From: a virus
Length of the DNA: 39,772 nt
Direction: 5' to 3' (one strand)
Virus record (IMG/VR): IMGVR_UViG_3300028394_000151
Span: 1 to 39,772 of that record
The position numbers and the translations under genes were made by a program. Shown one piece after another: positions 1-39,772 of this stretch. The notes beneath the pieces are model-generated. The model searched no databases and had not been told where the DNA came from. It worked only from the letters and a program-made list of their open reading frames with translations. Numbering within the stretch: the first letter of the stretch is position 1; each line of letters starts with the position of its first letter.

Positions 1-126
1 ACTGCACCCGAAGGAATCAAAGCACCAGACTCTCGCCGCTACGCAGCGTGCGGAGACGGCATCGTTGCTAACGTAGCCTACTGGATTGCACAACGAATCA
101 AGATGATAGAAAGCGAACAAACATGA
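1..126 (+). CDS. C-terminal end of the C5-cytosine methyltransferase (redundant copy of the right end)
   Basis: Bases 1-126 read in frame as the last 41 codons of the methyltransferase that starts at 38504, ending in TGA at 124-126. The segment includes the C-terminal motif X-like stretch CGDGIVANVAYWI, which in this family folds back to complete the AdoMet-binding core. It is not a second gene: bases 4-129 are identical to 39647-39772, so this is the wrap-around of a circular or terminally redundant molecule. Base 3 differs from its counterpart (T here, G at 39646), a synonymous change in a threonine codon. Its stop overlaps the next start as ATGA. Confidence 0.9.
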   Translation, partial: TAPEGIKAPDSRRYAACGDGIVANVAYWIAQRIKMIESEQT

Positions 127-129
127 GAC
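4..129. repeat. Left copy of the 126-bp terminal redundancy
   Basis: Identical to 39647-39772, and extendable to 129 bp with one mismatch at base 3. It joins the methyltransferase and resolvase genes into one continuous reading arrangement, which supports a circular or circularly permuted genome of about 39,643 bp. The length is close to a common assembler k-mer size, so it is more likely an assembly overlap than a biological direct terminal repeat. Confidence 0.92.
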
Positions 130-605
130 AATACTTAGGACTTGACGTAGCCCCGCTTCGCATTGGTTGGGCTGTTGTCTCTGAAAATGCTGGAGTCATC
201 AAGCCCGTCGCACACGGCACCCACCTGTTTGACAAGAAGGAATGGATCGTTCCGGCTATGCGTGCTGAAGCGATGGAAGATTTGCATGACGCGCACAAGA
301 TCGAGCCTATTGGCATTGGCATGGAAGCTGTGTATGTCGGCATCAACAAGCTTGGTTCTATTCGTGCTGCTATGGCGCTGGGTCAGATTGAGAGCGTGTG
401 TGATTACGAGTGGCCTGATGCTGAGCAGAAGATTCTGACGGCAACACAGTGGCGCAAGGTGTGTGGCATTCCCCAGGGCGGCAAGGTGCCGGTGATGGAG
501 TGGGCTGAGGCGTACACTGGTGAGGAGATCACTAGCCAGGATGATGCTGATGCGTTGGCTATTGCTTACGCTACTGCAATGTGGTTCACGACTGACCATG
601 AATGA
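123..605 (+). CDS. RuvC-like Holliday junction resolvase / RNase H-fold nuclease
   Basis: 160 residues, typical of compact phage RuvC-type resolvases that cut four-way junctions or branched DNA before packaging. The fold signature is visible: first strand LGLDVAP with catalytic Asp8, then GIGMEAVYVG with Glu68, and a C-terminal SQDDADALAIAYA with Asp140, Asp141 and Asp143, giving the DE...DxxD acidic set of the family. The ATG overlaps the methyltransferase stop (ATGA), so the two are translationally coupled. With the RecT-like, Cas4-like and SSB genes upstream it completes a recombination module. Identification is from motifs only; exact substrate preference cannot be read from sequence. Confidence 0.82.
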   Translation: MRQYLGLDVAPLRIGWAVVSENAGVIKPVAHGTHLFDKKEWIVPAMRAEAMEDLHDAHKIEPIGIGMEAVYVGINKLGSIRAAMALGQIESVCDYEWPDAEQKILTATQWRKVCGIPQGGKVPVMEWAEAYTGEEITSQDDADALAIAYATAMWFTTDHE

Positions 606-1113
606 AGAAGAATGGTTCCAGCGTGCTGTTGAGGACGAGCTGCAAAAAGTCATTGATCGTATTCGCGCTAAGGGGCAGGACGTTCACAACGTAGGTTCGC
701 TACGCAACAAGGTCAACAATGACTTGAACGCTAGCCGTGGCACAAGCGCGTGGGTTGCACTAAAGCAACGCTACGATCCGATGCCGCGCAACGAGATGCG
801 TTGGTGCTGCGTATGCGAGCGCCCACTATCTAGCCAAGCTGCTACGTCGTGGTTAGAAGATAAGCGTGGCGACACCTACTGTGGTCAAGAATGCAAAGAC
901 AACACGGCACGCCACCCTATCCCGTTCGCTGAATGGAAGGCCAGGGTTAGGGCGAATGGTAGTGCGAGTGCGCCGCGTCGAGACATTGTGGGTGGCGAGC
1001 TGGTTGACGGCCCACTCATTACGATTACGTGGGATGACATAAAGAATGTGGGCAAGCCGTTGCCTGCTGAGGTGGTGCGTGAGGTGGCACAGATTGATTG
1101 GAGTGTTGAATAG
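598..1113 (+). CDS. Hypothetical protein with central zinc-finger-like cysteines
   Basis: 171 residues from ATG 598, which overlaps the resolvase end by 8 bases; longer in-frame starts would run deep inside the resolvase gene. The N-terminal third is helical and charged. The middle has a WCCVCERPL motif followed about 25 residues later by YCGQEC, a CxxC...CxxxC arrangement likely to bind zinc. The C-terminal part has no motif I recognise. A DNA-, RNA- or protein-binding role is plausible from the zinc site, but no function can be assigned. It opens a run of small early-type genes. Confidence 0.7.
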   Translation: MNEEEWFQRAVEDELQKVIDRIRAKGQDVHNVGSLRNKVNNDLNASRGTSAWVALKQRYDPMPRNEMRWCCVCERPLSSQAATSWLEDKRGDTYCGQECKDNTARHPIPFAEWKARVRANGSASAPRRDIVGGELVDGPLITITWDDIKNVGKPLPAEVVREVAQIDWSVE

Positions 1114-1130
1114 CACGCTACTGTGTGCTA
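1111..1130. promoter_or_regulatory. Inverted repeat in the gap before the small membrane protein
   Basis: TAGCAC (1111-1116) and GTGCTA (1125-1130) form a perfect 6-bp inverted repeat with an 8-base spacer. The left arm begins with the preceding gene's stop codon. A TATAAC box follows at 1140-1145. No T-run follows, so an operator or a weak RNA hairpin is more likely than a terminator. Confidence 0.4.
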
Positions 1131-1139
1131 GCGTTTGCG

Positions 1140-1145
1140 TATAAC
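1140..1145 (+). promoter_or_regulatory. Possible -10 box (TATAAC)
   Basis: TATAAC lies 21 bases upstream of the GTG at 1167 and downstream of a 6-bp inverted repeat. I see no convincing -35 hexamer at 16-18 bases. It would give a leader of about 15 bases carrying the GGAGG at 1156-1160. Confidence 0.35.
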
Positions 1146-1166
1146 TAATGAGAGCGGAGGCATACC

Positions 1167-1244
1167 GTGGAATTGATTGTCGTAACTATTGTCGTTGTGA
1201 TCTTGTTTATGTTCACGCTAACTAGAGCCGGAGGAATGAAATGA
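1167..1244 (+). CDS. Small single-span membrane protein (25 aa)
   Basis: GTG start preceded by GCGGAGG at 1154-1160, a strong Shine-Dalgarno at good spacing. The 25 residues are almost all hydrophobic (VVTIVVVILFMFTLT) with a short polar C-terminus, a single transmembrane segment. The stop overlaps the next gene's ATG (ATGA at 1241-1244), and that gene uses a GGAGG lying inside this ORF. It is either a real micro-protein or a translated leader that couples translation to the next gene. No function can be assigned. Confidence 0.55.
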   Translation: MELIVVTIVVVILFMFTLTRAGGMK

Positions 1245-1531
1245 GTACCATTGTTGAACCTTTGAGTCAGTCCCCGTTGTATCGCACGATGTGGCGCAGC
1301 ATTATGCACGCCACCGGCAATGCTGAGACTGCCGATGCTGTGATGCTGAGTATCGTTGACTCGCACCCGCACTTGTCTGAAGTGTGGGACGCGAATACTT
1401 GTCGCGCTTGCAAGGCTATCCTCCAGGGTGTGGACAAGGCGCTCGACTCTCCGTACTGTGAGTGCTGCCGAATGGATGAGAATCCGCCAGAGTATTACGA
1501 TGCGAATCTGAAGATGTATGGTGGTGAGTGA
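1241..1531 (+). CDS. Small zinc-binding hypothetical protein
   Basis: 96 residues. ATG 1241 is preceded by GGAGG at 1230-1234 and overlaps the previous stop. A helical N-terminal half is followed by CRAC and, about 20 residues later, YCECC, a CxxC...CxCC set typical of a small zinc ribbon. Tyr and Asp/Glu are frequent near the C-terminus. It belongs to a cluster of tiny cysteine-rich proteins in this arm. I do not recognise the family; a role binding host proteins or nucleic acid is only a guess. Confidence 0.65.
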   Translation: MSTIVEPLSQSPLYRTMWRSIMHATGNAETADAVMLSIVDSHPHLSEVWDANTCRACKAILQGVDKALDSPYCECCRMDENPPEYYDANLKMYGGE

Positions 1532-1659
1532 TGGCTACTATTGGTCGCATCAAACGCAAGAAGCTTGACAATAATCGTGCCGTGCGCGTTGCTCGTGGGG
1601 CTGCTAGTGTTGCCGCTCGTGCTACTCGTGCTGCTAACAAGAAAGCTAGGTGGTTCTAA
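1531..1659 (+). CDS. Very basic 42-residue protein
   Basis: ATG 1531 overlaps the previous stop (TGATG). The 42 residues contain many Arg, Lys and Ala (GRIKRKK, ARATRAANKKAR) and end in WF, giving a strongly positive helical peptide. This composition suits nucleic-acid binding, but there is no recognisable fold. The next gene starts within its stop codon (TAATG), so all genes here are tightly coupled. Confidence 0.55.
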   Translation: MATIGRIKRKKLDNNRAVRVARGAASVAARATRAANKKARWF

Positions 1660-1838
1660 TGCTGGATGATCTTCGAGAGTACTTGCCTATCAATCCGCCA
1701 GACTTTCTTGCAGAGGAGGAGCCGGAGATTACGCACAATTGCTGCTGTTGTGGCGTTGAGCTTGGTGCGGATGCGTGGACGGATGACAACGTAAACTATT
1801 ACTGTGGGGTTTGCGACGAATTGGCTATTGCCGCTTGA
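1659..1838 (+). CDS. Small acidic zinc-ribbon protein
   Basis: 59 residues from ATG 1659, which overlaps the preceding stop; a GTG nine bases earlier is less likely because of that coupling. An acidic N-terminus is followed by NCCCCG and, near the C-terminus, YYCGVC, a paired-cysteine zinc ribbon of about 25 residues. Its stop codon (1836-1838) lies inside the TTGACA of the promoter at 1835-1864. Function unknown. Confidence 0.6.
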   Translation: MLDDLREYLPINPPDFLAEEEPEITHNCCCCGVELGADAWTDDNVNYYCGVCDELAIAA

Positions 1839-1864
1839 CATTGGCGCGCCGATGCGCGTAAAGT
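1835..1864 (+). promoter_or_regulatory. Sigma-70-type promoter with palindrome in the spacer
   Basis: TTGACA (1835-1840), an 18-base spacer, then TAAAGT (1859-1864). The spacer begins with the palindrome GGCGCGCC (1843-1850). Expected transcription start is near 1871, giving a leader of about 28 bases with TTGGAGG before the ATG at 1899. Two other TTGACA hexamers in this arm (2650 and 3636) are also followed by GC-rich palindromes, suggesting a shared operator-like arrangement. Confidence 0.6.
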
Positions 1865-1898
1865 AATCGTGTTACCCATTGACTTGGAGGTCAAACTA

Positions 1899-2174
1899 AT
1901 GAGCGACAGAACAGACGGTCTGGTTACGTGCGGAAGCTGCGGATACAGGTGGATTTACAGCGAGAATCCTACGCCAGCGTATCGCTGCCCGAAGGAGGCA
2001 GACCACAAGCCGGAAGAAACGGATGCGGAGCGCGACAATAGGCGCGTCATGTTTGCGCTATGCAATTCGCTGGGCTGGGACATTGAGACGGACAACGATG
2101 GTGACTACGTTATCTACCCTGGTATCACCAATCCAGAATGGCACGTACGCCACAATTATGGGAGCGTTGTCTAA
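1899..2174 (+). CDS. Small zinc-ribbon hypothetical protein
   Basis: 91 residues. ATG 1899 is preceded by TTGGAGG (1884-1890) at about 8 bases, better than the in-frame upstream start at 1869, which would lie before the predicted transcription start. The N-terminus has VTCGSCGYRW followed about 20 residues later by YRCP, a rubredoxin- or zinc-ribbon-like half site. The C-terminal half is an acidic alpha/beta stretch with WDIETDNDGDYVIYP. Family not recognised. Confidence 0.62.
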   Translation: MSDRTDGLVTCGSCGYRWIYSENPTPAYRCPKEADHKPEETDAERDNRRVMFALCNSLGWDIETDNDGDYVIYPGITNPEWHVRHNYGSVV

Positions 2175-2416
2175 TGACTGACGAAACTTACATTGATCTG
2201 GAGAACCGGCTTGACTTTCTCTTGCCCGAGAAGCGTGGCTATGGCGGTGATATGCGTAAGCTCTTGCGCTGCGCTATCAGCACGAAAGATTGGCTGCTAG
2301 CCGACGCTATTGAGCGCGTCGTTACCGAGTTGTTGCAGCGGATGGAAGCGCAGGATGCGGAGCTGCGAGAGTTTGACGCATGGGTTTCCGAGTGTGAAGC
2401 GGAGGCTACCCGGTGA
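2174..2416 (+). CDS. Small helical hypothetical protein
   Basis: 80 residues from ATG 2174 (TAATG overlap with the previous stop). Highly charged and predicted mostly helical, with a heptad-like C-terminal stretch (LLQRMEAQDAELREFD) suggesting a short coiled coil or a protein-interaction surface. No enzymatic motif is visible. Translationally coupled on both sides. Confidence 0.55.
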   Translation: MTDETYIDLENRLDFLLPEKRGYGGDMRKLLRCAISTKDWLLADAIERVVTELLQRMEAQDAELREFDAWVSECEAEATR

Positions 2417-2619
2417 TAACGGTTCGGTTCGGAATCGAGCGGCCCGACACGGCTGCGCTACTGATAGGCGTAACCGCATTGCCTGACGGTACAGCGTGGC
2501 GTGATGCTATTCCTGCTGCTGCTGCTGCTGATTGGGATTACCTGGCGGCGGGTTGGGTTGACGTTTCTTCGTGGCGCAGGTCGGGTACGTTTGTGTCTCG
2601 CGTTGTCTTGACGCGCTGA
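2413..2619 (+). CDS. Small hypothetical protein (GTG start)
   Basis: 68 residues. The GTG at 2413 overlaps the preceding TGA (GTGA). The sequence reads as a small alpha/beta protein with a run of alanines in the middle and WVDVSSW near the end. No cysteines, membrane segment or known motif is present. Support is mainly the coupling and continuity with the neighbouring genes. Confidence 0.45.
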   Translation: MITVRFGIERPDTAALLIGVTALPDGTAWRDAIPAAAAADWDYLAAGWVDVSSWRRSGTFVSRVVLTR

Positions 2620-2649
2620 TCGTAGCGTGATACTTTCCGCTTGTAATTA

Positions 2650-2679
2650 TTGACAGCCGCCACGCGCGGCAGATTGGAT
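2650..2679 (+). promoter_or_regulatory. Promoter with hairpin in the spacer; possibly leaderless
   Basis: TTGACA (2650-2655), 18-base spacer, TTGGAT (2674-2679), then 7 bases to ATG 2687. The spacer starts with an inverted repeat, GCCGC (2656-2660) and GCGGC (2666-2670). If used, transcription would start at or next to the ATG. The weak -10 lowers confidence. Confidence 0.45.
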
Positions 2680-2686
2680 AGGCAAG

Positions 2687-3106
2687 ATGACAGAGCTAAT
2701 GCGAGACGAACACGGATACGGATACGATCTACCTGGGCCATTCTCCGATGCCACCAGCATAATGCGCGAACACCGCGAACGCGGCGGGTACTACTTCGAA
2801 CCCGAAACGATGCGTTATTTCCGAGCGCGCTGCCACAGGGTTGTCGCTGGCGCTATCCTCATTGATTCGATCCGCCATGACGATGAGGCGCGCGTCTATC
2901 GGCTCACGGTAATGACGCAAGGGCGAGGCATGTCACGCATACCCGATCCGCGCGATGGTGCAACCACGTTTGACACGTTAGACAAAGCACGCCGCGCAGC
3001 TGAGCGCGTTTGCAAGGCGTGCGGCGTGCCGTCCTGGTATCGGTCGGCGAATAAGTTGCCGCGTGATTGGGCGTACGTTGCAGAGCCGGAAAGCGTGACG
3101 GCATGA
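2687..3106 (+). CDS. Hypothetical protein of an early phage type
   Basis: 139 residues. The central segment (YYFEPETMRYFRARC, followed by a strand-rich region about iron- or nucleotide-free surroundings) resembles small uncharacterised phage proteins I recall with a FDRDTMRFF-like core; that resemblance is from memory only. The C-terminal part has a helix and a KACG pair of cysteine and Trp-rich end. ATG 2687 follows a short GGATAGG and lies 7 bases after a -10-like TTGGAT. The stop overlaps the next ATG (ATGA). No function assigned. Confidence 0.55.
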   Translation: MTELMRDEHGYGYDLPGPFSDATSIMREHRERGGYYFEPETMRYFRARCHRVVAGAILIDSIRHDDEARVYRLTVMTQGRGMSRIPDPRDGATTFDTLDKARRAAERVCKACGVPSWYRSANKLPRDWAYVAEPESVTA

Positions 3107-3345
3107 CTGGCGGCGAATCGTTCGCAGATTGGCTATCCGTCATCGTGGTGTCAGACGATCCCGCCAATGGTGGCGCGGGTCTGCTTACCCTCACGGATTG
3201 CGCGAAGTGCGACGGCTACGGCATCGTTGAGCATTCGCACCGTAGCGGGATGCGGCTAGCGCCCTGCCGTAAGTGCAACGGGGAAGGGAAACCGGCAAGC
3301 GTGGCGAACGTGCCAGGGAAAGCTACCGGAAAGGCTACAGCATGA
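3103..3345 (+). CDS. Mini-protein with DnaJ-type zinc repeats
   Basis: 80 residues from ATG 3103, overlapping the previous TGA. It carries two CxxCxGxG-type repeats, CAKCDGYG and CRKCNGEG, separated by about 18 residues. This is the building block of the DnaJ cysteine-rich zinc domain. There is no J domain, so it is not a full Hsp40; such short free-standing units occur in phages and bacteria and may bind zinc and a partner protein. Function unknown. Confidence 0.65.
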   Translation: MTGGESFADWLSVIVVSDDPANGGAGLLTLTDCAKCDGYGIVEHSHRSGMRLAPCRKCNGEGKPASVANVPGKATGKATA

Positions 3346-3482
3346 CACTCGCACCGTACATCTACCTAACGCTAGCCGTAACGCTAACGTGCCTCTGCCT
3401 AATCGTGATGACTTGGACTGAAGCACGTGACGCGGAGCGCGAAGCGGCGCAGGCGTGGACGGATTACCTAGACCGGCACTAA
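3342..3482 (+). CDS. Small single-span membrane protein (46 aa)
   Basis: ATG 3342 overlaps the previous stop (ATGA). The N-terminal 24 residues form one strongly hydrophobic segment (LTLAVTLTCLCLIVMTW), followed by a charged amphipathic tail. Topology is probably N-out with the tail in the cytoplasm. It closes this operon: a perfect terminator begins 27 bases after its stop. It could be a host-modifying membrane peptide; no specific role can be inferred. Confidence 0.6.
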   Translation: MTLAPYIYLTLAVTLTCLCLIVMTWTEARDAEREAAQAWTDYLDRH

Positions 3483-3508
3483 CTACCGCGCGCACCACGT
3501 ACGCTACA

Positions 3509-3541
3509 GGCTCCCCGGTCAACATGACGGGGAGCCTTTTT
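3509..3541 (+). terminator. Rho-independent terminator
   Basis: GGCTCCCCG (3509-3517), a 10-base loop and CGGGGAGCC (3528-3536) form a perfect 9-bp GC-rich stem followed by TTTTT (3537-3541). It ends the small-gene operon. Confidence 0.93.
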
Positions 3542-3635
3542 GCTGCGCTGCTGCTGCTCGACTGCTGCCAATCGCCGCGCCCAGGTAAGCGCCAACGCGG
3601 TCAAAGCTATGGCAGCGCGCATCGCGTTGGGTCGC

Positions 3636-3664
3636 TTGACAACGCGCAGCGCGTCGGGCAATCT
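3636..3664 (+). promoter_or_regulatory. TTGACA followed by a perfect palindrome
   Basis: TTGACA (3636-3641) is followed directly by ACGCGC-A-GCGCGT (3642-3654), a perfect 13-base palindrome. The -10 is poor (CAATCT at 3659-3664, spacing 17). It lies downstream of a terminator and 41 bases before the ATG at 3705, the right place for a promoter, with the palindrome as a possible operator. Confidence 0.42.
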
Positions 3665-3704
3665 ACCCGTACCGGCAGCACCGCCGGAGCAACGAAAGGT
3701 CATC

Positions 3705-4499
3705 ATGCAGACGTACACGTACCGCGTTAGTTTCCTACCAGAGGATCGCAACGTTTCGGCAGAGGAATGTATGCCGATCCAGCACTACCCGACGCGCGTG
3801 GAAGCACTAGCCGCCGCCGCACGTGACGCAATGGCAACCGCGTACAGCGAATGCGCGGCACAGGGCTTATCCGGTTCGCCAGAGGGACGCGCCTATATGC
3901 GAGCCGCCGCCGCACTAATTGAGCGCGTAGCACGCGAAGCGATCGCAAAAGCAGACGCGCCAATTGGCGCTCAGGTTGCCGTCCACGTAAGTGGACTCAA
4001 CCCGCGAACCATCGGATGCTACGCCATTGACGCAATCAAAAAAGAGGACAACATTACGCCAGACGTAAACCAGATTGCAGACGACGCAATCCAGGCAGGC
4101 ATTCGCAGCGTGCAAGACGCGCTAGGCGTAGACTCTGGCGACTACGCAAGCATCCACTTTGGCGACCGCGAAGGTAACGCGCTTGCCGACATATTCCGCG
4201 AATACGCAAGCGCCGAAATACAATGGGCAACCGATCCAATTCCGCCCACGCCATTCTCTGCCCTCCGCGTACTAGACCGCGTGCAACTACTTACCAGCGT
4301 GGAGCGCTTCCCACACTTTATCGTCGCAGCAGGCGAAACGGGAACCGTCAAGGAAATAGACCTAGACGCAAAATGCAACCGCCAGGAATACTGGGTCAAG
4401 ATGGACAACCCGATTGAGAATTGCGAGGAATGGGACAATTGCATATTGTGGACGTTCCCCGACGACGACGATTGCGGGGAGACACTAGCCCGACTCTAA
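3705..4499 (+). CDS. Hypothetical protein, single-gene transcription unit
   Basis: 264 residues from ATG 3705, preceded by GAAAGG at about 9 bases. An in-frame longer start at 3540 is rejected because it would begin in the terminator's T-run. The N-terminal third is alpha/beta with alanine-rich helices, the middle is acidic, and the C-terminal third contains a strand-rich segment (GETGTVKEIDLDAK) like a small SH3-type barrel. It ends in an aspartate run. Codons here mostly end in A or C, unlike the T/G-ending codons of the terminase region. It stands alone between two terminators. No family recognised. Confidence 0.62.
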   Translation: MQTYTYRVSFLPEDRNVSAEECMPIQHYPTRVEALAAAARDAMATAYSECAAQGLSGSPEGRAYMRAAAALIERVAREAIAKADAPIGAQVAVHVSGLNPRTIGCYAIDAIKKEDNITPDVNQIADDAIQAGIRSVQDALGVDSGDYASIHFGDREGNALADIFREYASAEIQWATDPIPPTPFSALRVLDRVQLLTSVERFPHFIVAAGETGTVKEIDLDAKCNRQEYWVKMDNPIENCEEWDNCILWTFPDDDDCGETLARL

Positions 4500-4500
4500 C

Positions 4501-4522
4501 CCACCACACCACCACACCACCA
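4501..4522. repeat. Short tandem repeat CCACCACA
   Basis: About 2.8 copies of the 8-mer CCACCACA directly after the stop codon at 4499 and just before the terminator stem. Possibly a C-rich unstructured landing sequence (rut-like) aiding termination. Confidence 0.5.
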
Positions 4523-4556
4523 GCGCGGCACGCTTCCACAGGTGCCGCGCTTTTTT
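4523..4556 (+). terminator. Rho-independent terminator
   Basis: GCGCGGCAC (4523-4531), 10-base loop, GTGCCGCGC (4542-4550), then TTTTTT (4551-4556). Perfect 9-bp stem. It separates the upstream gene from the non-coding region. Confidence 0.93.
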
Positions 4557-4802
4557 ATGGGCGCAGCAAACCGGGGAACCGCAACCCGAATGCCTGCGTT
4601 TCGCGTGGTGGTATCGGTTCCGCGCGTGGCGGAGCTCCAACCCTGCAAACCTGCAACCCTGCCGCGCCCAGGCAAGCAGGCAAGCCAAAGCGACGTGTAC
4701 CCAACCCCCCCGCGCGCACGCACACATGACAAGACGTAGGTCGTGTTTGTTTGTGGGTAGGTTGTGTATTGGGGTTTGATGATCTTTTGATTGATCTTCA
4801 GC

Positions 4803-4831
4803 AAACCACGGTGTGCTAGTGCGTGTGGTTT
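4803..4831. repeat. Inverted repeat in the non-coding region
   Basis: AAACCAC (4803-4809) and GTGGTTT (4825-4831) pair perfectly across 15 bases; four T's and CTG follow. It could be a weak terminator or a protein-binding site. Confidence 0.45.
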
Positions 4832-4837
4832 TCTGCT

Positions 4838-4855
4838 CCCCCCCTAGTCCCCCCC
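4838..4855. repeat. Paired C7 runs
   Basis: Two runs of seven C separated by TAGT (4838-4844 and 4849-4855). The complementary strand could form a G-quadruplex. Another C7 run lies at 4705-4711, and a C8-AA-C8 tract at 31249-31266. Confidence 0.6.
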
Positions 4856-4983
4856 TCGTGGGTCGCGTTTTGGGAGCGAGTTGTGTCTTGGTTGCGACTT
4901 GTCTGGTTGTCGCTGGCAGCACGCTATTGGGTAAGGGTTAGGCAGTGCTGCGCCAAAGCCCCTCTGACGGGCGATCTCCGCTG

Positions 4984-5012
4984 TTGAGGCGGGTTGCTTA
5001 TGATTGTATCAT
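4984..5012 (+). promoter_or_regulatory. Promoter of the packaging/structural operon, leaderless start
   Basis: TTGAGG (4984-4989), a 17-base spacer, TATCAT (5007-5012), then exactly 6 bases to GTG 5019. This is the best-formed of the leaderless-type promoters, with both hexamers, and probably drives the terminase genes. Confidence 0.62.
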
Positions 5013-5018
5013 GGAGGC

Positions 5019-5189
5019 GTGGACGAAGAAGACTTCTATGGTTGGTCAGAGTGGGTCTTTCGATGCGTCTTTGAAGATTCTGGGCGGCGTGTTATGCGTG
5101 TCTTTGCGGCGTGCGAGTATGATGCGTGGGTAACATTTACTTTGATGACTGGCATACAAGTTAATCTTGACGGATTGGAGCATTGGTGA
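5019..5189 (+). CDS. Small hypothetical protein upstream of terminase
   Basis: 56 residues from GTG 5019. The start was chosen because it lies exactly 6 bases after TATCAT with a matching -35; the GGAGG one base before it is too close to act as a Shine-Dalgarno. The sequence is acidic at the N-terminus and then alternates aromatic and strand-forming residues (WVFRCVFED, WVTFTLMTG), reading as a small beta-sheet protein. The stop overlaps the small terminase GTG (GTGA). No known family. Confidence 0.55.
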   Translation: MDEEDFYGWSEWVFRCVFEDSGRRVMRVFAACEYDAWVTFTLMTGIQVNLDGLEHW

Positions 5190-5737
5190 CGAAACGCGCA
5201 GACCTTAAAGAAGCTCGTGACGATAAGAAGTCTCTAGAGGACTCGTACGGGCTTGTGTCGGATGATTTTTTGGTGAAGAATTATATGCCGACTCGTACTA
5301 TTGGCGAATTATCTGATGAGCAGATGGATGAGGCTATTGAGATGGCTCGACTCGGCGCGTTTGAAAAAGCGATTGCCAGGGTGCTAGGCGTTAATGAGGC
5401 TGTGTTCTTGTCTGCTTTAAAGAAAGGTAAGGATGGGAAGACGGGGCATAATGGTACAAGTCAGAAGCGCGTGGATTTTGCTAAACGCTTTTATGATGCA
5501 CGCAAAGAACACATGAAGAAAAGCCTGCGCGTAATTAGTGAGGCTGCTGATGAGGGTGATTGGAAGCCAGCAGCTTGGCAACTAGAACGCTCTTTTGGGT
5601 TTGTAAAGAACGAGACGGTCGAGGTAGAGGCTGGGCCGCAAATCATGTCGCTTATGCAGCTCGCACAGATTCCGTTAGAGCAAGCCCAAGCAACACTCCA
5701 GGTTGAGGGCGAAGTAGTTGTAGAACCAGATGAGTGA
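5186..5737 (+). CDS. terS: Terminase small subunit (probable)
   Basis: 183 residues from GTG 5186, which overlaps the previous stop; a TTG one codon upstream is the alternative. A helix-turn-helix-like segment lies around residues 60-85 (AFEKAIARVLGVNEAVFL), followed by a basic region and long helices, as expected for a small terminase that binds the packaging site and assembles into a ring. The acidic C-terminus could contact the large subunit. Identification rests mainly on position directly before the clear large terminase, which it overlaps by 8 bases, and on the HTH-plus-helix layout. Sequence similarity in this family is always weak. Confidence 0.68.
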   Translation: MTKRADLKEARDDKKSLEDSYGLVSDDFLVKNYMPTRTIGELSDEQMDEAIEMARLGAFEKAIARVLGVNEAVFLSALKKGKDGKTGHNGTSQKRVDFAKRFYDARKEHMKKSLRVISEAADEGDWKPAAWQLERSFGFVKNETVEVEAGPQIMSLMQLAQIPLEQAQATLQVEGEVVVEPDE

Positions 5738-7316
5738 CGAGTCGCTTAGTGTAGAAACCGCGCGCCTACGCGCAAAAATGGCTGACCCAGTGTGGAAAGC
5801 CAAGAATCTTTTTGGTTTTGATCCGTGGTCTAAACAACAAGAAATCCTCAAAGCACTGCGTAAGAATAAGCGTGTAGCGGTTCGCTCCTGCCACGGAGTA
5901 GGCAAGACTGCCGTGGCTGCTACTGCTGTTCTCGACTTCATGACGGAAGGGCCATGTCGTGTAATCACCACTGCGCCGACATGGAGCCAGGTCGAGCAAC
6001 TACTCTGGCGCGAAATTAACGTACGACACTCTAAGATTCCGGGCGGTAAAGACGCTTTCGGCAAAATGTTCAAGTCAAGCCTTGAAGTACGCTCCGACTG
6101 GTTCGCAATGGGACTCTCGACTGACAAGCCAGAACGATTCCAGGGTCATCACGCGCCACGGATGATGCTAGTCGTAGACGAAGCGAGTGGTATTGACGAA
6201 GCTATCTACGAAGCAGCCGAAGGTTTCCTTACCGCCGACGAAGCTCGCGTGCTGTTGATTGGAAACCCGACTCGACCAGCGGGAACCTTCTACAAAGCCT
6301 TCCAGAAAGACTCTGGTTGGTACCCAGTACACATGAGTGCCTTTGATGCGCCGTGCTTTACGGGCGAAAAAGTTTCTAAAGAGGCAGAACGCGCGCTAAT
6401 TACGCAAGAATGGGTGCAGGACGCTAAGCAACAGTGGGGTGAGGACTCGTCTGCGTACAAGATTCGCGTCTTGGGCGAGTTTTCGGAGACTACAGGCCGC
6501 CAATACTTCCAATTTCTAGAAAAAATCGTGCCTATTGACGCTAAGAAGCGTGGTTTTGTGCGGGGAATGCCTGTTCCTGGTGGCAGAGTAGAGTTCTATG
6601 ACGACCACAAGGGCGGAATGCGCATGTGGGAACCACCCAAGACTGGCGTTGGGTACATTATCTTCGCGGATGTGGCAGGATCAGTGTCTTTTGACGAGTA
6701 TGAGCGGCGCGAAGCGCGTATCGGGTCGGGTGCGGGGTCGGATTACTCTGTAGCAGAAGTGCTACGCCAAGATACTGGCGAACAAGTAGCCGAAATCCGG
6801 TATCGAGCCGACGTAGACGAGTTTGCCGACGATCTTGCACGCCTGGGACGCTTATATAACGATGCGATCATCGCGGTGGAGCGTAACGGGCCGGGAACCG
6901 CCGTCCTAACCCAACTAAAGAACACTATGGGGTACCCGCGTATCTGGCGACCACGCAATCCGATTGGCGTAAAGACGCATATGGATCAAACGCTAGGTTG
7001 GAACACGACTAGTGCCACGCGACCCATCATGTTGAGCGCGCTACAGGCCGCTATTCGCGACGAACCGCACCGAATCAAGAGCGAAGCACTCATAGATGAG
7101 ATTCGCACGTTCGTATTTCGGGATCGGAATGGTAGGGAGCCTCGCCCAGAGGCAGATGAGGGTTGCCATGACGACTTGGTGATGGCTATGGGTGGTGCGC
7201 AGGCTGTGTGGCAACAAGAATGCACTACGCCTATTCGCCTTGCGGAGCGTCCAAAGGTTGAGCCGCAACCTAATCTTCAGAAGCGCGCGCCACGCTTTGT
7301 TATTGGGAAGCGTTAG
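5730..7316 (+). CDS. terL: Terminase large subunit (packaging ATPase-nuclease)
   Basis: 528 residues. It powers DNA translocation into the prohead and cuts the concatemer. Visible ATPase motifs: Walker A SCHGVGKT (residues 53-60), Walker B LVVDEA (147-152) and the coupling motif GNPTR (178-182). The RNase H-like nuclease domain follows: IIFADVAGS with Asp314, IAVERNGPG with Glu384, and GCHDDLVMA with Asp481/482 near the C-terminus. Length and motif spacing fit the family. The ATG overlaps the small subunit by 8 bases. It is followed by small virion genes rather than directly by the portal gene. Confidence 0.95.
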   Translation: MSDESLSVETARLRAKMADPVWKAKNLFGFDPWSKQQEILKALRKNKRVAVRSCHGVGKTAVAATAVLDFMTEGPCRVITTAPTWSQVEQLLWREINVRHSKIPGGKDAFGKMFKSSLEVRSDWFAMGLSTDKPERFQGHHAPRMMLVVDEASGIDEAIYEAAEGFLTADEARVLLIGNPTRPAGTFYKAFQKDSGWYPVHMSAFDAPCFTGEKVSKEAERALITQEWVQDAKQQWGEDSSAYKIRVLGEFSETTGRQYFQFLEKIVPIDAKKRGFVRGMPVPGGRVEFYDDHKGGMRMWEPPKTGVGYIIFADVAGSVSFDEYERREARIGSGAGSDYSVAEVLRQDTGEQVAEIRYRADVDEFADDLARLGRLYNDAIIAVERNGPGTAVLTQLKNTMGYPRIWRPRNPIGVKTHMDQTLGWNTTSATRPIMLSALQAAIRDEPHRIKSEALIDEIRTFVFRDRNGREPRPEADEGCHDDLVMAMGGAQAVWQQECTTPIRLAERPKVEPQPNLQKRAPRFVIGKR

Positions 7317-7317
7317 A

Positions 7318-7323
7318 TATAGT
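7318..7323 (+). promoter_or_regulatory. Leaderless-type -10 box TATAGT
   Basis: TATAGT followed by exactly 6 bases and ATG 7330; no Shine-Dalgarno is present. No convincing -35 box. Confidence 0.5.
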
Positions 7324-7329
7324 TATTGT

Positions 7330-7653
7330 ATGAGCGAGTTTAGTCCTCCAGCCGGTGCGCGCAGCGCAGCTCGTCGCGGCTTAGAACTTGTAAAGGCAGG
7401 CAAAGCTGGTGGTGGCTTTGAACCCGCTACTGCTGCTCGCGCGCGGAAGATCGTTGCTGGCGATCCGCTTACGCGCGATGGTGTTATGCGTATGCACTCA
7501 TTCTTTAGTCGTCACGCAGTAGATCGCAAGCCCGACTGGGGTAAGAGTGGTAAGGAAACGCCTGGTTACGTGTCGTGGCAAACGTGGGGCGGGGACGCTG
7601 GCGCGTCATGGTCGGCGCGTCTTGCAAACAAACTTAGAGAATCCGCTAAGTAA
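7330..7653 (+). CDS. Small virion-region protein of a widespread phage type
   Basis: 107 residues. The middle and C-terminal part (ARARKIVAGDPLTRDGVMRM, then HAVDRKPDWG, SWQTWGGDAGASWSARL) matches a motif I recall from head-region proteins of many phages: ARDIANG..LS...VRRM.SFFARHEVD...WGGD.G..W. The function of that unit is not established; it occurs near portal, protease or capsid genes. Start chosen at ATG 7330, 6 bases after TATAGT; there is no Shine-Dalgarno. It directly follows the large terminase. Confidence 0.7.
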   Translation: MSEFSPPAGARSAARRGLELVKAGKAGGGFEPATAARARKIVAGDPLTRDGVMRMHSFFSRHAVDRKPDWGKSGKETPGYVSWQTWGGDAGASWSARLANKLRESAK

Positions 7654-7655
7654 GG

Positions 7656-7661
7656 TATAGT
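7656..7661 (+). promoter_or_regulatory. Leaderless-type -10 box TATAGT
   Basis: AAGG-like context then TATAGT, 6 bases, GTG 7668. Same hexamer and spacing as at 7318. Confidence 0.52.
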
Positions 7662-7667
7662 TCTGCT

Positions 7668-7823
7668 GTGAACAAAAAAGGTAAATACGCAAAGCTTGTC
7701 GCATCGCTGCAAGCTAAGGGCGCTAAAGACCCTCGCGCGCTTGCCGCAAGCATTGGTCGCAAGAAACTAGGTAAGGCAGAGTTTCAGCGTCGCGCTGCTG
7801 CCGGTCGAGCCGCAGCAGACTAA
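7668..7823 (+). CDS. Small basic protein of a recurring phage family (51 aa)
   Basis: GTG start 6 bases after TATAGT; no Shine-Dalgarno. The 51 residues include KYAKLVASLQAKGAKDPRAL followed by AASIGRKKLGK, a pattern (KYxxLxxxLxxKGxKDPxALAAxIGRKKxG) I recall from small proteins in many metagenomic and cultured phages. It is rich in Lys, Arg and Ala and probably binds nucleic acid or is packaged in the virion; its function is not known to me. Confidence 0.65.
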   Translation: MNKKGKYAKLVASLQAKGAKDPRALAASIGRKKLGKAEFQRRAAAGRAAAD

Positions 7824-7829
7824 GTAAGG

Positions 7830-7835
7830 TACACT
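7830..7835 (+). promoter_or_regulatory. Leaderless-type -10 box TACACT
   Basis: AAGG-TACACT, 6 bases, ATG 7842. Same arrangement as at 7656 and 24288. Confidence 0.5.
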
Positions 7836-7841
7836 TTTCCC

Positions 7842-7994
7842 ATGCCAAACTTTCAAAAAGACCCCAATAATCCTAAAGCAGACTTTTTTAACACTGCTAT
7901 TGGTGGAGCGCCAAAAAGTCCAGGCGGCAATAAGGTGCCTAAGATGAGCAAGCTTGCTTACAAGCTCAAGTCTAAGGCTATGGAAAAGAAATAG
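7842..7994 (+). CDS. Small basic hypothetical protein (50 aa)
   Basis: 50 residues, ATG 7842 placed 6 bases after TACACT, without Shine-Dalgarno. Asn/Pro/Lys-rich N-terminus, a glycine-proline hinge (GGAPKSPGGNKVPK), then a lysine-rich helix at the C-terminus. It lies in a row of three small basic genes behind the large terminase. No function can be assigned. Confidence 0.58.
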   Translation: MPNFQKDPNNPKADFFNTAIGGAPKSPGGNKVPKMSKLAYKLKSKAMEKK

Positions 7995-7999
7995 TTTTA

Positions 8000-8326
8000 A
8001 TGCATTCGCTTGACCGCATTAAGAAGAAGAACGAGCCGACCGTTAGCATCGCGCTAATGAAAATGAAACCCAAGTCGCAGTACGCCGAACCAAAAGAAGA
8101 CATGCCAATGGACATGACTAGAGACGCAATGGAAGAAGAAGCACCCATGCGTGAAGAAGCCAGCAAAGACTCGTACGAAGAATGCCCGAAGTGCGCCAAG
8201 TACCAGATGCTAATTGGCGAAGCTATCGCGTACTACATGCAGAACAAAGAAGACTCTGAAGATAAGCCTGACACGCGCGAAGTAGAAGACGAAATTAACG
8301 CGCAAGCAGATTCGATGCAGGACTAA
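8000..8326 (+). CDS. Acidic hypothetical protein
   Basis: 108 residues. A short basic N-terminus is followed by Met-rich and strongly acidic stretches (EPKEDMPMDMTRDAMEEEAP), then a CPKC pair and an acidic C-terminal helix. Low complexity suggests a flexible, perhaps scaffolding-like or chaperone-binding protein. The ATG lies 5 bases after the previous stop with no clear ribosome-binding site. Codons are mostly A- or C-ending. Confidence 0.55.
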   Translation: MHSLDRIKKKNEPTVSIALMKMKPKSQYAEPKEDMPMDMTRDAMEEEAPMREEASKDSYEECPKCAKYQMLIGEAIAYYMQNKEDSEDKPDTREVEDEINAQADSMQD

Positions 8327-8330
8327 CTGC

Positions 8331-8336
8331 TACACT
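8331..8336 (+). promoter_or_regulatory. Leaderless-type extended -10 box TGC-TACACT
   Basis: TG-n-TACACT, then 7 bases to ATG 8344. The TGn extension could compensate for the missing -35. Confidence 0.52.
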
Positions 8337-8343
8337 AATTCGT

Positions 8344-8724
8344 ATGAGCGTACCTCCGAACATGATGGGCGCAGGCCCAATGATCCCACCGCCACCAATG
8401 GGCGCACCAATGGGAATGCCAATGGCACCCCCCGCACCAGGCGGCCCTGTTCCCCCAGCGGTAGCTGCCCTTCCGGGCATGGCTGAACTTGCGCAGGCAC
8501 AGACGATGCAGATGGCGGATCATCAGCGTCAGATGCAGGCGATGCAGCAAGAGATGCAGAATCAGATCATGATGCTTATTGCTTCGCTGCCTACGCCGAA
8601 TCCTGCTGGTGAGGCTGCTGTGTCTACGCCGATGACTCCGATGATGAGTGGTGCTGGTGCTGGCATGGGTGATTCTGCCGCTCCGGGTGCCGCTGACATG
8701 GGAACCCCAACGGGTGCCTACTAA
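8344..8724 (+). CDS. Met/Pro/Gly-rich hypothetical protein
   Basis: 126 residues. The N-terminal 40 are Pro-Met-Gly repeats (MGAPMGMPMAPPAPGG), followed by a Gln/Met-rich helix (residues about 50-80) and a Gly/Ala-rich C-terminus. The helix could form a coiled-coil oligomer with disordered ends, as in minor virion or scaffold-associated proteins. The gene switches from C/A-rich to G/T-rich codons about one third of the way in. Start supported by TACACT 7 bases upstream. Confidence 0.55.
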   Translation: MSVPPNMMGAGPMIPPPPMGAPMGMPMAPPAPGGPVPPAVAALPGMAELAQAQTMQMADHQRQMQAMQQEMQNQIMMLIASLPTPNPAGEAAVSTPMTPMMSGAGAGMGDSAAPGAADMGTPTGAY

Positions 8725-8995
8725 CAGTTTTAGTCAAAACGACGAGGCTGTTATTGCCCCGTACACTAGGGGTGTTGCGGTAACTCCAAGCGACACTACT
8801 GATTTGGTAGAAGTTTCTCGCGCGCTAAACGTGCATAAGTCGGGTGGGCAATCCCACACTACCGTTAAATGTATTCTTTCTGGCGATACTGTTGCGGTAA
8901 GTTTAGTTTTGACAATTGGAGATGTTGTTCCAATTCGTGTTTCTCGCGTATACGCAACCGGGACAGACGCAACTACTGTTGTCGCTCTCTACTGA
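8714..8995 (+). CDS. Small virion-region beta protein of a recurring phage type
   Basis: 93 residues from GTG 8714, overlapping the previous gene by 11 bases. The pattern DLVEVSRALNVHKSG...TVKCILSGDTV...VPIRVSRVYATGTDATT ending in VVALY matches a short all-beta phage protein I recall (LP.VTRALYVGGAG...LPIRV.RV.ATGTTAT.IVALY), present in many phage structural clusters. It is thought to be structural, perhaps a spike or decoration trimer; the exact role is not established. Confidence 0.62.
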   Translation: MPTNSFSQNDEAVIAPYTRGVAVTPSDTTDLVEVSRALNVHKSGGQSHTTVKCILSGDTVAVSLVLTIGDVVPIRVSRVYATGTDATTVVALY

Positions 8996-9001
8996 TAGAC
9001 T
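8996..9001 (+). promoter_or_regulatory. Leaderless-type extended -10 box TGA-TAGACT
   Basis: TG-n-TAGACT, 6 bases, ATG 9008. Overlaps the end of the preceding gene; no Shine-Dalgarno for the next gene. Confidence 0.52.
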
Positions 9002-9007
9002 CTAAGA

Positions 9008-9496
9008 ATGCCTTACGTTGTACCAACAACCGTTGTAGCAGCCACACGAGGGTTTGCAACAGACTATAACGTCATCGTTAATGATGTTATTGACCACGAG
9101 ACACGCATTGTTGCGGTAGAGGCTATTGCTGCTGCGGTTCCGTACGCAAATCTTGCTGCTGACGTAAAGAACTTTACGATTAGCACGCCAACGTTTACCA
9201 CGAACGTGTACACCACAATTTTGACTGACGCGGATAACAAGCTTCTTCTTCTTACAAACGGCGCAACAGCAGGATCGCTCACAATTCCCCTTAACGCAAC
9301 TGTTGCGTTTGCGATTGGCTGCCAGCTCAACTTGGTTCAGACGGGTACGGGGCAGATTACTGTTAATCGAGCAACTACCGGCGTAACAATCAATGGCTCT
9401 ACGACTGTGAACTACTTGTTTTCGCAACAATACGCAATGATTAGCCTTGTAAAGACTGCTGCTGATACTTGGGTGCTAACTGGCGACTTTGTGTAA
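9008..9496 (+). CDS. Fibre/decoration-like virion protein, copy 1
   Basis: 162 residues. N-terminus MPYVVPTTV, a DHETRI segment, then VPYANLAADVKNFTI and a beta-rich C-terminal half ending WVLTGDFV. The C-terminal half resembles the small beta-sandwich or knob domains seen at the ends of phage fibre proteins (NGSTTVNYL, then an LVKTAADTW-type strand). It is clearly paralogous to the next gene, sharing the MPYV.PTTV start, DHE.RI, VPYANLAA.VKN.TI and NGS motifs. Probably surface-exposed on the virion; receptor binding is inferred, not shown. Confidence 0.6.
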   Translation: MPYVVPTTVVAATRGFATDYNVIVNDVIDHETRIVAVEAIAAAVPYANLAADVKNFTISTPTFTTNVYTTILTDADNKLLLLTNGATAGSLTIPLNATVAFAIGCQLNLVQTGTGQITVNRATTGVTINGSTTVNYLFSQQYAMISLVKTAADTWVLTGDFV

Positions 9497-9954
9497 TGCC
9501 GTACGTTGCCCCGACAACCGTAACTCCAGGTGTACCTATTGCGTCGGCGCTTCATAATGTTCTTGCGGCAGACCTTGTTGACCACGAGTCGCGTATCGGC
9601 ACAGTAACAACAACAATGAGTAGTGTTCCGTACGCAAACCTTGCGGCTGGCGTAAAGAATTACACAATTGTTAGCGTAACGGCTAGTCGCGACCTGACAA
9701 GTGCTGATACTGAGAATAAGATTCTTGTTTCAAGCGGCGCGTCAAATTATGTTTTGACCGCGCCGGGAAGTGGTTTTTTAGCTGGGCAGACTATTAACCT
9801 TGCGCGTACCAGCACGGGTACTTTGAGTGTGGTTGGCGCTAGTGGTGTGCTTATTAACGGCTCTAGCAATACGCGCTCTTTAAATGCGGCGTACTCGTAT
9901 GCGCAACTTATTTGTCTTGGTAAAGACTTTATTCTTGTAGGTGCGTATGTTTAA
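9496..9954 (+). CDS. Fibre/decoration-like virion protein, copy 2
   Basis: 152 residues from ATG 9496, whose A is the last base of the previous stop (TAATG). It aligns along its length with the preceding protein: MPYVAPTTV, DHESRI, VPYANLAAGVKNYTI, INGSSNT and an FILVGAYV ending. The beta-strand region between has diverged strongly. This looks like a tandem duplication followed by divergence, as expected of surface proteins under host-range selection. Confidence 0.6.
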   Translation: MPYVAPTTVTPGVPIASALHNVLAADLVDHESRIGTVTTTMSSVPYANLAAGVKNYTIVSVTASRDLTSADTENKILVSSGASNYVLTAPGSGFLAGQTINLARTSTGTLSVVGASGVLINGSSNTRSLNAAYSYAQLICLGKDFILVGAYV

Positions 9955-11146
9955 TCGAAGTTTTTTGCGGCGAAGAAAAGTGAGTCAGCTTCCCCAGTCT
10001 TTTATTCAATACTCGCTTGCGGGTAGCACTGATTTGTCTGGAATATCTTGTGCGTTGTCAAACGATGGTACTACGGCAATTGTTGGTCAGTATGGTGATG
10101 CTTCGTTTCGGGGAACCGCTGTTGTGTGTATTCGTAGCGGCAAAACGTGGACAGAACAAGTTTTGCTTGCTCAGTCCGGTGGTGCGGCTAGTGATAATTT
10201 TGGTTATTCGGTTGACTTGTCGGATGACGGCAATACTGCTATTTGTGGGGTTCCGTATAGGGGCGCTACGGATACTGGTGCTGCTGTTGTGTTTACTCGT
10301 AGCGGTGCTACGTGGACAGAACAAGCAGTGTTGACGTATTCGGCGGCTGCTGCAAACGACTTGTTTGGTTATTCGGTTTCTTTGTCTAGTGATGGCAATA
10401 TGGCTATTTGCGGATCGCCAACAAGTGGATCGGGCAATGGTAGGTCGGTCGTGTTTACGCGCAGTGGGGCGACCTGGACACAGCAAGCGGTATTAACACA
10501 TTCGGTTGGGGCGGCAGGTGCCTATTTTGGCTGGTCGGTTAAATTGTCCACAGATGGCAGTACGGCAATTGTTGGCGCAAGGTCAGATAGTTCTGCTGGG
10601 AGCCTCAGGGGTTCTGCTGTTATCTTTACTCGTAGTGGTGTTACGTGGACGGAACAAGCCACTTTAAGATATTCTGCTGCTGCTAATAACGATAATCTTG
10701 GCACTTCGGTTTCGTTGTCAAGTGATGGGAATACTGCAATTGCCGGAGCAGAAAACGCCGATCCCGGGGGGGTTTCTGCTGCGGGTCTTGCTGTTGTATT
10801 TACTCGTAGTGGTGTTACGTGGACGGAACAAGCTGCGTTAACTTATTCGGGTAAAGCCGCTAATGATCTTTTAGGTATGTCCGTTTCTTTATCCGGCAAT
10901 GGAAACGCTGCTCTTTGTGGAGCCTATGGAGGCAACATTCCCGTAGCAGATGCGGGTATTGCAATAATGTTTACTCGTAACAATGGGGTTTGGGTTCAAG
11001 AATCAGTATTATCGTATTCTTCTGGCGTTGCTGGAGACAATGTAGGACGGTCGGTTGCCTTGTCTAGAGATGGCAATATTGCAATTGCCGGAGCGCCCGG
11101 TATTGGTGCTGACGTTGGTGGCGCTATTGTTTTCTATAATCACTAA
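9947..11146 (+). CDS. Seven-repeat beta-propeller (FG-GAP-like) virion protein
   Basis: 399 residues from ATG 9947 (a GTG two codons earlier is also possible), overlapping the previous gene by 8 bases. After a short basic N-terminus it contains seven repeats of about 52-58 residues with the consensus G.SV.LS.DGNTAI.GA, then VVFTRSG.TWTEQA.L.YS. This is the pattern of an FG-GAP/integrin-like or hyalin-type beta-propeller, probably seven-bladed; the seventh repeat lacks the final strand, as expected if the first segment closes the ring. Propellers of this kind bind proteins or glycans, so receptor binding or a fibre tip is likely. Confidence 0.7.
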   Translation: MFNRSFLRRRKVSQLPQSFIQYSLAGSTDLSGISCALSNDGTTAIVGQYGDASFRGTAVVCIRSGKTWTEQVLLAQSGGAASDNFGYSVDLSDDGNTAICGVPYRGATDTGAAVVFTRSGATWTEQAVLTYSAAAANDLFGYSVSLSSDGNMAICGSPTSGSGNGRSVVFTRSGATWTQQAVLTHSVGAAGAYFGWSVKLSTDGSTAIVGARSDSSAGSLRGSAVIFTRSGVTWTEQATLRYSAAANNDNLGTSVSLSSDGNTAIAGAENADPGGVSAAGLAVVFTRSGVTWTEQAALTYSGKAANDLLGMSVSLSGNGNAALCGAYGGNIPVADAGIAIMFTRNNGVWVQESVLSYSSGVAGDNVGRSVALSRDGNIAIAGAPGIGADVGGAIVFYNH

Positions 11147-11157
11147 ACACGAACTGA

Positions 11158-11163
11158 TACACT
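11158..11163 (+). promoter_or_regulatory. Leaderless-type extended -10 box TGA-TACACT
   Basis: TG-n-TACACT, 7 bases, ATG 11171. Same extended box as at 8331. It lies in the 24-base gap after the propeller gene. Confidence 0.55.
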
Positions 11164-11170
11164 CACACTA

Positions 11171-11683
11171 ATGGCATACACTCGACCATACGCAAGCGGA
11201 TTCGTAGACTATCCGCTCACCACCACACCAATCAATAGCACCGCGCTCAACACTATTGATGTTGGCGTAAAAACAGTTAGTGATACTGTGGACGGGTTTA
11301 CTGGTGCGTGGACAGCTTACGTTCCGGCGCTGACTAATACAACTTCGCCTATTACGGTTGCTCGATACGCGAAGATTGGCAAGATTGTTCACTTCTATGT
11401 TGTGTTGACGCTTACGGGTGCGCAGGTAACGGGACTCCCAGGAATTGCGCTTCCTCCGTTTGCAATGCTTAGCACAAGCTCTGGCAACTTTGACGTAAAA
11501 ATGATTGACTCTGGAACCGTGTACGCTGGCGTTGGAGTCGCTGGTACAACTGCAAGGCTTGATTGTTACGCGCTTAACGCTGCCGGAACATACGCAGTTG
11601 TTACCGCCACAACCAGTCTTATCCCGTTTACGTGGGGAGCCGCAGACCAGATCATTGTAAGCGGAACATACGAGTCTGCATAA
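11171..11683 (+). CDS. Fibre-like/minor virion protein
   Basis: 170 residues. The N-terminal segment (YASGFVDYPLTTTPINSTAL, then NTIDVGV) resembles N-termini I recall from phage fibre-type proteins, and the rest is beta-rich with a Gly/Thr-rich C-terminal sandwich ending IIVSGTYES. No enzymatic motif. ATG 11171 has no Shine-Dalgarno and lies 7 bases after TACACT. The first 110 bases use A/C-ending codons, then composition shifts to T/G. It directly precedes and overlaps the portal gene (TAATG). Confidence 0.55.
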   Translation: MAYTRPYASGFVDYPLTTTPINSTALNTIDVGVKTVSDTVDGFTGAWTAYVPALTNTTSPITVARYAKIGKIVHFYVVLTLTGAQVTGLPGIALPPFAMLSTSSGNFDVKMIDSGTVYAGVGVAGTTARLDCYALNAAGTYAVVTATTSLIPFTWGAADQIIVSGTYESA

Positions 11684-13422
11684 TGATCGAGTCCACCGAC
11701 CCGAAAAAACTACTAGACCGATTCACAAAGTGCTGGGGACAATCCTACGCTAAGCACACGCAGAATTGCGAGTTCTACAAGAAGTGTGACGACGGATATA
11801 ATGCTGTCATCAAGCCATCTAGTAGTGAGTGGCAATCTGATTTGCATCCTCCGTATGCTTTGCAGATTATTGACATTATTGAATCCAACATTGTTGATGA
11901 CCAGCCTGACATGCGCGTTGTCCCGGCACAACCAGACGACAGTGATGGTGCGGAACTATTGACGCACATTATTCGCCAGCAACGCTACAAGGATAACTTT
12001 CCTGAGAAGTACGCTTTGTTTGTGAAGCAGTCTCTTATTCGCGGCATTAGCGTGGCAAAGATTCCGTGGATGGAAGAATGGCGCAAAGTCCCCACACCAA
12101 ACTACAAGCCTGATCCGCTCGGACAGCGCCAGCCGTACCAGAATGTTCCGTACCGCCAACAGCCAGGATTCGTCAACGTAGACACTAATCACTTTTTGTG
12201 GGACGTTAACGCTACAAGTCTTGACGATGCTGAGTACGTGTTCTTTCGCACGTACGAATCTAAGCGTAGCCTTGAGGCTGCTGGCGTGTACGACAACCTA
12301 GACAAGATTGAAGTGCAGACAACGCACATTGGCTTGGACGAGAAAGAGCGTCGTGGTCGAGTAGAAGTAATTGAGTGGTGGTGGCGCGATGGCGCGTCTA
12401 TGCGCCTTACTGTGATTGCTAACAAGTCTACGATTATTCGTGATTGCATTAGCCCGTTTTGGCATGGACAGTTCCCGTTTGTGGTGGCGAACGTGATGCC
12501 GACCCCGTTCTCGTTTCGTGGTAAGAGCATTGTTGAGATCATTAGTGATTTGCAGATTGCCTTGTGGGAGCTACAGAATCAGCGCATTGACAACTCTAAG
12601 TTCATGGCTAACGCCGCTATGTTTGTTGACCCGAACACGGATCAGCAAGACATTCGCCTCTACCCAGGAGCCGTCATCCCGCTTCGCCCCGACCAAGTAC
12701 AAGCGTGGGTGCCTAACATTAGTATTCTCCAGCCGTCCGTGCAGGCTGAGGAGATGCTGAAAGGCGACTTGCAGAACATTACGGGTGCTGTTGGTTACTT
12801 GTCTGGTGCTTCTGGCACGGAGATTGACCAGACTACCGCGACTGGCATTAGTGTTATTAGCAACATGGCTGCTAAGCGCATTATTCGTATGAAGCAGCAG
12901 ATTATGTTTGCTATGCGGCGTGCTGGTGAGCAGCAGATTGCGCTTAATCAGCAGCTTCTACCCGGCCCGATTGCTGTTCGTATTGATCGTGACGCGGCTG
13001 AGGATTGGAAGATGGTTAGCCCTACTGACATTCAGGGACAGTACGACTATAAGGTTGAGGATGCAAACGAGTCGCTAATGCGGCAGGAGCGTCGAGCAGA
13101 GTCGCTCGCGTTTGCTAACTGGTTTGGTCAGAATTACGCTTTGCTCGTCCAGTCCGGGGTACAGCCGAACATGCGGCGTGTAGCTGAGGATGTTATTCAG
13201 GCATTCGATGAAGACCCGAAAGAGTATTTGGGTAATGATCCTTCTTCGCCGGACGGCACACAAGTGCAGAACCCGCTCTTGGTCGGAGGGCCGGGTCAGT
13301 CACAGCCGGGGGCGACAACCCCATTTGGCGGTGCTGCTAGTTCTGGTATGACCCCCGGGTTGCCGCCTGAACTCGCTGCGCTTTTCGGGGCCGTCCCCGG
13401 CGCTAATCCCTCTCAACCATAG
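11683..13422 (+). CDS. Portal protein
   Basis: 579 residues from ATG 11683 (TAATG overlap). Position between terminase and scaffold/capsid genes, size, and the segments YALQIIDIIESNIVDDQPDM, LFVKQSLIRGISVAKIPW and GKSIVEIISDLQIALWEL fit the family of dodecameric portal proteins of short-tailed phages through which DNA enters and leaves the head. A long helix rich in Arg, Gln and Met near residues 390-430 (RIIRMKQQIMFAMRRAGEQQ) corresponds to the crown/stem side helices. The C-terminus is Gly/Pro-rich and probably disordered. Confidence 0.85.
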   Translation: MIESTDPKKLLDRFTKCWGQSYAKHTQNCEFYKKCDDGYNAVIKPSSSEWQSDLHPPYALQIIDIIESNIVDDQPDMRVVPAQPDDSDGAELLTHIIRQQRYKDNFPEKYALFVKQSLIRGISVAKIPWMEEWRKVPTPNYKPDPLGQRQPYQNVPYRQQPGFVNVDTNHFLWDVNATSLDDAEYVFFRTYESKRSLEAAGVYDNLDKIEVQTTHIGLDEKERRGRVEVIEWWWRDGASMRLTVIANKSTIIRDCISPFWHGQFPFVVANVMPTPFSFRGKSIVEIISDLQIALWELQNQRIDNSKFMANAAMFVDPNTDQQDIRLYPGAVIPLRPDQVQAWVPNISILQPSVQAEEMLKGDLQNITGAVGYLSGASGTEIDQTTATGISVISNMAAKRIIRMKQQIMFAMRRAGEQQIALNQQLLPGPIAVRIDRDAAEDWKMVSPTDIQGQYDYKVEDANESLMRQERRAESLAFANWFGQNYALLVQSGVQPNMRRVAEDVIQAFDEDPKEYLGNDPSSPDGTQVQNPLLVGGPGQSQPGATTPFGGAASSGMTPGLPPELAALFGAVPGANPSQP

Positions 13423-13426
13423 TTAT

Positions 13427-13449
13427 CCGACCAAACCGACCTTCCGACC
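13427..13449. repeat. Three CCGACC repeats in the scaffold gene leader
   Basis: CCGACC at 13427, 13436 and 13444, directly before the GGAGG (13450-13454) and ATG 13459. The same hexamer recurs after the scaffold gene (14357, 14385, with ACGACC at 14366) and before the gene after the capsid gene (15694). Confidence 0.6.
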
Positions 13450-13458
13450 GGAGGAACA

Positions 13459-14352
13459 ATGAGCAGTAACGATACGACAACAGAAACCGATCCGATTGCT
13501 GACGCGATCCTACATGGCGGGAACGTGCCGCCAGCTCCAGAGGTAAATTCTGGTGCAGATGTTGAACCGGAATCTGGTGCAGATATTGCAGTAGAAGAAG
13601 AACTCTTGCTTGGCAAGTTTAAAACGTCTGAAGACATGGCGGCTGCGTACCAGAACCTAGAACGCGAGTTCACACAAGCCCGTCAGCGCGCCATTGACCT
13701 TGAGTCTTTGCTCGACGACGAGCCAGACGAGGTTGCCCCCGCGTGGAACTCCGCGTTTACTGGCGCTAACCCGCAGAACGAAACTGAGCTTGTTAGTTGG
13801 GCCGAAAGTAACCCTGGCGCTGCCGCACAGTGGGCTATTTCTAATGGTGAGCGTGTTGGTCAGGACACTGTTACGGCTTTGTGGGAGCATTGGTTTGAGG
13901 TCAAGCCGACTGAGGCTATGGCGTGGTACACAACGCAGCAGACGCAGACAATTGCTTCGCAATACGAGGGTCGCATTGCAGAGTTGCAGGAGCAGATTGC
14001 TCCGTTGCGCGATCAGCAGACGCAGGCTCTTTTTGAGTCTAGTCTCGATTCGCTAGAGGGTCAGATTCCCGATCTTGCTGATTATAGTGAGAAAATCCAG
14101 GCGTATATTGACAATATTCCTACGGATCAGCTTCACTTGGCGTTCTTTCCGCAGGGCATGGACACGCCAGAGAAGATTCAGGAGGGCGTTAAGAGCTTGT
14201 ATGCGATTGTTCGTATGCGAGAGACACCTTTGCAGTCCCTACAGCAGGGTAGTGTTAATCAGAATGCGTTTACGCAGTCTCGTCAAGGCGTTGCCGACAA
14301 TGGGCCTGTGGATTACGATGCTAAGATTAATGCTGCTATCCTTCAAGGGTAG
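13459..14352 (+). CDS. Scaffolding protein
   Basis: 297 residues, acidic, with a disordered Asp/Glu-rich N-terminus, then helical heptad-like stretches (TSEDMAAAYQNLEREFTQAR and IAELQEQIAPLRDQQTQALF) typical of scaffolds that direct capsid assembly and then leave the prohead. The segment GKFKTSEDMAAAYQNLE is a pattern I recall from scaffold proteins of podoviruses. It lies between portal and capsid genes, as usual. Unlike most genes here it has a full Shine-Dalgarno (GGAGG, 4 bases before ATG), fitting strong expression. Confidence 0.82.
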   Translation: MSSNDTTTETDPIADAILHGGNVPPAPEVNSGADVEPESGADIAVEEELLLGKFKTSEDMAAAYQNLEREFTQARQRAIDLESLLDDEPDEVAPAWNSAFTGANPQNETELVSWAESNPGAAAQWAISNGERVGQDTVTALWEHWFEVKPTEAMAWYTTQQTQTIASQYEGRIAELQEQIAPLRDQQTQALFESSLDSLEGQIPDLADYSEKIQAYIDNIPTDQLHLAFFPQGMDTPEKIQEGVKSLYAIVRMRETPLQSLQQGSVNQNAFTQSRQGVADNGPVDYDAKINAAILQG

Positions 14353-14356
14353 AGAG

Positions 14357-14390
14357 CCGACCAGTACGACCATCGTGGCCCAACCCGACC
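14357..14390. repeat. CCGACC-type repeats before the capsid gene
   Basis: CCGACC at 14357 and 14385 and ACGACC at 14366, in the 96-base leader between scaffold and capsid genes. See the similar cluster at 13427. Confidence 0.5.
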
Positions 14391-14448
14391 GTTGGACAAC
14401 CGCAAACCATCATCCATCATCTAGTTAGAAAGGTTAGGTTACAATTTA

Positions 14449-15636
14449 ATGCCTACCATCCTTACTGGGGTAGTTGACGACGCGGATATTCTGTCCAATC
14501 AGCGCGTCGTTGATATGTCCCCCACCATCGCACAGCTTGAGCCTGATGAGGCTCCGCTCACGACGATGCTCCAGAAGACGAGTAAGCGCGCAGCTTTCTC
14601 GCAGAAGGTCGAATGGTTGTCGGACGAACTTGTCCCACGCCTCACAACTCTTTCCGCTTCGGCAACCTCCTCCGCTACGGCGCTGTCGGTTGCTACTGGC
14701 ACTGGCACGTACTTTCGCCCTGGCGACGTTGTTCGTATTGCGTCCACTGGTGAGAACTGTGCCGTTAGCGCCGTGTCTGCCGACACGGTGTATCTTGTTA
14801 GTCGTGCGCTTGGTCAGTCGGCTGTTTCGCCGCTTCCCAGTGCGATTACGAGTGTTTCCGCTGCAAGCGGCGTTGACCTGATTAAGGTCGGCAATGCTGC
14901 TGCTGAGGGCGCAACTCTTGGTACGCTCATTCAGACCAAGAAGGTTGCTAACTACAACTACGCACAGATTCAGCGTGACCCGTGGGGCTTTACAAACACG
15001 TTGGTCGCGTCGAAGCTGTACGGCGGCCCGGAGCCTGCTAACGAGGCTAAGAAGAAGCTGATCGAGCATAAGCGCCAGATGGAGAACACTCTGTTCTGGG
15101 GCGTGCGCGATCTGGTCACGACTGGTTCGGCTCCGATTGGTTACGTCGGCGGCCTGTACCAGTACATCCAGTCCAACCTGACGGCTAGCGTTGGTTCGCT
15201 CACAGAGGCAATCTTTGAGACGTTCCTCCGCAAGGCGTTCCGTTACGGTTCGCAGAACAAGGTTATGTTCTGCTCGCCACTCGTCGCTTCGGCGCTGTCG
15301 AGCTTCCCGCAGGGTAAGCTTGCTCCGCCGTCCCCGTCGATTGACACGTACGGCGTGTCGCTGAGCAAGTATCAGTCTGCTTCCGGTGCAATGGTTGACA
15401 TTGCTATCAAGCGCGACTGGTACGACTTTGCGTCTACTGGAAACCAGTACGGCGGCATTGGTGTCGTTGTGGACATGGACGACATTACGATGCGTCCTCT
15501 CCGCGATACGGTGCTGAAGCCGGATCGTCAGGCGAACGATGAGGACTCCATTAAGCAGGAGTACCTCACCGAGTGGTCGCTTGAGATCGGCCTTGAGAAG
15601 AAGCACGCTATCATCTCTGGCATTACCGGCTACTAA
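14449..15636 (+). CDS. Major capsid protein, SU10/DUF5309-like
   Basis: 395 residues, forming the HK97-fold head shell. The N-terminus (TGVVDDADILSNQRVVDMSP) is followed by an E-loop-like segment with AFSQKVEWLSDELVPR, an inserted beta domain, then YAQIQRDPWGFT, KKKLIEHKRQMENTLFWG and a C-terminal SLEIGLEKKHAIISGITGY, as in the SU10-type capsid family (DUF5309). The 96-base leader carries AGAAAGG about 15 bases upstream and CCGACC repeats. A 13-bp hairpin follows the stop. Codon use is the most uniform in the window, consistent with high expression. Confidence 0.88.
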   Translation: MPTILTGVVDDADILSNQRVVDMSPTIAQLEPDEAPLTTMLQKTSKRAAFSQKVEWLSDELVPRLTTLSASATSSATALSVATGTGTYFRPGDVVRIASTGENCAVSAVSADTVYLVSRALGQSAVSPLPSAITSVSAASGVDLIKVGNAAAEGATLGTLIQTKKVANYNYAQIQRDPWGFTNTLVASKLYGGPEPANEAKKKLIEHKRQMENTLFWGVRDLVTTGSAPIGYVGGLYQYIQSNLTASVGSLTEAIFETFLRKAFRYGSQNKVMFCSPLVASALSSFPQGKLAPPSPSIDTYGVSLSKYQSASGAMVDIAIKRDWYDFASTGNQYGGIGVVVDMDDITMRPLRDTVLKPDRQANDEDSIKQEYLTEWSLEIGLEKKHAIISGITGY

Positions 15637-15646
15637 GCCAACAAGT

Positions 15647-15680
15647 CTGGGAGAGCCGCTAATACTGGCGGCTCTCCCAG
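15647..15680 (+). terminator. 13-bp stem-loop after the capsid gene
   Basis: CTGGGAGAGCCGC (15647-15659), 8-base loop, GCGGCTCTCCCAG (15668-15680): a perfect 13-bp stem. No T-run follows, so partial termination or 3'-end protection of the capsid mRNA is more likely than full termination. Confidence 0.75.
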
Positions 15681-15710
15681 CACGACTTTCCTACCGACCA
15701 GGAGCAACAA

Positions 15711-16355
15711 ATGCGTTTTGTTAGTAAGAGTTCTAATTTCACGTTTATCGCTCAGCCCGACAAGGTTCAGATGGTTCTTGGGCCGGGTGGCGTAATGATC
15801 CCACAGACCATTCAGCCTGCAATTGTCTGTGATTTTGTGCATGGCATGTGTCGCCCTGACGAATCGATGATGGCTGCCGAAAAGTGGCTTGGTTTGGGCG
15901 TTCGCCGCGACGGGAGTCCTGCTGCGTTTGGCGCTGGCCCTTCTGTTTCAAGCGGCGTTGTTAACGGTGTTGCGCACGATGGTTTTAATCCAATGATTAA
16001 GTTTAGTGTTTTTGACACGGAAACCATCCCCGACGAGGCTAGCCGCAAGATCGCTGAGGAGCGCCTGCTTACCGATTCGGCTAACGGGAATTACTACATT
16101 CTTGTTAGCGACAAAAAGCTTAATCCGCCGTGGCCCACGTACGAGGACATGAAGGGCGTTAAGGGCGCTCCGGTGTCTAAGCAGGTTACGGAGATGATTC
16201 GTAACGGTGGCTTTGACCTTGACTACGTTTCTGCGTACGAAGCTGCTCGTGAAAATCCGCGTCAGGACGTTATTGACGCGATTGAGGTTCTTCGTGGAGA
16301 GCTTATTGCTGAGGCGAATGAGGATGCTTCGCTTCGTCGTGAGATTCCAGCCTAG
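15711..16355 (+). CDS. Structural protein following the capsid gene
   Basis: 214 residues from ATG 15711, preceded by CAGGAG at about 7 bases. The N-terminus (MRFVSKSSNFTFIAQ, then a PQTIQPAIVCDF strand) and the helical C-terminus (VIDAIEVLRGELIAEANED) resemble an uncharacterised protein I recall next to SU10-type capsid genes. Head decoration, head completion or connector function are all possible. It shares the hairpin/CCGACC leader region with the capsid gene. No catalytic motif is seen. Confidence 0.55.
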   Translation: MRFVSKSSNFTFIAQPDKVQMVLGPGGVMIPQTIQPAIVCDFVHGMCRPDESMMAAEKWLGLGVRRDGSPAAFGAGPSVSSGVVNGVAHDGFNPMIKFSVFDTETIPDEASRKIAEERLLTDSANGNYYILVSDKKLNPPWPTYEDMKGVKGAPVSKQVTEMIRNGGFDLDYVSAYEAARENPRQDVIDAIEVLRGELIAEANEDASLRREIPA

Positions 16356-16357
16356 TA

Positions 16358-17926
16358 GTGCATAACGATATTGCGGCTCATAAGGCGAATGTTCTTCGTC
16401 ATGTGACTGTTGTGATGCCGTGGGGTGGCGAGAAGGAGCATTTGTTAAGGGATGCTATCCGCTCGTTGCCTCGCGGCATTCGTTTTGTTATTGCCAAGAA
16501 TGCGGGTAAGCATGAAATGGCTACTGCGTTTAATGCGGCTATAGAAAGTGTACGTACAAAGTACACCTTTATTATGGGTGCTGATGATTTGATTGATTCT
16601 AAGACGCTGTGGCGATTGTGGGAAGCAGCTATTGGTGCGGATGGTGCGTATCCGTGGATGCTTGTGTTTGGTGATAAACGTTATCGAATGCTTGCTGAGC
16701 CGTGGTGTCCTCGCCGCCTGCAAGACGCAAACTTGTGTGGCGTAATGCTTGTCAAAACTGACGCTATTCGTAGTGTTGGTGGGTATCGTGATGTTCCGAT
16801 TGAGGATTGGGATATGACGTATCGGCTGGGGCAGGCTGGTTACAGGTTGAATCCCGCTCCGCTTGCGCGTTACGGGTATCGTCAGCAGCACGACGGGTTG
16901 CATCGTTCTACAATTCGCGAAGCAAATAAGCTTGGTATGGACTGGCCCGACCTAGCGCCTTATGAGACGCGCGTAGAGGTGCCTGCCGTGTTCTACGAGT
17001 GGAGACTTGATGGAACGGGTTACGTGCGCTCCGAACTTGCCTCGCGCACCACAAAGAGCGTTGTGCGTACAAGTCTTGACCAGCGCGATCAGCACCAGGC
17101 TAAGTCGTGGGTGTTTCAGTATCCAAACTCTGATGCGCAAGAGTTTTGGGACATAGCAAAAAGGCTAGGCAAACGCCGCATTGTGGATGTTGACGATAAT
17201 TATGTGTCTCCAGAATTAGAGCAAGTTGTGCGCGAGTTTCACCCAGAGAATGCTGATAGGTGGGCGGAGCGCCAAGAATCGCACAAACAGATGGTTCGCG
17301 AAGCTGACGGGGTTATTTGTGCAACCTTTGCTTTGGCTGACGTATACCAAGAGTTAAACAAGAACATTATCGTTTGTGAGAACACGGTTGATCCGTCTGA
17401 TTGGAATTATTCTTCGTCAAAGAAGAAGATAGTTGGCGTTGTGTTGTCTCAGAATCACCTTAAAGACATTCCGCTAGTAGAAGAAGCGTGTCGAGCAGCG
17501 TCAAAGATGAAGGGAGTTGAGGTACAGGTTGTTGGTCTTGACCCGGACTGGGACTTCTCGTACACAAGCTTTGGTTTTACTCCTAGCATCTCGTCGTATC
17601 GTCGTGTCTTGTCTAGGTGGAGCATTGGTCTTGCGCCGGTTATTGACAATGATGTGACTCGTTGCAAGAGCGACCTGAAGTGGTTGGAGTTTACGATGAG
17701 TAAGGCTGTGCTTGTAGCAAGCGACTCTGAAGCGTATAAGCGTGTGCCGGATGATTGCATTATGCGCGCCACAAACGCACAAGAGTTCAAAGATCGGGTT
17801 GTTTCGTTGTTGCGTGACGAGTCTAGGCGTAAACAATTGTTGCGCGCTTCTACGTTGCACGTAAAACAAAACCGGCTTGTTGGCAATGAGTCGTTGCGGA
17901 ACAGGTACAATACACTATTAGTATGA
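16358..17926 (+). CDS. Two-domain glycosyltransferase (GT-A plus GT-B) in the virion operon
   Basis: 522 residues from GTG 16358, two bases after the previous stop. The N-terminal domain is GT2-like: VTVVMPWGG strand, AFNAAIE helix, GADD (74-77) as the metal/nucleotide-binding acidic motif, GGYRDVPIEDWDMTYRL (141-157) as the acceptor-side ED motif. From about residue 200 a second domain is GT-B-like, ending with CKSDLKWLEFTMSKAVLVAS, the nucleotide-sugar-binding helix signature of GT1/GT4-type enzymes. It would transfer sugars, perhaps two different ones, to a protein or wall polymer. Position among head and tail genes suggests virion glycosylation; that is inference. Confidence 0.78.
   Translation: MHNDIAAHKANVLRHVTVVMPWGGEKEHLLRDAIRSLPRGIRFVIAKNAGKHEMATAFNAAIESVRTKYTFIMGADDLIDSKTLWRLWEAAIGADGAYPWMLVFGDKRYRMLAEPWCPRRLQDANLCGVMLVKTDAIRSVGGYRDVPIEDWDMTYRLGQAGYRLNPAPLARYGYRQQHDGLHRSTIREANKLGMDWPDLAPYETRVEVPAVFYEWRLDGTGYVRSELASRTTKSVVRTSLDQRDQHQAKSWVFQYPNSDAQEFWDIAKRLGKRRIVDVDDNYVSPELEQVVREFHPENADRWAERQESHKQMVREADGVICATFALADVYQELNKNIIVCENTVDPSDWNYSSSKKKIVGVVLSQNHLKDIPLVEEACRAASKMKGVEVQVVGLDPDWDFSYTSFGFTPSISSYRRVLSRWSIGLAPVIDNDVTRCKSDLKWLEFTMSKAVLVASDSEAYKRVPDDCIMRATNAQEFKDRVVSLLRDESRRKQLLRASTLHVKQNRLVGNESLRNRYNTLLV
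17911..17916 (+). promoter_or_regulatory. Leaderless-type -10 box TACACT
   Basis: TACACT, 6 bases, ATG 17923, within the end of the glycosyltransferase gene. An overlapping TACAAT lies at 17906-17911. Confidence 0.5.
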
Positions 17927-18306
17927 AAGTCATCGAACATCAGGCGTGGCGTAGGCCCATTCTTGCGCACGCAGAAGAAACATACGACCTTGTAGCCGGA
18001 GAGCCTAAGCGTGCCATCATGTGGTACATACACGGTGAGCATCAAGAAGAAGACCAGAAGCGTCTTGCCCAGGGCCTTGCTTGTGGTGATTGTCTAAGCG
18101 TGTTCCCAGCTCGACCAGCAATGGAGAACCTGCGGGATTGGCGACCAATTTCGCACGAATGGAACACGATTCGCACGCCTAGCGAAGTGCTTGCCCTTGT
18201 TGCCCAGGGCCGTTGCCCTACGTGTGGCAGCGAAGTATCTCCAGAGATGCACAACGTTATGCACCGTGGACTTGACCCGTTCCGACCACGAGGGATGGAT
18301 AGCTAG
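17923..18306 (+). CDS. Zinc-ribbon protein in the head-tail operon
   Basis: 127 residues. Two CxxC pairs, ACGDC and RCPTCGSEV, separated by about 47 residues, form a likely zinc site. The rest (WYIHGEHQEEDQKRLAQGL, a helical middle, HRGLDPFRPRG end) has no motif I know. It overlaps the glycosyltransferase by 4 bases and the adaptor gene by 1 base. ATG 17923 has TACACT 6 bases upstream and no Shine-Dalgarno. Either a small structural zinc protein or a partner of the neighbouring enzyme. Confidence 0.58.
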   Translation: MKVIEHQAWRRPILAHAEETYDLVAGEPKRAIMWYIHGEHQEEDQKRLAQGLACGDCLSVFPARPAMENLRDWRPISHEWNTIRTPSEVLALVAQGRCPTCGSEVSPEMHNVMHRGLDPFRPRGMDS

Positions 18307-19001
18307 TGACTACATTTGCCCAGCTTAAGGCGCGCGCAGAAAACCTCGCTCTTGCTTCTGACGATACTGAAGCTGGCTTGTGTGTCAATGATGCGCTGAC
18401 GGACATTGTTGTAACGGCGCAACTAAAAATTACCGTTGCAAACGCTTCGCTTACCGCTGGACTATCCGTGTACGACTTGTCTGCCGATCTTGCCATTACT
18501 GATTTTGGTGCGCTCCAGTACCTAGAGTATCTTGCTCTTGGCGCAACACAATCCTACATCCTTGAACCTATTGCCGCCGACGAGATTCTTGCGTTGACCG
18601 CGACTAATCCTATTGGTGCGGCTCGACAATACGCATTCTTGGGACTAGACACCATTCGCCTGTGGCCCGTCCCGCAAGCAACCGGAGATATTCTTAGGGT
18701 TTATTATGCGCGAAACCCAACAGCACTATCTCTTGATGGTGACATTCCTACAGACATTCCATCCCAATGGCACTGGCTTATCACAATTGGTGCGGCTGCT
18801 CGCCTTGCCGACGCGGTTGGTGAGGATCAGAACCTCAGCATGGCGCTTGACGCTAAGTTCCAAGCTGGGATGGTTGCGTTCCAGAAGTTTATGACTCGTC
18901 GTTCGGGCCGCACGGCTCGTCGTATCCAGGCGGGTTATCTTCGTAATCCGCGCCGCCCGTTTCACGACAATTCGACGTATTATTCTGCTGGCTCGCGCTA
19001 A
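18306..19001 (+). CDS. Head-tail adaptor protein (podovirus type)
   Basis: 231 residues from GTG 18306. TFAQLKARAENLALASDD at the N-terminus, the SVYDLSADLAIT strand pair, LRVYYARNPTALS, and HWLITIGAAARLADAVGED helix near the C-terminus match the adaptor (gp4/gp11-like, DUF6682-type) proteins that dock below the portal in short-tailed phages and connect it to the nozzle. Size and position, directly before the large nozzle-like protein, agree. Confidence 0.72.
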   Translation: MTTFAQLKARAENLALASDDTEAGLCVNDALTDIVVTAQLKITVANASLTAGLSVYDLSADLAITDFGALQYLEYLALGATQSYILEPIAADEILALTATNPIGAARQYAFLGLDTIRLWPVPQATGDILRVYYARNPTALSLDGDIPTDIPSQWHWLITIGAAARLADAVGEDQNLSMALDAKFQAGMVAFQKFMTRRSGRTARRIQAGYLRNPRRPFHDNSTYYSAGSR

Positions 19002-21067
19002 TGGCTGGAACCCTAAAATACGTTTCGCACGCCAACTTTGGGCTTGGCATGATTCAAGATTCGCCGCGCCACTTGTTGCCGGATGGTGCCGTGTGGGATG
19101 CGTCAAACATTGTCATTACTCGTTCCGGTTCGCTCGCTAAGCGCGGCGCGTCCACAAGTGCGATTCTGGCAAAGTCGGATATTGTTTTTAAGAGTATTGG
19201 TGCGCAGAAGTCTGCTGCTGCTGATGGTTTGTCTAGGCTTTACGCTTTGTCTTTGAATGGTGCAAGTGGCGTTACGGTTAGTTCGCTTGATCTTGCGTCT
19301 ACGCAGCAACCATTGTATTCGTTTAACTCGTCTTTGACGACTAGTGCTTTTGGTGCGAATCCTGTTGTGTTTGGTGATTCGTGTGTGTTTAGTCTTGATG
19401 GTGCTAGCACTCTTGCGTTTTGTGGTGGGCAGAGTATGCAGAACGCTGTCGAGTTCTCCGCAACAAGCGTAAGTATTGCCATTACTGCTGGGTCTAACTC
19501 CTTGCCTGTCACCGCAAGCATCGCGCCCCAGTGCGCCGTTGGCGGATATGTTCACCTAAGTATTGTTGGAACAAGCGAATACACAGGGCGCATCGTGGCA
19601 AAGGACGCTACAACAATCACTGTTGACCCGCCCCCTGTCGCCGCGTTTACCGCTACGAGCTTTGCTTTCTACCCTGTTCTTCCTATGGTTGGTACTCGTA
19701 ACGGGTTGAGTGGTTCTAACGGGGCGTATCCTATTGCTGCTGGTTGTGTTGGCACGTTTTCTAGTGGTCGAGACACTCGTTTGTTGCTTGGTGACGTAAC
19801 GATCCAAGTACAGGGTGGTACTGCTACTAGGTATCCAAATCGTGTTATGTGGAGTGCGCGCGAAAAGACTGACGCGGCAACGCCAAACTGTGACGGTTTG
19901 ATTCAGGCAACTAGGGGTGGCTGGCCTCAGCTTAACTATATTGACATTGAGGACATTGATCGAATCCTTGCCCTTGTCCCGATTGGTTCGGGAAACCTGC
20001 TGGTTGTGGGTGGCAATCAGTGCGTGATGCTTAGTGGTGCTTTGACGACGCAGATTGAAGCAAGCTCAACGAACCTGGCAAAGAATGATCTTAGTGTAAC
20101 TATCCGCGCGTTTCCGCAGCGCGTCGGTTGTCTTAGTGCTAAGAGTGTGCAGGCTACGACTAAGGGCGTGATGTTTGCGTCTCGTGATGGTGTGTACCTT
20201 ACGGATGGTTCAAAGCTTGTAAACACTATGGATGGTCGGATTAGTAACTTTTGGACTGAGAATAATGATCCCATTAATCCTATTATTTGGGATGCTTCGT
20301 TGTGGGACGGCCCGGATGTGTGGAGCAGCAGTGCTGGCAATGATGCTGTAAACGGTTCGGCTAACATTAACGATAGTCACTATTTCATTAGCATGGCTAA
20401 GCAAGGCTTCTTTTGTGACATGCGTTCTGGTTTTGCTTGGACAAGAGTTCCAGCGTCAGAGCTTCAGATTGGTGGCAGCGTCACTGACCCGGAGCAGACA
20501 AGTAATCGAGTCTACGCTTTCCCGTCTAACTACACAACTTCTAGTGCGTCAAGTATGGATCGCATTATGCGTCTTGATCCTGTTGTCATTCCGTCTAGTG
20601 GCGTTATTGACGCTGACGGAACAGGGTTTACTTCGTTCTTTGAGACAAGGGCTTATGTTGAGGGTGATCCGGCGCAGAAGCGTAGGTTCCGTCATCTGCT
20701 TGTGACGTTCCAGGCATCGTTGGGGTACGGCTTGTTTCCGTCTAGTACGTTGTATCCGGCACAACCACAGAATGTTTCTGGGTTGTATATTTCTTCTACC
20801 GCTTCGTTGTATCCTTCGTCGCTTTATAATGCTGGCTTTGATGTGGATGCGTGGGAGGGACTTGACCCGGATACTTCTACGACTCCTGTGTCTTCTTCTA
20901 ACACGACTAGTTCTAGTGCGACGAGTCAGACTGTTCGGTACGATTCTCAGATTATTTCTAACGCTGTTTCGTATCGTGTAACAACTACGGGTACTCCGTC
21001 TAGTCTTGTGTTTTACGAGTTTACTAACGCTTTTAATCAGTTGCGTCCTGGGCGGGTGAGTGTCTAG
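19001..21067 (+). CDS. Tail nozzle / tubular tail protein
   Basis: 688 residues, ATG overlapping the adaptor stop. N-terminus NFGLGMIQDSPRHLLPDGAV matches the G(M)..D.PRHL.P.GAY pattern of podoviral nozzle-type proteins that I recall, and RGASTSAILAK follows as in that group. The remainder is beta-rich, with SVQATTKGVMFASRDGVYLT in the middle and QLRPGRVSV at the extreme C-terminus, a common ending of these proteins. It would form the distal short tail tube through which DNA passes. No enzymatic motif. Confidence 0.72.
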   Translation: MAGTLKYVSHANFGLGMIQDSPRHLLPDGAVWDASNIVITRSGSLAKRGASTSAILAKSDIVFKSIGAQKSAAADGLSRLYALSLNGASGVTVSSLDLASTQQPLYSFNSSLTTSAFGANPVVFGDSCVFSLDGASTLAFCGGQSMQNAVEFSATSVSIAITAGSNSLPVTASIAPQCAVGGYVHLSIVGTSEYTGRIVAKDATTITVDPPPVAAFTATSFAFYPVLPMVGTRNGLSGSNGAYPIAAGCVGTFSSGRDTRLLLGDVTIQVQGGTATRYPNRVMWSAREKTDAATPNCDGLIQATRGGWPQLNYIDIEDIDRILALVPIGSGNLLVVGGNQCVMLSGALTTQIEASSTNLAKNDLSVTIRAFPQRVGCLSAKSVQATTKGVMFASRDGVYLTDGSKLVNTMDGRISNFWTENNDPINPIIWDASLWDGPDVWSSSAGNDAVNGSANINDSHYFISMAKQGFFCDMRSGFAWTRVPASELQIGGSVTDPEQTSNRVYAFPSNYTTSSASSMDRIMRLDPVVIPSSGVIDADGTGFTSFFETRAYVEGDPAQKRRFRHLLVTFQASLGYGLFPSSTLYPAQPQNVSGLYISSTASLYPSSLYNAGFDVDAWEGLDPDTSTTPVSSSNTTSSSATSQTVRYDSQIISNAVSYRVTTTGTPSSLVFYEFTNAFNQLRPGRVSV

Positions 21068-22674
21068 TGGCTAAGGACTTGGAAGCTCCTAAGCCGTTTG
21101 TTCCTAGTGGTTTTGTTGATGGGAATAAGTTGGATGCGGGTGGCATTGAGCAGATGCGGTTTGGTTTGGCTGGTTCGGGGCCGCTTGCTAAGGCTGTGCT
21201 TGATTCTAATGCGGTTGGTACCATGAGGCAGCTTGTTGGTGGTGGCGCTACGCCGACTACGACTATTCCGGTGGGTACAATTAGTCCGTATGCGGGTACG
21301 TCTGCTCCTGCTAACTGGTTGTTGTGTGACGGTGCGGCTGTTAGTCGAGCGACGTATGCCGCTTTGTTTGATGTTACGGGTACGGCGTATGGTGTTGGTG
21401 ATGGTTCTACGACGTTTAATGTTCCTGATCTTCGTGGTCGTGTTGTTGCTGGTAAAGACAACATGGGCGGGACTACGGCTAGCCGTCTTACTGCTGCGGG
21501 TTCTGGCATTACTGGAACTACTCTTGGTAATGCTGGTGGTACTGAAACACATACGCTTACGGAAGCGCAACTTGCTGTGCATACGCATATACAGAACGCT
21601 CATACACATACGTCTAATGCTGGCGAGGGGTCTGGGTCTGGAGCCACAAGGGACACGGCGTATGGCGGCGGCGATGGATACAAAGCAACTTACTATACGC
21701 CCGGTTTATCTATCAACAACCAAACAGCAACTAATCAAAATGCTGGTAGCGGTCTAGCTCATCAAAATACGCAACCGACAATTATCACAAGTTACATTAT
21801 TAAGGCTGTTGCTGATGTTACAAATACGTTTGGCGTAGCTCTTAGTGGTGCTGCCGGTGGAGTTCTAAAAGGAACCTACCCAAACCCAACATTCTCAAGC
21901 GTTACCGTAAACGCAAGTGGTGGAACGCTATCTTCTTATACTGACTATACGGGCGCAACGTTTAATGTGCATACCTTTACAACTGTAGGTGCAACAAACT
22001 TTGTTGTCACTGCGGCTGGAACGGTTAGCGTACTTGTTGTCGCTGGTGGAGGGGGCGGCGGCTGGGACGTTGGCGGTGGTGGTGGAGCCGGAGGCTTTAT
22101 TTTAAGAAACGCTTTTGCTGTTACGCCACAAACATATGTTGTAACCGTTGGGGCAGGAGGCGCTGGTGCCACAGGCGGTACTATTTCTTCTGCTAATGAT
22201 GGTGGTAACTCGGTATTTAGTTCGCTTACTGCTATTGGCGGCGGTGGTGGCGGTGCTTATCCAAGCGCGAATGGTCGGAGTGGTGGTTCTGGTGGTGGTG
22301 GTGTTGGGTATACAACTACTTCTAGTCCGGGTGAAGGTACTTATGAGCAGGGCTTTGCTGGTGGCGCGTCGCAACGTAACCTAACAACAACAAGCGGTAA
22401 TTTAACGGCTTCTGGCGGTGGTGGAGCCGCGGGTTCTGGCGCTCCGGGAGCGTTGGTAAGTGCTGCTTATGTTAGTGGTGGGCCGGGTAGGTATTGCGAC
22501 ATAACTGGTGTTGATACGCTTTACGCCAGTGGTGGTCGTGGGGCGCAGGATTCTTGGAGTGGTGGGGCCGCATCTGTTGTTAGTAGTGGTAATGGTGGCG
22601 ATGGTGGTGGCACTACAAATACGGGTTTTGCGGGTGCTGCCGGTATTGTTGTAATTCGTTATAGGACTAATTAA
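21067..22674 (+). CDS. Tail fibre with collar domain and glycine-rich adhesin domain
   Basis: 535 residues from GTG 21067, overlapping the previous stop. Residues about 80-160 form a phage tail collar domain (ISPYAGTSAPANWLLCDGAA, FNVPDLRGRVVAGKDNMGG) followed by a His/Thr-rich stretch (HTHIQNAHTH) that in other fibres binds metal ions along the shaft. From about residue 300 a long Gly-rich domain (VLVVAGGGGGG, GGGGGAYPS, ending GIVVIRYRTN) resembles polyglycine-helix adhesins at fibre tips. It is the strongest host-recognition candidate here. Confidence 0.82.
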   Translation: MAKDLEAPKPFVPSGFVDGNKLDAGGIEQMRFGLAGSGPLAKAVLDSNAVGTMRQLVGGGATPTTTIPVGTISPYAGTSAPANWLLCDGAAVSRATYAALFDVTGTAYGVGDGSTTFNVPDLRGRVVAGKDNMGGTTASRLTAAGSGITGTTLGNAGGTETHTLTEAQLAVHTHIQNAHTHTSNAGEGSGSGATRDTAYGGGDGYKATYYTPGLSINNQTATNQNAGSGLAHQNTQPTIITSYIIKAVADVTNTFGVALSGAAGGVLKGTYPNPTFSSVTVNASGGTLSSYTDYTGATFNVHTFTTVGATNFVVTAAGTVSVLVVAGGGGGGWDVGGGGGAGGFILRNAFAVTPQTYVVTVGAGGAGATGGTISSANDGGNSVFSSLTAIGGGGGGAYPSANGRSGGSGGGGVGYTTTSSPGEGTYEQGFAGGASQRNLTTTSGNLTASGGGGAAGSGAPGALVSAAYVSGGPGRYCDITGVDTLYASGGRGAQDSWSGGAASVVSSGNGGDGGGTTNTGFAGAAGIVVIRYRTN

Positions 22675-22725
22675 TGATTATCCGCGCCATAAACAACAAA
22701 CGTCCTAAGCCGACCGCCTCGTAGG

Positions 22726-22731
22726 TATACT
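22726..22731 (+). promoter_or_regulatory. Leaderless-type -10 box TATACT
   Basis: TATACT, 6 bases, GTG 22738, in the 63-base gap after the fibre gene. Probably starts transcription of the internal virion protein genes. Confidence 0.55.
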
Positions 22732-22737
22732 AATACT

Positions 22738-22998
22738 GTGACCTCCACGCTCTACGCACCACAACGAGTCAACTACAAACCAACAATGCCTGCCGGACTA
22801 CCCGCAAGCATTGACCCACGCAAAGTCCTGCTCGAATCCTTGAAGAAGCTAGGCGATAAGAAGACGACTGGGATTATGAATCAGTCGCCTGCTGCTGTGA
22901 TGGGTGCGCTTACGAATCCTGGTGATGTTGGTAGTGGGATGAAGGGTAGTATTCTTGGTGGCGTTGAGTCTCGCGCGCGAATGATGGGTGGCAACTAG
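22738..22998 (+). CDS. Small virion-associated hypothetical protein
   Basis: 86 residues from GTG 22738, 6 bases after TATACT, no Shine-Dalgarno. Basic and helix-forming in the middle (LLESLKKLGDKKTTG), Gly/Met-rich at the end. The first 110 bases use C/A-ending codons and the rest T/G-ending codons, a sharp switch within one short gene. It is coupled to the next gene by a TAGTG overlap. It is probably a minor internal protein, judged only by position. Confidence 0.55.
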   Translation: MTSTLYAPQRVNYKPTMPAGLPASIDPRKVLLESLKKLGDKKTTGIMNQSPAAVMGALTNPGDVGSGMKGSILGGVESRARMMGGN

Positions 22999-24278
22999 TG
23001 GCTGCGTCTACTCTTAAGATTCCAAAGGCACCAGTTGTCAAGCCTATTGCTAAGGGTACTTCCACAAGTAAACCTGACGCTCCTAAAACTACTGTTACGC
23101 CTAAGAATCTTTCCGCGACGCTTCCAAAAAAAGCTACTCTTTACCAGCGTTACACCGACCCAATTACGGGTGCTAAGTACCAGTATGTTAATGGTGCCTG
23201 GAAGATGACGAGTGGTGCTACTGGCATTGCTCTTGGTCGGCTTCCCCTTACAACTCCTAAGCTCACTGGTTCGGAGTCTACTGGTAGCACCATTGCCACA
23301 CCACCAACTCCGCCACCAACGCCTGCCCCTCGCGCTCCATTTAACTATGCTGACGCTTATTATGCGTACCCCGGCTATGGCGAAAGCCTTATGGGTATTA
23401 ACGCGCAGCAGGGCGGCATTGAGTCTAAGTACGGGTTTACCATTCGTCGAGACACAAGCACTACTTCTCCAACTCGTGGCGGCGCGTACTACAAGCCAAA
23501 GGGTGCCGATGAAGGCACAGGAACTATCTTGGCAACGATCAGTCCTGTTGACGGAACGTATGTGTACAAGGACGCTGAAGGCAAGACTTACTCTGCTGCT
23601 GATCTTGAAATTGACGTTGTAACCCTTAAGCCCGGTGATCCGAATTATCTTAAAGGCGCGTTTGGCGCTACTGCGGCAACAAGTAATCTTAATCTTCGCA
23701 AACTAGGCGATGCTGCCGCGCAAAGCGGCGTGGGTAGTAGTGGTATTCGCGCGTCTATGGTTACGCAAGAAGACGCGGCTCGTGCTGCTCGCGAATTTGA
23801 CTTGACAGCGCAAGCTGGCGCTGATCTTGGTGCCACGACCGCTAAGTACGCTGAGCTTTACCGCACCATCTTTGACGCAATTAAGGGTCAAGCTGCTGAT
23901 TATAATGCTGTCCCACCGCCTGTTGTCGAACCGCCTGCTGCTGTAACTCCTGATGCGCCTGCTGCTGTTATTCCCGATGCGGCTGCGCCAAATACTAACC
24001 CAAATACGCAGACGGGTCTTGTTAATGGGCAGGCTCTTAGTAGTGGGCCTGAGGGCCAGTTTATGGGTCAGGCTAATGCGATTGTTGCGCAGCGTGATGC
24101 GCCGTATTCTTCAATTAAGACTTCGTTGTTAGGGTTGAAGCGGTTTAATTTGACTCCGCAGCAGATTCGTTGGATTGATGATTGGATTAAGAATAATGTT
24201 CCTAAGCCGTTGAGTCCTGCGCAGAAGAAGGTTGTTGCTGATGCTAAGGCTAAGATTGCTAAGGGCAAGGGCAAGTAA
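22998..24278 (+). CDS. Internal virion protein (Pro/Ala-rich)
   Basis: 426 residues from GTG 22998 (TAGTG overlap). N-terminal Lys/Pro/Thr-rich linker, a Pro-rich hinge at about 95-115 (TPPPTPAPRAPF), a helical middle (TQEDAARAAREFDLTAQAGA), another Pro/Ala-rich linker, and a basic helical C-terminus (KVVADAKAKIAKGKGK). Alternating disordered linkers and helices, plus location before the giant ejection protein, fit a protein stored in the head or tail and ejected with the DNA. No catalytic motif. Confidence 0.58.
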   Translation: MAASTLKIPKAPVVKPIAKGTSTSKPDAPKTTVTPKNLSATLPKKATLYQRYTDPITGAKYQYVNGAWKMTSGATGIALGRLPLTTPKLTGSESTGSTIATPPTPPPTPAPRAPFNYADAYYAYPGYGESLMGINAQQGGIESKYGFTIRRDTSTTSPTRGGAYYKPKGADEGTGTILATISPVDGTYVYKDAEGKTYSAADLEIDVVTLKPGDPNYLKGAFGATAATSNLNLRKLGDAAAQSGVGSSGIRASMVTQEDAARAAREFDLTAQAGADLGATTAKYAELYRTIFDAIKGQAADYNAVPPPVVEPPAAVTPDAPAAVIPDAAAPNTNPNTQTGLVNGQALSSGPEGQFMGQANAIVAQRDAPYSSIKTSLLGLKRFNLTPQQIRWIDDWIKNNVPKPLSPAQKKVVADAKAKIAKGKGK

Positions 24279-24287
24279 TGGGTAAGG

Positions 24288-24293
24288 TAGACT
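24288..24293 (+). promoter_or_regulatory. Leaderless-type -10 box TAGACT
   Basis: AAGG-TAGACT, 6 bases, ATG 24300, in the 21-base gap. Same context as at 7830. Confidence 0.52.
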
Positions 24294-24299
24294 AGACCT

Positions 24300-25574
24300 A
24301 TGCCACAGTTTGTTAAGCCTCCTGCCGGTTCCCCTGAAAGTGGTGCTATATATGTAAACACTGCTACTGGTGGGAAGAAACCAAAGCCAAAGCCAAAAGA
24401 AGACAAAAACAATAGTGGTAGTGGTTCCGCGCCCTCTGCGCCTGCCGCAACTGGGCTAACTGCTGCCGAAAAGAAAGCTGCGCGGGAAAAGAAAAGAGCC
24501 GAACAGAGGGCCGCCAATGCTGCGGCTAGGGCTAACAAGTACAATCCGCTTGTTACTAGGTACAAGTCTCCGGCAGAGTTGCGCGCAGAAGCAGCCGAAC
24601 TAGCCGCCCTTAGTGTTGCTAGTGAAGAATCTCTTAGAAGTCAGCAGGCCTTGCAAGAGACGGGCTTGACTGGTCTTAGTAACGCTCTTGGTAATCGCCT
24701 TGCTGGTTTGAACACTGAGTACCAGGCTACGCTTGGTGGTCTTGGTAGTGCGTATGGTCGGACTGCTGCGAATACTGCTGCGGCTACTAATGAGCAGCTT
24801 ATTGCTTCTGGTGCGCCGTCGAGCGTTGCGCCTGTTGCTGCTAATCCGATGCTTGGTAATACGATTGCGTTGCTTGGTGCTGTTCCTTCGCAGTACGCTG
24901 CGACTGCTGCTGCGACTGGTGCGCAGCTTGTTGGTGCTTCGCAGAATACTTTGTCTAAGGCGCTTACGGATCGTGCTAATACTGTTAGTGCTAATACGGC
25001 TAAGTACTTGTTGGCGTTGCGCGACACTGAGTACAATAAGGCTATTGCAAAGCTTACGGCTGAGCAGAACGCTACTCGTCTTGGTATTGATACGGAGTAC
25101 AAGGCTGGGATGCTTGGTGTTGCGCAGACTAATGCGCAGACTAAGATTGACCAATTGAATCGTCAGATTAAGAAGGACAATAAGGCTGGTAAGACGGCTG
25201 CGTCTACGATTAAGACTGTTCAGAGGGGGATTCTTGCTAATCCTAATACGTGGACTGAGCCTACTTATTCGTCTAATGATTACGAGTGGACGTTTGCGCT
25301 TGGTGAGGGCAAGACGGCTACTGGTATTGGGCCGGATAGGAACACCGCTATTAACAATGCGCGTAATTCTGGTTCTATGACCGCTGCTGATCTTGAGTTG
25401 AATAAGAATAATTCGGCGTGGGGTATCCAGGGCGACCCAGTTAAGGTTATTCCTAAGTACGCGGATGTTCAGGCCCAGCTTATGAGTATCCTTGTTAATG
25501 CTGGCATGGCACCAAAGAAGGCTAGTGCTTGGATTGCTACGTTTATGCCGGGTGTGGCTAGGTTGCCTCGTTAA
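24300..25574 (+). CDS. Internal virion protein (Ala-rich, helical)
   Basis: 424 residues. N-terminal segment with a lysine/proline repeat (KKPKPKPKED), then a basic Ala-rich helix (AEKKAAREKKRAEQRAANAA), and a long alpha-helical body with many Ala, Leu, Gln and Asn (residues 90-300). The C-terminus is a mixed globular region. Looks like an ejection-type or core protein that lies along packaged DNA. ATG 24300 is placed 6 bases after TAGACT; no Shine-Dalgarno. Confidence 0.58.
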   Translation: MPQFVKPPAGSPESGAIYVNTATGGKKPKPKPKEDKNNSGSGSAPSAPAATGLTAAEKKAAREKKRAEQRAANAAARANKYNPLVTRYKSPAELRAEAAELAALSVASEESLRSQQALQETGLTGLSNALGNRLAGLNTEYQATLGGLGSAYGRTAANTAAATNEQLIASGAPSSVAPVAANPMLGNTIALLGAVPSQYAATAAATGAQLVGASQNTLSKALTDRANTVSANTAKYLLALRDTEYNKAIAKLTAEQNATRLGIDTEYKAGMLGVAQTNAQTKIDQLNRQIKKDNKAGKTAASTIKTVQRGILANPNTWTEPTYSSNDYEWTFALGEGKTATGIGPDRNTAINNARNSGSMTAADLELNKNNSAWGIQGDPVKVIPKYADVQAQLMSILVNAGMAPKKASAWIATFMPGVARLPR

Positions 25575-25599
25575 GGGTTTGTGTTGCCGTATGAGTGCG

Positions 25600-25605
25600 T
25601 ATACT
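25600..25605 (+). promoter_or_regulatory. Leaderless-type -10 box TATACT
   Basis: TATACT, 6 bases, ATG 25612, in the 37-base gap before the giant virion protein gene. Same hexamer and spacing as at 22726. Confidence 0.55.
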
Positions 25606-25611
25606 GTGTAA

Positions 25612-28600
25612 ATGGCTAAGCCTAAAGCTACTACTGCTGGTGGACTTGTTGTCCCTAGTGTTGTTAGTAAACCAAAGGCTAAGCCAAAGGTAAAACCAAA
25701 GGCTACTACTGCTGGTGGGCTTGTTGTCCCTTCGTCCAAGCCAACCGATAAACCGGTTCTTGATTCTAGTTACGAGTTTGTGTTTGATCCGTCTGGTCGG
25801 CAGAGTACTGAGGTAGAAGCTCTTAAGGCGTTGTTTGCTGATCGTACGGGTGGCGATGATCTTCTTGCTCAACCCGATCCGCAAGAGGCATTGAAGACTT
25901 CTGGTGTTATTAAGCCGCCTACAAGTAGTCGTGGTCGAGCGTTAGATCGTGGTGCTACAAGGAATGTTTATTCTTCTGCTCAGGATGCGCTTGATGCTTT
26001 GGGTTCTTGGATGGACGACAATCCTATTCCAATATTTGGTGATCCGACCAGCAAGGTTGGTCGGGATTTAAAGCCTGCGTATGATTATCTCAGTAAAGAA
26101 GCTGGCACTTTTATTGGCGAGTTGACGGGCAAGAATGTTGTTGAAGGCATTGCGGCTGCTGGTACTGGTGGTTTGACGCAGCTTTTGGAGCCTGCTTCTA
26201 ATGTTCAACTTGGTTTTAAAATCCGCGAGCGTACAAAAAAGACTCCAGCTGTTGTTCTAAGCACTAGTGTTGGCGAGGCAATTAAGGCTCCGTTTAAGGC
26301 TGCTGGCTCGTTGGCTAGTAAGTTCCCCGATGCGTTTATTGATGCTAATAAGGGTAAGCCTGGTGCGCCCGGTTATGTTGCGGCGGCGTTGCAGGCTGAA
26401 CCAAAGAATGTTGCTGGCGCTATTGCTGGTGGCATTATGGGGGCCGGTAGCGCAATAGGTAACATTCCAATCCCAACACTAGGGCCGCCCAGGATTAGTC
26501 TTAGTAGCACTGGTCAGGGTTACGTGGAAACCCCGGAGCAGGTGCGGCTTGGTGATGTTAACGTCAAGCTAGAAGATATTGCGGCAAATACAAATAAGTA
26601 CATTGATGCTGCGTCGGATAATAAAACCAAGTTTAGTAAAGACCCCTTTGTTAATCAGCTAGCGGATCAGGTAATTAAGGGTGGCTTGCTGGCGGAGGAA
26701 ATTAATCTTGAGTTGCAGTCGGCTGAGGAGCAGCAAACGTGGAGTGGCTTTTCGGAGCCGGACATTAATGCGATGCAGAAGCGTGCCGCTAAGAATGGTT
26801 GGGCTTTTGATCCGTTAAAGCCGGGTGGCAAGGCGGCTTGGCAGAAGCTCACTCCTGCTGAGTGGTTGTATTACGCTTATACGAAGAATAGTTATTGGCC
26901 CGTTCTTGGTCGTAGCCTTATTCGCGCTGCTGCTCTTACTGGTTTAGCTCCTGCGGGTATTGTTGCTATGGGTGCGGCTGGTGTTAAGGCCGCTGGTGGT
27001 AATACGGAAGATGCGGAGATGATGCTTAAGTACGCCATTGCTCCTATTGGCACGTTCCAGGCTGATAGTGAGCGGTATGGTGTTGGTGCTGCGTTTAAAA
27101 ATGCGCTTCGCGACCACCCAGACCAGGTTGTTTTGGCAATCTTTACTGTTGCTCGTGGTCTTGGTGCTGCTGGTGGTGTTGCCGGTCGAGCGTTTGGCAA
27201 GGATTTTGCTGCTAAGAATGTTGCCGTTACTGTTCCGGGTGACGGAGTTACTATTAAGACGTACGTTCCGCCGACTGCTCCTATTGTTGAGACTCCTGAT
27301 GTTCGGCTTGGCCCTGGTAGTTTGGGGTCGTTGACGGCTGATCGTGAGGCTGCGCGTGTTGCGGCGCAGGCTGAGTCTGATGCGCGGTTTGCTGCTGATG
27401 TTGAGAGTGGCGCGGTTAAGGGGACTCTTGTCGAGTCTCCGCCTATTAATGCGCCGGTTGAGATTGGTGTTACTACGGGTAACTTGTTGGACATTTTCTT
27501 TTTGCGTGCCGTTAAAGCTCCGCTTGCGCGTGGTAGTACTTGGTATCGTGGGCGGCTAGCTTCTAAGGCTGCCGAGGCTAAGGTTCGTCGGCAATATAAT
27601 GTTGAGCAGGGTATGCAAATTGAGGTTCGCGCTGCTCTTAGTCGTCCGTTTGGTCGAGCGCCTACTGATCTTGAGTTGGATCGTACTGGCTTTAACTTGA
27701 TATGGCCTGCCACTAGCCTTAGGGGTGAGAAGATTACGCCTGGTTGGGTGGCTCAACAGTTCCAGAGTGCTATTGATGAGTATAGGGATGCCCAGGCTAA
27801 GAACATTGATCTTGTTAATGAGACTACTGGGAAGGTTGAGAGTAGGGCTGAGCAGGCTGCGCAGATAAAGTTGTGGGAAGATCAGATTACTTACTATCGG
27901 CAGCTTGATTCTGTTGATATTCCCGAGGCTACGATGGCTGAAGTGCGTGCTATTGCTAAGCCGATGGGTGAGGAGAATACGCGGATTGTTGCGGAGATGA
28001 TGAAGCAGGATGTTACTGCTACTAAGCGTGCTAACTATATTCGTCTTATTGCTTCTAATAATGATCTTGAGGTTTTGGCTAAGGCGCTTAGGAATGATCG
28101 TAATGCTAGTCGTAAGGCGCTTATTAAGGCACAGAAGAACGCTCGTGCGCTTGCTAAGGCTTATGCGGAGAAGGTTACTGCTGGTGGCGTTGGGGCTAAG
28201 AGTCGGCCTAAAAGTATTGCCGACCAAGCGGAGAAGAAAGCTAAGCTTCTTGCCGCTTTGATTGAGGCTCGTGATGCGGCGCTTAAGGTTTCTAAAGATA
28301 AGAGTCTTGATGATGCTACTCGCCAAGAGGCTCTAGTTCTTTCGGGTAAATATGGTGATGCTGCCGAGCGCCTTAAGTCTAGTGGTGTTGGTGTGGCGGA
28401 TCGAGCGGCTGCTGATGCTGCGCTTGTTGCGGAGATTGATTCTCTTACGTTAGGCGAGGAGGCTCTTGCTGGTCTTGCGCCAGAAGCACAGGCGGCGTAT
28501 AGTGCGGCGCAGACGGCGGAGGCGGCTCGTGCTGCGCAGGCTGATGTGGTTGCTGGTCTTGAGGCTCAGCGCGTTGCGGCTCTTGGCGAGGTTGCTCCGC

Positions 28601-31122
28601 TTGTCGGTACGCAACCGCTTAAGTCGGCTAACACGGCTGCTGTGCGCGCTGCCCAAGCTAGGGTTGATAAGGCTACTGAGCGCGTAAAGGCTATTCAGAG
28701 TCGCACGCTCCCTAGTAAGAAGGAACTTGCTGCTGCTAATGCCGAGCTGGACGCTGCGCAGGCTAGGTTGGCTAGGCTTGGCGCTGTTCAAGAGGTTGAT
28801 GTTGCTCTTACTGGTGCTAAGGGTTCGCTTGTTTCGTTTACGCAGACTCGTAATGCTCGTGTGCGCGAAGTGAAGGCGATCATTGCGAAGAATAAGCCGG
28901 TGCTTGACGTTGAGGAAGTAACGATTAGTGTTGATGCTGCTCGGGGTGTTGCTGGTATTCGCGTTAAGAACAAGAAGGACTATGGTTTCTTTAAGATTGA
29001 GCAGGCTAGGAACGAAGTTCTTGATGATTTTATTGCTCGCATGGAAGGCTTAGATCAGCAAGCCTTGTTGCATGTGATGGTTACGCCGGATACGTTGCGC
29101 GCGTTTGATGGTGGTTCTTATGTTGGGCCGCGTGTTATTGATACGAGTCCTACGGCTAGGGTTCGTAGTGGTCGTTTGGTTGAGAGCCAGGGCATTCTGT
29201 TTAAGTCTGGTTTGGAGCAGGCAAAGTTTTGGGAACGCTTGTTGTTTGATACTGCTGAGTTGAAGAATGCGCAGGGTTGGCAGCGAAAGATTGGCGATCT
29301 TATTGAGGCTACGTGTATCCCTATTCGCCCTTCGCAGACAACTCTGGATCGAGCAGCTAGGTACGAGGCTGGCGGGTTGGATGCGCAGGACGCTTTAAGT
29401 AGGGCTGTTGCTGATGAGGACATTATTAAGTCGGCTAATCAGTTTAAAGTTATTCGTCCTTCTGATCCTCGTGGTGGTACTCCGTCAGAGAATATTCAGC
29501 TTGGCGTGGCTAGGACTGTGGCTCCCCAAACAGTTGAAGATATGTTTTTAAGTTACGTTGGCTTGGACAAGCTTAGTGATGGCGATTACTTGTTGATGCC
29601 AAAGGGTGTTTACGATGGCATTCAGAATGCAATTAAGAACCAATCGTTTAGGTTTACTCCTGGCACGTTTGGCAGTGGCGCTAATAAGGTTACTCGTGCG
29701 TGGCGCGACTTAACGCTAAACATCTTTCCAAAGACCGCCTTTAATAACTTTGTTGGTTCAGCAATTCTTGCGTTTCAGGCTGGCGCTACGCCGCTTGATT
29801 TCTTTTATGCGTATCGAGCAATCATGGGTAAGGCTGATGCGAGGGGACATGTGTATGCGTTCCCGCCCGAGTTGCGTCAGCGATACTACGAGCAGTTGAC
29901 TAATCGTATTGGTGGCGGGACTGGTAAGACCGCAAAGCTAGTTAACGGTTACGCGACAACTGAGACGGCGTTTGCTTGGACTGCGTATTGGATGAACACG
30001 ATGCGTCGATTGAATGGTGCGAGTGAGGACTTGTCTCGTGTTGCTGTGTGGTATTCGCAGGCAAGGAAGCAGGCTGTTAAGACGGCGGCGCAGGATGCTG
30101 ATGAGATTGCTTATTTTGCAAGTATGCGTCGGTTGACTGATTCTTCTATGGATCTTGTTGAGGCTATGGCTAGGAATGATCCTCGTTGGGAGTCGGCTAA
30201 CGAGTTGTTTCTTCAGAAGTCGTTTGACTTTCTTGGTGATCTTCATCAAGGCGGAAGGCTTCAGGCGACGCTGCGTTTAGCTATGCCGTTCTATCAGTGG
30301 TACGCGCATATCTTGAAGCTGACGTTCTTTACGATGCCGGTTAAGTATCCTGGTCGAGCATTGTTTCTTCAAATGTTGGGTAGTATTGGTGAGGAGTATG
30401 TGAAGGAGCATGGCATTCTTCCTTCTGGCTTTGATGCGCTTTACCCAATGTTTGAGGGTGTCATTCCGCTTAGTACGTCTACGGAGATTGTTGGTGGTGG
30501 GCCGCAGAAAGTTACGTTAGGGCTTGGCAGTAACTCGTGGTATCCGCAGGGTACTGTTGCTCCTTTTGCGACGCAAACTATTGACTCTACTTTGGGGATG
30601 ACTAATCCGCTTATTAAGACTCCGGCGCTTGGGATTGTTTCCACTATTGCTGCTCTTGGTGGTTCGGGTGCTTTCAAGCTTAAGGGTGATGATCTTATTC
30701 TTAGGTCTAAGGATGAGAATGGTAATCCGATTACTGGTGGTTCTGAGCTGTTTTGGTGGAACGTAAATAATGCTATGAACATTATTCCGTTGGCTCCGTC
30801 GCTGGTTGATCTTGCTGGTAAGGCTGATACGAGCGTTCCATTCTTTAATGATAAGCCTCGACCTAAGCGCGATTTGGAGATTAGTAATCCTAGTCCTAAC
30901 GTGAGTCTTGGCGAGTTGTTGGGTAATCCTAGTTTTGGTAATGCGGTTACGTTCTTTGGCAAGTTTGCGTTTGGTTTGAACTTCTCTAACGCGCCTGGTG
31001 TTGGGCCTATCATGGTTAACAAGTATTCAAATGCTTACGAGTCTTATTTGAACGATGAGAAGCAAGAGCTTAAGAACATTGCGGATAATCTTGCGCGGCT
31101 GCACGCGGAGCAAAACAAGTGA
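25612..31122 (+). CDS. Giant internal/ejection virion protein
   Basis: 1836 residues, by far the largest product. It opens with a duplicated KATTAGGLVVPS (residues 5-16 and 30-41) linked by Lys-Pro repeats. A hydrophobic Ala/Gly-rich stretch near residues 435-465 could insert into a membrane. Residues about 800-1080 are very rich in Ala, Lys, Arg and Glu, long helices or coiled coil. The C-terminal third contains DLTLNIFPKTAFNNFVGSAI and an aromatic-rich region common in large ejected proteins of short-tailed phages. Likely ejected to build a channel across the envelope. No lytic or polymerase motif seen. Confidence 0.68.
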   Translation: MAKPKATTAGGLVVPSVVSKPKAKPKVKPKATTAGGLVVPSSKPTDKPVLDSSYEFVFDPSGRQSTEVEALKALFADRTGGDDLLAQPDPQEALKTSGVIKPPTSSRGRALDRGATRNVYSSAQDALDALGSWMDDNPIPIFGDPTSKVGRDLKPAYDYLSKEAGTFIGELTGKNVVEGIAAAGTGGLTQLLEPASNVQLGFKIRERTKKTPAVVLSTSVGEAIKAPFKAAGSLASKFPDAFIDANKGKPGAPGYVAAALQAEPKNVAGAIAGGIMGAGSAIGNIPIPTLGPPRISLSSTGQGYVETPEQVRLGDVNVKLEDIAANTNKYIDAASDNKTKFSKDPFVNQLADQVIKGGLLAEEINLELQSAEEQQTWSGFSEPDINAMQKRAAKNGWAFDPLKPGGKAAWQKLTPAEWLYYAYTKNSYWPVLGRSLIRAAALTGLAPAGIVAMGAAGVKAAGGNTEDAEMMLKYAIAPIGTFQADSERYGVGAAFKNALRDHPDQVVLAIFTVARGLGAAGGVAGRAFGKDFAAKNVAVTVPGDGVTIKTYVPPTAPIVETPDVRLGPGSLGSLTADREAARVAAQAESDARFAADVESGAVKGTLVESPPINAPVEIGVTTGNLLDIFFLRAVKAPLARGSTWYRGRLASKAAEAKVRRQYNVEQGMQIEVRAALSRPFGRAPTDLELDRTGFNLIWPATSLRGEKITPGWVAQQFQSAIDEYRDAQAKNIDLVNETTGKVESRAEQAAQIKLWEDQITYYRQLDSVDIPEATMAEVRAIAKPMGEENTRIVAEMMKQDVTATKRANYIRLIASNNDLEVLAKALRNDRNASRKALIKAQKNARALAKAYAEKVTAGGVGAKSRPKSIADQAEKKAKLLAALIEARDAALKVSKDKSLDDATRQEALVLSGKYGDAAERLKSSGVGVADRAAADAALVAEIDSLTLGEEALAGLAPEAQAAYSAAQTAEAARAAQADVVAGLEAQRVAALGEVAPLVGTQPLKSANTAAVRAAQARVDKATERVKAIQSRTLPSKKELAAANAELDAAQARLARLGAVQEVDVALTGAKGSLVSFTQTRNARVREVKAIIAKNKPVLDVEEVTISVDAARGVAGIRVKNKKDYGFFKIEQARNEVLDDFIARMEGLDQQALLHVMVTPDTLRAFDGGSYVGPRVIDTSPTARVRSGRLVESQGILFKSGLEQAKFWERLLFDTAELKNAQGWQRKIGDLIEATCIPIRPSQTTLDRAARYEAGGLDAQDALSRAVADEDIIKSANQFKVIRPSDPRGGTPSENIQLGVARTVAPQTVEDMFLSYVGLDKLSDGDYLLMPKGVYDGIQNAIKNQSFRFTPGTFGSGANKVTRAWRDLTLNIFPKTAFNNFVGSAILAFQAGATPLDFFYAYRAIMGKADARGHVYAFPPELRQRYYEQLTNRIGGGTGKTAKLVNGYATTETAFAWTAYWMNTMRRLNGASEDLSRVAVWYSQARKQAVKTAAQDADEIAYFASMRRLTDSSMDLVEAMARNDPRWESANELFLQKSFDFLGDLHQGGRLQATLRLAMPFYQWYAHILKLTFFTMPVKYPGRALFLQMLGSIGEEYVKEHGILPSGFDALYPMFEGVIPLSTSTEIVGGGPQKVTLGLGSNSWYPQGTVAPFATQTIDSTLGMTNPLIKTPALGIVSTIAALGGSGAFKLKGDDLILRSKDENGNPITGGSELFWWNVNNAMNIIPLAPSLVDLAGKADTSVPFFNDKPRPKRDLEISNPSPNVSLGELLGNPSFGNAVTFFGKFAFGLNFSNAPGVGPIMVNKYSNAYESYLNDEKQELKNIADNLARLHAEQNK
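25624..25734 (+). repeat. Duplicated 12-codon segment at the start of the ejection protein gene
   Basis: Codons for KATTAGGLVVPS occur at 25624-25659 and again at 25699-25734, with only a few base differences. The linker between them is a Lys-Pro repeat. It reflects a recent short duplication. Confidence 0.7.
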
Positions 31123-31277
31123 CACGCACTTATATATGGTACGGACTTTCTAGCGTTACTGCTAGTTCTTTAAGGCTTGATGAGGATGTTTGTTATCTTA
31201 TGAACAATCATCAAAGCATCATACAAGTACAGCAGTATGGTCTTTCAGCCCCCCCCAACCCCCCCCACACTACATGA
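31119..31277 (+). CDS. Small ORF coupled to both neighbours, possible frameshift partner of NlpC/P60
   Basis: 52 residues from GTG 31119, overlapping the ejection protein stop (GTGA), and ending in a TGA that overlaps the next ATG (ATGA at 31274). The first 40 residues look like a normal small globular sequence (TRTYIWYGLSSVTASSLRLD, then NNHQSIIQVQQYG), the last ten are Pro-rich because they are read from a C8-AA-C8 tract. A -1 shift on that tract would continue into the NlpC/P60 frame. Function unknown; the perfect overlaps on both sides argue it is translated. Confidence 0.55.
   Translation: MTRTYIWYGLSSVTASSLRLDEDVCYLMNNHQSIIQVQQYGLSAPPNPPHTT
31249..31266 (+). other. C8-AA-C8 tract, possible -1 frameshift or slippage site
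   Basis: Eight C (31249-31256), AA, eight C (31259-31266). In the 52-residue ORF the first run reads GCC CCC CCC. Slipping back one base places the ribosome in the NlpC/P60 frame, which is open from about 31184 through the tract. Transcriptional or replication slippage is also possible. Confidence 0.5.
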
Positions 31278-31888
31278 ACATTCCAAGCTTGTCAATCGGG
31301 GAAGACAATGCTCTTAGGGATAACCTTAAGATTCTTCAGAAGCAAACGCGCTTTAAGGTAGCGAACATTGATGTGCCTGTTGAAGTTGACTTGCCCGAAG
31401 TGAACGCTCCGGTGGGGCAGGTTGGTAATTCGTCGGCTGCGCTTAATGGTTTGAAGGACGCGAACATTCCTATTCCGCCTACGTCTAAGATTGGTGCGGC
31501 TGTTGTGCGCGCTGCGCTACAGATGAGGGGAGTTCCTTACTCGTGGGGTGGCGGTGGCGCTGGCGGCGCCTCTAGGGGCATTGCGCAGGGCGCTAACACC
31601 GTAGGCTTTGATTGCTCTGGTCTTACCCAATACGCCTTTGCTAAGTATGGTGTGACGATTCCGCGCGTATCACAGGAGCAGTTTCGTGCTGGCACTCCTG
31701 TTCCAAAGAATGCTATGCGTCCAGGTGATCTTGTGTTTTTTCATCCGCAGAGTGATGGTCAGCCGGGACACGTAGGTATCTTTATTGGGAACGGAAAGTT
31801 CCTTCAAGCACCACAGACTGGTGACGTTGTGAAGATCAGCGAGCTGTCGAGTCGTAGTGACTTGATGGGTGTAAGAAGGTTCGGATGA
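31274..31888 (+). CDS. NlpC/P60-type peptidoglycan endopeptidase
   Basis: 204 residues from ATG 31274. Catalytic features: FDCSGLTQYAF with Cys114, PGHVGIFIGNG with His166, and Gln178 as the likely third polar residue; RPGDLVFF precedes the His strand as usual. The N-terminal 70 residues are an extended Val/Pro-rich region, not a signal peptide. Such enzymes cut stem-peptide bonds in the wall. Its place right after the ejection protein suggests a virion-associated entry enzyme. No Shine-Dalgarno; translation depends on coupling or on a -1 frameshift from the upstream ORF. An in-frame TTG at 31190 is a weaker start. Confidence 0.85.
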   Translation: MNIPSLSIGEDNALRDNLKILQKQTRFKVANIDVPVEVDLPEVNAPVGQVGNSSAALNGLKDANIPIPPTSKIGAAVVRAALQMRGVPYSWGGGGAGGASRGIAQGANTVGFDCSGLTQYAFAKYGVTIPRVSQEQFRAGTPVPKNAMRPGDLVFFHPQSDGQPGHVGIFIGNGKFLQAPQTGDVVKISELSSRSDLMGVRRFG

Positions 31889-32124
31889 TTGACGACGACA
31901 ACGTACAGGTTATTCTTTACCGACTGGAGCTTATGGAGAAGACGCTGGAGCAGATTCACACTGAGGTAAAGCGCACAAATGGGCGAGTTACGGAGCTAGA
32001 GATGGTTAACGCCGCATATAACGGCGAGTTAAAAGCTAAGTACATTCAGCGCGTTGTCTTTACAACCGTATTGAGTGGCGCGCTTCTTGCTGGTATTGTT
32101 TGGTTTATCCAAGCCGCAATTTAA
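31885..32124 (+). CDS. XhlA-like membrane-associated protein, holin-related
   Basis: 79 residues; ATG overlaps the previous stop. The N-terminal 45 residues are an amphipathic coiled coil (YRLELMEKTLEQIHTEVKRT), followed by one transmembrane helix at about 57-77 (VVFTTVLSGALLAGIVWFIQ). This is the layout of the XhlA/haemolysin family, which assists holins in Bacillus PBSX-type lysis cassettes. It sits between two wall hydrolase genes, supporting a lysis role. Confidence 0.7.
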   Translation: MIDDDNVQVILYRLELMEKTLEQIHTEVKRTNGRVTELEMVNAAYNGELKAKYIQRVVFTTVLSGALLAGIVWFIQAAI

Positions 32125-32163
32125 TTGTTGCAAAGTTTAGTAGGAGTCTGCGTATTCGCGTGG

Positions 32164-32169
32164 TATTCT
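32164..32169 (+). promoter_or_regulatory. Extended -10 promoter before the endolysin gene
   Basis: TG-n-TATTCT with TG at 32161-32162; expected start near 32176, giving a leader of about 20 bases with GAGGAG. No clear -35. Confidence 0.4.
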
Positions 32170-32170
32170 A

Positions 32171-32184
32171 GTTGCGTAAGCAAC
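32171..32184 (+). promoter_or_regulatory. Inverted repeat before the endolysin ribosome-binding site
   Basis: GTTGC-GTAA-GCAAC is a perfect 5-bp stem with a 4-base loop, ending one base before the GAGGAG Shine-Dalgarno (32185-32190). It may limit or time endolysin translation or act as an operator. Confidence 0.45.
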
Positions 32185-32195
32185 GAGGAGATAAT

Positions 32196-32933
32196 ATGAG
32201 AACACTAACGCTAACCACTCCCTTGACACGCGGCCCAGGCGTTGATCGTGCGCAGCGTATCCTTACTAATCGGGGATACTTTGTTGGCTCTATTGATGGT
32301 GTCTTTGGTGAGCTGACGGGTCGAGCGTGTGTTGACGCTAAGTACTCGCTTGGCTATGCCGCTAAGAATGTGAAGCCGTCGTATGGCACCGACCTTGAAG
32401 CGTTCCTGTCGGGCAAGAAGAAGCCGACTCCAGCGATGCGTATCCGCGCAAGCCAGCGCAGCAAGAAGGTTGCGCTTGGTAGTGCGGCGTTGAAGGTTGC
32501 GCGCGAGTACGTTGGTGTGAAAGAGAATCCGCCCGGTTCAAACAAGGTGATGTTCTCTGAGTGGTACGGCGTTGTTGGGCCGTGGTGTGCGATGTTTGTT
32601 ACGTTCTGCATGGTTAAGGCTGGAAGCACAACTTTTGCTAAGGGTACGCGGTATGCGTATTGTCCTTACATTCTTACTGACGCTAGGCAGAATCGTGGCA
32701 TGACGATTGTTCAGCCGGACGATGCGCGCAGTGGAGACATTGTTCTCTACTCGTGGAACCACGATGGGGTAGCTAATCACGTTGGGCTAGTAGCCACCCC
32801 ACCAAACGGTGGCATCTCGTTCATTGCCCTAGAAGGCAACACTGCTGTTGGTGCCGATAGTGACGGTGGCGAAGTGATGGTACGCCAGCGCCACATCAAG
32901 GACGTTATCGCCTTCGTCCGAGTCGTCAAGTAA
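32196..32933 (+). CDS. Endolysin: peptidoglycan-binding domain plus CHAP amidase
   Basis: 245 residues from ATG 32196, which has GAGGAG 5 bases upstream, better than an in-frame start at 32172. The N-terminal 75 residues have a PG-binding-1 repeat pattern (GVDRAQRILTNRGYFVGSID, DGVFGELTGRA). The C-terminal domain (about 95-245) is CHAP-like: GPWCAMFVTFC with Cys131, NHVGLVA with His195, and ALEGNT as the third strand. It would cleave peptidoglycan at lysis after holin opening. No signal peptide, so release needs a holin. Confidence 0.88.
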   Translation: MRTLTLTTPLTRGPGVDRAQRILTNRGYFVGSIDGVFGELTGRACVDAKYSLGYAAKNVKPSYGTDLEAFLSGKKKPTPAMRIRASQRSKKVALGSAALKVAREYVGVKENPPGSNKVMFSEWYGVVGPWCAMFVTFCMVKAGSTTFAKGTRYAYCPYILTDARQNRGMTIVQPDDARSGDIVLYSWNHDGVANHVGLVATPPNGGISFIALEGNTAVGADSDGGEVMVRQRHIKDVIAFVRVVK

Positions 32934-32962
32934 CGTACGCCGAACGCTAAGAGGAGGATTAT

Positions 32963-33844
32963 ATGCGCGTTGCACGAGTAAACGAAACGTACGGGCTTGG
33001 CGACACTTACCGTATCTGGCCCATCAGCGACACGCACTTGGGGTCTGCTGATGTTGACGAAGACTTGCTGAAAGAACACGTAGAGGAGATTCGCCAAGAC
33101 AAGAACGCTCGCGTCATCTTCTTGGGTGACGTTGGTGACTTGATTGATTGGCGCGACAAGCGATTCCAAGCAGGCATGTGGCCCGAGCGTTACATGGACG
33201 CGATGCACGCAGAAGGTGGCATTCCGTCTGAGACGGTTGCGCACGCTGTGGAAATCTTTGCTCCTATCCGCGACAAGATTTGGTGCTGGTTGTCTGGCAA
33301 TCACGAGTTCACGATTCGCTCTAAGATGGATCGCGAGATTGGTTCGGAGATCGCAGCACAGCTAGGCGTTGAGTACCTGGGTTACGGGGGTTATCTTCGT
33401 GTCCAGTGGAAGCGCGGGTCGAGTGGCGCTAAGGGAGCTGAGCATGTTACGGTCTTTGACTTGCATCACGGCTGGCAGGGCGGCAGGACAACTGGCGCTA
33501 AGGTCAACCAGCTTGAGAAACATCTTGGGGAATCTGACGCTGATGTTGTATTGCGTGGGCATTCGCACGACCGGCTTGCCCATATCTTCCCAAGCCTCCG
33601 CATCACACCTACGAAAATCCGAGATTGGGAACGAGTCGTAGCGCATTGCGGGTCGTACAAGCTTGGTCGAGTAGACACGCAGCGTGGTCAAGAAGCACAC
33701 GATACGTGGGAAGCGCGCAAAGGCTTTCGTCGCAAGACTACTAGTGTGATGGGGCCGCCGATCATTGAGATGACGATGCGAGAGCCGTCTGAGGGCAGTG
33801 GCATGACGACTCCCGCTGGCATACAATACCGTGTGATCCTATAA
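32963..33844 (+). CDS. Calcineurin-like metallophosphoesterase
   Basis: 293 residues; GAGGAGG precedes ATG 32963 at about 5 bases. All metal-binding blocks of the family are present: SDTHLG (Asp23, His25), LGDVGD (Asp56), SGNHEF (Asn113, His114), FDLHHGW (His168/169) and RGHSHD (His200, His202). It would hydrolyse phosphodiester or phosphomonoester bonds with two metal ions; the substrate (DNA end, RNA, nucleotide or cyclic signal) cannot be read from sequence. It is oddly placed inside the lysis cassette, between endolysin and holin. Confidence 0.85.
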   Translation: MRVARVNETYGLGDTYRIWPISDTHLGSADVDEDLLKEHVEEIRQDKNARVIFLGDVGDLIDWRDKRFQAGMWPERYMDAMHAEGGIPSETVAHAVEIFAPIRDKIWCWLSGNHEFTIRSKMDREIGSEIAAQLGVEYLGYGGYLRVQWKRGSSGAKGAEHVTVFDLHHGWQGGRTTGAKVNQLEKHLGESDADVVLRGHSHDRLAHIFPSLRITPTKIRDWERVVAHCGSYKLGRVDTQRGQEAHDTWEARKGFRRKTTSVMGPPIIEMTMREPSEGSGMTTPAGIQYRVIL

Positions 33845-33861
33845 AGTGGAGGGGGTGAAGA

Positions 33862-34041
33862 ATGAATCTGAATCCGAAGACAAAAGCAGCAGCGATTGGT
33901 GCTGCGGCGACCCTGGTGATTGTCTTTGCGTTGGGCCTGTTCGGAGTGGAAGTCCCAGCCGACGTTGCGAGTGCAGTGACTCTGATCGTGAGTGTAGCTG
34001 CGGCGTACCTGAAGGACGCAAGTGACTGGACACCGCGCTGA
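33862..34041 (+). CDS. Holin candidate (two membrane spans)
   Basis: 59 residues, with GGAGGGGG at 33848-33855 before ATG 33862. Two hydrophobic segments (AAAIGAAATLVIVFALGLFG and VASAVTLIVSVAAAYLK) joined by a short acidic turn, with a basic N-terminus and polar C-terminus. Size and topology fit a small class II-type holin that would release the endolysin. It overlaps the next GTG by 20 bases. Confidence 0.68.
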   Translation: MNLNPKTKAAAIGAAATLVIVFALGLFGVEVPADVASAVTLIVSVAAAYLKDASDWTPR

Positions 34042-34204
34042 TGTTGTAGCGAGCATGGCTCGCGACATTCGCTGGGCTTTGGATGCGCTTCGTGGTGGCG
34101 AACCACAAACTGCGGAGCGCATCCTAGCTAGGGCGTTTGAGAAGTACGTGTTGCTTCGCGATGGCGAAGAAAATAGACTTGCACAATCCGACGAGAACGT
34201 GTAG
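34022..34204 (+). CDS. Small helical hypothetical protein
   Basis: 60 residues from GTG 34022, preceded by AAGGA at 5 bases; ATG 34055 is a shorter alternative without a clear ribosome-binding site. Helical and charged (MARDIRWALDALRGGEPQTA, then ERILARAFEKYVLLRDGEEN). It overlaps the holin gene by 20 bases. A promoter for the recombination genes lies inside its 3' end. No family recognised. Confidence 0.5.
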   Translation: MTGHRADVVASMARDIRWALDALRGGEPQTAERILARAFEKYVLLRDGEENRLAQSDENV

Positions 34205-34207
34205 AGT
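34179..34207 (+). promoter_or_regulatory. Promoter of the recombination gene cluster
   Basis: TTGCAC (34179-34184), 17-base spacer, TAGAGT (34202-34207); 4 of 6 matches to each sigma-70 hexamer. Start near 34214 gives a leader of about 23 bases with TTGGAGG before ATG 34237. Confidence 0.6.
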
Positions 34208-34236
34208 CAACTTAACTAATCGGCTTGGAGGCCAAG

Positions 34237-35145
34237 ATGGGTACTGATCTTGTTAGTAGCGCGTCGCTTGACGACACGATTCGTCTCGCTAATGCACTCG
34301 CAAAGAGTGGGTTCTACAAAGACATTCGCGACGCAGCTCAGGGCGTAGTCAAGTTGCAGATCGCCAAAGAGCTAGGCTTGGGGATGCGCGGCATCTCTGA
34401 AGTCCACATCGTGGAAGGCAAGCCAACCTTGTCGTACCAGGTTGTCTTGTCTAAGGTGCGGATGTTTACCGGGCCGCACGGCACGGATCGTTACTCGTTT
34501 AAGTACACGCGCCGTGATGATGAGTGCGTTGAGATTGAGTGGCTCATCAACGGCGAGGTCGTTGGCACGAGCAAGTGCGACACGGAGGACGCTAAGCGCA
34601 TGGGCTTGGATGGTCGTGGTACGTGGAAGAAGTATCCACGCCAGATGCGCACAGCTCGCGCGGCTACTGAAGGTGTTAATGCTTTCATGCCAGAAGTCAT
34701 GGGTGGTAGTATCTACACACCAGAAGAAATGGGTTTTGATTCTGGTTCAAGTTTCGACGGCGGTGCTGCTGTCGAAGCCGGAGAGGTGAGTGTTCTTCCC
34801 TCCTCACAGGTGGCCTCCTCAGACGCTCCCTCTCCGGCACCCCTAACTCTCAAGTCTGCCGACGAGAAGGCTGACGACATGGTTACTGAAGCCATCGTCT
34901 TGCTTGACGCTGCGGAAGAAACCCTTGAGGGCGAGGTGATTGATTACACGGATACGTGGATTGAGATGTGCAAGAAGTTCTTTACGGACAACGTGGAACA
35001 CAAAGCAGAGTACGCAGAGCTGCTTCAGAACGCAGGCTACTTGCCGCCCGACAAGTTGACAGCGAAGGCTGTGTACGCAACACTCGCGGAAACGCTTGGC
35101 CCTCGTTGTGGCGAACTTGACTTGTTGATGAAAGAGTTGGCATGA
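34237..35145 (+). CDS. RecT-like single-strand annealing protein
   Basis: 302 residues from ATG 34237 with GGAGG 5 bases upstream. The N-terminal half (RLANALAKSGFYKDIRDAAQ, LQIAKELGLGMRGISEVHIV, GKPTLSYQVVLSKVRM) matches the core of RecT-type annealing proteins found in actinobacteriophages: a helix, a G.ELG..M..I..I..I.GKP.LS segment and an alternating-strand region. The middle (180-240) is a Pro/Ser linker and the C-terminal helical domain may bind SSB or the partner exonuclease. Its partner exonuclease gene overlaps directly downstream (ATGA). Confidence 0.75.
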   Translation: MGTDLVSSASLDDTIRLANALAKSGFYKDIRDAAQGVVKLQIAKELGLGMRGISEVHIVEGKPTLSYQVVLSKVRMFTGPHGTDRYSFKYTRRDDECVEIEWLINGEVVGTSKCDTEDAKRMGLDGRGTWKKYPRQMRTARAATEGVNAFMPEVMGGSIYTPEEMGFDSGSSFDGGAAVEAGEVSVLPSSQVASSDAPSPAPLTLKSADEKADDMVTEAIVLLDAAEETLEGEVIDYTDTWIEMCKKFFTDNVEHKAEYAELLQNAGYLPPDKLTAKAVYATLAETLGPRCGELDLLMKELA

Positions 35146-35999
35146 TGACTAGCATCCCGAATGGGGAAGTCTCCGCATCCAAAATCAACACAGCCTTCGG
35201 GCGTTCTGGTTGTGGCATGAAGTTCTACTACCGCTACGTTGAGGGCATCCGTGGCGTGATGCGCGCACCCGCCGTGGCTGGCATCGCGTACGACGAAGGC
35301 ACGCGCCAGTTGCATGACAACATGATTGCTGGCGAAACGATTGCTGATCCGTGGGAAGTCTTCGTACATTCCGTGGAGAATCCTCGCGAGACGAATCGTG
35401 ACGGCGAACTAGTGGAGTACGACTTGAGTGAGATGCCACTAGACATTGTGGATCGTGGCGTTAGCGCGCTCCGCATGTACGAGGGGCAGGCCGTCAACAT
35501 GAAGCCACTCGCTACCCAGGTCTACGTTGAGGCATCGTTTTCTGAGACGGACGCAAAGCTGATTGGCTACGTTGATCTTGTGGAGGCAGCGAGTGACGGG
35601 TTGTGTGTGTCTGACATTAAGTCGAGCATTAACCCTCGTAAGAAGTGGGACGCTGTTGGTGCATCTCGCGACGCACAGCTTGGTATCTATAGCGTGCTGG
35701 TTGCGAACCAGATGGAGGCTCCGGTGACTGTTGTTGGTTGGAGGCACGCTCGTTTGGGTGGCAAGCTTGATGTTTCCTCTACGCATGTGAAGGCTCCCGA
35801 TGCTGACACCGTGATGAATCGTCTGTCTGGTTGGATTCGCCAGCTGGAGCATTGGTGTTCTACTGGTGATTTCCCTGCGTCCGGGTTAGATAAGGATGCG
35901 TGGGTTTGTTCGGAGAAGTATTGCGACTACTACAATCGTTGCGCGTACGGCAACAAGTCGCAGCATGTTATTCCTATCACGATTGGAGAGGCACAATGA
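35142..35999 (+). CDS. Cas4/RecB-like PD-(D/E)XK exonuclease with probable Fe-S cluster
   Basis: 285 residues. Nuclease core: E130, IGYVDLVE with Asp145, CVSDIKSS with Asp158 and Lys160, and AQLGIYS with Gln179/Tyr183 (RecB motif QxxxY). Cys24 near the N-terminus and Cys256, Cys261 and Cys267 in the C-terminal WVCSEKYCDYYNRC suggest a [4Fe-4S] cluster as in Cas4 and AddB. It would resect DNA ends to provide ssDNA for the RecT-like protein, whose gene it overlaps. No cas genes or CRISPR array are nearby, so a recombination role is favoured. Confidence 0.85.
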   Translation: MMTSIPNGEVSASKINTAFGRSGCGMKFYYRYVEGIRGVMRAPAVAGIAYDEGTRQLHDNMIAGETIADPWEVFVHSVENPRETNRDGELVEYDLSEMPLDIVDRGVSALRMYEGQAVNMKPLATQVYVEASFSETDAKLIGYVDLVEAASDGLCVSDIKSSINPRKKWDAVGASRDAQLGIYSVLVANQMEAPVTVVGWRHARLGGKLDVSSTHVKAPDADTVMNRLSGWIRQLEHWCSTGDFPASGLDKDAWVCSEKYCDYYNRCAYGNKSQHVIPITIGEAQ

Positions 36000-36376
36000 G
36001 TGCAGTCATTGAGACTAAGGACGAAGCGATTAACCGCGTAGAGCGAAACGCTAACGCCGAGTGGAGAGTTGCGGCGTACAAGGCGTGCTGCTTGTGCGCG
36101 CATCAGTGGATTGAGTTCTCAACGGATGACGTATGGGAACTGATGGATGCTTTGTTTCCCGATTGCCAGACGCATGAGCCGAGGGCAATGGGTGCGATCA
36201 TGCGTCAAGCTGCGCGTGCTGGGAAGATTGAAGCAAGCGGTAAGTACTTCAAGTCAAGAAGGCCGGAGTGTCATGGTCGCCCAGTGGCGACTTGGGACAG
36301 TTTGACTTTTGACCACGATGCCATGATGACTGAACTTTTAGGTATGCAAAACAACAAGAAGGAGACAACAGTATGA
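35996..36376 (+). CDS. Hypothetical protein of the recombination cluster
   Basis: 126 residues from ATG 35996 (ATGA overlap; GGAGAGG upstream). The N-terminal helix AINRVERNANAEWRVAAYKA, then FSTDDVWELMD and EPRAMGAIMRQAARAGKIEA, look like a small winged-helix-type domain. I recall similar proteins beside RecT/SSB genes in actinobacteriophages, where they have no assigned function. A CCLC pair is present. DNA binding is plausible. Coupled to SSB through another ATGA. Confidence 0.6.
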   Translation: MSAVIETKDEAINRVERNANAEWRVAAYKACCLCAHQWIEFSTDDVWELMDALFPDCQTHEPRAMGAIMRQAARAGKIEASGKYFKSRRPECHGRPVATWDSLTFDHDAMMTELLGMQNNKKETTV

Positions 36377-36738
36377 GCATGTCGAGCGTAACAATGATCG
36401 GACGGCTAACCGCCGACCCCGAACAGAAGATTCCAGCAAGCGGCAACCCGTACACACGGATGCGCGTAGCATGGAACAACAAGAAGGACACGCCAGGATA
36501 CATTGACGTAACCCTCTTTGGGCGCACAGGCGAAATCGCTGCGCAGTATTTGAAGAAGGGTAGTCAGTTCTGCTTGAGTGGTTCGCAGCTTGAGTGGCGC
36601 GAGTACGAGAAGGACGACGAGAAGCGCGTCGCCTACTCCCTTGTTGGCGGCAACCTTACGTTGCTTGGCAACAAGGATGACGTTGCTGGCGAGCCAACAC
36701 CTAAGCCTGTCGTTTCGGATGACGACATTCCGTTCTGA
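36373..36738 (+). CDS. ssb: Single-stranded DNA-binding protein
   Basis: 121 residues with an OB fold: VTMIGRLTADPEQK, a TRMRVAWNN strand, YIDVTLFGRTGEIAAQYLKK and GSQFCLSGSQLEWREYE follow the SSB pattern, and the C-terminus ends SDDDIPF, the acidic tip that recruits host replication and repair proteins. The intact DDIPF tail fits a phage that uses the host replisome. Start and stop are coupled to both neighbours (ATGA, TGATG). Confidence 0.93.
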   Translation: MSMSSVTMIGRLTADPEQKIPASGNPYTRMRVAWNNKKDTPGYIDVTLFGRTGEIAAQYLKKGSQFCLSGSQLEWREYEKDDEKRVAYSLVGGNLTLLGNKDDVAGEPTPKPVVSDDDIPF

Positions 36739-37151
36739 TGCGAAGCTTTCTAATCGCTGCGCTCCTGCTAGTCGCGCCGACTGCGACGGCAGGAGCCTAC
36801 CCTTTGCTGCAAACCCGCAGCAAGACCGAGTATCCGCCCCACTACAAGACGTTCATTGCTATCGCTAAGTGTGAGCAGCCGTCTCGTGGTGGCGGCGGGT
36901 GGCACGGCATCGCTTGGAAGCAAGAGTACAACTACAGTTTCAAGGGCGGAATGGGAATGACCACGCAGAACTGGATGGACTTCAAGCGTAAAGGACAACC
37001 AGACAACATGGCTAAAGCCACACCCGTCGAGCAACTCTGGGCTGCGTGGCGCTTGTATAAGTGGGCCGACAAGACTTACCCAGGCTATGGCTGGACAGCA
37101 TGGGAGTGCAGTCCAAAGGTTGGCTTTCGTGGAGAAGGGACATGGAAATGA
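36738..37151 (+). CDS. Secreted Rpf/transglycosylase-like muralytic protein
   Basis: 137 residues. Signal peptide at 1-20 (SFLIAALLLVAPTATAGA), then IAKCEQPSRGGGGWHGIA with Glu46 aligned to the catalytic glutamate of the resuscitation-promoting factor/lysozyme-like fold, FKGGMGMTTQNW as the G-G-L/M-Q-F equivalent, VEQLWAAWRLYKW helix and a C-terminal W.A.C. This fold cuts glycan strands and is typical of Actinobacteria. Export through the host Sec pathway implies it acts on the wall from outside without holin, unlike the endolysin. It lies unexpectedly in the recombination cluster after SSB. Confidence 0.72.
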   Translation: MRSFLIAALLLVAPTATAGAYPLLQTRSKTEYPPHYKTFIAIAKCEQPSRGGGGWHGIAWKQEYNYSFKGGMGMTTQNWMDFKRKGQPDNMAKATPVEQLWAAWRLYKWADKTYPGYGWTAWECSPKVGFRGEGTWK

Positions 37152-38098
37152 GAGTCATCCTTAGTGGTTGCGGTACGTTCGGTAGTGTCTATCGGCAACG
37201 CATTGTGGAACACAAAGACTACGAGCTGGTCTGCGTTGTTGACAAGGACGCTCGCATCTTGACGACGCAGACAAGTGGAGTGATCGGCACGCAGACACTA
37301 GAAGAAGCAGTGTCTAACGTGGATGCGGATGCTGTAATCATTACGAGTCCGACTGGTACTCACGCGCAAGCGGCGAGGTATTGCTTAGAGAATAATCTGC
37401 ACGTATTGTGCGCTAAGCCTGGGCCGCAAAGCATTAAGCAAGCCAATAAGCTTGCGTATCTAAGCCATGCGCATTCGCGCGCTTGTGTCGTTGACTACAC
37501 TATGCTGAACACACCAGAGGTTGACTACATACATTCGGTGTTTGCTGCGTACAATCCGCCCTACTTTATGACTAGTCTTCGTAGCGTGATGGGGCCGCCT
37601 CGACCAGAGGGCGCAGTGTGGGACTTGTTGTCGCACGACGTTGCCACGTTCTGCGAGTTCATGCCACGCGGCATTGTCGTATCGTCAGTCAAGTGTGTTG
37701 CCAACAGGCGTGGCGTAACAGCAAAGCTTGCGTGTGGCGGCATGGTCGTGGCGGAGATGGAGGCAGAGTATGCGTGTGACGAACCAATAAAGCGCGTGTC
37801 GTTTGACATTGCTGCTAAGAACACGATGGTCAATCCTGTTGTAAAGCTTACGTGGGATCAGAACTTCCGCGAAGTTTCAACTAGGGCTGAGGGTGCTAAT
37901 AAGTCTAACCAAGAATTTGGCAAGTGGCCCGACCCGATCACGCTCGCGCTAGACAACTTTTTGTTTGAGACGGAAACAATAGGTAAAGAGTTCTACCTAC
38001 CCGTTGCAACTCTGCGTATGCAAGACGTTACTCGTGTGCTTGATGCCCTTCAAGACTCGTTTGAGAATGATGGGTTAGAGCAGACGGTGGAGGTGTGA
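37148..38098 (+). CDS. Gfo/Idh/MocA-like NAD(P)-dependent oxidoreductase
   Basis: 316 residues from ATG 37148 (ATGA). Rossmann start VILSGCGTFGSVY (GxGxxG at 7-12), VVDKD end of the second strand, ITSPTGTHAQAARYCL, and LCAKPGPQ (residues 87-93) where most relatives have EKP; the catalytic Lys is kept but the Glu is Ala. WDLLSHDVATF (His163, Asp164) matches the D.g.HdiD catalytic block. Family members oxidise sugars, inositols or UDP-sugars. Possibly it makes an unusual sugar nucleotide for the phage glycosyltransferase; that is inference. Confidence 0.75.
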   Translation: MRVILSGCGTFGSVYRQRIVEHKDYELVCVVDKDARILTTQTSGVIGTQTLEEAVSNVDADAVIITSPTGTHAQAARYCLENNLHVLCAKPGPQSIKQANKLAYLSHAHSRACVVDYTMLNTPEVDYIHSVFAAYNPPYFMTSLRSVMGPPRPEGAVWDLLSHDVATFCEFMPRGIVVSSVKCVANRRGVTAKLACGGMVVAEMEAEYACDEPIKRVSFDIAAKNTMVNPVVKLTWDQNFREVSTRAEGANKSNQEFGKWPDPITLALDNFLFETETIGKEFYLPVATLRMQDVTRVLDALQDSFENDGLEQTVEV

Positions 38099-38220
38099 AG
38101 GTTTGGTGCGACCATTGCCAAGACTTTACGATCTTGAATCCTCGTAAGGTCTGCTTGTGGTGCGACACTAAGATTACGACGAAGAACATTACTAGAGCGA
38201 AGATTGAGGAGGCGCGATGA
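38095..38220 (+). CDS. 41-residue zinc-ribbon protein
   Basis: GTG 38095 overlaps the previous TGA (GTGA), and its own TGA overlaps the next ATG (ATGA). The sequence holds WCDHC and CLWCD, two CxxC pairs 16 residues apart, a minimal zinc ribbon, followed by a basic helical tail. GGTGGAGG immediately upstream could serve as Shine-Dalgarno. The double coupling supports a real gene. Function unknown. Confidence 0.6.
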   Translation: MKVWCDHCQDFTILNPRKVCLWCDTKITTKNITRAKIEEAR

Positions 38221-38489
38221 GTACGTGGAAAGACATTGAGCCACACCTGGAGGCGGCTGCGCTTGACGGTGTGTTGTTGCTTGCTGGCTTGGCGACAACG
38301 GTTGAGCATCCAGGTCGGTGGACTACAAGATCGTTAGACATTCTGCGCACACGTTATGAGGCGGGGAATGCTGAGCATAAGGATTCGTGGGAGGATTGGA
38401 GTAGGGATCGCTTCTTACGAGAAGGGCGAGAGGAAGCTCTTGACTTGATCTTGTACTTGGCTATGATGCGTGTTGTACACAAAGATTAA
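38217..38489 (+). CDS. Small all-helical protein, possibly MazG/NTP-PPase-like
   Basis: 90 residues from ATG 38217, with GAGGAGG 5 bases upstream. It is all-helical, and the C-terminal EGREEALDLILYLAMMRVV resembles the E..D helix of MazG/dUTPase-type all-alpha nucleotide pyrophosphohydrolases, which is often EExxD..nY.. in phages. The N-terminal metal-binding ExxE motif is not clear, so the assignment is tentative. If correct, it would cleave nucleotide triphosphates or alarmones. Confidence 0.45.
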   Translation: MSTWKDIEPHLEAAALDGVLLLAGLATTVEHPGRWTTRSLDILRTRYEAGNAEHKDSWEDWSRDRFLREGREEALDLILYLAMMRVVHKD

Positions 38490-38503
38490 TGAGGGGATAA
38501 AAA

Positions 38504-39769
38504 TTGAGTAAGACCCTGACAGTAGGCAGTACGTTCACTGGTGTGGGTGGCGCTGATCTTGGCTTTGAATGGGCAGGCTTTGACATTGCTTGGCAATGCG
38601 AGCTGGACAAGTGGAAGCGCAGCGTTCTTTCTGCACACTGGCCCGACGTTCCATGTTACGACGACATTACTACGATGCCCGACCCGCCACCAGTAGACGT
38701 TATGGTTGGTGGCTTTCCCTGCCAAGACTTATCTGTGGCGGGTCAACGGAAAGGATTTACTGGTGAAAGATCAGTCCTCGCTTTTGAGTTCCTCCGAATT
38801 GCAGAAGCTATCAAACCACGATGGCTCGTACTTGAGAATGTTCCAGGACTCCTCAGTTCCAACAAGGGACTTGACTTCCAACGACTCCTCAGCGAAGTGG
38901 CCGCTTGTGGGTACGGCGTGGGATACCGTTGCTTGGATGCCAGATATTTTGGAGTACCGCAGCGGCGCAGGAGAATCTTCGTTGTCGCCCGTCGAGCCGA
39001 AGTTAACATCAATCCTAGAGTCGCAAGTGGACTCGCGCTTCGCGCTCTCTGCGAAAGCGGCAGCGGGGATACTACGTCGTGCGTCCCGCCGTGGCAGGAC
39101 ACTACCCGAACCATTGGGGGAAGCGTTGTTGCGTATCGTAAAAGCGCCCGAGTAAGCAAGCCGGGAACCCCGGAAACCTGGGTTGAAGATGGTCAAGCAA
39201 ACACACTTAACTCGTTTGATGTTGGCGATGTGCGTACCACTCATGCTGTTGTTGTTAGTCCTGTTGCCATTGCTTTTGGTCATACGCAAGGCATTGACAT
39301 ACAGCCCAGCGAAACGCATACGCCTACGTTGCGCGTTGGTGGGGGCGGAGCTGCTGTTGCGTATAGCATTCGTGAGGATGCGAGCGCCGATACGTTTAGC
39401 GCGACGGAGATTGATACTGCTCGTTGTTTGCAGAAGCATCAGCCTTCCGTGCAGTCGCATCACGCACAGACATTCATTGCTCAGCAGGTGTCGCCAACGC
39501 TGAGCAAGTACAACCTTGACTCACGCAGCCCCCAGTCAGAAGAACAACAACGCATTGTTGGCGCGGTACACGAAGCAACAAGCATAGTGCGAAGGCTTAC
39601 GCCAACAGAATGCGAAGCACTAATGGGCTGGCCTTGTAACTGGACGGCACCCGAAGGAATCAAAGCACCAGACTCTCGCCGCTACGCAGCGTGCGGAGAC
39701 GGCATCGTTGCTAACGTAGCCTACTGGATTGCACAACGAATCAAGATGATAGAAAGCGAACAAACATGA
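38504..39769 (+). CDS. DNA (cytosine-5) methyltransferase
   Basis: 421 residues from TTG 38504, preceded by GAGGGG at 7 bases. Motif I FTGVGGADLGFEWAG (11-25), motif IV GGFPCQDLSVAG with catalytic Cys73, motif VI ENVPGLL (Glu111), motif VIII QRRRRIF (153-159), a variable target-recognition region (about 170-350), motif IX-like RRLTPTECEALMGWP and motif X-like CGDGIVANVAYWI. It transfers a methyl group to C5 of cytosine in a specific site that cannot be predicted here. No restriction partner is visible, so it probably protects phage DNA. A second ORF lies inside it in the +1 frame (38706-39155). Confidence 0.95.
   Translation: MSKTLTVGSTFTGVGGADLGFEWAGFDIAWQCELDKWKRSVLSAHWPDVPCYDDITTMPDPPPVDVMVGGFPCQDLSVAGQRKGFTGERSVLAFEFLRIAEAIKPRWLVLENVPGLLSSNKGLDFQRLLSEVAACGYGVGYRCLDARYFGVPQRRRRIFVVARRAEVNINPRVASGLALRALCESGSGDTTSCVPPWQDTTRTIGGSVVAYRKSARVSKPGTPETWVEDGQANTLNSFDVGDVRTTHAVVVSPVAIAFGHTQGIDIQPSETHTPTLRVGGGGAAVAYSIREDASADTFSATEIDTARCLQKHQPSVQSHHAQTFIAQQVSPTLSKYNLDSRSPQSEEQQRIVGAVHEATSIVRRLTPTECEALMGWPCNWTAPEGIKAPDSRRYAACGDGIVANVAYWIAQRIKMIESEQT
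38706..39155 (+). CDS. Overlapping +1-frame gene inside the methyltransferase (FPAKT family)
   Basis: 149 codons from TTG 38706 (or GTG 38709), fully inside the methyltransferase, shifted +1. The product starts with FPAKT, then GSYLRMFQDSS, SSAKWPLVGTAWDTVAW, GESSLS and RFALSAKAAAGILRRASRRG followed by TLPEPLGEAL. I recall this series (FPAKTS, DGS.LRT, W...GMAW.G, SSLS, LS.KACAGILRRAERRGK.LP..L..AL) from an uncharacterised phage protein family found with cytosine methyltransferases. FPAKT is the frame-shifted reading of the catalytic FPCQD codons. No Shine-Dalgarno is obvious, so translation is unproven. Confidence 0.66.
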   Translation: MVAFPAKTYLWRVNGKDLLVKDQSSLLSSSELQKLSNHDGSYLRMFQDSSVPTRDLTSNDSSAKWPLVGTAWDTVAWMPDILEYRSGAGESSLSPVEPKLTSILESQVDSRFALSAKAAAGILRRASRRGRTLPEPLGEALLRIVKAPE

Positions 39770-39772
39770 GAC
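39647..39772. repeat. Right copy of the 126-bp terminal redundancy
   Basis: Identical to bases 4-129. It contains the end of the methyltransferase gene and the ATGA overlap with the resolvase start. Confidence 0.92.

Follow-up and report, generated by a model that had tools for sequence, protein, structure and literature searches.

Leaderless genes have a well-established signature, a -10 box that directly adjoins the start codon (PMC3160421, PMC12340547, PMC3890552). In Deinococcus radiodurans, the motif TANNNT, found 6-7 bp before open reading frames, has been shown experimentally to act as the -10 region (PMC12340547). In mycobacteria, an ATG or GTG at the 5' end of the mRNA is both necessary and sufficient for leaderless translation; TTG fails (PMC4633059). 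Among phages, middle and late mRNAs of the Thermus phage phiYS40 are reported to be leaderless (reviewed in PMC3594737). The Thermus phage P23-45 has middle and late extended -10 promoters with gp39 (reviewed in PMC7403470). The leaderless mechanism is known, then, in Actinobacteria and Deinococcus-Thermus, and leaderless middle and late phage messages are known from phiYS40. Here, we describe an array of candidate promoters abutting the start codons of late phage genes. Our search of the full-text literature, which covered open-access papers, found no report of such an array in actinophages. Repeated, late-only leaderless use in the phage group described here appears to be unreported.

The phage genome and its relatives

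The window, i.e. the whole stretch of DNA analysed, is a virus record of 39,772 bases. Every called gene is on one strand and all coordinates below refer to this (+) strand. The genes include those for the terminase large subunit (5730..7316), the portal protein (11683..13422), a putative scaffold, so named by position (13459..14352), the major capsid protein (14449..15636) and tail proteins. The product of gene 25612 is a giant virion-type protein of 1836 amino acids. There are also genes for NlpC/P60 and CHAP lysins, SSB, a PD-(D/E)XK nuclease and a DNA methylase. An Rfam search of the window found no family. We refer to the 21.5 kb before the giant protein as the late region. Late timing is deduced from gene content, namely the packaging and structural genes. 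A capsid scan of IMG/VR yielded 28 related loci, mostly 79-98% identical, and a second capsid scan yielded five further, more distant loci. Twelve parent records of related loci were examined at near full length.

The initial annotation had guessed at Actinobacteria. The lysin, a RecT-like gene and synteny (see below) support this, short of proof. For the NlpC/P60 lysin, the nearest families are RipA, RipB and DIP1281 of mycobacteria and corynebacteria. The product of gene 34237 is similar to RecT-like proteins, and 22 of 26 phage records with a RecT-like relative are phages of Microbacterium, Propionibacterium, Rhodococcus or Streptomyces, all Actinobacteria. Searches of genome contigs with the capsid protein and a tRNA-Leu anticodon-arm pattern gave no match. 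On the evidence of the sequence, the host is probably actinobacterial.

Candidate -10 boxes upstream of late genes

Eleven TANNNT boxes had been listed in the initial annotation, and all were found in the sequence. Nine are separated from the start codon by 6 bases and two, those of 8344 and 11171, by 7 bases. All eleven genes start with ATG or GTG. TGn precedes the boxes of 8344, 9008 and 11171, as had been noted. Ten boxes share the proposed forms TAnACT or TATAGT; the box of 5019 (TATCAT) does not.

The 5019 box (5007..5012) is 6 bases before the GTG of a small gene that opens the terminase unit. Relatives have TATCAT or TATCTT at a spacing of 6-7 (loci L005, L028, L002 and L023). The terminase gene itself overlaps the preceding gene and has no box. 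Two TATAGT boxes follow, at 7318..7323 and 7656..7661, each with a spacing of 6 (ATG 7330 and GTG 7668). Among 12 distinct upstream regions of 7330 homologues, 8 have a box at 6 or 7; the box variants differ among them, as does the upstream DNA. The equivalent count for 7668 is 11 of 12. TACACT at 7830..7835, 6 bases before ATG 7842, has a counterpart in both of two distinct homologues. The boxes preceded by TGn are TACACT at 8331..8336 (TGc; 7 bases before ATG 8344), TAGACT at 8996..9001 (TGa; 6 bases before ATG 9008) and TACACT at 11158..11163 (TGa; 7 bases before ATG 11171). These occur in 8 of 11, 7 of 11 and 5 of 16 homologous upstream regions respectively. Gene 11171 heads the unit containing the portal gene, which overlaps it. 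Further downstream, TATACT at 22726..22731 is 6 bases before GTG 22738 and recurs in 9 of 10 homologous upstream regions with differing flanks. TAGACT at 24288..24293, 6 bases before ATG 24300, recurs in 5 of 5. Finally, TATACT at 25600..25605 is 6 bases before ATG 25612, the start of the giant protein gene; all four relatives compared have the box, even at a protein identity as low as 27%. Homologues lacking a box, for 11171 (11 of 16) and 7330 (4 of 12), count against leaderless starts at these genes.

The call at 17923 stood in part. TACACT (17911..17916) is indeed 6 bases before the ATG, but it overlaps by one base a second box, TACAAT (17906..17911), which is 11 bases before the ATG and is the conserved one. 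Most relatives have TACAAT or TATACT at spacing 11. The spacing-6 TACACT is found only in close relatives, another relative has TACCGT in its place, and a box at 6 or 7 is present in 2 of 9 homologous upstream regions. Hence, we rejected the spacing-6 box as the main promoter of 17923. Judging from these homologues, it is probably not the ancestral promoter. The conserved box predicts a leader of about 5 bases. Such a short leader counts against a leaderless start at this gene.

Box spacing and the predicted transcription start

With curated starts, TANNNT is found at spacing 6 in 9 of the 38 window genes, and at spacing 7 in 2 of 38. Compared with the upstream rate of 0.015 per position, the spacing-6 excess has a binomial p of about 4e-9. 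A reader could choose starts to suit boxes, so we recounted all called genes using the longest-ORF start, an unbiased rule. Spacing 6 again stood above other offsets (6 of 47 genes, where other spacings average 0.70; p about 7e-5). A look for the pattern in related phages had been suggested. Under the longest-ORF rule, spacing 6 is the maximum in every one of the nine IMG/VR relatives G001-G009. In pooled relatives, TANNNT is at spacing 6 in 74 of 315 genes, compared with about 10 at a typical other offset. A secondary peak at spacing 11 comes at least partly from 17923 homologues. The distant high-GC relatives G010 and G011 have no boxes. Counting TANNNT before every ATG and GTG of the window gave no peak, since the majority of these codons do not start a gene; counts have to be made gene by gene.

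The boxes have the character of -10 elements. In diverged homologues the box is kept at 6-7 although the neighbouring upstream DNA has been replaced. The TA and the final T are constant and the middle is variable (TATACT, TAGACT, TACACT, TATAGT, TAGAAT, TATTCT), as expected for such an element. Among 71 non-redundant sites, there was no excess of TTGACA, the -35 signal, at any spacer. At the same sites, G is favoured at positions -2 (59%) and -1 (50%) from the box; TGn is present only at some. Scans for consensus -35/-10 promoters and for terminators found little over shuffled sequence (promoters 18 versus 16.1).

We consider it highly likely, from these sequence features, that the boxes belong to sigma-A-type promoters lacking a -35 element, with transcripts that start at the start codon and each open a small late unit. 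Each box would be the -10 element for host RNA polymerase, often with a G in the two bases before it. RNA synthesis would begin 6-7 bases downstream of the box, on the first base of the ATG or GTG. The leaderless mRNA would then be translated by leaderless initiation. Each promoter would serve a short late transcription unit, in which downstream genes, overlapping the previous stop codon, are probably translated by coupling or from internal Shine-Dalgarno sites. We infer all of these elements (transcription start, leaderless translation, host polymerase use, late timing and host phylum) from sequence. The leaderless geometry, which the initial annotation had proposed, is supported by the exact conserved offset, the start codon rule described below, the constant box amid changed flanks, the upstream G and the missing -35 element.

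The boxes could be real promoters and the transcripts start a few bases away, giving very short leaders, or the next in-frame start could be used. The distance from -10 element to start site ranges from 3 to 11 nt in Corynebacterium glutamicum (PMC3890552), and the conserved box of 17923 has a spacing of 11. Conversely, the 6-7 peak in the pooled relatives is sharp, with almost no excess at 5 or 8. Furthermore, spacing-6 enrichment depends on the start codon: it is 5.9-fold for ATG and 6.0-fold for GTG, but 0.9-fold for TTG and 1.6-fold for CTG. Enrichment at ATG and GTG but not TTG matches the mycobacterial leaderless rule, and points to the start codon as the transcription start site. We regard transcripts with very short leaders as improbable. 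A preference of RNA polymerase for a purine at +1 would yield the same bias towards ATG and GTG; this likewise puts the transcription start on the start codon.

Confinement of boxes to the late region

The initial annotation described the boxes as a genome-wide set. This was not so; they are confined to the late region. Taking the window with G001-G008, strict boxes (TANA[ACG]T) precede 61 of 230 genes in the late region and 0 of 157 elsewhere, counts that are not independent events since the genomes are related. The distant relative G009 (63% capsid identity) breaks the late-only rule, with 3 boxes in the late region and 3 outside. The boxes outside count against the late-unit reading.

Dedicated late specificity, as given by a phage-encoded RNA polymerase or sigma factor, would also place all window boxes in the late module. 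However, actinobacterial hosts ordinarily have TANNNT as their -10 consensus (PMC3160421, PMC3890552). No match to a single-subunit polymerase or sigma region 4 was found in 13 records, the polymerase search being a weak one run without a positive control. A WhiB search also gave no match. Promoters for a phage-encoded polymerase or sigma factor are very unlikely.

Boxes, Shine-Dalgarno sites and gene arrangement

Boxed genes were said to have no properly spaced Shine-Dalgarno sequence, and our calculations agree. Pairing is weak, with a median duplex energy of -2.4 kcal/mol, compared with -7.65 kcal/mol for unboxed genes that have an intergenic gap. Nine of 10 boxed genes are preceded by an intergenic gap (Fisher p 0.008), of 12-63 bases with the exception of 17923, and boxed genes mostly lead runs of overlapping genes. 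Strong Shine-Dalgarno sites are found at genes with a gap and no box, for example 13459, 15711, 32196 and 32963. The late region provides two internal contrasts. The putative scaffold gene 13459 has GGAGG and no box, and the major capsid gene 14449 has a 96-base intergenic leader and no box. In total, 10 of 38 curated genes follow a gap yet have no box; therefore, other start modes coexist.

Boxes that stand in for Shine-Dalgarno sites, in an array of genes on one strand, might be translation signals or RNA processing sites in one long late mRNA rather than promoters. We find this extremely doubtful. The hexamer resembles a -10 element with an upstream G, and genes with an intergenic gap are favoured. 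TTG starts show no enrichment, although a translation enhancer should act on them as well. In addition, the equivalent D. radiodurans motif is an experimentally supported promoter (PMC12340547). The offset controls refute chance, or selection by a reader who saw AT-containing hexamers after picking suitable start codons, and the probability of this is negligible. Although some genes (5019, 7330) were given a start other than that of the longest ORF, the unbiased rule still gave significance in the window, and G001-G009 peak at the identical offset.

Discussion

The usual picture of late phage genes is a single long operon led by Shine-Dalgarno sites. The late region here instead appears split into many units that each begin at their own start codon, an arrangement conserved through turnover of the neighbouring DNA. 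This permits precise annotation of promoters and start codons for an uncultured, probably actinobacterial, phage group. Tentatively, the mode of expression might be switched by phase. Early and lysis genes would be led by Shine-Dalgarno sites and the late module would consist of about ten separately promoted leaderless units, perhaps through a phage factor that releases host polymerase from its need for a -35 element or turns ribosomes towards leaderless initiation. We see this as a guess, with the odds against it.

The closest bacterial parallel is with TA-led leaderless genes. In these, the first T of TANNNT lies about 12 bases ahead of the start codon (a 6-7 bp gap), the starts are ATG or GTG, a Shine-Dalgarno site is lacking and the -35 element is weak or absent (Zheng 2011, PMC3160421; D. 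radiodurans, PMC12340547; M. smegmatis, PMC4633059; C. glutamicum, PMC3890552). TACACT, the commonest form of the box in D. radiodurans, is also present in the window. The bacterial examples, however, are host genes and mostly first in operons, whereas the arrangement recurs about ten times inside a single one-strand phage late array in the window.

Other phages were counted with annotated starts. Boxes number 0 in T7, 0 in phiC31, 1 in Molivia, 2 in Jasmine and 1 in DS1, and most other actinophages tested lack the pattern. HMO-2011, a relative in its structural genes with an alphaproteobacterial host, has 1. Neither T7 nor HMO-2011 has a peak at spacing 6. Within this small panel, the box array is general neither to actinophages nor to the capsid type of the window. 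P23-45 has later-phase promoters that are independent of the -35 element, as predicted for the window, but only 3 of its 91 genes have a spacing-6 box.

The spacing-6 peak is present in the Microbacterium phage Shocker (MW507126; p 2e-4), where boxes are found at spacing 6 in 5 and at spacing 7 in 1 of 66 genes. Four of the six are in late genes, one of them before the giant protein gene 37 (TAAAGT at spacing 6). The order of terminase, portal, capsid and tail genes, giant protein and lysin is similar. Shocker has distant homologues of window proteins in its portal, gene 32 and gene 37; the matches of the window portal, 18306 and 25612 proteins to Shocker are weak. Gene 22738 was considered as a homologue of a boxed small gene in Shocker and DS1, as suggested by position, and set aside as this is not evident from the sequences. 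Conversely, Shocker has a GC content of 63%, Shine-Dalgarno sites lead most of its late genes, the late-gene boxes are mainly TAGGAT, and its capsid and terminase have no detectable similarity to those of the window. Shocker is an isolated phage and hence open to direct test.

A phage precedent is phiYS40, where 9 of 59 genes have a spacing-6 box. The spacing-6 peak is as in the window, and many middle and late genes are predicted or reported to be leaderless; in the window group, leaderlessness is predicted. The two differ in host phylum and phage lineage, and for phiYS40 leaderless ends and a shift in IF2/IF3 have been reported. Whether a phage can exploit leaderless translation specifically in its late phase, as has been proposed for phiYS40, could be put to a natural test in the phage group described here.

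Leaders of box-less genes in the structural region

The structural-region genes with no TANNNT box, namely the putative scaffold gene at 13459, the capsid gene at 14449 and the gene at 15711, have CCGACC motifs in common in their leaders (window positions 13430-13458, 14349-14395 and 15685-15710). At 13459 and 15711 the motif adjoins the Shine-Dalgarno sequence. Relatives likewise have CCGACC motifs in these leaders. The capsid gene's intergenic leader also contains a near-invariant element, GTGGCCCAACCCGACCGTTGGACAACCGC, found at 14375-14403 of the window and in the homologous leaders of related IMG/VR loci L005-L025. The element could fold into a small hairpin (CCAAC/GTTGG within GTGG/CCGC), with one compensatory change in the L024 copy; comparison with Rfam gave no matching family.

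Gene content and contig ends

A glycosyltransferase-like gene (16358-17926), flanked by virion genes, is kept by relatives. Several relatives have a tRNA-Leu (CAA) gene immediately 5' of the terminase gene (L017, 1144-1224; L024, 1286-1369; L037, 4509-4591), and this gene is absent from the window. Four related parent records (G003, G005, G007 and G008) share one gene order with the window, and their contigs are cut at differing points. The differing cut points suggest that the genomes are circularly permuted.
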